Origin: Pontiellaceae bacterium B12219
GTDB taxonomy: Bacteria; Verrucomicrobiota; Kiritimatiellia; Kiritimatiellales; Pontiellaceae
DNA length: 36,380 nucleotides
Reading direction: 5' to 3'
NCBI GenBank assembly: GCA_029432795.1
Contig: JARNMJ010000045.1
Coordinates: 1-36,380 of the forward strand
Shown: positions 1 to 36,380 of the stretch, piece after piece
How positions within the stretch are numbered: position 1 is the first letter of the stretch
How the letters are laid out: each line of letters starts with the position of its first letter
The notes under the pieces: model-generated
What the model was told of the DNA's origin: nothing
The model's input: the letters and a program-made list of their open reading frames with translations, nothing else
Database searches by the model: none
Translations under genes and position numbers: made by a program

Positions 1-89
1 AATTCCTGCCTCAACCGTTCCCGAAAACGCATCTGTCACCAGATTGGTTGAGCGCTGCACGGCATAGGTCGTTCCCGGTGCATTCGGCC
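1..89. repeat. Terminal direct repeat, left copy
   Basis: Bases 1-89 are identical to bases 36292-36380 at the other end of the window. The sequence encodes, on the minus strand, part of a C-terminal protein module that also occurs in diverged form near 28205-28300. The identity may reflect circularity of the source contig, or a contig that starts and ends in the same repeated gene segment. Confidence 0.95.
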
Positions 90-670
90 ACTCGAACGAA
101 ATCGAATCGGGATTCAGCGCCATCATACGTCGCCGTGATCAAATGCCAGCTACCATCGAGCGGGCAGGATCGGGTTCCAATCGCGGGATTACCATATGGC
201 TCAAAACGCATAGTAGTTCCCCTGGAACGCAATACCCAACCATGATTAATTCTTTTGCCGGTTGAATTTTCTTCAGCTGATTTACCGCCGAGCTCATCAA
301 AATCTCTCCAGAAATCATCTTCTGCTTTTATCCATATGGAGACCGTAAACGCAGCCCCGTCAAACGTAGAGAGATAACCGGCATCAGTCGTCTTACTGTT
401 ATTAATCAGCAGCACATCACCACCACCGGTAACAGGATCCTCAGAGATGGACTTAATCCGTAGCGAAAATCCCTTTTCACTGACCGTATCCGTCGAAAAA
501 CAGTCCGAATTCGCCGTTACAAACATCCCATCGTGGACCGGACCAGTCGTGCCGGAATTCTCAAATGTTTGGGAATCAAAAGCCCATTCCCCCACCAAGG
601 CGGTTTGTGCCGTCATGCTTCCTAACATCGCGAAAACGAGTGCCCCTGTCATTCGCTTTTTCTTGCTCAT
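11..670 (-). CDS. Secreted LamG-domain protein, C-terminus read out of frame
   Basis: About 219 residues. An N-terminal signal peptide (SKKKR then a hydrophobic stretch ending TAQTA) leads into a concanavalin-like LamG fold: ALVGEWAFD at the start and DGSWHLITATYDGA near residue 180. The ATG at 670 is preferred over the GTG at 673 because GAGAG lies 6 bases upstream of it. The signal peptide and first strand closely match the next gene upstream (2694-955), so the two are paralogues, and the 284-bp gap between them has no copy of the cluster promoter motif; they may be cotranscribed. Just after TYDGA, around base 120, the sequence continues as a C-terminal module (PDSISFEW, then TTYAVQRSTNLV) in another frame, and the LamG frame stops at 11-13. 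The gene is therefore either frameshifted or a deletion product; a LamG fold would be nearly complete but without its tail. LamG proteins of this type usually bind or decorate polysaccharide; no catalytic domain is visible. Confidence 0.6.
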   Translation of the reverse strand: MSKKKRMTGALVFAMLGSMTAQTALVGEWAFDSQTFENSGTTGPVHDGMFVTANSDCFSTDTVSEKGFSLRIKSISEDPVTGGGDVLLINNSKTTDAGYLSTFDGAAFTVSIWIKAEDDFWRDFDELGGKSAEENSTGKRINHGWVLRSRGTTMRFEPYGNPAIGTRSCPLDGSWHLITATYDGAESRFDFVRVAECTGNDLCRAALNQSGDRCVFGNG

Positions 671-954
671 CACGTACTCTCTTACCTCTCAAAAAGCTCT
701 CTTATTTAACCGGTAAAACCTGCAAATTTAATCAAGATTTAATCCGGGAGAATTCCGACCCAACGTCAGCGTATTCATTACGTCACTTCAGAATCGTTTC
801 CTGCAACAGCTGTAATGATGTTGTCAGGTTGCCAACACTCAAGTTCCCGCAATAAGCGCAGTTTCGGCACTCCACCGGAACAGTTTTATTGGATACCAGC
901 CAGATGCCCCCCTTACTCAGTCAGGAAGGACATCTGATTGGCGTTAATATGATT

Positions 955-2694
955 TTACTCGACGATTACCCGGAAAAACTCCGCGTCCTGATTTTTAGGA
1001 GGAAGAACAACTGTTGTGGTCGGAGGAGTTCCAACCACATTGGAGAATGTGCCCCATCCACTCTCAATATTGAGATTCAGGTTGCTCTGAATACTGTAGA
1101 GGAAGGCTGCATCTGTTTCCCACGACAGCAAGTTTCCATCATAAACGAGCGTCGGCACCCCCGCCTCGCGTGTAACGGCTGTAAGTTGCACCTGCGCAAC
1201 GCAGGCCCGGTAGACTGCATCTGTAATTTCAATAACCAATGTACCCCCTGAGGAGGTCATATTCGTAAAATTCACATAGCCGTTGCTAACCGTGCAATCC
1301 GAATAATTGGTGATGCCGCCAATTGTCCAATCGGTCGAGAAACTTTCTGCAAGGCCGGCATCATCGTCAGCCGCTCCCCCCACAATGTTATAACTCAACG
1401 TGTCATCTAATCCCGTGAACGTAAGCGTTATGCTATTGTTATCGGGGCCACTGTTCCAAAGAGCAATTCCATCCGCATAGACAGAAGCATCGGTGGTGTT
1501 ACCACCGTTTCCTGCAACAAAGCTGCCTTGATTTCTCTGAGAATCACCATTCATTACTACGTCAAGACTAACGAGAGTTGTGCCTCCATCAGATAAACGT
1601 ACCAAACCGGAAAGGCCAAGGTTCGGATAGATAATGTCATTGTAGTTCGGTACGGCCGAAGGGGTAGCACCGAAATCAATCGCGAGAGTATCTCCAGCCT
1701 GGATCGGATCACCAACGAGAGGCGGCTCGACCACAACTTCAACCTGAGCGGTATCCGTATTGCCACTTTCATCGGTCACGGTCAGCGTAGCAGTGTGAGT
1801 ACCAACCATCGTATACGTGTTGGTAACAATCATTCCATACCCCGTATTTCCATCACCGAAATCCCACGAATAATCACTGATGTTTGTGCTGGACTCACTG
1901 AGTGATCCATCGAAAACAACATCGAACGGGATTAATCCGGTTTCCGGTGTCGCAGAGGCATAAGCAATCGCATAATCCAGCGTAACGGCACTGTAAAGAT
2001 TGGAAATTTCGGTCGCAGACAGTTCGTTGTCATACACCCGGAAGTCATCCATCATCCCCTTAAAGAACATCTTCCCCCCCTCACTGCCAATATAGAATTT
2101 CGTGATGCTATCCAGACTTGCAGTAAGGTTTGTTCCCGCCACAACGACGGCACCGTCATGATAGATCGCCATATCTCCACTTGCGGCATTTTTTGTAAAT
2201 GCCCAATGGTGCCATCTTCCATCAAAAAGGGATTCATCGTTTAGCTGAATCCGTTGCCGAACTGTACCGACATACCCTGCATCCCAATAGACTGTCGTAT
2301 CGAAAGGCAAATGATTGTTGAGCTCGCGAATATTTGTCGCAGTATAAGCAGAAAACCCGTTTGCATTTTGATTAGCTACAACATCACGTGCGCACCAAAA
2401 TGAAACCGTTATTTCGTCCGAAACAGTCGACATAACATCTCCGAAATTCCAAACCGTGCAGTCCGTTCCATTCAGTTCAAGCGCCCCCCCGATAACTCCG
2501 TTCGTCGTCCAAACCGGACTAATAACCGTTCCATCGTATAGGCCTGCAGCTGCAGAATTCGATGCCGTAGTTCCGCTCGTTTCATCAAACGCCCAATGTC
2601 CCACCAATGCGGCCTGCGTGGTTGTTCCGATCAATAGACCGGAAATAAGCATCATCATCCGCGAACTGACTTTATTCATATTTTTTATTTTCAC
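955..2694 (-). CDS. Secreted LamG-PKD protein with C-terminal FxRVIVE module
   Basis: About 579 residues, probably extracellular and carbohydrate-binding. The best start is the GTG at 2694: GGAGG stands 5 bases before it, while the ATG at 2706 overlaps that ribosome site and the ATG at 2679 lies 20 bases from it. A signal peptide ends at TTTQA. LamG follows at about residues 28-240 (ALVGHWAFDE; GRWHHWAFTKNAASG; MMDDFRVYDNELS), then a PKD domain at about 240-325 (YSWDFGDGNTG, THTATLTVTDESG). A third beta-rich domain of unknown type starts at about 340 (LAIDFGATPS). The last 65 residues form a module ending DAEFFRVIVE at the stop codon, shared with other secreted proteins here. A copy of the 33-bp promoter motif lies 168 bp upstream. 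No catalytic residues are recognised; a role in glycan binding is inference. Confidence 0.8.
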   Translation of the reverse strand: MKIKNMNKVSSRMMMLISGLLIGTTTQAALVGHWAFDETSGTTASNSAAAGLYDGTVISPVWTTNGVIGGALELNGTDCTVWNFGDVMSTVSDEITVSFWCARDVVANQNANGFSAYTATNIRELNNHLPFDTTVYWDAGYVGTVRQRIQLNDESLFDGRWHHWAFTKNAASGDMAIYHDGAVVVAGTNLTASLDSITKFYIGSEGGKMFFKGMMDDFRVYDNELSATEISNLYSAVTLDYAIAYASATPETGLIPFDVVFDGSLSESSTNISDYSWDFGDGNTGYGMIVTNTYTMVGTHTATLTVTDESGNTDTAQVEVVVEPPLVGDPIQAGDTLAIDFGATPSAVPNYNDIIYPNLGLSGLVRLSDGGTTLVSLDVVMNGDSQRNQGSFVAGNGGNTTDASVYADGIALWNSGPDNNSITLTFTGLDDTLSYNIVGGAADDDAGLAESFSTDWTIGGITNYSDCTVSNGYVNFTNMTSSGGTLVIEITDAVYRACVAQVQLTAVTREAGVPTLVYDGNLLSWETDAAFLYSIQSNLNLNIESGWGTFSNVVGTPPTTTVVLPPKNQDAEFFRVIVE

Positions 2695-2862
2695 TAGTAC
2701 CTCCATTTATTTGCTCGTTGATCTCTAACAATCCAAGATCAGTACAAGGATCCCCCCAAACACAAACAGACATCCAATTCAGTCTGCGGAGGCATATCCC
2801 CTTGATACTTGATTTAAAATACAGAAAAACTGAGGGACCAGACTCCTTCAGCACCATACAGT

Positions 2863-2895
2863 TACTTGTACACACCTCGCGTCAGCACTGGGACA
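2863..2895 (-). promoter_or_regulatory. 33-bp cluster motif, copy H
   Basis: Minus strand: TGTCCCAG, 13 bases, TGTGTA, 2 bases, AGTA. It has the same spacing as the seven other copies but carries G instead of A at position 8. It lies 168 bp upstream of the GTG start of the LamG-PKD gene. The rest of the 2695-3178 intergenic region holds the bidirectional terminator near 3126-3161 and nothing else I recognise. Confidence 0.65.
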
Positions 2896-3125
2896 GCACG
2901 TCTGTTTTTTTTAATTAAACGTCCGCATCTCGATACCGTCCCCGTATTTCAGGCATATTTCCACTCCACCAGCATCTGCCCCCGTTGGGAGAAAAAGTTT
3001 TGACCGACATGATTTTGCTTAATCATCTCGAAAGAAAGGTGCGGCGGCGGTTGCACCCCCGAATCGACCGCCATCTTTGGATCCCGTTTTTTCCAGAATG
3101 TCTATCTTCTTGAAAACGAGAGCTG

Positions 3126-3161
3126 AAAAAAACTCTCCGATCGCACGGAGAGTTATTTTTT
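3126..3161. terminator. Bidirectional intrinsic terminator
   Basis: AACTCTCCG (3131-3139), a 6-base loop, and CGGAGAGTT (3146-3154) form a perfect 9-bp stem. On the minus strand the hairpin runs straight into a T tract, ending the PEP-CTERM gene that stops at 3179. On the plus strand it is followed by ATTTTTTCT, so it may work both ways. Confidence 0.9.
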
Positions 3162-3178
3162 CTATCTCAATAGATGGA

Positions 3179-3886
3179 TTAAATCATCAACCGGCGGCGG
3201 ATAAAGAGTATGCCCCCACCAAAAGCAGCAACCAAACCGATGGTTGCAGGTTCAGGAATCGCCCGAATCTGAATCGCATTGATATTGGCATTTCCGCTCC
3301 CGAGATAATCAGCAAAAAAAGAAGCTTCACCCGTTGCATCCGCCGTAAAGGTACCAATGACATACGTGCCACCCGCACCACCAGCAGCGACGCTGCCATT
3401 ACCGAGGGAAGTAAACTCGCCGGCCGTACCACCGTCCAAAACAAGAACATTGTTTCTGCCGGATCTCGTATCCGAAGAGAAAACCTGAACCTGATATTCC
3501 TGTCCATCGGTCAAATTACCCAGCGTAATGGTACCGCCGGCCGCCTTAAGCCATTGGGCAGAACCCAGCAACGAGCCGAAATCACCTGATAGATTACTAA
3601 AACCAGCATCTGCCCCGTTATCGATCGGATCAATCATCACATTTCCGTCATTGTTCAGATCGGCAATACCACCGCCTCCGGTACCATCGAACGCAACTGT
3701 GTTAACAGTAAAACTGTCGGTTGCTCCAAGGTTATAGGCATATTCCAACGCCCCGAGTGTACTGACATCAGTATCACCCGTCAGACCCGCAGTAGATTCC
3801 CAGTCCACAATAACAGCGGCCTGAGAAACCCCCGCCATCAACACGGCCATTCCGGTCACTCCTATGATCTTCTTTATTTTTTTCAT
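3179..3886 (-). CDS. PEP-CTERM sorted surface protein
   Basis: About 235 residues. An N-terminal signal peptide (KKIKKIIG then a hydrophobic core ending SQA) and a C-terminal sorting signal, IPEPATIGL then a hydrophobic helix and RRRLMI, mark it as an exosortase (EpsH/XrtA-type) substrate. The body is Gly/Asp/Asn-rich and beta-type (DFGSLLGSAQWLKAAGG, then TITLGNLTDGQEYQVQV), like many PVC PEP-CTERM proteins of unknown function. AAGGG lies 6 bases before the ATG at 3886, which favours it over the ATG at 3889. The gene is monocistronic: the 33-bp motif lies 54 bp upstream and an intrinsic terminator 25 bp downstream. No exosortase gene is present here. It could be an adhesive or matrix protein made together with the degradative enzymes; that is inference. 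Confidence 0.85.
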   Translation of the reverse strand: MKKIKKIIGVTGMAVLMAGVSQAAVIVDWESTAGLTGDTDVSTLGALEYAYNLGATDSFTVNTVAFDGTGGGGIADLNNDGNVMIDPIDNGADAGFSNLSGDFGSLLGSAQWLKAAGGTITLGNLTDGQEYQVQVFSSDTRSGRNNVLVLDGGTAGEFTSLGNGSVAAGGAGGTYVIGTFTADATGEASFFADYLGSGNANINAIQIRAIPEPATIGLVAAFGGGILFIRRRLMI

Positions 3887-3940
3887 CATATTCCCTTATT
3901 TTTCACTCGAATGGACCATCCAAACAAGTATGCCTTTACA

Positions 3941-3973
3941 TACTCGTACACAGAGAAACTGCATATTGGGACA
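3941..3973 (-). promoter_or_regulatory. 33-bp cluster motif, copy G
   Basis: Minus strand: TGTCCCAA, 13 bases, TGTGTA, 2 bases, AGTA. It lies 54 bp upstream of the PEP-CTERM start and is one of the best matches to the consensus of the eight copies. Confidence 0.75.
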
Positions 3974-4200
3974 TGACATTTTATTTTTTGTAAAAAAAGA
4001 GAAAGCGGTCGATAAAAAATGTAATCCGTTGCGCCTACATCAATTAGCTCTGATTTCATAGATGAAACGAATTAATAAAAAAGGAGATAATATCGACGAT
4101 ATCCGCGAACAGTTTTTTCTGACAAGCAATCTACCTTCTCCGAGCGAGATCAAACTCTGCCAGAGCACCTGATCAGCATACTCTTTCCTTGCATTTTTGA

Positions 4201-4419
4201 GTGGATTTGAAAAGCCAGTCGGCGGCGGTTATACGCAAAAAACCGGAACAGCTCTAAAAGGTATATTGGAAAAAATGTTGTTTGGTTGCCGGACTGCTCT
4301 TGGGCAATGTGGGTGTTCACGAGGAAACAATCGTTCGGTACGTCGAATACCAAAAACGGAAGAATTCAGACCAGCTCCGATTGGAGCTGAAAACAGGCGG
4401 AACGAAGTGGAACCATAGA
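4201..4419 (+). pseudogene. Decayed IS200/IS605-type (Y1) transposase C-terminal remnant
   Basis: This is the only plausible coding trace on the plus strand. Reading from 4201 gives VDLKSQSAAVIRKKPEQL, an in-frame TAA at 4255-4257, then KVYW, LLLGNVGVHEETIVRYVEYQ and KRKNSDQLRLEL. The order resembles the end of IS200-like TnpA proteins: a LKxxSAxxxRKxxPEL helix, a [L/Y]WxxxxxxGxVG segment, then ETxxxYVExQ. The catalytic HUH and Tyr parts are not seen upstream, and a stop interrupts the frame, so the element is dead. A GC-rich hairpin follows directly (4420-4439), as expected at an IS200/IS605 end. The family assignment is from memory of the motif order and is moderately secure. The rest of the 3890-4480 gap holds promoter copy G and nothing else recognised. 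Confidence 0.5.
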
Positions 4420-4439
4420 ACCCCGGGTATGCCCGGGGT
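4420..4439. repeat. GC-rich perfect hairpin: IS end or terminator
   Basis: ACCCCGGG (4420-4427), loop TATG, CCCGGGGT (4432-4439) form an 8-bp perfect stem. It lies directly after the transposase remnant and 41 bases beyond the stop of the tandem GH43 gene. No T tract follows on either strand, so a classic intrinsic terminator is less likely than a transposon subterminal hairpin, though it could still stop transcription or protect the mRNA end. Confidence 0.6.
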
Positions 4440-4480
4440 ATCCTATATTCATTCGTACTTTTGCAGTTTGTTTTTCCCTC

Positions 4481-7093
4481 TTAATTCTTGATCTTGGGAA
4501 ATACCTGCACTTCTGCCAAACACAAACCATTCGTGCCCGAATTTAACTGAACCTTCACATACCGTCCCTTTGCCCCCCCCGCATTGAGCGTTGTCGGGAA
4601 CTTAGCCTGTTTGGTCTGATGGCTGGACCAGACTTCATTCAGACGGTCATCTAACACGTAAACAGTATAGTCACTGAGCCTGCCTTTAGCACTGTCATCC
4701 GATCTGTTCCAGATGTTGATATCCCCGATCTCATAGCTCTCTTCAAGATCGACCTGCCACCATGCATTTTCTTCATTCCCCGTATGCGTCACAGATCCGT
4801 CGAAAAAAGCTCCTGCGGTATTCCCGTCAACGGCTTTACTTGCTGATGCTCTATGAGACGTCGAAGACTGTGTGGCCGGTTTTCCTTTAGCAACATTTGA
4901 ATTGATCAGCTTTTTAGGTATCGGAATGCTGGTTGCCAGCACTTCAACCTCAGCAAGGCTTAGCGCATCTGTGCCAGTCAACTGAACTTTAACGATTCTG
5001 CCGACTTTGCCCCCCACATACACGGAGGTCGGACGTTCCGCAGGCGAGGTCTGATGGCGAGACCAGACTTCCGCCTGCTTCTCATCCAATATGGAAATCG
5101 TATAATCACTTAATTTTTCAGCGCCAGCAGCACCTGTCTGGTTCCAGATTTTGATTTCATCAACCAGAAAGTCTGTTCCCAGATCCACCTGCCACCATGC
5201 GTTCGACTCGCTACGCGTACACGTTACAGAAGCATCTTCCCGCTCACTGCTTGTGTTACCGTCAACGGCTCTTCCGGGCTCCGCATTAAAGTCCGTACTG
5301 GACTGCGTTGCCGTTGCATTCAAAGCCACATTGAAAGGAACGGGAGAAACCCCCTCCTCCGTTTGAACCACCTTTTTAATGGTTCCATCTTCATTATAGT
5401 ATAAGTAATCCACACATACGGAACGTCTGTGGTTACGGCCACTCAGTGCTGCACTATGATAGAATATATACCAGCGTCCTTTGAACTTGACGATCGAATG
5501 GTGATTGGTAACACACCCCGGAACGGCATCCATCAGGATACCCTGATAGGTAAACGGCCCCATCGGAGAAGTACTCGTGCAATAGGCGATCGGGGCATGG
5601 GTGCCGGTGGCGTAGGATAAATAATAGATTCCATTTCTTTTATGCATCCACGGCCCCTCATAAAACTTGGGCAAGGTCACGTACTTTACGCCACTGTGAC
5701 TCTTCATATCATCATTCAGTTTTACAATACGCAATGCATCCCGATGCCCGCCCCAGTATAGATATGCCTGTCCGTCATCATCAATAAAACAGGCCGGATC
5801 GATCTCATCTGTACCCTCAATATACGATCCCGAGTCTGTAAACGGACCGGAGGGAGAGCTGCTGGTTGCAACACCGATTCTGTTTTTATTATTCTTATCT
5901 CTCGCCGGATAGTAGTAATAGTAGGTCCCGTCTTTATACGCACAATCCGGTGCCCACAAATTCCCGCGACGGGCCCAACTGATATCGTCGGTATGCATAA
6001 TCTGACCGTGGTCGGTCCAGTTGACCAAATCCGGTGAAGAAAATACATGATGCCCATTCATCGAACCATAGCTCGTTGCATCATCCTGATCATGCGATGG
6101 ATAAATCCACATTTTGCCATCAGCCCAAACATGGGCCGAAGGATCTGCGGTATACATGTGGGTGATAATTGGGTTTCCACCCTTTTCCATGTCTATACCG
6201 CGCGTTTGCTGAACCATATTGATCGTTCCGTCGTCATTAAACGTGACTTCATCGAAACAAATGGAACGGTTGGTTGCTTTTCCGCCGGAAAGATCCGCAC
6301 TGTGATAAAACAGGTACCACGTTCCTTTATACTCCACAATAGAACCATGCGTGGTATACGAACTCGTTTTCTCGAGAAAAACGCCTTTGCAATCCCAGGG
6401 TCCCATCGGATTTGAACTCATGGCATACCGCATCTGATGACCGTCTTTTGCATTATCCGGATACATCAGGTAATAAATTCCTTCCCGTTTGAAAACAAAC
6501 GGTCCCTCGCGGTGGTCATCGAGCTCCTGCAAAACCCACTCGCCGTCAATCTCCATCATGTTCTTTTTGAGTTTGACCGCATAGCATTTTTTATTAACCA
6601 CAGCATACAAATAGGCCTGTCCGTCATCATCGATGAACACACAAGGGTCGCAATAGGTCGTAGCGCCTTTCACAGTTCCCTTCACCTTGAAATCAGAAGC
6701 GGGCTTTGTGCTGGTTGCAATGCCGATTTCCCACTCGCCATCATCATTGGTATGGGGAAAATAAAAATAGTAGATTCCATCTTTATACACACAGTCCGGT
6801 GCCCACATAGACCCCGAAACCCCACTCCAGTCGACATCCCGCGAATGCAGAATTTCCCCATGGTCTTTCCAGTTGAGCATGTCGTCGGTGGAAAAGACAT
6901 GATACCCATCCATGGACCGATAGCCTTTTCCTTTGATATCCGTCGACGGATAAACATACAGGCGGCCATCCTCCCATACATGGGCAGACGGATCGGCGGT
7001 GAACATATGTTTAATGAACGGATTCGTGGCTCGCTCTGCAGCGTGCAGATTTCCAACTAAACAAATAATACATACAACAAATAGTTTTCTCAT
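4481..7093 (-). CDS. Tandem GH43-like glycosidase with two F5/8-type (fucolectin-like) domains
   Basis: 870 residues. Signal peptide of about 19 residues (GNLHAA), then two five-bladed beta-propellers of GH43 type: about residues 22-300 and 305-590. Each has the expected triad: base Asp in TADPSAHVW (Asp34, and again near 314), the pKa-modulating Asp in DPCVFIDDDGQAYLY or DPACFIDDDGQAYLY, and acid Glu in REGPFVFKR or YEGPWMHKR. GH43 enzymes are arabinosidases, xylosidases or galactosidases; the specificity is not readable. Two discoidin-type domains follow (about 590-725 and 729-870), each with AVDGNT, NAWWQVDLG/E, IxIWN and LSDYT, resembling fucolectin/CBM32-47 modules. AAAGG precedes the ATG. 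The first propeller and signal peptide are near-copies of those in the adjacent gene (9896-7596). The 33-bp motif lies 164 bp upstream. Confidence 0.85.
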   Translation of the reverse strand: MRKLFVVCIICLVGNLHAAERATNPFIKHMFTADPSAHVWEDGRLYVYPSTDIKGKGYRSMDGYHVFSTDDMLNWKDHGEILHSRDVDWSGVSGSMWAPDCVYKDGIYYFYFPHTNDDGEWEIGIATSTKPASDFKVKGTVKGATTYCDPCVFIDDDGQAYLYAVVNKKCYAVKLKKNMMEIDGEWVLQELDDHREGPFVFKREGIYYLMYPDNAKDGHQMRYAMSSNPMGPWDCKGVFLEKTSSYTTHGSIVEYKGTWYLFYHSADLSGGKATNRSICFDEVTFNDDGTINMVQQTRGIDMEKGGNPIITHMYTADPSAHVWADGKMWIYPSHDQDDATSYGSMNGHHVFSSPDLVNWTDHGQIMHTDDISWARRGNLWAPDCAYKDGTYYYYYPARDKNNKNRIGVATSSSPSGPFTDSGSYIEGTDEIDPACFIDDDGQAYLYWGGHRDALRIVKLNDDMKSHSGVKYVTLPKFYEGPWMHKRNGIYYLSYATGTHAPIAYCTSTSPMGPFTYQGILMDAVPGCVTNHHSIVKFKGRWYIFYHSAALSGRNHRRSVCVDYLYYNEDGTIKKVVQTEEGVSPVPFNVALNATATQSSTDFNAEPGRAVDGNTSSEREDASVTCTRSESNAWWQVDLGTDFLVDEIKIWNQTGAAGAEKLSDYTISILDEKQAEVWSRHQTSPAERPTSVYVGGKVGRIVKVQLTGTDALSLAEVEVLATSIPIPKKLINSNVAKGKPATQSSTSHRASASKAVDGNTAGAFFDGSVTHTGNEENAWWQVDLEESYEIGDINIWNRSDDSAKGRLSDYTVYVLDDRLNEVWSSHQTKQAKFPTTLNAGGAKGRYVKVQLNSGTNGLCLAEVQVFPKIKN

Positions 7094-7257
7094 TTTACAA
7101 CCTTTAACTTATATCCTCAGCATTCATTAACATCTAAAAACAAACAATTTACTTCAAAGCGATTTATAAAAACTCTCCTTACATAAACAACTCACGAAAG
7201 ACCGCGCTTACATACCGTTCAAAACCCGGAAACCAAACACCAGATCACGAATTCAGA

Positions 7258-7290
7258 TATTCATGAGCAGGTAAACCGGGAATTAGGACA
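7258..7290 (-). promoter_or_regulatory. 33-bp cluster motif, copy F
   Basis: Minus strand: TGTCCTAA, 13 bases, TGCTCA, 2 bases, AATA. It carries T at position 6 like copy E, the other GH43 upstream region. It ends 164 bp before the tandem GH43 start. Confidence 0.65.
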
Positions 7291-7364
7291 CCATTAAGCA
7301 GAGAACCAAACCGATCATACCTCACTCGCCCGATTTCAACTTCATCATCGAGTTGATCAAAACT

Positions 7365-7382
7365 GGACAAAGACATTTGTCC
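7365..7382. repeat. Short inverted repeat GGACAAA-N4-TTTGTCC
   Basis: A perfect 7-bp stem with a 4-base loop lies between the two GH43 genes. It has no T tract on the minus strand and shares GGACA with the cluster motif. It could be an operator half-site pair or a weak hairpin; the function is unknown. Confidence 0.4.
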
Positions 7383-7595
7383 TTATGTTTTTCCCCGCGA
7401 GCACTACCGCCCTCTTATCTTCCCCAAGAACCTCACAAACTACGAGGTATTAAGAAAATACGATCTTTAGCAACGCCCACTCGCAATGCCCTAAACCATT
7501 TCCAAGTTACCCATTGCCTTTGACCGCCCCCGGGAACTCCTTGCAACAGCACTCTCTGCCGCCATCCAAATTAACCTATGCCCAAAATCCTGATC

Positions 7596-9896
7596 TCATT
7601 GAACCAAGATCACACGATAGAAGCTCGCATTATTGGTCATTGGAGATGAGACCACCATTGGAGACGTTGCCAGAGCGGCAAGATCCGTCACGACCTGCCA
7701 GGAATTAGATGAAATCAGGTCGTCACTCGATTCAACCCGATAATGCTGCCCAACAGTCCCCGAAAAGCTCACCATCAAATTGCCGTTGGATACCGTCAAC
7801 CCCGGCTCAAATACCGGAATATGCGGACCGCCAGATACCGTCGGGACGCCGAAAATATCGATTTCACGCCCCACCACAACTCCGCCGGCATTGGCATCTT
7901 CCGTAATGTAAAACACAATCGATTTGACGCCGGAAGCCATTACACCTCCGGAATCCTTGCGAAAAGAAACCGTCGTCCAATACGATGCAGGCGAATTCGG
8001 CGCCCAATGCTCCGGCCCGGCCAAAACCGCTCTTGAACCGTCAACAAAGATTACGATGATCTTATAGCCCTGATTCGCACGGCCACCGGAACCGGTCGTC
8101 CATCCAAAGTAGGAGTCAATGCCCGTTAGATCGTAGCCCAATGTATTGACGGAGGTATCGAACGTCACTGTGATCGTATTACCACTACCCATCGTCACTT
8201 CGCCTGAATCAGATGAATCGCCGACATCATTTCCAGCTGTTCCGTTGAACAGTTGCGCATGTTCATTAGCCACTTCATTTCCACCCGTGGCGGAACTGCT
8301 GAGATATTGAGTCTGCGCCAAATCGTTGGTACTGACACTGGGTGCCGAACTGGACCCGGAAGCCTCGTATACGATCCCCGGAAGAACAGGAAGCGATTCG
8401 GTACCCGTCGGAACTCCAAAAATATCAATTTCGCGGCCGATCACTACCCCTCCGGCATTCGCATCCTCCGTAAAATTAAACGTGACCGACTTAACTCCCG
8501 AGGCCATTACACCCCCGGAAACCTCTCTGAACGAAACCGTCGTCCAATACAACGCAGGCGAATTCGGAGCCCAATGATTCGGCTCGACCAATTTGGCACT
8601 GGAGCCGTCCACATAGGTCACAATAATCTCATACCCCTGATTCGAGCGTCCCCCGTTACCGGTCGACCATCCAAAGTAGGAATCAATTCCGGTGAGATCG
8701 TACCCATCAGCATTAACTGATGTATCCAGAGTCACCGTAAGCGTATTTCCGCTATCCAGCGTCACTTCACCGGGGTCGGATGAATCGCCGACAGTATCCC
8801 CGGGCGTGCCATTGAAGAGTTGTGCATGCTCCCCGCTATTGCCCAATTCATTTCTTCCCGTGGCGGAACTGCTGAGATATTGAGTCTGCGCCAAATCGTT
8901 GGTGCTAACGCTTGGAACCTCTGTTTCTTCGGATCCGGAGGCCGTATAAACAATATTAGAAAGAACGGGCAGGTCTGGCGGCTGATAGAGTTCGTCCTGC
9001 GTTTGCTCAACCAGATTGATCGTGCCGTCCTCATTAAAAGTGACGACATCGAAACAAATGGAACGATTCGTTTCCAACCCTCCGGAAAGGTCTGCGTTGT
9101 GATAAAACAGATACCATGTCCCTTTATACTCCACAATCGAACCATGCGAGGTATAGGAACTCGTCTTTTCCAAAATAACCCCTTTGCTTTCCCATGGACC
9201 CAGCGGACTGTCGCTCATGGCATACCGCATCTGATGACCACTGGTCGTACTATCCGGATAGATGCAGTAATAAATCCCTTCCCGTTTGAAAACAAAAGGA
9301 CCTTCACGGTGCGCGTAAAGCTCTTCCTGCCGAACCATCTCACCGTCAATCTCCACCATATTCTCTTTAAGCCTGGCCGCATGGCATTGTTTGTCTACCA
9401 CGGCATATAAATAGGCCTGTCCGTCATCATCGATGAACACACAAGGATCCGCATAGGTCGTACCGCCATTCACAAATCCCTGCACCGTGAAATCAGAAGC
9501 GGGATTCGTGCTGGTGGCGATACCAATTTCCCACACCCCATCATTATTGGTATGAGGAAAATAATAGTAGTAGATCCCATCTTTATACGCACAGTCCGGT
9601 GCCCACATGGACCCCGACACATCGCTCCAGTAGACATCCCGTGAATGCAGAATTTCTCCATGATCGGTCCAGTTGAGCATATCGTCAGTGGAAAAGACAT
9701 GATACCCATCCATGGACCGATAGTTTGTTGATCCTTCAATATCCGTTGAAGGATAGACATACAGGCGGCCATCATCCCATACATGAGCGGACGGATCGGC
9801 GGTGAACATGTGTTTAATAAATGGATTCGTGGCTCGTTCTGCTGCATGCAGATTTCCAATGAAACAAATGACACATATAATAAACAGAACTCTCAT
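7596..9896 (-). CDS. GH43-like glycosidase with duplicated C-terminal beta-domain
   Basis: 766 residues. Signal peptide (about 19 residues, ending HAA), then one GH43-type five-bladed propeller to about residue 300 with base Asp34 in TADPSAHVW, DPCVFIDDDGQAYLY, and acid Glu in HREGPFVFK. After it come two copies of a roughly 190-residue unit (about 307-498 and 499-688), each with SVSTNDLAQTQYLSSSATG, GYDLTGIDSYFGW, HWAPNSP and GGVVxGREIDIFGVPT. This unit matches no family I can name and may be a carbohydrate-binding beta-sandwich. The last 75 residues form a module with YRVESSDDL and a terminal SFYRVILVQ. AAAGGAAA precedes the ATG. The propeller is a close paralogue of the first propeller of the downstream gene, so the pair arose by duplication followed by different tails. 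The 33-bp motif lies 143 bp upstream. Likely an exo-acting side-chain enzyme. Confidence 0.85.
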   Translation of the reverse strand: MRVLFIICVICFIGNLHAAERATNPFIKHMFTADPSAHVWDDGRLYVYPSTDIEGSTNYRSMDGYHVFSTDDMLNWTDHGEILHSRDVYWSDVSGSMWAPDCAYKDGIYYYYFPHTNNDGVWEIGIATSTNPASDFTVQGFVNGGTTYADPCVFIDDDGQAYLYAVVDKQCHAARLKENMVEIDGEMVRQEELYAHREGPFVFKREGIYYCIYPDSTTSGHQMRYAMSDSPLGPWESKGVILEKTSSYTSHGSIVEYKGTWYLFYHNADLSGGLETNRSICFDVVTFNEDGTINLVEQTQDELYQPPDLPVLSNIVYTASGSEETEVPSVSTNDLAQTQYLSSSATGRNELGNSGEHAQLFNGTPGDTVGDSSDPGEVTLDSGNTLTVTLDTSVNADGYDLTGIDSYFGWSTGNGGRSNQGYEIIVTYVDGSSAKLVEPNHWAPNSPALYWTTVSFREVSGGVMASGVKSVTFNFTEDANAGGVVIGREIDIFGVPTGTESLPVLPGIVYEASGSSSAPSVSTNDLAQTQYLSSSATGGNEVANEHAQLFNGTAGNDVGDSSDSGEVTMGSGNTITVTFDTSVNTLGYDLTGIDSYFGWTTGSGGRANQGYKIIVIFVDGSRAVLAGPEHWAPNSPASYWTTVSFRKDSGGVMASGVKSIVFYITEDANAGGVVVGREIDIFGVPTVSGGPHIPVFEPGLTVSNGNLMVSFSGTVGQHYRVESSDDLISSNSWQVVTDLAALATSPMVVSSPMTNNASFYRVILVQ
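7841..8975 (-). repeat. Tandem duplication inside the GH43 gene
   Basis: Two copies of about 560 bp (about 7841-8390 and 8408-8975) are offset by 567 bp. The best conserved stretch, near 8282-8328 and 8864-8911, is almost identical at the DNA level for over 40 bases. The duplication adds one whole protein unit and keeps the frame. Confidence 0.8.
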
Positions 9897-10397
9897 TTCA
9901 TTTCCTTTAGCTTCCGTAGCTTGAAATTATTTTTTCACCATTATAAACCGGTTGATCCTAAAAACTGCCGGCTTCAGGAACATCGTATTGTCATGACCGC
10001 TCAAAACCCAGCAGCCAGACTCCGGACGGTCTCTTCGAATACCTATACACAGGCAAACAGAGAGTTAGGACACCCAGGAAATAAAAAGGAATAAACCTCC
10101 CTCTTCAGCATAAAATTCCAGCCTCAGATACTCGCCAGAAAAAGGTAAGCATATCGGAACCGAAGCTTTACCAAACCAACCACATTTAAAACACATCTCG
10201 CCCAAATCATCGACGCGAATGGAGACAGGAAACTTTACGCGTAAACCACGCTAAAATTTACCTTTTAGAAATTCCCCCGATCAGAGTATCACACAGAAGC
10301 TGAGATTAACGCCGTCTTCGATCATGCGGGTCGGCCCCCAGAGAAAACAGAGCTCCATAATTTTTACGATCCGTATCCGATTTTCCTTATCCGAATC
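9897..10397. other. Intergenic region upstream of the single-propeller GH43 gene
   Basis: 501 bases without a gene. It holds the 33-bp motif at 10040-10072. No intrinsic terminator was found after the lyase gene that stops at 10398. Nothing else is recognised. Confidence 0.6.
10040..10072 (-). promoter_or_regulatory. 33-bp cluster motif, copy E
   Basis: Minus strand: TGTCCTAA, 13 bases, TGTGTA, 2 bases, GGTA. It ends 143 bp upstream of the GH43 gene at 9896 and carries the T-variant first box also found in copy F. Confidence 0.7.
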
Positions 10398-12665
10398 TTA
10401 TTCCCCTATCCCCAACAGCTCAATCGCATAAGTTCCTTCCGGAATATTAAGACTGACACCATCAGGTTGCGAAAACTCAACAGGAACGTTGACCCCGTTC
10501 AGTTTAACGGATGAAATAGCCGGAGCATAAAAGGTCACATTGCTCCCTGATGAAATAATCTGACCGCTCATTCCTTTTCCTGCAGCTGCAACCGTCAGAT
10601 ATACAACAACCGGAGTGTCCGATTTAAAACCCGGTAGAATATTCCGCTCCGATTCAAATGCGGTACCCTTTACGAAATAAGAATCCAACTGCCCTGCAAC
10701 TTTTCTATAAACGATATTTTCACCCTGAAAAGATTCCGTTTCATAATTTTCAACGGCTGTGCCCCTTGAAGTGAGCGCCACATCGACAACGTTTCCTTGA
10801 TGTATACGGCAACCGGTATACGCACCGGACCCTATCCGGTTCATGCTGCCGATCTCGTGGTCCTGATCACCGGGAAAAAGCACGGTGAGAATATCCGCTT
10901 TATGATTACGGGTTGAATAGTTGTTATACAAATACTCCGCCCGGTAATGGCGGGGCCTCATCTGATTCACCATCTCTCTCTTTTCAACTGAGACAGGAGG
11001 CGTCCCAAGAAAAGTGGCCAGCTTTACGTTGTTCTCACTATATAGCACCGGCCCCTTGGCCCCTTCTTTCACCTTAAGTTCCGACAAGTAGTGCGTTTTA
11101 TCTTCAACCGTTTCCACAATGGCCGTATTGGGGTGCCATACAATGTTAACCGTTGCACCGGAAGCATCGGTGGTTACATGGTCCATAGCAATATAATATC
11201 CGTTTGCACCCTCTGCAGCCTGTACAAAGATAACATCCCGGAAATGCTCCCCCTTTATGGCCGTTTTGCTGGACGCCCTGAAATATTCGATGCCCGTTCC
11301 GACCATCCCTTCCGTAATTCCATTGCCGCATTTACTCTGGTGTCTCTCCCCGTCAATCATTAATACATTTCCGGATTCGGAGTTATATTTAATGAAATCC
11401 CATGAGCTGGTGAGCCCCTCAGCGGAAGGGCTGTTATCCGGACCGGCATATCCGGAATTTCTTAAAATCCGCTCGCCATATCCTGACAGGCCAATCGAAT
11501 TGGCTTCATATTGGGCATGCCAATCCACATCATTGGTCATCGACAAAACACTCAAATATAACGCATCTGTTGATGGCTCATTCCCAATGAGCGCAGCATA
11601 ATTATCAAATAGTCTGCTGGGAGCCATTTCGGCGTCATTGATGTCGAATTCAATGGGGTTGTTTTCCGAAGCAGAACCCGCCATCATCACATAGGATAAT
11701 AAATATCCCTGAAGCGTTGCGGTCTCCTGCGACAGCCCTGCCTGCTCTTTCAGCTTCCACATCGCATATCGGTAGGCTTTGTCGGAAAAACGGGCGGCTC
11801 TGGCGATCGTTGGCGTCGATAGTTCAGTGCCGTTTATCGCCCAGGGTATTCCGTTCCCGCGGGTATCGCCATAAAACATATTCGCTCCAAATGGAGCCGC
11901 CGCATACCCATACATAAATTCATGCAGATTACGCATTCCCGGATTGCTGAAATAGTCGTGATACCCCATGTATTCCATCAGATCGAAAACAGAGTTTTTA
12001 GCCCCGCGTCCGATGTGATTAAATCGTCCTATAACGTACCCGTTACCTGCAGGGGAATACCCATCCGGGAAAAAATGGATCGCTAAATCACGATCATATT
12101 GTTTTTTTGCGGCCGCGAAGTTGGCTTCATCATTCGCGTATTTGTACCACATCATTCGCATAGCAATGCCATGCGGTTTCCATTGCTTTGTAACCAGCCT
12201 GAATATTTTATCCTTAATATCGCTCTCATAACGCACAAGGTCAGCTTCTTCGAGCTCTGGATGAATTACATCCAGCGCCAAAAGTGCATGTAAAAGTTCA
12301 TGGGATGGAACCGAAGAGGAGTCTGCCCCCGTACCAATGTTCATCGTTTGGATGCGGGTCTCGAACTTATTTTTAATCGCGGCTACATACCGGCTCTTAT
12401 TTTCCGGATCCAGGATGTACGCCAATGCGTTGGCTCCCATAACATCTCTGGTTTCACCATCACCCTGGTTTGCTATCGCAATCGCACTTGCTTTCATCGC
12501 TCCAAACTGCTCTGAAGTATCAGCCAATTCCCGCCAGTATGGATAATCGGCGGTATCGATAATATTCCCCGAAAAACCGGAAAGCGGCATAAAAACAAGG
12601 CCGCCGATTATTGCTAAAACACATCTGTAATGACTATCTGTTATCTTCATCAAAGGGCCCTTCAT
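10398..12665 (-). CDS. Heparinase II/III-like polysaccharide lyase candidate
   Basis: 755 residues. The signal peptide is visible after KITDSHYR (hydrophobic core ending LSGFSG). The N-terminal half is helical and resembles the alpha/alpha toroid of uronate lyases, with the run FFPDGYSPAGNGYVIG near residue 200 and NHIGRGAKNSVFDLMEYMG after it. The C-terminal half is beta-rich with DGERHQSKCGNGITEGMVG and RPRHYRAEYLYNNYSTRNHK, like the antiparallel sheet domain of heparinase II/III, alginate or ulvan-type lyases. Such enzymes cleave next to uronic acids by beta-elimination, here probably outside the cytoplasm. The PL family cannot be fixed by eye, and a hydrolase on the same fold is possible. 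GGAGG stands 10 bases before the ATG at 12665, supporting that start over the ATG at 12650. The 33-bp motif lies 208 bp upstream. Confidence 0.6.
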   Translation of the reverse strand: MKGPLMKITDSHYRCVLAIIGGLVFMPLSGFSGNIIDTADYPYWRELADTSEQFGAMKASAIAIANQGDGETRDVMGANALAYILDPENKSRYVAAIKNKFETRIQTMNIGTGADSSSVPSHELLHALLALDVIHPELEEADLVRYESDIKDKIFRLVTKQWKPHGIAMRMMWYKYANDEANFAAAKKQYDRDLAIHFFPDGYSPAGNGYVIGRFNHIGRGAKNSVFDLMEYMGYHDYFSNPGMRNLHEFMYGYAAAPFGANMFYGDTRGNGIPWAINGTELSTPTIARAARFSDKAYRYAMWKLKEQAGLSQETATLQGYLLSYVMMAGSASENNPIEFDINDAEMAPSRLFDNYAALIGNEPSTDALYLSVLSMTNDVDWHAQYEANSIGLSGYGERILRNSGYAGPDNSPSAEGLTSSWDFIKYNSESGNVLMIDGERHQSKCGNGITEGMVGTGIEYFRASSKTAIKGEHFRDVIFVQAAEGANGYYIAMDHVTTDASGATVNIVWHPNTAIVETVEDKTHYLSELKVKEGAKGPVLYSENNVKLATFLGTPPVSVEKREMVNQMRPRHYRAEYLYNNYSTRNHKADILTVLFPGDQDHEIGSMNRIGSGAYTGCRIHQGNVVDVALTSRGTAVENYETESFQGENIVYRKVAGQLDSYFVKGTAFESERNILPGFKSDTPVVVYLTVAAAGKGMSGQIISSGSNVTFYAPAISSVKLNGVNVPVEFSQPDGVSLNIPEGTYAIELLGIGE

Positions 12666-12873
12666 CTCGAATAAACCTCCAGAACTTTTCGATAACCTGA
12701 ATCCAGCCAGTCAGGCCGGATTTTTATTCACTCACTCGTTCTATTGGAAAACATCACTGCTGAAAAAAACTTCGCCTGCGTCATTAGAACGCAGGCATTA
12801 TTTTTATAAATACATCTGTTAAGTACAAAATCTCATAATCATTCTAATGGGAGAATTCCATCGTCTCATTTGT

Positions 12874-12906
12874 TAACAGTACACATCCCGGCTGCCGATT
12901 GGGACA
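12874..12906 (-). promoter_or_regulatory. 33-bp cluster motif, copy D
   Basis: Minus strand: TGTCCCAA, 13 bases, TGTGTA, 2 bases, GTTA. It sits between the terminator of the previous gene and the lyase start, where a promoter is expected. Confidence 0.7.
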
Positions 12907-12965
12907 CCTGTTGCAGTCCAACTCATGTTCAGATTCGCTTCATTCAACACCCTGCCATCGACGTG

Positions 12966-13001
12966 CAAAAAAAACACGGCACCTGGTCGCGGCACCGTGT
13001 T
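12966..13001 (-). terminator. Intrinsic terminator after the GH-A/CBM96 gene
   Basis: On the minus strand AACACGGTGCC, a 7-base loop and GGTGCCGTGTT form an 11-bp stem (two G-U pairs), followed by a run of eight T. It lies about 105 bp beyond the stop at 13107. Confidence 0.9.
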
Positions 13002-13015
13002 CAGCATTAAATTTA

Positions 13016-13038
13016 TTTCCCGGCGCTTAACCGGGAAA
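13016..13038. repeat. Hairpin TTTCCCGG-N7-CCGGGAAA
   Basis: A perfect 8-bp inverted repeat lies between the GH-A stop and the strong terminator. On the minus strand it is followed by an AT-rich stretch rather than a T run. It may be an auxiliary terminator or a 3'-end stabiliser. Confidence 0.6.
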
Positions 13039-13106
13039 CAATCGCGCTTTATTTTCCCGAAACAAAATTAATCACCATTCCTTCAAACGGAACCCACTTC
13101 CGCAGT

Positions 13107-15362
13107 CTACCTTTGCATGGCGATGATTAACCCCGGCCGAAGCCCTTTATCCGTATGCTCTTTCGTCGCTAGCTGAACCACACGTCCGTCATAGTGATAC
13201 TCGCCCTGCGTATAATAGGTATCGTTTGAATATTCATTCACATTATAACGGACAATGCGCACAACCACGAACGTCACATCCAGCGGAACCTCTCCCTCCA
13301 TAACGGACTGCAGATAATCGGTTACATCCAGATAGTTCGGAGTAAATTCCGATGAATGAAAGGACACCGCCCCAACAAACTCGCCACAAAGCCCCAATCC
13401 CGTTCCAACACCACTGGTAAACCCGGCATAGTTGTCTTCAATATCCACCATATCACCGGTTCCATCCGTCGTCCCCATTGTGTTTTTATCCACATGGTAC
13501 CGGCCCAATCCCGGCGCATCGGCCCATTCCATTCTGGAGCTTTCGCTCCAGTCCGCATTCTTCACGGCATAGACATGCAGAATCTCACGTTCAGATGAAT
13601 CCGGCCCACGGTTTCGCCCCGAGAGCTTCAACAGTGCTTTTCCTATATTTCCTGTTTCATCCATACGAAAACGCACCAGGCTTACGCGCCGCTGTTCGGG
13701 GTCGGAATGGTGATTGGAAACATTCATCGTGGAGGAAGAACCATACAGCCGGGTCTCCTTCACCATCTTGGTGCCATCATCGGAAGGAGCAATCGAACGA
13801 TAAGGCGAAAGCGATCCTGCCATGGGAACCTTAATCAAAAATGCGGTATAGTTCGGAGCATCAAATTTAATGCGTTTAAAGGTATTCACCCGCAGAATAT
13901 CAGTCACCTGCCCGGTATTCTTCTCATCCACCCGATGCAGGCTTACCACCGTATCGGCCTCAACATCCAATGCACTCAGATCAATCGATACCGACACCTC
14001 GGTTTCAGAACAATTGGAACCGTAAATATAGTAGACCTTATTTTCCTCATCCACCGCAGCAACGGTACGGCGGCGATCGTCCGCACCCGAAGTCACCGAA
14101 ACCGGAATCAGGGGTTTTCCGCCACGGAAATGACGGGCATACAGTTGATAGCAGGCTCCTCCCCGCGTGATACCGCCATAATTATACGGCGGCTTTTGGC
14201 TGACGTAACTCAGCTTATTCCCCAATCCAATCAAAGGAGCCCCGGATTGACGTGCTCCCAGCTTAAAAACAAATATTCCCCCGTCATCGCCTAATCCTGC
14301 GGGACCATGAACGGCAGAGGCTTCCAGAATCTGGGCCATGCTGATCCCAAATAACAAATCCTCTGTATCAAGACCTCTTCGGTCAAAATTTCCGCCTGTG
14401 CTCGTATTGTATTCCGTAATCACCAAAGGAATATCCGCACTGGGATCATTCTTTGCATTGGCAATATCGGCGCGTGCATTCAGAATAATTTTCTGTGAAT
14501 CCGCAGCATTCTGCCCATAGCGATGAAAGTGATACGTCCCGTAATTTCTCGGGTTGTTCACATCATACCGACCATAGAGATCATACTTCACTTTATTCCA
14601 GGAAACACTGCCCCAACAGTGAATGTCCTGATCGGGATGCGTAAAGCGGTAATCCCAATACACCCCCGGACAGTTAGGCCCGCAAATATTCAGCGTTAAG
14701 TTCTTTTCAAAATGTGTATTCACATCTTCCATGGCCTTGCGCATCGCATCGGCGCAAACCAGCCAGTGGCTCTCCCATGGATCATACGTTATGTGAGCAT
14801 GGGGTTCATTGCGAAAGGCATACATCGTCACATCATACTGCGAAGCGAAATGGTAGACCATCGTGTACCAGTATTTCCAATACGTAAACGTTTTCACCCA
14901 ATCGCCCGTAATTGGGGTATCGCTGATAAATGTGGTATTGTTTATTAACGGTTTGATATTCCGCTCCGCTAAATGCTGCATATGTTCCGGCATCCCGTCT
15001 TTTTCGAACTCATCATAAAAATGAGCCCAATCGATGAAAAAATTGCCGGCTGTGGCCTGCCGTGCAGGATTCTGCCGAATAGCTTCAGTCGCGGCATCAA
15101 ATGCAGCCGCCGACGTGATGCTACTGTCATCCGCCAAGGAAGAAAAAGAGGGTTTAAACCAGGTTCGATGTTCAGTAATGCCATACCAATTGAAATAATC
15201 ATACCCGGTCTGAAGAGCAAGGTCACCGCTGGCTCCCATGATCTTCGGGATGCGATAGCCGTTCGGAGGCTCCAGAACTATTGAATATTCCTCCGGAGCA
15301 GAACCCGCCGAAGTTACCAACAAAGCGGCGATTCCTGCCACCCAACCTATCGTCTTCATCAT
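13107..15362 (-). CDS. Clan GH-A-like glycoside hydrolase with CBM96/DNRLRE-type tail
   Basis: 751 residues. Signal peptide of about 21 residues (MMKTIGWVAG, ending SAGSA). The first 400 residues read as a (beta/alpha)8 barrel of clan GH-A: the acid/base Glu in FRNEPHAHI near residue 182 and the probable nucleophile Glu in VITEYNTSTGGN near 317. A beta-sandwich follows, typical of GH39/GH86-like proteins. Residues of about 550-751 form a DNRLRE/CBM96-like domain (RRVSLVRFRMDE, ALLKLSGRN, NADWSESS, LDVTDYLQSVMEG). The second GH-A protein here (23503-21476) has the same two motifs at nearly the same positions (about 178 and 311), so they belong together. GH39, GH86 and related marine families are the nearest I can suggest; the substrate is unknown. 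The 33-bp motif lies 49 bp upstream, and an intrinsic terminator follows. Confidence 0.75.
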   Translation of the reverse strand: MMKTIGWVAGIAALLVTSAGSAPEEYSIVLEPPNGYRIPKIMGASGDLALQTGYDYFNWYGITEHRTWFKPSFSSLADDSSITSAAAFDAATEAIRQNPARQATAGNFFIDWAHFYDEFEKDGMPEHMQHLAERNIKPLINNTTFISDTPITGDWVKTFTYWKYWYTMVYHFASQYDVTMYAFRNEPHAHITYDPWESHWLVCADAMRKAMEDVNTHFEKNLTLNICGPNCPGVYWDYRFTHPDQDIHCWGSVSWNKVKYDLYGRYDVNNPRNYGTYHFHRYGQNAADSQKIILNARADIANAKNDPSADIPLVITEYNTSTGGNFDRRGLDTEDLLFGISMAQILEASAVHGPAGLGDDGGIFVFKLGARQSGAPLIGLGNKLSYVSQKPPYNYGGITRGGACYQLYARHFRGGKPLIPVSVTSGADDRRRTVAAVDEENKVYYIYGSNCSETEVSVSIDLSALDVEADTVVSLHRVDEKNTGQVTDILRVNTFKRIKFDAPNYTAFLIKVPMAGSLSPYRSIAPSDDGTKMVKETRLYGSSSTMNVSNHHSDPEQRRVSLVRFRMDETGNIGKALLKLSGRNRGPDSSEREILHVYAVKNADWSESSRMEWADAPGLGRYHVDKNTMGTTDGTGDMVDIEDNYAGFTSGVGTGLGLCGEFVGAVSFHSSEFTPNYLDVTDYLQSVMEGEVPLDVTFVVVRIVRYNVNEYSNDTYYTQGEYHYDGRVVQLATKEHTDKGLRPGLIIAMQR

Positions 15363-15411
15363 TCACTCTCTATTTCAAAACTACACTACGCCTGCGTGCC
15401 ACGAAGTTAGA

Positions 15412-15444
15412 TATTCATAAACAGCGCACCGTAAAATTGGGACA
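15412..15444 (-). promoter_or_regulatory. 33-bp cluster motif, copy C
   Basis: Minus strand: TGTCCCAA, 13 bases, TGTTTA, 2 bases, AATA. It ends 49 bp upstream of the GH-A/CBM96 start, the shortest leader of the eight. It also separates the cluster gene from the kinase gene that stops at 15555. Confidence 0.75.
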
Positions 15445-15554
15445 TATACATTTGTTTTTTTTGATTCAATTCTGCAGCAGCTGTAAAAAAATTAACGCAC
15501 AGACCAGTCAAACCGAATACAATGTACATATTCGTTCAAGTAGCCCGGCATGAC

Positions 15555-17573
15555 TTACTCTTCAATAATTTCGAGGTGGTCATTTGATTGAATTGCAAGC
15601 CGTAATTTTTCCACATCAAGCTGTCCGGATCGGACATAAACTTTTTTTAGCGTGGGAGTAATCAAAGTGTCATCAATAACTACCTTTTTACAATCACGGA
15701 GATCCAGCGTTTCAATTTGCAGCCCCTGAAGGTCTCCGAGATGTAACTGTTCACTTAAAACGGGCTTGAAAGATCGAAAAGGGAGAAAGCGCAATAAACA
15801 TTCATTAGATCCCCATTCGCTCGAAATAACCAGTCGTATTTTTTGGTTGGAAGAAAGAATCAATGAAGATGCAACAGCATCATACTGCATTACCAGGTCA
15901 TCATTCTTCTTATTAACATAGTCAAGCAATGCCTTCACGACAGGAGCATAGCCGGACTTATCAGACCGTGCCGCATGGTCATAGGCAACCACTCGCTCCA
16001 TAAGAGCCGGATGACTTGAGTCGATAACCAGCGGATTGTAAAGAAACTCAGTTAATTGAAGAACGCTCGGCCGATGCTCCTCTGAGAAATTAAATGAAGA
16101 AAAGGCGTTAACAAACAAAAGATAATCAGCCACATCACTATCAAGCGTAACCGGATGATTAAGCGCTCCTTTAAAATCCAACATAATGCAATCCAATGAG
16201 AACCGCTGAAGCCGGGCACTTGCACAATTAGGATTTAACGCAAAAGCCGAATCCACCAACTTACGAACTTCTCGAACAGTTTCAACCGGCCGGATAAAAA
16301 TACCCAGTTTTTTCAGATCGCTGGCCGATGTCGCCAGCTTGCGAGCCAACACCCACCGCTCGTTTTCCGAGCGATCCAATTCATCCTGGTAGAGGGTCGT
16401 CACATTCTCGGCCTGGGTGGCAAACTCAACAGCCCGCTCGCGCTCTAAAGCCGTTTTTTCCCGTTGCCGTTCTAAATTCTGGATAAAAAGGACGCTCATT
16501 GCAGAAAGGACGACAATGGCTAAAAACGTGATGGTCGTCGGAATTCGGTTGCGGGCCAGAAACAGACGTGCTTCACGGAAAAAACCAGGCTTTTCCGCCA
16601 GGGTCGAATAACCGCTCAGAAAATTAAAAATCTCATTCCGCAGCAACTTCACCGAATCATAACGATCCTCAGGCAATGGAGCCATCGCTTTCATAACCAC
16701 CGCTTCAAGGGCCTCAGGAATCTGCTGTTCCGGATACTGCCGGCGAGGGGGCACGATCTCCCCCTTTCGAGTGGCCTCAATAATCTGCTGTTTGGTTCCG
16801 GTAAAAGGCGGATGTCCGGTCAGTATCAGGTGTAAAATACACCCCAATGCAAAAATATCCGTCCGGTAGTTTTTTTCTGCACCGGGAATCACCTGCTCCG
16901 GAGCCATAAAACCAAGACTGCCCTTAATTTCGCCTACCAGCGTCATATTATGAATGGGGTGAGAAGGCCCGGCCCACTCCTCATCCGCCTCGGTCTCGCC
17001 GATCCACTTCGCCAATCCCCAATCACATACCAGTACATCCCCGAATTCATCCGCCTGAATGTTTTCAGGTTTAAGGTCAAGATGAACAATTTCTTTGGAA
17101 TGCGCATAAGCCACCGCATCACAGACCTTCATAAAGATTTCCAGCAACTCGTGCCGATCCTCCTGCTGATCCTGAATTCGATCCAGCAGGTTGGAATCCC
17201 CTTTCAGGTCCATCGTAAAAAAGGGAAGCCCTTTTTCGTCCACTCCGGCATCATGAACGGTGATGATATTCGGGTGATTCAGCGAAGCGGTCAGCCAGAC
17301 TTCCTGCACAAAAAGATCATAAAAATCCGCGCCTCGATCCTCCCGCAAACAGGCCATGGCCACCCAGCGCTTCGTATGGTTGTTAAAGGCCTTATAAACG
17401 CTCTTAACCGACCCCTGTCCAAGCAGACAATGGTCAGTATAACGCACATCCACTCGAGAAAATTCAGTATACGAAGGGCATAATTCTTCAAGACCATCCT
17501 CATCAAGCGAACTCGCTTTCCGATAAATGTCTGCAAGCCGGAGGTCCAACTGAAAGGGCCCGGATGGTTTCAC
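15555..17573 (-). CDS. Membrane Hanks-type Ser/Thr kinase lacking the VAIK lysine
   Basis: 672 residues. Kinase domain about 40-320: glycine loop GQGSVKSV (52-59), helix-C Glu91, catalytic HLDLKPEN (Asp166), metal-binding DWG in place of DFG (184-186), and MAPE (223-226). The beta-3 motif reads VAMA, so the usual ATP-binding Lys is Ala74 (codon GCC). One transmembrane helix (about 346-366) follows, then a coiled coil (about 367-430) and a C-terminal segment with leucine-rich spacing (LQIETLDLRDCKKVVID), perhaps a sensor. The kinase is predicted cytoplasmic, with the C-terminal part outside. The GTG start overlaps the sigma-factor stop (GTGA), so the two are translationally coupled. ECF sigma factors paired with Ser/Thr kinases are known in planctomycetes and relatives, where phosphorylation is thought to control the sigma factor. 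It may be a weak kinase or a pseudokinase. Confidence 0.88.
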   Translation of the reverse strand: MKPSGPFQLDLRLADIYRKASSLDEDGLEELCPSYTEFSRVDVRYTDHCLLGQGSVKSVYKAFNNHTKRWVAMACLREDRGADFYDLFVQEVWLTASLNHPNIITVHDAGVDEKGLPFFTMDLKGDSNLLDRIQDQQEDRHELLEIFMKVCDAVAYAHSKEIVHLDLKPENIQADEFGDVLVCDWGLAKWIGETEADEEWAGPSHPIHNMTLVGEIKGSLGFMAPEQVIPGAEKNYRTDIFALGCILHLILTGHPPFTGTKQQIIEATRKGEIVPPRRQYPEQQIPEALEAVVMKAMAPLPEDRYDSVKLLRNEIFNFLSGYSTLAEKPGFFREARLFLARNRIPTTITFLAIVVLSAMSVLFIQNLERQREKTALERERAVEFATQAENVTTLYQDELDRSENERWVLARKLATSASDLKKLGIFIRPVETVREVRKLVDSAFALNPNCASARLQRFSLDCIMLDFKGALNHPVTLDSDVADYLLFVNAFSSFNFSEEHRPSVLQLTEFLYNPLVIDSSHPALMERVVAYDHAARSDKSGYAPVVKALLDYVNKKNDDLVMQYDAVASSLILSSNQKIRLVISSEWGSNECLLRFLPFRSFKPVLSEQLHLGDLQGLQIETLDLRDCKKVVIDDTLITPTLKKVYVRSGQLDVEKLRLAIQSNDHLEIIEE

Positions 17574-18181
17574 TCCGGCGGTTCCAACTCTTCAATGAGT
17601 GCACGAACTCCGCGATAGAGCCGTTTCTTAACCCGTTTGCGCAGCGTATACACCGAGGCCACACTCAACCCCGTCTGCTCCGCAATCTCCGCGGCGGAAA
17701 GTCCGTCCAGCCCCAGTTCAAACACTTTAATGGCCTGGCCCTTAAACACCTTACGAATGCGTTCCATGGCAATGTTCACAACATATGCTTCCCATTCCTG
17801 CTCGATCCGCTTTTCGATCTCAGAGGAATTTTCCATACGGCTGATGACATAGTCCTCGCCGAAAACCTGGATATGCTCCTCTTCACTCTTGTGCTTGCGG
17901 TAGTTCACCAAGGCGGCATTACGAATCACGACACTCAACCAGGTCCGAAAACGGGAGCGTGAACTGTCGTAGCGCGATATATTTTTCGTCAGCGACAGCA
18001 ACACCTGCTGTGCGACATCCTCAACTTCATAATCGGCAACACCCATATTGTGCAGAATATAAAAAATGAACTTGCGATAGTGCTCAACGAACTCCTCCCA
18101 CGCAGCTTCATCTTCCAAATCACAAGCCCGTTGAAGCAGTGTGTACCGGGTATTATTCAGCTTGTTCGTATTTTCATTCAT
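17570..18181 (-). CDS. ECF-type RNA polymerase sigma factor
   Basis: 203 residues from the ATG at 18181; longer in-frame starts would overlap the promoter. Region 2 spans about 30-90: DYEVEDVAQQVLLSL and RSRFRTWLSVVIRNAALVNYRKHK. Region 4 spans about 130-195: FELGLDGLSAAEIAEQTGL, then SVASVYTLRKRVKKRL, a helix-turn-helix for the -35 element. There is no anti-sigma gene nearby; the downstream overlapping gene is a kinase, the arrangement seen for STK-linked ECF groups in PVC bacteria. A housekeeping promoter lies 22 bp upstream, leaving a leader of only about 15 bases, and no clear Shine-Dalgarno is seen. It is the only transcription regulator in the window and the natural candidate to read the 33-bp motif found before eight CAZyme-type units; that link is inference. 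Confidence 0.92.
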   Translation of the reverse strand: MNENTNKLNNTRYTLLQRACDLEDEAAWEEFVEHYRKFIFYILHNMGVADYEVEDVAQQVLLSLTKNISRYDSSRSRFRTWLSVVIRNAALVNYRKHKSEEEHIQVFGEDYVISRMENSSEIEKRIEQEWEAYVVNIAMERIRKVFKGQAIKVFELGLDGLSAAEIAEQTGLSVASVYTLRKRVKKRLYRGVRALIEELEPPE

Positions 18182-18202
18182 AAGTACGTTAAAAAAGAAG
18201 AG

Positions 18203-18231
18203 ATTATAGTTCAAAGCTGTAAATACATCAA
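18203..18231 (-). promoter_or_regulatory. Sigma-70-type promoter for the sigma/kinase operon
   Basis: On the minus strand TTGATG (18231-18226), a 17-bp spacer and a perfect TATAAT (18208-18203) lie 22 bp upstream of the ATG. It differs from the 33-bp element before the CAZyme genes, so the regulator appears to be made independently of its presumed regulon. Confidence 0.75.
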
Positions 18232-18483
18232 TCACACAAATCTAACCAGTATTGTCTATCATTTCCAGCCCGCACCTGCACCGATTGCTGCAGTATCGCA
18301 AGAAGGCATCACTGAAAGTTCCCCAAAAGGGGACGTCCATCAAACGGGCCATCCTCAGCGATATACTGCATATGTTCAATTCCCTTTCCCGATTGGATAT
18401 AAAAGTCGTCAACATCGGTGTATTCTGAACGACGGCCACGCAGCTTTTCATCAGGCCAAGCCAACAGAAGGCCTCATTCGCAA

Positions 18484-18530
18484 CAAAAACACCGCAAAGA
18501 GTTTATCCCCTCTTGCGGTGTTTTTTTTTT
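18484..18530. terminator. Strong bidirectional intrinsic terminator
   Basis: AACACCGCAAAGAG and CTCTTGCGGTGTT pair (13 bp with one bulged A) around a short loop. T runs follow on both sides: five on the minus strand, ten on the plus strand. It closes the long minus-strand operon ending with the LamG/CBM6 gene at 18569 and shields the sigma-factor promoter. Confidence 0.93.
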
Positions 18531-18568
18531 ACTGAACCACCTCTAATTGATTTGTTCAGCCATCGCGA

Positions 18569-20383
18569 CTACCTGCCCGCTAAAGCGAATGGATCCGCCT
18601 CAGCATTGGCAAACAACAGGCCTACACCACTCAAATACAGATCAGCCACGTCCTGATCATCCAGCGCAATATTATACAATTGCACCTCATCGATCATTCC
18701 ATCGTACCTGTAACCTGAACCACCACCGAGTGTCGGAGTTGTGATCCCGGTCATTGTTTTAACCTTGCCCGTACCCGTATGCCACAGCACTCCGTTGAGG
18801 TAAATTTTCATCACGCCGGTGGTTGCATTTTTAGTGAAGACCCAATGATTCCAGTCGCCCATAAAGTCGGCTGCGGAAGCCTCTTTATTAATACGATCAT
18901 ATCCACTATCGCCTGCATCCCAATAGACGGCTGAGTTGCTCCAAGGCAGATGGATGTTCAGCACCCAGCTGCCCGCAGCATCTGTTGCATAGAATACGGA
19001 ATCATTACGCGGCTGGGTCGTGTCGCCATAAACCCACATGGCGATGGTGATTTGATCACTGACATCGGCAAAAGCCGATGCCGGCAACGTAACGAGAGAA
19101 CTCGACCCGTTAAAGTCCAGAGCCCCGCCATCCGTTCCAGTCGTCCATGTGCCGTCGGTAACTGCTCCGTCAAATCCATTTCCGGAACTGTCAGCCGCGG
19201 TTGTACCGGAGCCATCATCCAACTTCCAATACGCGATGAGATCTGTCGCTCCAGACCGTTGTATGAATTCAAGCCAGTTAATATTCCATCCACCGGCAGC
19301 CGCATGTAACCGAATGGTATGCGTACCTGCCGATAACGATACGGAAGTTGACAGCGTTGTCCAATTTTGCCATCCGCCTGTTGAATCAATACTGACGGTC
19401 GTTTGAGCCGTTCCATTCACCTGAAGCTGAACAGAACCTCCGCCATCCTTACTGGCAACACGATAGTTCAGCTCATACGTCCCTGCTGACGGCACAGTCA
19501 CTACATAGTCCATCCAATCTCCGGCATCAATCCAGCCCACATTCTCACCGCCACCGGCATCGTCCGAGGTCTCCGTTTGAATACCACTCATATCCGTATA
19601 ATCTTCTGCTTCAATAAACAGATACCCACTGACACCTCCGCCTGATGGGGATGCATTTATGGTGATTGAAACCGTAGCAGCAGCACTGTTCACCGATCCG
19701 TCATTCACCCGGAAGGTGAAACTGTCCGAACCGTTATAGCCTGCGTCAGGCGTATAGGTCAGATTAGGTGCAGTTCCGCTCAGGGATCCGTTAGCCGGCT
19801 GCGAAACAACCGCATACGACAGGCTGTCGCCATCCGCATCCGAACCGCTCAGGGTAATACCGGCAGAACGGTCTTCATCAACACTCACGCTCTGAGCATT
19901 CGCGACAGGAGCAATATTCACCTCATTGACCGTGATTGAAACCGTGGCGTCAGCACTGTTTACCGATCCGTCGTTCACCCGGAAGGTGAAACTGTCCGAA
20001 CCGCTATAGTCGGCATCAGGTATGTAGGTCAAGTTAGGCGCAGTACCGCTCAAGCTGCCATTGGCGGGTTGCGAAACCACCGCATATGACAGGCTGTCGC
20101 CATCGGCATCCGAACCGCTCAGGGTAATGCTTACAGAACTGTCTTCATTGACACTTACGCTTGAACTATTGGCAACCGGCGCCGTGTTAACGATGATGCC
20201 ATTCCCGTACAAATCAGCCACGGCCTGCGCATCCAGAGCTACGTTATACAGCTGAACATCATCAATCATACCGGCATACCTGTAACTGGCACCCCCGCCC
20301 AGCGAGGCTGCCGCGATGCCGGACATGGTTGCCGTGTTCCCCGCCCCCGAATGCCATAAGGTTCCGTTGAGATAGATCTTCAT
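18569..20383 (-). CDS. LamG / cadherin-like / CBM6 / LamG protein, N-terminally truncated
   Basis: 604 residues from an ATG that lies inside a LamG domain. Residues 1-63 are only the end of a LamG fold (MKIYLNG, then MIDDVQLYNVALD). Two 90-residue cadherin-like repeats follow (about 66-155 and 156-248), each with VNED or VDED, SGSDADGDSLSYAVVSQPANG, and FTFRVNDGSVNSA. A CBM6 domain (about 252-378; IEAEDYTDMSG, WIDAGDWMDY, NINWLEF) precedes a complete LamG (about 380-592), near-identical to the first in its conserved parts. There is no signal peptide and no catalytic domain. The reading frame extends upstream of the ATG into the end of the esterase gene, where TKNATSGE is still LamG-like, so the real N-terminus has been lost at a join near 20410. 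The start overlaps the esterase stop (ATGA), which might allow coupled translation. It was probably the carbohydrate-binding tail of a larger secreted enzyme. Confidence 0.75.
   Translation of the reverse strand: MKIYLNGTLWHSGAGNTATMSGIAAASLGGGASYRYAGMIDDVQLYNVALDAQAVADLYGNGIIVNTAPVANSSSVSVNEDSSVSITLSGSDADGDSLSYAVVSQPANGSLSGTAPNLTYIPDADYSGSDSFTFRVNDGSVNSADATVSITVNEVNIAPVANAQSVSVDEDRSAGITLSGSDADGDSLSYAVVSQPANGSLSGTAPNLTYTPDAGYNGSDSFTFRVNDGSVNSAAATVSITINASPSGGGVSGYLFIEAEDYTDMSGIQTETSDDAGGGENVGWIDAGDWMDYVVTVPSAGTYELNYRVASKDGGGSVQLQVNGTAQTTVSIDSTGGWQNWTTLSTSVSLSAGTHTIRLHAAAGGWNINWLEFIQRSGATDLIAYWKLDDGSGTTAADSSGNGFDGAVTDGTWTTGTDGGALDFNGSSSLVTLPASAFADVSDQITIAMWVYGDTTQPRNDSVFYATDAAGSWVLNIHLPWSNSAVYWDAGDSGYDRINKEASAADFMGDWNHWVFTKNATTGVMKIYLNGVLWHTGTGKVKTMTGITTPTLGGGSGYRYDGMIDEVQLYNIALDDQDVADLYLSGVGLLFANAEADPFALAGR
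19661..20190 (-). repeat. Two tandem 270-bp cadherin-like repeats
   Basis: Units at about 19661-19920 and 19931-20190 are offset by exactly 270 bp (90 codons) and nearly identical over long DNA stretches, for example around the FTFRVNDGSVNSA codons. This indicates recent duplication or gene conversion within the gene. Confidence 0.85.
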
Positions 20384-21444
20384 CTCACCGGACGTTGCGT
20401 TTTTGGTGACAACTGCTGATCCCTTAAGTCAGACCAGTGACTCTCCTCATAAAGACGGTTTTCTGAGACGCCCATATTGAAAAGCTGAACGAAAAGAAAG
20501 GGTAGTTCACCGCAGTTCCACTTTTGGCGCCAGTCCTGAACCAGAGCATTTTGGAGTACAGCATACTCCAGCGCCCGCTTTGTATTGCTTTCTCCCTGGC
20601 ACCACAGAATTCCTTTGACGGGAAACCGGATGAGCGGATGAATCTGACCGTTATAATTTACGGAATAATGGGCGGCATACGCTTTCCGGTCTGGATTTTT
20701 CCAGTCTCGTTTCCGCACGCTGGAAAGATCCGGATCCTGTTGAATTCGATCAGCGCTGAGCCAGGTTTCAATTTCAGATCCGCCATGATAGGCCTGAAGC
20801 AATCCGAGCGGGATATCCGTTGACTCAATCACCTTCAATGCAAAGCAGTATGCCACCGCCGACACGTGCGAAGCAACTGTTGCAGAATCAACGACAATCC
20901 ATGGCTCTGTCGAAGGATTCACTTTTTGCTGCGGTTCATTCTGCACATTATGTCGCGCCCGGAACGATCGGATCAGATCCGATTGATCAGCCCGCTCAAT
21001 AATCTCGGCGGCTTCCAACAGATGCCCGACCTTTTTCTCCATGTTCGACTGCCCCGAAACCAGCCAGACATCACCGAACAGCACATTGGTCAGCACAACC
21101 GCACTCCCGGACGAATCCCCCGTTTCAAAGCTCAACGAGCAAGGGAACGTACACACCGTTTGCGCGGGTAACGATACCTCCCAGCATCCGTCCTCATCTG
21201 TCAGCGTTTCGGCAGGAAACAGGTTCCCTTCACGTTCCAATACGACATGCACTGTCTGATTCGGTTCCGCCCAACCCCATAGCCGCACGGGCCTATCGCG
21301 TTGAAGGACCATGTTGGAACTGATCACCTTTGGCAGCGCAAATCCCTGAATATCATTTCGCAATGCAGCAGTGGCATGCGAAACACTCAACAGCCCCGCA
21401 AGCACTATACCCAGCACTGAACCTTTACATTTTCTTTCGTTCAT
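20380..21444 (-). CDS. Sialate O-acetylesterase-like (SASA) carbohydrate esterase, C-terminally truncated
   Basis: 354 residues. Signal peptide to about residue 26 (LGIVLAGLLSVSHATA). A beta-sandwich precedes the SGNH/GDSL-type esterase core: catalytic Ser133 in VSGQSNME, and the block-III signature ILWCQGESNT near 285. The family deacetylates sugars such as sialic acids, and in marine and plant-degrading clusters removes acetyl groups from polysaccharides. The protein stops soon after HWSDLRDQQL, before the C-terminal DxxHP-type block that supplies the catalytic Asp and His, so it is probably inactive. The DNA beyond that point continues out of frame as LamG sequence. The ATG at 21444 is preferred because AGGA lies 4 bases upstream; the upstream TTG at 21462 is weaker. 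The GH-A gene stops 31 bp upstream, so they share an operon. Confidence 0.8.
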   Translation of the reverse strand: MNERKCKGSVLGIVLAGLLSVSHATAALRNDIQGFALPKVISSNMVLQRDRPVRLWGWAEPNQTVHVVLEREGNLFPAETLTDEDGCWEVSLPAQTVCTFPCSLSFETGDSSGSAVVLTNVLFGDVWLVSGQSNMEKKVGHLLEAAEIIERADQSDLIRSFRARHNVQNEPQQKVNPSTEPWIVVDSATVASHVSAVAYCFALKVIESTDIPLGLLQAYHGGSEIETWLSADRIQQDPDLSSVRKRDWKNPDRKAYAAHYSVNYNGQIHPLIRFPVKGILWCQGESNTKRALEYAVLQNALVQDWRQKWNCGELPFLFVQLFNMGVSENRLYEESHWSDLRDQQLSPKTQRPVR

Positions 21445-21475
21445 TTTTTCCTGAGCACACAACGCACCTTTTCAT

Positions 21476-23503
21476 TCAACGCTTGTTGGCGGCAGTGGTT
21501 GTACGAATGGACAGTGCGTTTACCTGTACGGGCTTGGCATCCCCTTCATCTCCGGAAAAACGAGGCTCTCGAACCAAATAGAATCCCCAGGCTCCTTCCC
21601 GGTCTGAGACTGCGTTTATTGCCCGGGTAATATCAACCCGACTAACCTTGGACCCCGAGGATGCCTCCACGGTTCCTCCAAGAAAAACATCATATCCAAG
21701 ACGGTTCAGCAGCACTTCCCCCAGATCCGGTTTCAGCAGGACTCCTTTGTTGACATACGGCAAGGCTTCCTCGGAATCTTCTGACACCTTGAAGCAATAG
21801 AGATGAAGAAAGACGTCCTGATCATTTGAATTCTCAGTTTCCACCTGCAAGAACACAGGACCATCTGATTCCAGAGCGGCCGTCTTTGCATAGACAAAGG
21901 TCGTGTTGCTTCCATACCCCACATTCAGTTCGAACCCGGAACAGAAACCACTGCTCGTTGCCATCCGAACGTTCTTCAGTTCGACCTCACGGTTTAAACG
22001 CATTCCCGGCAGCTCTCTGATCCGGATAACCCCATACCCCGGCATTTTCACCGAATAGGGTTCATTTTCAGTTTTCTCAATCAATTGAACAACGCCACCG
22101 TGTTCATTTTCGCTGACTTCATTGACAACAACAAGTCCTCCCGACTCATCCCCCGGCGAGGTAATGATTACATCAACAGATTCCTGATCATTCTTACCTG
22201 CCAATACAATCGTTCGCTCCCGGTTCACTTCTCCTGCAAGTGCATATATCTTTTGATCTGCCGTGATCGTCAGATCGCAAAGCGGAACTCTGTTTTTAAA
22301 GGAAGAAGCGAGAAGTTTGATCACTTCCGCGGCCTTTGTGGTGCCGCCGATATGATGATATGGATCCAGGTTGGAGGTGTAGTGTGTCCCGTTTTTCTTA
22401 ATGCCCTCAGGTACCCCATTGAAAGCATTCTGCGTCATACGAAAATAAAATATTTCATCCAATCGGCCATCGGACATAACAAGACTGGTTTCCCCCAGAC
22501 TCGTATAATCTTTAGGGCTATCCTGCGTGGCATCCGTTCCGGAATAGTTTCCTGCGGTAGCAACATTAAATTCAGTGGTCGTAATCGGGAATCCTTCGCC
22601 ATCGGTTGCGTCTTTGATCTCTCCATCAAGCCAATCCAGATAAGCAGCGATCTTGTCGGCATTTCTGGAGTAAGCCTGAAATGCGTAGCGGGTGACGGAA
22701 CTCCAATCGGGGTCCGTCTTACCATCCCATCTCTGGTGCATCAGCTCCAGAGTGCTCCGTCCCCACCCCGCAGTAAGATCGCGAGTATCCGACCGCCCAG
22801 AACGCCGGTTAAACACCTTGATACCTGCGGTTGCGGGTGCTGAAATTCCGGGTTTCAATCCCGGGAAATGATCTTCAAAGGCAGTTTGTGCAGCATCAGA
22901 ACCCAGACTGGTCAACAAGATGTACTCGTTCAGAGTAATTGCATTCTGGTGCTTATGATCCGGCTCATTAAAAAGCTGAAAATAATCGATACCGTTTTCT
23001 CCCAGAATAAACGCAATGGCATAATAGCGCCGCCAATACTCCCAGGCCGCGCTCCAGGATACCGCGCCTCTTTCGTCAATAAACTCATGGGGTTTGGCAC
23101 CATACGTTACACACGCCAGAACTTTTATCCCTTTTGCTCGGCTTTCTACAATTCGTTCAAATTCTCCATCCACATCATGCTGCCACATGGTTCGAAGCGT
23201 TGCAGGCGGAGTTTTCCGAAATGCTTCGATTGCAGTTGCCAACTCCTTCGCCGACGCGATCTCCTCCTGCGGAAGAGGAGCACTGTATTTGTTTTTTGAA
23301 CGCATGCGCACACGCATACCATTCGCTTCCGAGTAATCAATAAAAGCGGAGACATTACTATCCTGGGGATTCAGGCTCCAATTGTAGCCGATGATCTCCG
23401 GAGAATACCGACCGTTTAAAGCTCCGACTTCCACGTTAATTGGAGCGGAAGCACATACATGGGTTAGCGCCGAACATGATATTAGCAGGGGAAAAATTTT
23501 CAT
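21476..23503 (-). CDS. Clan GH-A-like glycoside hydrolase
   Basis: 675 residues. Signal peptide of about 20 residues (MKIFPLLISC, ending CASA). A (beta/alpha)8-type catalytic domain carries FQLFNEPDH (acid/base Glu near 178) and ITTTEFNVATAGN (nucleophile Glu near 311). A beta-sandwich follows from about residue 400. The region of about 500-670 resembles a structural domain common in secreted PVC enzymes (FLGGTVEASSGSKVSRVDITRAI). The positions of the two glutamates match the other GH-A protein here (about 182 and 317), but overall similarity looks low. GH39, GH86 and related agarase or carrageenase-like families are possible; I cannot choose among them. It lies in the middle of the probable operon between sulfatase and esterase, consistent with backbone cleavage of a substituted glycan. 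Confidence 0.72.
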   Translation of the reverse strand: MKIFPLLISCSALTHVCASAPINVEVGALNGRYSPEIIGYNWSLNPQDSNVSAFIDYSEANGMRVRMRSKNKYSAPLPQEEIASAKELATAIEAFRKTPPATLRTMWQHDVDGEFERIVESRAKGIKVLACVTYGAKPHEFIDERGAVSWSAAWEYWRRYYAIAFILGENGIDYFQLFNEPDHKHQNAITLNEYILLTSLGSDAAQTAFEDHFPGLKPGISAPATAGIKVFNRRSGRSDTRDLTAGWGRSTLELMHQRWDGKTDPDWSSVTRYAFQAYSRNADKIAAYLDWLDGEIKDATDGEGFPITTTEFNVATAGNYSGTDATQDSPKDYTSLGETSLVMSDGRLDEIFYFRMTQNAFNGVPEGIKKNGTHYTSNLDPYHHIGGTTKAAEVIKLLASSFKNRVPLCDLTITADQKIYALAGEVNRERTIVLAGKNDQESVDVIITSPGDESGGLVVVNEVSENEHGGVVQLIEKTENEPYSVKMPGYGVIRIRELPGMRLNREVELKNVRMATSSGFCSGFELNVGYGSNTTFVYAKTAALESDGPVFLQVETENSNDQDVFLHLYCFKVSEDSEEALPYVNKGVLLKPDLGEVLLNRLGYDVFLGGTVEASSGSKVSRVDITRAINAVSDREGAWGFYLVREPRFSGDEGDAKPVQVNALSIRTTTAANKR

Positions 23504-23619
23504 TATTTTAATAGTTCCTTCTGAAAGAATGACCTTTCACTGTATTACTTAATACATGATCAGAACATTCTGATTCCGGCGAAAGGCGCACATTTATTAC
23601 ACAGTTTTTAACTTCAACC

Positions 23620-23634
23620 AAGTGTCAGACACTT
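23620..23634. repeat. Short palindrome AAGTGTC-A-GACACTT
   Basis: A perfect 7-bp inverted repeat around one central base begins 4 bases beyond the sulfatase stop. It has no T tract. It may protect the mRNA end between two operon genes, or be an operator; the function is unknown. Confidence 0.45.
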
Positions 23635-23638
23635 CCGC

Positions 23639-25015
23639 TCATTTCTTTTTATCCCAGAGCTTGTAGATTTTCTTTTTACTGCCCATTTTTTCAGTTGTGG
23701 CATTGACCCCATCCAGATAGTCCACCAGCAGCTGGTGCAGTTGCTCTGTCTTTTCAGGCAGTTTTTCTGAAAGATCCTTCTTCTCGCCCAGATCATTGCT
23801 CAAATCAAACAGCTCGATCTTGTTTTCGTCCCATGTTTTAACGAGTTTATAGTCTCCCATACGGAGGGCGCTCACGGGCTCGCGCGTAACCGCTGTGTGA
23901 AAAACAAAAAAGTCATCATTGCGTTTAACCTCCTTTGACTCCCCCAGCAAAAGAGGTTTAAGACTGCCGCCGTCTAATTGATCGTGATGCAGTTTTTTAC
24001 CCGCCAGATCGGTAATAGTCGGCAACAGATCCACCCCGGAGACAGGAATGCGGGAAACCGTGCCGGGCTGAATCCCCGGGCCGCTAATGGTAAAAGGGAC
24101 ACGAATCCCGCCCTCGTACAGCGAATGTTTACCATCCCGGAGAGGCTTGTTCTGATTTGGGGCTTTAATCTTACTCGGTGACACTCGCCCCCCGTTGTCG
24201 GACATAAAGATAATGTAGGTATTCTTCTCCAGTCCAAGCTCCTTAACCGTCTGCATCAGTTGCCCGATTCCATCATCCAGATCCTCGGTCATTGCAGCAA
24301 ATTCGGGATCACGGTGAACATCGCCAACAGAACGCTGATTTACTTTTTCCAGCGTCTCCTGTTTATAAAAAATTTTCAAATGCACAGCGTAATGCGAAAG
24401 CTGAACATAAAACGGCTGGTCATCCTTTTCGCATTGCCGCATGAATTCTTCAGCCCGGCGGGTAACATGACCGATTAATTTCGGATCATCGCTTGCGGAA
24501 GGCATTTTACTGTTTTTCGCCCCCCCTTCACCGTTGTCTGTGTATCCGTCGCTGACATCATAGCCAAGCTGTTCCGGCGTAACGTTGTCAAAACGCATAT
24601 CCCATTTTCCAAAGTGAGCCGCACGGTATTCAGGATCAATGGCTTTTAGCGCTTTCGGTATTGTCGGTTGCTTTTTGTAGTATTCGGTCCAGCCCGGCTG
24701 ATCTTTTTGATAAATATGGCGCGCCGTATTTTGTCCAATCTGCAGACTTCGGCGAGTGGGGCAGCAGATCGGGCCTGGTGCATATCCCTGGGTGAAACGC
24801 ATCCCGTTAGCAAAAAGGCGTTCCATATTCGGGGTTTGATAATAGTCACTTTTAGATCCCGGTTCTTCAGGATCCATCAATGCCGAACTTCCTGTCCAAC
24901 TCTGGTCATCACTGAGGATGAAAATAAAATTGGGGCGATCAGCGCGCACAGTTATATTCGCCGCAATCAAAAAGACGGCAATCCATCCGGTCTTCCATTG
25001 AAGTATTTTCCTCAT
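23639..25015 (-). CDS. Secreted S1-family (formylglycine) sulfatase
   Basis: 458 residues. Signal peptide to about residue 25 (WIAVFLIAANITVRA). The alkaline-phosphatase-fold sulfatase core starts at RPNFIFILSDDQSW, with Asp36 and Asp37 as calcium ligands. The formylglycine site is C84-C-P-T-R88 (CxPxR), followed by SLQIGQNTARH. Later signatures are IIFMSDNGG (metal ligands Asp and Asn) and GKHSLYEGGIRVPF. The length is normal for an arylsulfatase-A-like S1 enzyme. It would remove sulfate esters from a marine polysaccharide; the S1 subfamily and regiospecificity cannot be read by eye. It needs a formylglycine-generating or anaerobic sulfatase-maturing enzyme, neither in this window. AGAGGG precedes the ATG. 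It sits between the GH141-like gene (177 bp upstream) and the GH-A gene (135 bp downstream), probably in one operon. Confidence 0.93.
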   Translation of the reverse strand: MRKILQWKTGWIAVFLIAANITVRADRPNFIFILSDDQSWTGSSALMDPEEPGSKSDYYQTPNMERLFANGMRFTQGYAPGPICCPTRRSLQIGQNTARHIYQKDQPGWTEYYKKQPTIPKALKAIDPEYRAAHFGKWDMRFDNVTPEQLGYDVSDGYTDNGEGGAKNSKMPSASDDPKLIGHVTRRAEEFMRQCEKDDQPFYVQLSHYAVHLKIFYKQETLEKVNQRSVGDVHRDPEFAAMTEDLDDGIGQLMQTVKELGLEKNTYIIFMSDNGGRVSPSKIKAPNQNKPLRDGKHSLYEGGIRVPFTISGPGIQPGTVSRIPVSGVDLLPTITDLAGKKLHHDQLDGGSLKPLLLGESKEVKRNDDFFVFHTAVTREPVSALRMGDYKLVKTWDENKIELFDLSNDLGEKKDLSEKLPEKTEQLHQLLVDYLDGVNATTEKMGSKKKIYKLWDKKK

Positions 25016-25124
25016 CTCATCCCTCTAAGTATACAATTCTCCCGCTCTGCTGTTCCGCGGGATTTTAGCCCGATAGGTATCGGCAATACGGCATCAGCGC
25101 AATCGGTTCCGTTTTGATCAAAGC

Positions 25125-25178
25125 GCAGAATACACGGAAGTGAACGCATGTCGTTTCTACCTCTTCCGTGCATTCTGC
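25125..25178. repeat. Long imperfect hairpin between GH141-like and sulfatase genes
   Basis: GCAGAATACACGGAAG (25125-25140) and its inverted copy at 25163-25178 match at 15 of 16 positions. The 22-base loop contains a smaller inverted repeat (AACG-N5-CGTT). It begins 14 bases beyond the stop at 25193. On the minus strand no T run follows, so mRNA processing or 3'-end protection inside the operon seems more likely than termination. Confidence 0.7.
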
Positions 25179-25192
25179 CTATTGCGTAGCGA

Positions 25193-28039
25193 TCAGCGGT
25201 TCGATGGAGTCACAGCGATCGACTCAATCCGTGCGATATCACCGGCGATTAATTTTATTTCGATGGGGGTCTGCGCTGAAATAGTCTGGTTCAGAGTAAA
25301 CACCCCATTCTTCATCCTGCTGAGAGACACATCCGTCTCCATATCTTCAGCACCTTCACGTATCGTAAGTTTGAAAACATCCGACTCGTCCATCTCCGCA
25401 ACTTTCAGCTCGATGGAGGTAATATTGCTGTCAAAGGTAAACCCCCATGCCTCACCGACATCTATATTATTGTGATCTCCCTTACCGCTGGCAGATCGAA
25501 TACCCACCGCGTTGAACCCGGCGTGGATATTGACCTTACCGCCCTTGGTGACGCCATCGACATCCACGATTTCGATGGTCGTCATCGTGATGCCATCAAC
25601 GGTCATTGGGGCACCTGCCGGCACGTTGTCAAAGGGGGTTTTATTATTAAAGTCAAAAAGAACCTGCTCCCCCTCTGCGGCGCTAGTTTCTTCAAATCCT
25701 TTAAAGTGTGGCTGTGTGAGTGACGAACCCACCCCACGCAAGTCGATAGGCTTAATACCTAACTGCTCGGCTGGCGACCCCGCTTGAAAGCGGTAGATGC
25801 CCTCCAGAGCGGCTTCTTTATCAAACATTGGATCCGTGTAGATGAGCTTTATGTCATCCTGCCCCGGCGTGACCGGTTTCCCGGTGAACAAGTCGGTGCC
25901 CAGCGCGCTCTTAGGAACGTAAGGTGTGCTCGTATTCTCCGTGTAATAGATCGAATTTTCCATTTTTGGAAGATTCTCATAGAAGGGCCGGTCGGTTGCA
26001 CGCTTGTCCGTCAAATAAAGCCCATTGCTCGACTTCGAAGAGGCCGGCGGCATGAAGATATTACCCACGGGATCGACTTGCTTGGTCCCACCGAGCCAGC
26101 CCGGCAAGGGACGTCCGCGCAGGAACGTCTCGGTGAAAACAAAGTTATTGGAGAGATCGGCCGGCCCCTTGAGCCCGAATCCCTGCTCCGATTCTCTGAC
26201 CACATTATTTCTAATGATGGTGAAGCTCGGATTATCGTCTAATCGCACCGTACCTGCCGTACCATAATTCTGATGAAGGTAGTTATTCTCCACCACATTA
26301 TTTTCACCCATGGCCGAGAAATAAATTGCGTTACCATCGTGCAGTTTCAGGAGCACATGGGAGATATCATTCATCGCAATAAGATTCTCCCGGGCGTGCA
26401 GGAGCGGCAAAAAGTGCGAAAGCTGAACCGGAGACTCAGACGCCAGCCCCTTTTTGATGTAAGGTTCACATTCTTCAAAACGAATCGTAGAGACCCACGC
26501 ACGGCGGAACGGGATGCGCTTTACCAGATAAAACTCATCCGGACGACAGCCGCTCACCGCAATGCCGTTGTATGGAAGATCATGAATGGTATTGTGCGTA
26601 ATTTTGTTGTTTCCACTTTGCGCCACAAAGATGGCCGGCGAATGCCAGAGAATCTCACCGACATGGTGAATGTAGTTATCGTGAACCACATTGTTTTTAT
26701 TCTCATCTTTCGTTCCGGGGCCATAACCGCTGAGCACAATACCGCCACCACCCAGGTATTTCAGGTGATTGCTCACGATTTCAATTTGCTGACAATGCAG
26801 GTCAAGGCGGATGCCCGTGCCACTGCTTGATTTAAGGGTGGACCGCTTGACAGAGCACTCTTCTGCATGACGGAAACGAATCACTGCGTTGCCCTTATCA
26901 TACATTTCCCAATCGTGCTGCAAGCCCTTATCGCCCTCCAGCATGGTATCCCGCTGCCCATGCATAAAGGTGAGGCCTTCGAAATGAATATGCTTCACGA
27001 AAGGTCCATCCTCTTCGCCTTCGACACGAATAAATTCCTGTAAGAAGGGAGCAATCACATTCATCGTTGCAATATCGGCCTTCGGCCACATATAGATGCG
27101 CCCTTCCGGAGTATTCACCACCCACTCGCCAGGTTCATCCAGGTAATCAATCGCATTTTCAACCCAGTAGCGAAGATGCGATCTATTGGGTTGATAGGTC
27201 GGATCAGCCGCCAGGCGGGCAATGCCCTTATCCATATCAATGCTCTCAATAGGAATAAAATTGGCCAGCCAGGGACGGTCTTTGAGTTTTACCTCAACAT
27301 CATAGAGATTGGGCCAGTCGCGCAGATCCCCTTCCCGGAAATACACATCCCGATCAAAGGGCTCCACCGGCTCCCCTTCATACTCCAGCATGTTGACAAT
27401 CTTTTTCCCCTGACGGTTGTAGTCATATCGCTTCTCAATATCCTGATAGTGGAATGAACCTGATATTGCGCGATGCAGCAGCTCTTCGCCATCATAGAGC
27501 GATCGTATATACCAATCATCGCTGACGCCCTGCGGAATGTCAGCCACCCACAGATTGCCCTTGGCCGCTTCAGTTACGCCCTCGGGATAGGTCGTAAGCT
27601 TCTTCCAGCCGCTCACCGGAATTCCACCTGTAAATACGGGCTCTTCCCCGGGATAAGCTTTATAAACAACCGGTGCATCTTTACTGCCGGAATCTTCCGG
27701 GCCGAAGACGACGGTCTCTCTGAGAGAATAGAGCCCCCCCCGGAACTGCACCTCAAACGATTCGTCAGGATTTGCGGCTTTCAACTTCCGGATCTTCAGG
27801 CGGGCGGCATCCAAGGTAGCAAAAGGCCCCTCATTCTGTTGGGGTTCCGCCATCCGTCCCGACCACTGGTCATTTCCTTCGGGCGACACATAAAGCGTCG
27901 TTTTTCCGGCCCAGGCCGCACCTTGCAAAAGTACCAACGAAACGAGAAGAGGTCCCATGCTTTGACGCCTTCCCAGCGAATCTTTCATCGTCATAACAGA
28001 CGTCCTTCGTGCTGAAGTTTTTCTATGTTGTTTATTCAT
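25193..28039 (-). CDS. GH141-like right-handed beta-helix protein, copy 2
   Basis: 948 residues from the ATG at 28039, the same length as its paralogue at 34282-31436; an AAGGAT-type site lies upstream, and the longer start at 28093 is not supported. A basic N-terminus and hydrophobic core (about 29-44) form a signal peptide. TTLYVSPEGNDQWSG, RGGLYSLRETVVFGPEDSG and PVFTGGIPVSGWKK match the opening of GH141-type proteins, whose characterised members include an alpha-L-fucosidase. The parallel beta-helix spans about 350-650 (NNVVHDNYIHHVGE, NNKITHNTIHDLPYNGIAVSG, NNVVENNYLHQNYG). The last 150 residues are a beta-domain (FDFNNKTPFDNVPAG, then GEAWGFTFDSNITSIEL) also seen in the other beta-helix proteins here. 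It follows the 31188-28123 gene by 83 bp without its own motif, so it is cotranscribed. The glycosidase assignment is moderate. Confidence 0.78.
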   Translation of the reverse strand: MNKQHRKTSARRTSVMTMKDSLGRRQSMGPLLVSLVLLQGAAWAGKTTLYVSPEGNDQWSGRMAEPQQNEGPFATLDAARLKIRKLKAANPDESFEVQFRGGLYSLRETVVFGPEDSGSKDAPVVYKAYPGEEPVFTGGIPVSGWKKLTTYPEGVTEAAKGNLWVADIPQGVSDDWYIRSLYDGEELLHRAISGSFHYQDIEKRYDYNRQGKKIVNMLEYEGEPVEPFDRDVYFREGDLRDWPNLYDVEVKLKDRPWLANFIPIESIDMDKGIARLAADPTYQPNRSHLRYWVENAIDYLDEPGEWVVNTPEGRIYMWPKADIATMNVIAPFLQEFIRVEGEEDGPFVKHIHFEGLTFMHGQRDTMLEGDKGLQHDWEMYDKGNAVIRFRHAEECSVKRSTLKSSSGTGIRLDLHCQQIEIVSNHLKYLGGGGIVLSGYGPGTKDENKNNVVHDNYIHHVGEILWHSPAIFVAQSGNNKITHNTIHDLPYNGIAVSGCRPDEFYLVKRIPFRRAWVSTIRFEECEPYIKKGLASESPVQLSHFLPLLHARENLIAMNDISHVLLKLHDGNAIYFSAMGENNVVENNYLHQNYGTAGTVRLDDNPSFTIIRNNVVRESEQGFGLKGPADLSNNFVFTETFLRGRPLPGWLGGTKQVDPVGNIFMPPASSKSSNGLYLTDKRATDRPFYENLPKMENSIYYTENTSTPYVPKSALGTDLFTGKPVTPGQDDIKLIYTDPMFDKEAALEGIYRFQAGSPAEQLGIKPIDLRGVGSSLTQPHFKGFEETSAAEGEQVLFDFNNKTPFDNVPAGAPMTVDGITMTTIEIVDVDGVTKGGKVNIHAGFNAVGIRSASGKGDHNNIDVGEAWGFTFDSNITSIELKVAEMDESDVFKLTIREGAEDMETDVSLSRMKNGVFTLNQTISAQTPIEIKLIAGDIARIESIAVTPSNR

Positions 28040-28122
28040 CCCTTCAATATCCTTTCTTATTAATTCACCCATAAAATTCCGAACTGCGATCATGATCGAT
28101 GAGCTCAGATTCTATTAAATCT

Positions 28123-31100
28123 CTATTCAGCAATAATGCGATAGAATCCCGCTGATTCGTCCGGTATTTTAACCGTAATGCTGTTCGTTTGCGTCAATGC
28201 AGGAATCCCTGATTCAACCGTCGCCGAGAACGCATCTGTCACCAGATTGGTTGAGCATTGCACGGCATAGGTAGTCCCCGGTGCATTCGGCCACTCGAAT
28301 GAAATCGAATCGGCTTCGAACTTCGCCATTGAAGCCGACTGATCCGATATTCCATAGAGTTCAAATTCCTCGACCGTCGGGTTGGATGTCGCCGACATAA
28401 TTTGCAATCGGAACCTGGATCCGGATACCTCAGAAAACCACTCAATCTGATTATCATAAGGATTTTCGCCCTCAAAAACAGGTTCCCAACTTTCGTTGTC
28501 ATACACCTGAATTTCATACGAGCGAATGCGATCCCTGGTTTCAACGATTCGAATGCCATTGATCGAAACAGTCGCGCCGAAATCCACCTCGATCCATGGG
28601 GTTAATTCGGTAGCCGCCCAGCGAGTAACAAGATCTCCATCGAACGCTTTACTGGCCGCGTAGGAGGAACTATGCACACTACTCGCGCTGGCCGTTTGAT
28701 TCAGTGCGATATTGATTGGATCCATCGGAGTTGAGAACTCAAAATATCCATATGAAGCCGTTAGTTCAAACCAGTTCAAAAGTTGCAATTCTTCACCGGT
28801 TGCAGAAACCGTGAGGGTACTGGCTCCCGCCTGAAGCGAGATCATCTTATACACGCTGGTCCAGGTTGCCCCCCCGTCAATCACCCGATTAAGCGTGGTG
28901 AGCGGCGTACCATTCTGCGCCAGTTCCAGATTCACCAACCCGGAATCGGAGGCCACACGGAATTCCACTAAGTACGTCCCTGCAACCAGCACATTCACCT
29001 CGTAGGAGATTTCATCGCCTGTTGCATCAAAGACCACCATCTTCCCGCCACCGTCATCCGAGCTGGACAGCGCAACCACACCGATTGCATCGTCGTAAGA
29101 CTCCGCCTGCACCATCGTTGTTGCTCCCGAAAATAAAGGAACTTCAGAAACGGTTATGTTCTGCACTCCAACCCCGGTATCCACGCCATTCGTCGGCGTG
29201 GTCATCATCAAGGTGAGTTCAGTTCCGGCCGGAACGAAACGGTATCCCAGTTCGTGAACATCACTCGGTTGCCCATCCGCCAGAATAATATCGTCGAACA
29301 ATTCTGACGACAGAGTCATTTCCGCATCATTATTCTGGCTCCCGAGCTGAATCGTTTCTAAATAGACATCCTTATCAAACGCAAAGACCCAGCCTTCGTT
29401 CGGGTTAAAATTACGAAACTCTTGGTTGTAACCGCCGGGATTGCCGCTATCATCAACGGCCAGATAGGCGGTCGATCCAAACACATTCAATTTATGCCCT
29501 TCCCCCTCTGAAGCGCGGGTACCGTCCTGACCAATCACATCGATCGCCGTAAGTGTTATGCTATTCCCCGTCACTGTATTCGTTAACGTAGCGTTTGCAC
29601 CAATCGCACCACCACCGGCACCTTTATCCCAAACGGAACCCTCAAGGAAATCGAACGTTACCTGAGTAACAGGGCCCATATACTCAAAGGCACCGATATC
29701 GGCTGCACCGTCATAGATCGGATTCCCTGCAATATCCGACTGTACCGTCCCCGAAATCAAAATCGCCGCATCAAACGCCGGAGATCCGGCTAGCAATTGA
29801 TAACCGCGCAATGCCCCCATCGTCGTCAGGTTAATATCCGTTCCGGCCACTCCGGGCGACGTAAACAGCGGATCTCCAATAATTGGATTCGAATCCGACG
29901 AATGCGGAGTAATATTGTAGTAGAGATTGTTGTTAAACGTAGCGCCACTCAAATTACCCGTTCCGTATGAGGAATCATCCGCATCCTCAAAGTAGAAGAT
30001 ATTGTTTTCAAGCAGGGTATCATGCGGCTTTCGCCCCTGCACAAACACAGCGGCACTGTTCCCGGCACTCACATAATGCGTATTGTTGTAGATGTGGACG
30101 TCTTCAACATCCGTATTGCTGTCAAAGCCATAGAAATAGAAGCCCTGCTTCTCGTCCTGCGTCACATTGTAGCGAATGACTACATTGCGTTGCACTTTTT
30201 TCATAATAGCACAGAAATATTCATTATCATGGCTGTAGTTATATTGAATGGTTGTATCAACGCAGTTGTAATCCGCATCAAACCCGGCGCGGTCAGAATT
30301 GCTGCTGTCCGTGGAGCCTGCAACCGTGTTTCCATAGGCTTCATTGTACTGCATAATACAACCCACCGTATCGAAACAGAAAATAGCAGTCCCATGACTA
30401 TAACGACCGCAGTTCGCCGCCACGTTGTACTCCACCATCGGATCTTGACTGTGGCGAACAATGATGCTGTTTCGGCCGGTGCGATTCACATAGTTTCCAC
30501 CGATATAAACACCGGTCCACAGGTTTACCGCCGTATATCCAATGTCCTCCACAACGACATCCGCACAACTGGACTTATTGGCAATCCCTACCCCGCCGAC
30601 ATCTTCGATTCGATTATTGGTGATGCGCAGATCATCGATAATGGAACTGTTCAAACCCTCCATATAGACATGAATCCCTCCGCGATCTTTACCCTCCACT
30701 GCTGCATTCACATCATGAATATAATTATCATCAATATAAATGTGCTCATAGACCATGTTATCGGGACCACTCACGACAACAAGAATTCCAAATAAATAGC
30801 TGTCTGTATCCTCCGTTTTATTGATGATTTCTAACCCCGATACTTCCCAAAAGGCAATATCTCCTTCCAGGCGCACCCCCGCCTCATTCAATCCCTGGGC
30901 ATCAATCAGAGGCCGATCTCCCGTTCCAAACGCACCAATGCGAATCGGAGCGGCTTCCGTCCCTTTTCCAGTCGGCGCCAGCATGCCGACAAACTGTTGT
31001 CCGCGTTCGAGCAAAATGGCATCGCCGGGCTGCAATACGGCATTTTTGACCGCGTCAAATTCGGACTGTGTACTTACGGTATATTCGGTTGAAAAACAGA

Positions 31101-31188
31101 CCGCAGGCACTAAAGCCAGCAACAAAGCCAATGGCCTGAAGCGTGACCCACCCGTCATTCCGTTCGCGAAAATTTTATTTTTAACCAT
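28123..31188 (-). CDS. Secreted beta-helix protein with CBM6 and F5/8-type domains
   Basis: 1021 residues, first gene of the probable long operon. The signal peptide ends near residue 33 (ALVPAVCFS). Residues of about 35-495 form a right-handed parallel beta-helix (QPGDAILLERGQ, IYIDDNYIHDV, DLRITNNRIEDVGG, NVVIRYNVTQ, HIYNNTHYV), the fold of pectate-lyase-like lyases and several GH families; no catalytic motif is certain. A beta-domain at about 505-690 (VTFDFLEGSVWD, then NPNEGWVFAFDKDVYLETIQL) resembles the C-terminal domain of the two GH141-like proteins. CBM6 follows at about 689-830 (VQAESYDDAIG, LLNWFEL), F5/8 type C at about 823-950 (NIALNQTASASS, KAFDGD, WIEVDFG), and the C-terminal FYRIIAE module at 953-1021. 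AAAGGA precedes the ATG. The 33-bp motif lies 64 bp upstream. Likely a lyase or exo-hydrolase on a soluble glycan. Confidence 0.8.
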   Translation of the reverse strand: MVKNKIFANGMTGGSRFRPLALLLALVPAVCFSTEYTVSTQSEFDAVKNAVLQPGDAILLERGQQFVGMLAPTGKGTEAAPIRIGAFGTGDRPLIDAQGLNEAGVRLEGDIAFWEVSGLEIINKTEDTDSYLFGILVVVSGPDNMVYEHIYIDDNYIHDVNAAVEGKDRGGIHVYMEGLNSSIIDDLRITNNRIEDVGGVGIANKSSCADVVVEDIGYTAVNLWTGVYIGGNYVNRTGRNSIIVRHSQDPMVEYNVAANCGRYSHGTAIFCFDTVGCIMQYNEAYGNTVAGSTDSSNSDRAGFDADYNCVDTTIQYNYSHDNEYFCAIMKKVQRNVVIRYNVTQDEKQGFYFYGFDSNTDVEDVHIYNNTHYVSAGNSAAVFVQGRKPHDTLLENNIFYFEDADDSSYGTGNLSGATFNNNLYYNITPHSSDSNPIIGDPLFTSPGVAGTDINLTTMGALRGYQLLAGSPAFDAAILISGTVQSDIAGNPIYDGAADIGAFEYMGPVTQVTFDFLEGSVWDKGAGGGAIGANATLTNTVTGNSITLTAIDVIGQDGTRASEGEGHKLNVFGSTAYLAVDDSGNPGGYNQEFRNFNPNEGWVFAFDKDVYLETIQLGSQNNDAEMTLSSELFDDIILADGQPSDVHELGYRFVPAGTELTLMMTTPTNGVDTGVGVQNITVSEVPLFSGATTMVQAESYDDAIGVVALSSSDDGGGKMVVFDATGDEISYEVNVLVAGTYLVEFRVASDSGLVNLELAQNGTPLTTLNRVIDGGATWTSVYKMISLQAGASTLTVSATGEELQLLNWFELTASYGYFEFSTPMDPINIALNQTASASSVHSSSYAASKAFDGDLVTRWAATELTPWIEVDFGATVSINGIRIVETRDRIRSYEIQVYDNESWEPVFEGENPYDNQIEWFSEVSGSRFRLQIMSATSNPTVEEFELYGISDQSASMAKFEADSISFEWPNAPGTTYAVQCSTNLVTDAFSATVESGIPALTQTNSITVKIPDESAGFYRIIAE

Positions 31189-31252
31189 TTTACAAATCCT
31201 TTTTCCTTTGTGCGAATAAGATGCGCTCGACCGATGAAGATCGAGCTACAAG

Positions 31253-31285
31253 TACTTAAGAACCCCTCCGCAACAAATTGGGACA
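31253..31285 (-). promoter_or_regulatory. 33-bp cluster motif, copy B
   Basis: Minus strand: TGTCCCAA, 13 bases, GGTTCT (weak middle box), 2 bases, AGTA. It lies 64 bp upstream of the first gene of the operon that seems to run from 31188 to 18569. Confidence 0.7.
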
Positions 31286-31339
31286 GGAGACGGGGCTAAA
31301 ACATTCATTGCTCAACAGCCCTTTTCCTTTGAGATGCTC

Positions 31340-31417
31340 TTTTCCAACCCTTGGAAAAAGAAATTCCGGCTATTCCAACATCTGAGAATAACCGGAAAAA
31401 TTTCCAAGGACTGGAAA
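31340..31417 (-). terminator. Cluster of three inverted repeats after a GH141-like gene
   Basis: Three palindromes lie between the stop at 31436 and promoter copy B: TTTTCCAA-N3-TTGGAAAA (31340-31358); TTCCGG-C-TATTC with GAATA-A-CCGGAA (31364-31397, 10-base loop); and TTTCCA-N5-TGGAAA (31401-31417). On the minus strand the middle hairpin runs into TTTCTTTTTCC, which makes it a plausible intrinsic terminator. The outer TTCCA(A) palindromes may be a small dispersed repeat. Confidence 0.65.
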
Positions 31418-31435
31418 TACCTTAAGCAGAATAAG

Positions 31436-34282
31436 TTAACGGTTCGATATCGTCACAGCTATCGATTCTACCCGTGCGATGTCGCCTGCGGTTAATTTAA
31501 TTTCGACCGGCGTCTGAGCAGCAATCGTCCGGTTCAGGGTATATACCCCGCCCTTCACCTTGCTGCTTGATATATCGGTTTCGATATCTTCCGCACCTTC
31601 TCGGATTGCGAGTTTGAATACATCAGACTCGTCCATCCCCGCAAAAGTCAGCTCAATAGAGCTGATATTCCGGTCAAAGGTAAATTCCCAGGCCTCACCG
31701 ACATCAATACTGTTATGATCTCCCTTCCCGCTGGCGGAACGAATGCCGATCGCATTCACCCCTGCATGAATATTGACCTTGCTTCCTTTGGAGACCCCAT
31801 CGATATCTACGATTCCTGTGGTCGCCATGGTGATGCCCTCAACGGTCATGGAACTGCCTACCGGCACGTTGTCAAAGGGTGTATTGTTATTAAAATCAAA
31901 TACAACCCGTTCACCCTCTGCTGCGACAGCTTCGTCAAACCCGTTAAAACTTGGCTCTGTGAGCGATGACCCCACCTCGCGCAAGTCAATCGGCTGAATG
32001 CCTAACTGTTCAGCCGGCGAACCTTCTTTGAAACAATAGTTGCCTTCCCGCGCGGCTTCTTTGTCGAACATAGGGTCAATATACACCAGCTTTACGGCAT
32101 CCTGCCCCAATGTAACCTGATCTCCGGTGAACAAATCACTGCCCAGCTCTGTCTTCGGGACGTAGGGCGTGCTTGTGTTCTCCGTAAAATAGATCGAATT
32201 TTCCATTTTGGGCAGATTCAGAAAGAAGGGTCTTTCCGTTGCGCGGCTATCCGTCAAATAGAGTCCGTTACTCGATTTCGAAGAAGCCGGCGGCATAAAT
32301 ATATTCCCGACCGGATACGCCTGTTTAGTGCCACCGAGCCACCCCGGCAAAGATCGGCCGCGCAGAAAGGTCTCGGTGAAAATAAAGTTATTGAAGACAT
32401 CAGCAGGTCCCTTGAGACCGAGTCCCTGGTCCGATTCCTGGATCACATTGTTTTTGATGATCGTGAAGCTGGGATTGTCGTCCAATCGAATTGCACCTGC
32501 CGTGCCATAGTTTTGATGCAGATAGTTGCTTTCAACCACATTATTTTCCCCCATGGCCGAGAAATAAATCGCGTTACCGTCGTGCAGTTTCAGCAGTACA
32601 CGCGAGATATCATTCATCGCAATTTTATTTTCACGGGCGTGGAGAAGCGGCAGAAAATGCTCGAGACGATTCTGATACTTAGACGCCAGTCCTTTTTTGA
32701 TGTAGGGCTCACACTCTTCAAAACGAATGGAAGAGACCCAGGCACGCCGGAACGGAATCCGTTTCACGAGATAAAACTCGTGCGGACGGCAGCCACTCAC
32801 CGCGATACCGTTATAGGGAAGATCATGAATTGTATTGTGGGTGATTTCGTTATTTCCACTTTGCGCGATGAAGATGGCCGGAGCATGCCACAGAAGCTCA
32901 CCGACGTGGTGGATGTAGTTGTCGTGAATCACATTATATTTATTGACATCTTTTGTTCCGGGACCATAGCCACTGAGCACGATACCGCCTCCGCCCAGAT
33001 ATTTCAGGAGATTTCCGGAAACCTCAATCCGCTGACAATGCAGATCCAGGCGAATACCCGTGCCACTGCTTGATTTAATCGTGGATCCATGGATAGAGCA
33101 GTCTTCCGCAAAGCGGAAACGGATCACCGCATTGCCTTTGTCATACATTTCCCAGTCGTGCTGCAGGCCCTTGTCGCTCTCAAGAAGCGTATCCCGCAGC
33201 CCATGGGTGAACGTCAGGCCTTCAAAATGGAGGTGCGATACAAAAGGGCCGTCTTCCGTGCCTTCAACCCGGATGAATTCCTGAAGATAGGGAGCAACGA
33301 TATTCATTGTACTGATTTCGTTTTCCGGCCAGATATAAAGACGGCCTTCGGCGCTGTTGAAGACCCATTCGCCCGGCTCATCCAGATAATCGATTGCGTT
33401 CTCAACCCAGAAGCGATTGTTCGGATTGATTGCCTGATACGTCGGATCAACCTCCAGATAGGCAATTTTCTTTTTGGTATCAACACGCTCCAGGGGGATG
33501 ATATTGATCATCCAGGGACGATCCTTAAGCAGGAGCTCGATATCGGAAAGGTTGCTCCAATCCTTTATGTCATTATCCCTGTAATAAATCGTGCGATCGA
33601 ACGGAGCAACGGGCTTACCTTCGTATTCCAACACGCTTGTTAACTTTTTGCCCTGTCGATTAGAGTCCTCTTCCTTTTCGACCTCGGCATATTTAAAGCC
33701 ATCTGACCTTGAGCGCTGCAGCATGGTTTCGCCGTCGTAAAGCGACTTAATATTCCACTGCATTTTTTTCGCACCGGGAATTTCCGCTACCCACAACTGT
33801 CCCTTTGCTTCCGGAGCAACACCCGCCGGATCCTTGATGCACTTTTTCCAGTTACTGACTTCGATACCCCCCGTAAACACCGGGGTTTCTCCTGGAAAGG
33901 CTTTATAAACAATCGGAGCCTCTTTGCTGCCGGAATCTTCCGGGCCGAAAACCACGGTCTCTCTAAGCGAATAGAGTCCGCCACGAAGCTGCACCTCAAA
34001 AGATTCGCCAGGGTTTGCAGCTTTTAATTGGCGAACCTTCAGACGGGCGGCATCCAAAGAGGCCAGAGGGCCCTCATCCTGCTTGGGATCGGCCAATCGT
34101 CCCGACCACTGATCATTCCCCTCGGGCGACACATAAAGCGTCGTTTTTCCTGCCCAAACCGAACTTTGCAAAAGCACCATTGAAACGAGTGTGGTTCCAA
34201 TGATTCGACTTCTCGCTCCAGCACCTATCGCCGAGATAGAGGACGTCGTTAAACTGGTTCTTTTACCTTGCTGCCTATTCAT
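31436..34282 (-). CDS. GH141-like right-handed beta-helix protein, copy 1
   Basis: 948 residues, a full-length paralogue of the 28039-25193 product with the same domain order. Signal peptide after a basic N-terminus (MNRQQGKR; core IIGTTLVSMVLLQSSVWA). TTLYVSPEGNDQWSGRL, GGLYSLRETVVFGPEDSG and PVFTGGIEVSNWKK open the protein as in GH141 and related beta-helix glycosidases. Helix repeats follow (NVIHDNYIHHVGELLWHAPAIF; NNEITHNTIHDLPYNGIAVSG), and the C-terminal beta-domain has FDFNNNTPFDNVPVG and GEAWEFTFDRNISSIEL. Differences from the copy cluster in the segment around residues 95-250. AAAGGA stands 9 bases before the ATG. It is a single-gene unit with the 33-bp motif 79 bp upstream and hairpins downstream. 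Fucosidase or related exo-activity is possible but unproven; catalytic residues in GH141 are not ones I can assign here. Confidence 0.78.
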   Translation of the reverse strand: MNRQQGKRTSLTTSSISAIGAGARSRIIGTTLVSMVLLQSSVWAGKTTLYVSPEGNDQWSGRLADPKQDEGPLASLDAARLKVRQLKAANPGESFEVQLRGGLYSLRETVVFGPEDSGSKEAPIVYKAFPGETPVFTGGIEVSNWKKCIKDPAGVAPEAKGQLWVAEIPGAKKMQWNIKSLYDGETMLQRSRSDGFKYAEVEKEEDSNRQGKKLTSVLEYEGKPVAPFDRTIYYRDNDIKDWSNLSDIELLLKDRPWMINIIPLERVDTKKKIAYLEVDPTYQAINPNNRFWVENAIDYLDEPGEWVFNSAEGRLYIWPENEISTMNIVAPYLQEFIRVEGTEDGPFVSHLHFEGLTFTHGLRDTLLESDKGLQHDWEMYDKGNAVIRFRFAEDCSIHGSTIKSSSGTGIRLDLHCQRIEVSGNLLKYLGGGGIVLSGYGPGTKDVNKYNVIHDNYIHHVGELLWHAPAIFIAQSGNNEITHNTIHDLPYNGIAVSGCRPHEFYLVKRIPFRRAWVSSIRFEECEPYIKKGLASKYQNRLEHFLPLLHARENKIAMNDISRVLLKLHDGNAIYFSAMGENNVVESNYLHQNYGTAGAIRLDDNPSFTIIKNNVIQESDQGLGLKGPADVFNNFIFTETFLRGRSLPGWLGGTKQAYPVGNIFMPPASSKSSNGLYLTDSRATERPFFLNLPKMENSIYFTENTSTPYVPKTELGSDLFTGDQVTLGQDAVKLVYIDPMFDKEAAREGNYCFKEGSPAEQLGIQPIDLREVGSSLTEPSFNGFDEAVAAEGERVVFDFNNNTPFDNVPVGSSMTVEGITMATTGIVDIDGVSKGSKVNIHAGVNAIGIRSASGKGDHNSIDVGEAWEFTFDRNISSIELTFAGMDESDVFKLAIREGAEDIETDISSSKVKGGVYTLNRTIAAQTPVEIKLTAGDIARVESIAVTISNR

Positions 34283-34361
34283 ATACCTAAATCCTTTGTT
34301 AGAAAAATTCCGTTCGAAATGCCCGTTGAAAAATATAGCCCCGGCATCGCAATACGTTATT

Positions 34362-34394
34362 TACTTATTACCCTCCTAACAGAAAATTGGGACA
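34362..34394 (-). promoter_or_regulatory. 33-bp cluster motif, copy A
   Basis: Minus strand: TGTCCCAA, 13 bases, GGGTAA, 2 bases, AGTA. It ends 79 bp upstream of the GH141-like copy 1 start and begins 49 bp beyond the stop of the upstream pseudogene. Confidence 0.72.
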
Positions 34395-34443
34395 CACCTT
34401 CCTGAACTCTATTATGATTTCCCGTCAAATTAACCGGTCGCTT

Positions 34444-35941
34444 TTACAAATCATCCGCATTTCCACCTAAATCGGTATACTCTTTCAGGACGGCAGCATC
34501 GTGAACATGCCAATTTTTAAAGTTACGGACACGCTGCATATTGGATCCATAAAATTGGCTGTCCATAATCGCCACATACTGCCGCCAACACCCCACAGCT
34601 TTGCCCATCGCAATTTGAGCGGACGCCGTTTCACCTGCGGCAACATCCGTTGCCCCGCGAATCTTTTCAGCATAATAGAGGCTCAGATAAGCCTGCGCGG
34701 TAATGCTTTTCAAAACGACCGCCAGTTCAGGATTCTGATCTCCGGAAAGCGTAGAGAGCGTTTTCAGAGCCGCTTCGGCAGAAGATTGAATACTGTCAGC
34801 GACCTGATAGGTGGTCCGCCCGTTAATACATCTGTCGGCGGCGGTATCCGCAATACTGCACACCTCCGAACCGCCAGGCGGCTTTGCCTTAATAAAGGCC
34901 TCCAAGGTCACAAATCCTTTATCGCGCTCGCATAACTCCGGCCACCAATGAAAATCAAAACGAAGAGTTCCCTGAATCACCTCCGTTGCGAGCGGAAGCC
35001 CGCGCGACGCATTACGCCAGGCATCGAACAGGTCCGATGCAGATACCGAAGGATACCGGGCAGCCATTTCATCGATAAAAACCTGATCAGGTGTTTGCGG
35101 ATTATAGGCCAGCCGTCCCCAAAGCATCTGGGTATACCAAAGCCGCTTGATTTCCAGTTCATCTTCAACAACCGGATTTTTGCTGACAAAGTCGCGCGTA
35201 GCCGTCCAACCATCCGAGCCGTAAAAGAAGCCCTGGATAAATCGGTCTTTATCGGGAAAACCCTGCAGATAGTCCCGCGCAAATTGAGGGTCGCCCCAGT
35301 GCAGAAAATAAAAATCATCCTGCCGCACTTCCAGCCAGGTCTTTTTATCGTTCTTCGCCAGATCCGCCGGAACATCTCCATGCATCGTGTAAATGAGCGT
35401 CGGTTTTAAACTTTGAGCCGTGATAGGTCGGAAGGCGCAAATCCAGCGGCAGATTATATTTCACGCCGCGATTAATATAGGGCTCTTCCTGCGAGTGGTA
35501 CGTCCCGGCCAGCCCGTTAAAACGAATATTCTCGGCCAGCTGCAGCCCGCCATACATCAGTCCGTTGGCATCGCCGCCCAAGGCCCAGTAACACAACATC
35601 TCATTCGTCGTCGTTCGCAACGCATACGCCTGTTCGCCCAACCCGTCCGGGATCTGTCCGCCCTGCGCAAGCAACGCCTTTTTAACCGCATCATCACCGA
35701 CCCGTGCCAATATAATTTTCGGATGCGGATACACTTCTGACAGCGAGGAAAGGCTTCTCAATTCCACGGTGCAGTTTCGATCCGCAAGGGCTTCCTGAAT
35801 TTCGCTCGCCGCAAAGGAGGATTGCGGCAACGTTTGGTCAAAGAAAATGCCCACCACCTCCGAATGCGCAATCATTGAATTCGATAGAGCAACCAGTAAA
35901 ACTCCGAATAACCACCGCCGACCCCGATTCCACTGATCCAT
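34444..35941 (-). pseudogene. GH67_N-like (alpha-glucuronidase-like) glycosidase, internally deleted and frameshifted
   Basis: The first part starts at the ATG at 35941 (GGAG 7 bases upstream) with a signal peptide (RRWLFGVLLVALSNSMIA). It then reads as the N-terminal domain of GH67-related proteins: SSFAASEIQEALADR, GDANGLMYGGLQLAE and EPYINRGVKYNLPLDLRLPTYH. That frame ends at 35345. From about base 35415 the sequence continues in a different frame with LKPTLIYTMHGDVPADL, DDFYFLHWGDPQFARDYL, GSDGW and ELEIKRLWYTQMLWGRLAY, and a helical C-terminal domain to 34444. In relatives the two parts are separated by a long stretch of the barrel that is absent here. So the middle (I estimate 200 or more residues) is deleted and the rest is out of frame. 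The gene should be inactive. No copy of the 33-bp motif is seen upstream. Confidence 0.7.
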
Positions 35942-36210
35942 GCCCTTACTCCATCGTTTTATGTTCAACTGGTTTGATCCGCACCGTCACCGTATCCAAT
36001 AAAGCTCCGGACGGATCACGCCCACCAAGCTACCTTAATGCCCATTCGTTGTTATACATATTTTCAGGCGCCCATCCAAACCGTCCACAACTTTATCGGC
36101 GTGTCAGCGCACGGCCAGATGCATCCCGGAAGTCATTGAAAAATAAACACATGAAAACAACGGCGTTCTTTTCGACTCCAATTCTGCTGAAAACCAGCCG
36201 GCCAAACAGT

Positions 36211-36380
36211 CTATTCAGCGATGATCCGGTAGAATGAAGCAGGTTCTTCCGGTATTTCAATGGTGATGCTGTTCGTTTGCGTCAGTGCAGGAATTCCTGC
36301 CTCAACCGTTCCCGAAAACGCATCTGTCACCAGATTGGTTGAGCGCTGCACGGCATAGGTCGTTCCCGGTGCATTCGGCC
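36211..36380 (-). CDS. C-terminal fragment of a secreted protein (FYRIIAE module), 5' end outside window
   Basis: The last 55 codons of a minus-strand gene whose start lies beyond the window. The sequence begins PNAPGTTYAVQRSTNLV and ends PASFYRIIAE at a TAG (36211-36213). It is closely related to the C-terminus of the 31188-28123 protein and more distantly to those of the 2694-955 and 9896-7596 proteins. Its first 89 bases (36380-36292) are identical to window bases 89-1. If the molecule is circular, this would be the frame-shifted end of the LamG gene at 670; otherwise it is the end of a different paralogue. The parent protein's function is unknown. Confidence 0.8.
   Translation of the reverse strand, partial: PNAPGTTYAVQRSTNLVTDAFSGTVEAGIPALTQTNSITIEIPEEPASFYRIIAE
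36292..36380. repeat. Terminal direct repeat, right copy
   Basis: Identical over 89 bases to window positions 1-89. The repeat ends exactly at the window edge on the right and starts exactly at the edge on the left, as expected for an assembly overlap or a circular contig with duplicated ends. Confidence 0.95.

Follow-up and report, generated by a model that had tools for sequence, protein, structure and literature searches.

The question raised by this locus is what a 33-bp sequence that recurs eight times in front of its genes does, and which protein reads it. The window, that is, the whole stretch of DNA that was analysed (36,380 nucleotides), makes up an entire contig (C213) of the 4.75-Mb draft genome of Pontiellaceae bacterium B12219, a Pontiellaceae MAG (Kiritimatiellae); Pontiellaceae bacteria B1224 and B12227, together with one Kiritimatiellae MAG, are among its close relatives. 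Sulfatases and glycoside hydrolases that act on marine polysaccharides are encoded in very large numbers by Pontiellaceae and related Verrucomicrobiota, and next to nothing has been described of how these enzymes are regulated; for isolated Pontiella species, the literature goes no further than neighbouring two-component genes. In the open-licence papers searched, no earlier account of the element was found.

All eight 33-mers listed in a preliminary description of the window are present at exactly the positions given there, each of them on the - strand, intergenic and on the coding strand, with a start codon 49-208 bp downstream (gene models are the longest open frames, uncurated). Element 1 (2863-2895, comprising a -35 box at 2887-2895, TGTCCCAGT, and a -10 region at 2863-2872, TGTACAAGTA) lies 156 bp 5' of a gene for a protein with the Pfam domains LamG and PKD (955-2706), and element 2 (3941-3973) lies 51 bp 5' of the gene for a 236-aa PEP-CTERM protein (3179-3889, IPEPATIGLVAAFGGGILFIRRR). 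Elements 3 (7258-7290) and 4 (10040-10072) are found 164 bp and 143 bp 5' of two GH43 genes (4481-7093, which also encodes an F5/8 type C domain, and 7596-9896, respectively), element 5 (12874-12906) is 208 bp 5' of a gene for a secreted 755-aa protein without a Pfam match (10398-12665), and element 6 (15412-15444) is 49 bp 5' of a gene for a secreted 751-aa protein containing CBM96 (13107-15362). Element 7 (31253-31285) precedes by 64 bp a gene for a beta-helix protein with CBM6 and F5/8 type C domains (28123-31188), which is the probable head of an operon extending down to 18569, and element 8 (34362-34394) precedes by 79 bp a gene for a beta-helix protein with a GH141 insertion domain (31436-34282). 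These eight genes, all on the - strand, are the putative targets of the element. The locus also encodes a sulfatase and a SASA esterase.

With both strands searched, TGTCCYA[A/G] occurs upstream of genes in the window at these eight sites alone, and the extended pattern TGTCCYAR-N23-TA was observed eight times, whereas 300 windows simulated with an order-2 Markov model held it 0.09 times on average and never more than 2 times. Blind motif discovery by EM on 13 upstream regions of the window returned exactly the eight copies. Their PWM scores are 32-39 (18-30 with leave-one-out), and the best score before any other gene of the window is no higher than -1.9, in agreement with the earlier statement that the element is absent before internal operon genes and before the sigma factor and kinase genes.

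The element is bipartite, with a -35 box of TGTCCYAAT and a -10 box that starts at position 24 (the first T being position 1). In the window the -10 box is TGTA or TTTA; position 24 begins TGTA in four copies, and TGTGTA is exact, as had been described, in the four copies at 2895, 3973, 10072 and 12906. Across 36 sites collected in several genomes, the -10 consensus is G-N-T-C-A-T-A and the strongly conserved letters are TGTCCYAAT, G23, A27, T28 and T32; because the pattern used to gather them was TGTCCYA[A/G], their first eight letters are fixed by selection and only the later letters count as independent evidence, and the sites on five other contigs of the same genome (C3, C10, C188, C232, C237) came from a pattern search themselves and cannot be taken as unbiased. 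Conservation is weaker in the -10 box than in the -35 box. The two are about 16 bp apart with limited spacer variation, as is characteristic of ECF-dependent promoters. The fixed spacing previously described holds within the window and is not strict elsewhere, since the spacer is 1 bp longer at three sites in relatives (L045:5433, L050:5032 and L051:5878), and the length of 33 bp is not invariant. The TA at positions 32-33 is conserved and probably lies at or beside the transcription start. Two other classes of site were rejected: a housekeeping sigma-70 promoter (TTGACA/TATAAT, 16-18 nt apart), which on inspection the consensus of the copies does not fit, and a palindromic operator.

The surroundings of the boxes also bear on what the element is. 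An A/T run of at least 5 is found within 35 nt 5' of the -35 box at 25 of the 36 sites, compared with 20% of upstream stretches taken at random (p 2e-10), which is what an UP-like element would lead one to expect. At orthologous genes of different genomes, 8-9 of the nine -35 bases are kept while the 40-nt flanks match at 5-27 positions; the degree of -35 conservation is subject to the same selection by pattern, but selection played no part in whether orthologous genes have a box at all. Element 2 retains all nine -35 bases before L083:1676-2317, the ortholog of its target gene, element 6 is retained with a spacer longer by 1 bp before L051:4651-5835, element 7 retains all nine -35 bases at an ortholog in L124, and element 8 is retained before a 64.6% identical ortholog in L050. 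Because the window contains tandem paralogs, namely a pair of GH43 genes (77%) and a pair of GH141-like genes (75%), the copies might have been left behind by a dispersed repeat or by recent gene duplication and have no promoter function, but flanks and spacers mostly show no relationship where the boxes are preserved, both among paralogs and among orthologs of different genomes. A dispersed repeat was rejected on this evidence, and the explanation as a whole is very improbable.

The window encodes a probable reader of the elements. The gene at 17570-18235 (- strand) specifies a sigma factor (Pfam Sigma70_r2, PF04542, and Sigma70_r4_2, PF08281; TIGR02937) that consists of regions 2 and 4 only, as ECF sigma factors do, and ends directly after region 4 with no C-terminal regulatory extension; its true start is probably the ATG near 18181, as homologs begin further in. 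Overlapping it by 4 bp is a Ser/Thr protein kinase gene (15555-17573, - strand; Pfam Pkinase), the product of which has, according to its sequence and AlphaFold model, an N-terminal kinase, one transmembrane helix (about 347-366) and a C-terminal part of about 300 aa that, by analogy with other bacterial kinases, would lie outside the cytoplasm. The best 50 among the Foldseek matches listed for this model were all kinases. A kinase of about 670 aa directly follows the sigma factor in most of the paralog loci examined.

Loci for comparison across genomes were fetched by sigma factor and not by motif. Within the 22 stretches that hold or adjoin a member of the closest sigma clade, the window included, the 28.0 kb of upstream DNA holds 30 copies of TGTCCYAA and the 780 kb of coding sequence holds 14 (60-fold, Fisher p 1e-33), with two more in 35 kb of other non-coding DNA; the word was not found in the 36.2 kb of upstream DNA of 26 stretches with other sigma paralogs (p 1.6e-11), and the reversed word, taken as a control, has no such upstream pattern at these loci. 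At clade loci the element is enriched upstream of genes, on the coding strand, and depleted in coding sequence, as ECF-dependent promoters are. In a tree of 32 sigma factors, the loci with TGTCCYAA belong to a single clade, which has 13 members (support 100/96). For another clade (L104, L106, L113, L114; 100/99), de novo search gave a motif of its own, TGTTWAGR-N15-CGTA, in the same register, with the -10 box starting at position 24 in eight of ten sites and at 25 in the other two. One locus of yet another family (L141) has its -10 box from position 24 in 6/6 sites. The motif follows sigma phylogeny in the manner of ECF-dependent promoters.

At loci of close sigma paralogs the element precedes genes for secreted proteins (sulfatases, GH29, GH141-like and PEP-CTERM proteins), and four loci from a different class, Verrucomicrobiae, retain TGTCCCAA before genes for secreted proteins. 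In three held-out loci (L138, L139, L140), 2.7 kb of upstream DNA held 3 matches and 116 kb of coding sequence held 6; L138 and L140 retain the element and L139 has no clear one. Few or no elements are found near some clade members (C266/L046, G001:C22/L053 and L139). EM yielded no clean motif from single loci of some relatives (G016:C22, G005:C1), from other loci of the same genome or from clades B, D and E; in G016 and G005, elements were seen by pattern or PWM alone because EM needs more than the two or three copies present there. Viral contigs contained no relatives of the sigma factor.

An operator for a different DNA-binding protein, activator or repressor, instead of a core promoter might account for start-codon distances that vary over 49-208 bp and for a -35 part that is far better conserved than the remainder. 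Among 20 loci with a sigma factor of the window type, however, the families in common are the kinase (20/20) and next the sulfatases, and no other regulator family is present in at least 6 of them; moreover, the element is neither palindromic, as had been observed before, nor a direct repeat, it nearly always points towards the gene in these loci, its register matches the one known from an experimentally supported ECF promoter, and another sigma clade uses that register with a motif of its own. An operator is thus improbable. The initial proposal of a two-box promoter of an alternative sigma factor in preference to a dimeric repressor site is strongly supported by the specificity for one sigma clade, the ECF register, the spacers longer by 1 bp, the A-tracts and the conservation of the boxes alone at orthologs. 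The promoter reading is well supported, and the most likely reader is the ECF sigma factor encoded in the window.

The further proposal that the eight copies define a single polysaccharide regulon needs correction. At least seven other contigs of the same genome carry about 15 more sites between them (upstream copies on C3, C10, C188, C232, C237, C238 and C250), and the genome also encodes three further close sigma paralogs; the regulons may therefore be several or may overlap. A first, loose pattern (TGTCCYAA-N23-TA) was not above control genome-wide (13 matches versus 25 reversed); a sharper pattern gave 17 matches versus 0 reversed in the same genome, and most relatives were at control level except near close sigma paralogs. 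The genome has 8 paralogs of the sigma factor and a relative in the genus has up to 28. It is possible, if doubtful, that the elements are ECF promoters read by one of the close paralogs (on C238, C250 and C266) or by all four factors jointly, as one genome-wide regulon: the same -35 box is found on the other contigs, and these paralogs are 60-72% identical with a near-identical region 4.2. Against this, TGTGTA occupies positions 22-27 in 4/8 window copies versus 0/28 other sites (p 0.001), and the window sigma factor has a long branch inside its clade, both of which hint at its partial specialisation.

Several known systems resemble the pair of sigma factor and kinase and its presumed promoters. 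In Bacteroidota, polysaccharide loci encode an ECF sigma factor and a membrane anti-sigma factor; as there, a locus-encoded ECF sigma factor would control local polysaccharide genes, but here a kinase replaces the anti-sigma factor, and no SusC/SusD pair was found among the families common to the loci. PEP-CTERM genes of Proteobacteria have sigma-54 promoters and are likewise under an alternative sigma factor, but the present element is not of the -24/-12 GG..GC type. The promoter of ECF41 is TGTCACA-n16-CGTC, with a -10 box thus starting at position 24 (PMC3426412). The likeness includes a -35 box that begins TGTC, a -10 box from position 24, spacer variation of 1 bp and 5' UTRs of tens to about 200 bp (PMC3426412), but after TGTC the present -35 box has CYAAT instead of ACA (TGTCCYAAT in the 36 sites), the -10 box also differs from CGTC, and ECF41 factors have a long C-terminal extension that the window sigma factor, paired with a kinase, lacks.

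ECF43 factors (EcfP/PknT, EcfK/PknS) are, like the window sigma factor, encoded beside a transmembrane Hanks-type kinase (PMC13147305, PMC8999054); they lack the acidic DAED patch and use a phospho-threonine (PMC13147305, PMC8999054). The window sigma factor shares the neighbouring transmembrane Ser/Thr kinase, but it does not show the replacement of DAED by uncharged residues with a phosphorylatable Thr: the final [D/E]D pair of the acidic patch is retained in nearly all 32 aligned sigma factors, the window sequence being EVED, and the targets are polysaccharide genes. The phospho-threonine switch of ECF43 is not expected here because the acidic patch is kept, and it was rejected for the window sigma factor. 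By description, the kinase-associated ECF groups of planctomycetes (ECF59, ECF61, ECF62 and ECF217) are similar in coming from PVC bacteria and in their association with a kinase (PMC8999054). The present sigma factors add a kinase-paired ECF family that retains the acidic patch, control of which must therefore differ from the ECF43 switch.

Very probably, then, each of the eight copies serves as a promoter for RNA polymerase that carries the ECF sigma factor of 17570-18235, partnered by the kinase of 15555-17573. The kinase, co-translated with the sigma factor, would detect a cell-surface cue, probably glycan fragments that have been released, and would change the activity of the sigma factor, for example by phosphorylation that relieves inhibition or acts at another site; once switched on, the sigma factor would transcribe genes for secreted polysaccharide-degrading proteins and surface proteins. 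The computation shows the element itself, a position and spacing like those of a promoter, and an association with a single sigma clade; direct recognition of the element, activation by the kinase, the signal, the substrate and the transcription starts are all inferred. The element would most likely be the signal by which a block of genes for degrading seaweed-type sugars is switched on through the sigma factor and kinase encoded there, and related blocks in the phylum carry the same signal or a matched variant, so that the control code of such very large sets of sugar-degrading genes would become readable for the first time. A promoter recognisable from its sequence and tied to a specific pair of sigma factor and kinase would allow enzymes to be assigned to regulons, enzymes used together on a substrate to be predicted, and the signals of the kinases to be tested.

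The window is one of many modules of sigma factor, kinase and polysaccharide genes in Pontiellaceae and other Verrucomicrobiota. Whether Verrucomicrobiota have a modular code, in which each of many polysaccharide loci owns an ECF sigma factor and kinase pair and the boxes have co-evolved with the sigma factor in a fixed TGT..-N-CGTA-like architecture with position 24 as the start of the -10 box, is about evenly balanced; such a code would mean dozens of partly insulated regulons per cell. Element-bearing genes in the sigma clade include those of GH29 fucosidases, GH141-like proteins and sulfatases, from which the substrate may be a sulfated, fucose-rich polysaccharide. Autoregulation is absent in the window and possible in two relatives, where an element lies 86 bp before the sigma gene (L045:2615) and a degenerate one 100 bp before it (L050:19093).

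A gene for a small PEP-CTERM protein, at 3179-3889 in the window, recurs in sigma-kinase loci (L050, L055, L059, L060, L083, L104, L106, L114, L127, L131 and L140), often with the promoter of the respective sigma clade, and looks like a core target of these loci. A second putative promoter family, TGTTWAGR-N15/16-CGTA, is found in Pontiellaceae loci of a sigma clade other than that of the window: L104 (3078, 6560 and 10404, the last preceding the sigma gene itself), L113 (723, 1906, 12426 and 16541) and L114 (12735 and 13973). Another such site is present in L103 (15078), a stretch with no sigma match among the matches listed. Genomes of the Verrucomicrobiota family f57 contain 62-84 ECF candidates at first look, and at three f57 loci (L141, L147 and L149) TGTCY-N17/19-CGWA is located before sulfatase-like and prepilin-like (SLIELLVV) genes, with 14 upstream occurrences versus one in coding sequence.

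In one sigma clade (L111, L119, L121, L122 and L048), a related kinase gene adjoins the sigma gene on the opposite strand, with no shared operon.

Two pairs of tandem paralogs are encoded in the window: GH43 (within 4481-9896, 77% identity across 322 aa) and GH141-like (within 25193-34282, 75% identity). Only one GH141-like paralog is preceded by its own element; the other is operon-internal. The GTG start of the window sigma gene (18235) is probably too early, because homologs begin near an ATG at about 18181. A sigma-70-like site (TTGATG-17-TATAAT) is present at 18231-18203, such sites numbering at chance level.

Elsewhere, two elements on opposite strands of L123 (14993 and 15082, 90 bp between) are possibly divergent promoters, and the 827-aa open frame that overlaps them is probably too long as annotated.

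Follow-up and report, generated by a model that had tools for sequence, protein, structure and literature searches.

Organization of the locus

The window, which is the whole analysed stretch of 36,380 nucleotides from Pontiellaceae bacterium B12219, carries on its minus strand a cluster of the seaweed-polysaccharide degradation type, in which GH43, GH141-like, sulfatase and esterase genes surround the genes of an ECF sigma factor and a membrane Ser/Thr kinase; all features described below lie on this strand. The sigma factor gene (17570..18181; 203 residues) comprises a σ2 region (~17888-18091) and a σ4 region (~17618-17725). Pfam analysis of the open reading frame 17570-18235 identified Sigma70_r2 (1.3e-14) and Sigma70_r4_2 (6.2e-08), and the protein scores 75.0 bits against NCBIfam TIGR02937 (cut-off 42.9). 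With σ2 and σ4, a length of about 200 residues and no σ3, it displays the architecture of an ECF sigma factor. Its start was placed at ATG 18181 by comparison with homologues, GTG 18235 being rejected because it lies upstream of a promoter-like stretch and of the start conserved in homologues. The sigma stop codon overlaps the GTG start of the kinase gene (15555..17573; 672 residues; Pfam Pkinase, 5.8e-38) in a shared GTGA, as originally predicted. The same prediction gave the sigma gene its own promoter, TTGATG-N17-TATAAT; this housekeeping-like element of the sigma-kinase operon is indeed exact at 18231-18203 (18203..18231) as a consensus match, but such matches occur at the chance rate of one per 1.2 kb (1 found, 1.2 expected). 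The sigma gene lacks the 33-bp motif of the surrounding genes, no TGTCC motif being present upstream of it; the paralogous sigma gene L018 of this genome carries a TGTCC motif 119 nt before its own start. No SusC/SusD-type Pfam match was obtained for the 20 window open reading frames scanned, in a cluster that contig ends may cut, and the combination of anti-sigma factor and SusC/D pair that marks Bacteroidetes-type ECF systems was likewise not found by Pfam among these 20. The proposed counterpart of SusC/D-linked control thus holds as a functional likeness, namely local control of a glycan cluster, but not at the level of SusC/SusD-type proteins.

Promoter-like sites in the window and in the genome

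The sites described as TGTCCYAA-N21-RNTA (33 bp) are real and clustered. Seven exact copies occur in the window, all on the coding strand and with their 3' ends ~50-210 nt upstream of seven gene starts: at 34362..34394, before the GH141-like gene 31436-34282; at 31253..31285, before the beta-helix/CBM gene 28123-31188; at 15412..15444, directly after the kinase gene and before gene 13107-15362; at 12874..12906, before gene 10398-12665; at 10040..10072 and 7258..7290, before the GH43 genes 7596-9896 and 4481-7093, respectively; and at 3941..3973, before gene 3179-3889, which encodes a secreted protein with a PEP-CTERM-like tail. An eighth window site with one mismatch (TGTCCCAG, 2863..2895) precedes the Laminin_G_3/PKD gene 955-2706. 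Across the 4.7-Mb genome the exact motif occurs 8 times, against 13 copies of a reversed-pattern control, and thus displays no genome-wide enrichment; a looser pattern is barely more frequent than its reversed control (31 vs 23). A genome-wide regulon of the exact motif was rejected, since only one of the eight copies lies outside the window. The concentration in 0.8% of the genome corresponds to a binomial p of ~1e-14. A repeat of mobile or structural nature with no regulatory role is a scarcely credible reading of the motif: some genome matches to TGTCCCAA fall within longer repeats, such as a set of seven identical copies, whereas the window sites have only two short blocks in common, differ in the intervening sequence and precede genes in coding-strand orientation.

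A putative -35/-10 promoter, TGTCCYAAT-N13-GNNYAY, describes the motif better; in this reading RNTA would be the downstream portion of the -10 region. RNTA was rejected as the principal second block, as GNNYAY at positions 22-27 (counted from 0) is better conserved in other clusters, and the original description of the motif is corrected in this respect.

Co-occurrence of sigma factor and motif

The predicted link between this sigma factor and the motif was borne out by its distribution across loci and genomes. With the window left out, sense-oriented TGTCCYAA was found upstream in 23/142 regions at 18 loci whose sigma factors are 50-70% identical, compared with 0/281 regions at the 34 loci that encode more distant paralogues (p = 3.5e-12), the groups being defined by sigma identity and an N-terminal signature, not by a tree. 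When the genome under study was left out altogether, 20/127 regions remained (p = 2.4e-11); both p-values treat regions as independent, while several loci are orthologues. Three real-looking sites missed by the ORF caller and read by eye (two in L062, which are divergent, and one in L065), as well as an L019 site beginning AGTCCCAA that is invisible to the pattern, stand outside these upstream-site counts. Two loci of the same sigma clade, L113 and L071, have no TGTCCYAA site upstream; L071 (46%), although placed in this clade of 21 rows, was counted with the distant loci. The match at L066 sits in GC-rich DNA and is not promoter-like. With the window included, 30 sites are in sense and 2 in antisense orientation, and a preset-free count of 8-mers in the close loci and the window gave TGTCCTAA, GTCCTAAT, GTGTCCTA and GTCCCAAT the highest ranks. 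Within the genus (28 genomes), TGTCCYAA-N14-KNTCATA is present in all four carriers of a sigma factor at least 60% identical and in 1/24 of the others, 14 of its 15 matches falling in carriers of the close sigma factor; the reversed control gave 3. The -35 block also recurs near 50-56% identical sigma factors of other Verrucomicrobiota (L106, L111, L112, L130 and L131), usually just after the kinase gene. Across loci, the products of genes behind or beside the sites include fucosidases, sulfatases, GH141-like proteins, SASA esterases and PEP-CTERM-like secreted proteins.

The pair is one member of a large family of Verrucomicrobiota pairs, whose sigma clades differ in the promoter sequences they use. 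Two further sigma clades have motifs of their own that track their sigma factors, and the σ4 recognition segment varies with the clade; de novo 8-mer searches of the locus groups GNEWQ, core and rest revealed no motif that could be placed as a promoter. Sequence comparisons strongly support the sigma-to-promoter step. The original prediction named the sigma factor a master regulator of the cluster, a reasonable description within the window; close paralogues of the same genome share the -35, however, and cross-talk between them is therefore possible.

The sigma factor and the kinase are the only regulators common to the 19 loci examined; the kinase gene lies beside the sigma gene in 19/19, in agreement with the predicted coupling. 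No other regulator family reaches six of the 19 loci, and another shared regulator was rejected on this ground; the families underlying this count come from single-linkage clustering, which chains multi-domain proteins, and one 18-locus family mixes sulfatases with CBM/beta-helix proteins. These data bear on the proposal that the motif is an operator of another DNA-binding regulator, the ECF-kinase pair merely residing in the same clusters. Four contigs of the same genome (C3, C232, C237 and C245) carry sites and no sigma gene on the same contig, as this proposal would allow; these sites were chosen by eye and are not independent evidence, and the contigs, short at 7-24 kb, may each hold part of a larger cluster. 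The lack of another widely shared regulator, the two blocks at a fixed spacing, which fit a sigma promoter, and the pairing of three sigma clades with three different motifs make the operator proposal quite improbable.

The membrane Ser/Thr kinase

The kinase comprises a catalytic domain (16632..17438), a single transmembrane segment predicted from hydropathy (residues 346-364; 16482..16538) and a C-terminal region of 308 residues (15558..16481). A strong transmembrane segment, one per protein, is found in 21/21 kinase homologues. The catalytic motifs are atypical, with no VAIK lysine, HLD166 instead of HRD and DWG184 instead of DFG; the motifs common to the 30 kinases picked by their similarity to the window kinase do not constitute a survey. 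Ala74 (17352-17354) occupies the VAIK position in 53/53 kinases, and Lys57 (17403-17405), located in the glycine-rich loop, is invariant in 53/53, as are D166, K168, N171, D184 and E91. The lysine is thus placed as in WNK kinases, an alignment with PknB agreeing with this assignment. Only one kinase of this genome lacks an ECF partner, and this one is canonical. Descent from the WNK family is not supported: among the 60 PDB matches listed, the best relatives of solved structure are of the PknB type, and WNK kinases are absent from these 60.

The replacement of the VAIK lysine by alanine, of HRD by HLD and of DFG by DWG throughout the family would suit a pseudokinase or sequestering partner, in effect an anti-sigma factor in kinase form that does not phosphorylate the sigma factor. 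The sigma factor also retains the acidic core-binding motif, and so could be active unless held back; σ2.2 reads E52-V-E54-D55 in the window, and within the family D/E52 is kept in 46/48 rows and D55 in 47/48. However, the catalytic Asp, Lys and Asn, the metal-binding Asp and the αC Glu are invariant in 53/53 kinases, and the invariant glycine-loop lysine corresponds to the placement by which WNK kinases remain active. In addition, T11 of the sigma factor is found in 47/48 rows, with a gap in the remaining one, and 47/48 have T or S at position 14. A non-phosphorylating partner is rather unlikely, the kinase being a candidate active enzyme.

The C-terminal region is a putative extracytoplasmic sensor, modelled by AlphaFold2 with a mean pLDDT of 92.1 as a long helix followed by TPR-like helices and then β-strands. 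Foldseek searches of this domain against the PDB returned nothing below E = 0.15, with TPR proteins among the top rows, and a lectin or other known sensor fold was rejected for want of a significant match. The domain is homologous across all aligned pairs and displays no lectin-like match, so that a glycan ligand of this domain is conjectural.

A proposed cluster-specific switch and its relation to known systems

Taken as a sigma factor with its putatively active kinase partner, the pair is probably a cluster-specific transcription switch that reads the promoters of the surrounding genes. An envelope or glycan-derived cue would act through the C-terminal domain of the transmembrane Ser/Thr kinase, which would control the ECF sigma factor of the same operon, activating it by phosphorylation, for which the conserved Thr11/Thr14 near the N-terminus are possible sites. 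Active sigma factor would then direct RNA polymerase to TGTCCYAAT-N13-GNNYAY (-35, spacer, -10) before the neighbouring carbohydrate-degradation genes. Phosphorylation of the sigma factor by the kinase, the signal and the function in vivo are what we infer from these features. The comparisons suggest that each such cluster may possess its own dedicated switch.

ECF43 sigma factors operate with Hanks-type kinases, as in Vibrio EcfP/PknT and Xanthomonas EcfK/PknS, and the available excerpts describe, as in the window, an ECF gene that adjoins a transmembrane Ser/Thr kinase gene with no anti-sigma factor (PMC8999054, PMC13147305). As targets, these excerpts name polymyxin resistance and type VI secretion rather than glycan clusters (PMC8999054, PMC13147305). 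The ECF43 mechanism is the only established ECF phospho-switch found in the literature searched, in the portions available. In contrast to ECF43, where the σ2.2 acids are replaced (STTA/QTTA), the window pair combines an adjacent Hanks-type kinase gene with a DxxD motif that is not replaced with phosphorylatable Thr; the ECF43 phospho-switch is inapplicable because the family keeps these acids, and ECF43-type activation was rejected, the ECF43-type site being absent. In this respect the family resembles the groups other than ECF43, which excerpts of PMC8999054 describe as keeping a DAED-like motif. The other kinase-linked groups (ECF59, 61, 62, 217 and 283) derive mainly from Planctomycetes, and no promoter or regulon for them was found in the portions of the searched literature available.

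Local control of glycan genes through a membrane sensor and a partner is shared with the ECF-sigma/anti-sigma and hybrid two-component systems of Bacteroidetes, as outlined in the excerpts of PMC10766802. This contrasts with the window pair, where a Ser/Thr kinase takes the place of the anti-sigma factor or histidine kinase. The cellulosome sigma factors of Clostridium thermocellum are of the SigI type, not ECF. They resemble the present family in that several sigma paralogues each serve a separate regulon, but are under anti-sigma control; at least six sigma/anti-sigma systems are described for the cellulosome genes in the excerpts available (PMC10766802). In the kinase, the ATP-binding lysine is shifted from β3 to the glycine loop/β2, as excerpts describe for WNK kinases (PMC12599244). 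In contrast to eukaryotic WNK, the window kinase is bacterial and transmembrane, has Ala and not Cys at the β3 residue, and carries HLD and DWG.

Marine Verrucomicrobiota and Kiritimatiellota encode sulfatases and glycosidases in very large numbers, and neither a cluster-specific sigma-kinase regulator for these organisms nor WNK-like kinase chemistry in bacteria was found described in the available parts of the literature searched. The chances are about even that Verrucomicrobiota, including Kiritimatiellota, use up to dozens of paralogous sigma-kinase pairs per genome as parallel polysaccharide channels, with clade-specific promoter codes and kinases of the WNK-like lysine type; if true, this would be a PVC answer to the glycan-sensing systems of Bacteroidetes. 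The relocated lysine would add an independent, bacterial example of a WNK-like active site, and counts of kinases by canonical K-D-D motifs, as they appear in excerpts of PMC11032199, may score such kinases as non-functional. A readable promoter code would allow regulons to be predicted from sequence, would assign orphan enzyme genes to a single substrate cluster and would make the signal testable. The several sigma clades with different motifs would be a natural set of candidate orthogonal sigma-promoter pairs.

Sigma-kinase operon and the promoter-like motif

The window takes in the whole of C213, a contig in a draft genome of 4.75 Mb. Its retained gene models lie on the minus strand throughout and encode two GH43 proteins, GH141-like beta-helix proteins, a sulfatase, a SASA esterase, and CBM and Ig-domain proteins. 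The ECF sigma gene (17570-18181, minus strand) begins at the ATG common to its homologues, a GTG at 18235, upstream of this ATG, being rejected as start. Its stop overlaps the GTG start of the kinase gene (15555-17573, minus strand), as correctly described in the original prediction, the overlap reading GTGA. The TTGATG-N17-TATAAT promoter ascribed to the pair is present to the letter but occurs at chance frequency.

The 33-bp motif TGTCCYAA-N21-RNTA has eight exact copies genome-wide, seven of them in the window, where each lies upstream of a gene on its coding strand; an eighth window site, at 2895, carries one mismatch. Reversed as a control, the pattern is found 13 times in the genome; copies by chance are therefore common, and the information lies solely in the clustering within the window (p ~1e-14). 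Alignment of 34 curated sites reveals TGTCCYAAT, 13 bases and GNNYAY, followed by a weaker TA-rich part. The RNTA initially proposed falls within this last part, whereas the conserved second block is GNNYAY, mostly GNTCAT, with GTGTAY at four of the eight window sites. The two blocks, at 13-base spacing, resemble an ECF promoter.

The two adjacent GH43 genes (window 4481-9896), which have near-identical N-termini and a motif each, are a duplication in which the promoter was carried along or regained. A 29-bp match, TGTCCCAAAGTCTCCG..., found in seven identical copies on contigs C6, C55, C210, C212, C224, C256 and C272 of the same genome (G000), is probably a piece of a longer repeat and no promoter site.

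Co-occurrence of motif and sigma factor

The genome encodes seven more sigma-like proteins, three of them 60-69% identical to the window sigma, and many others exist in the genus: 27 of the 58 genomes searched, the own genome among them, gave matches at E <= 1e-10 (20 in G005 and 26 in G021). The compared loci comprise 40 sigma-bearing stretches from relatives and 13 named loci, partly the same places, and TGTCCYAA was counted within oriented upstream regions. It occurs in 7/13 regions of the window, 13/59 in eight other loci with a sigma at least 60% identical, 10/83 in ten loci with sigmas 50-56% identical, and 0/281 in 34 loci with more distant paralogues. The difference between close and distant loci holds with the window left out (p = 3.5e-12) and with the entire own genome left out (20/127 versus 0/281, p = 2.4e-11). 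Window counted, 30 occurrences are sense and 2 antisense, and an 8-mer count with no preset motif ranks pieces of this -35 highest for the close group. With three sites overlooked by the ORF caller (two belong to L062, one to L065) and L019's AGTCCCAA variant, all read by eye, nine of nine close loci have a site. No TGTCCYAA upstream site was found among the regions of L113 and L071, and the match in L066 looks accidental.

A search of 28 genomes of the genus with TGTCCYAA-N14-KNTCATA returned 15 matches, against 3 for the reversed control. Four of these genomes carry a sigma of 60% identity or more; each of the four has the pattern, and together they account for 14 of the matches. The last is in G027, where the best sigma reaches 52% identity. 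There are no matches in the other 23 genomes, including the 7.4-Mb G021 with its 26 more distant paralogues. In Akkermansiaceae, Roseibacillus and other Verrucomicrobiota, too, this -35 stands close to sigmas of 50-56% identity, as a rule in the gap separating the kinase gene from the one after it (L106, L111, L112). L130 and L131 are two more loci that have it; the -10 block is variable among these loci. Recognition of the motif promoters by the sigma factor, as originally suggested, is well supported by this comparison, as motif and close sigmas co-occur across loci and genus genomes.

The paralogous sigma gene of L018 has the motif 119 nt ahead of its own start (L018:2615-2647); unlike the window pair, it is likely positively autoregulated.

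Motifs of other sigma clades

The sigma4 recognition segment differs between three sigma clades. The 8-mer count identified TGTTTAGA in the group L073-L078, and CGTCTCCA preceded by TGTCCA in L084 and L086. TGTTTAGA-N15/16-CGTWY has 19 matches over the 28 genomes (reversed control, 6): 13 in G005 and G021, carriers of the second clade, 12 of these within two segments of ~75-80 kb around sigma genes, and six spread over five further genomes. TGTCCA-N16/18-CGTCTCCA has 11 matches (control, 0); the eight spaced by 17 bases all fall in G016 and G021, carriers of that sigma pair, and the three spaced by 18 bases in three further genomes. Since the genomes used for finding and for testing these two motifs partly overlap, both are weaker than the first.

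Second-clade sites occur at L073, L074, L075 and L077; that of L074 lies upstream of its own sigma gene, suggesting autoregulation. The TGTCCA-N17-CGTCTCCA sites of L084 and L086 lie upstream of 211-3753, 5096-7423, 944-4399 and 5594-7354, and this third-clade motif has a classical ECF-like CGTC -10.

Kinase and possible sigma factor activation

In 53 of 53 aligned kinases the VAIK lysine position, assigned to A74 by alignment with PknB structures, is alanine, while lysine K57 in the glycine loop is invariant, as are E91, D166, K168, N171 and D184. HRD is replaced by HLD in 52 kinases and HFD in one, and DFG by DWG, with the glycine altered in one of 53. The relocated lysine region (window 17352-17405, minus strand) is shared with 52 homologues and resembles that of WNK kinases, in which, according to PMC12599244, the moved lysine is a hallmark of active enzymes; by this analogy the kinases are expected to be active. 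Seven of eight kinases of the own genome lie near an ECF factor of this family and all display the relocated lysine; the eighth (G000:C273), with no such partner, has canonical VAIK and HRD.

Beyond a single transmembrane segment, the C-terminal part of the window kinase comprises 308 residues (predicted structure pLDDT 92), for which a fold search returned no significant match. It diverges faster than the whole kinase protein, its identity to the window's being 53-64% in close pairs and 27-37% in other aligned pairs. As judged from these alignments, it is one conserved domain rather than an assortment of lectins, and may sense a common envelope cue or partner protein. An outside signal would thereby act on the kinase-sigma pair, and the kinase would activate the sigma factor. 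The family retains the sigma2.2 acids (D/E52 in 46/48 rows, D55 in 47/48), unlike ECF43, where they are replaced (PMC8999054 and PMC13147305). Judging by conservation, the best candidate phosphosites would be N-terminal T11 (47/48 rows, the remaining one a gap) and position 14 (T in 41, S in 6 of 48).

Putative target genes and extent of the system

Clustering of 220 proteins from 19 loci, considering families in at least six loci, yielded the kinase (19/19), chained sulfatase/CBM/beta-helix proteins (18/19) and the sigma factor (17/19 in this gene set, tblastn recovering it in the loci where the set misses it), and no third regulator family. The genes that follow or flank the sites code for fucosidases, sulfatases, GH141-like proteins, SASA esterases, a putative rhamnosidase and PEP-CTERM-like secreted proteins, and several genes preceded by sites have no Pfam match. 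These gene types suggest that the substrates are sulfated fucose-rich glycans. Small secreted proteins with a PEPATxGL...RRR tail, which we take to be PEP-CTERM-like, are motif-preceded or neighbouring in the window (3179-3889), L057, L063, L064, L065, L067, L068 and L019, so surface-sorted proteins may belong to the regulons. GH141 endo-fucanases were recently described (PMC12786026).

Kinase-linked ECF factors are already known; the promoter code, glycan-cluster regulons and relocated lysine set this system apart. The literature searched gave no description of such a sigma-kinase system, but parts of it may be in print. Of 387 genomes sampled from the phylum, 66 have similar kinases (E <= 1e-60), and sigma factors of this family number 39, 55, 61 and 63 in four genomes of family f57 (two genera) and 5 in a fifth; the window is thus one member of a large system. 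The f57 genomes G231, G247, G349 and G270 have 39-63 such sigmas per 5-6 Mb and ~94-101 kinase candidates each.
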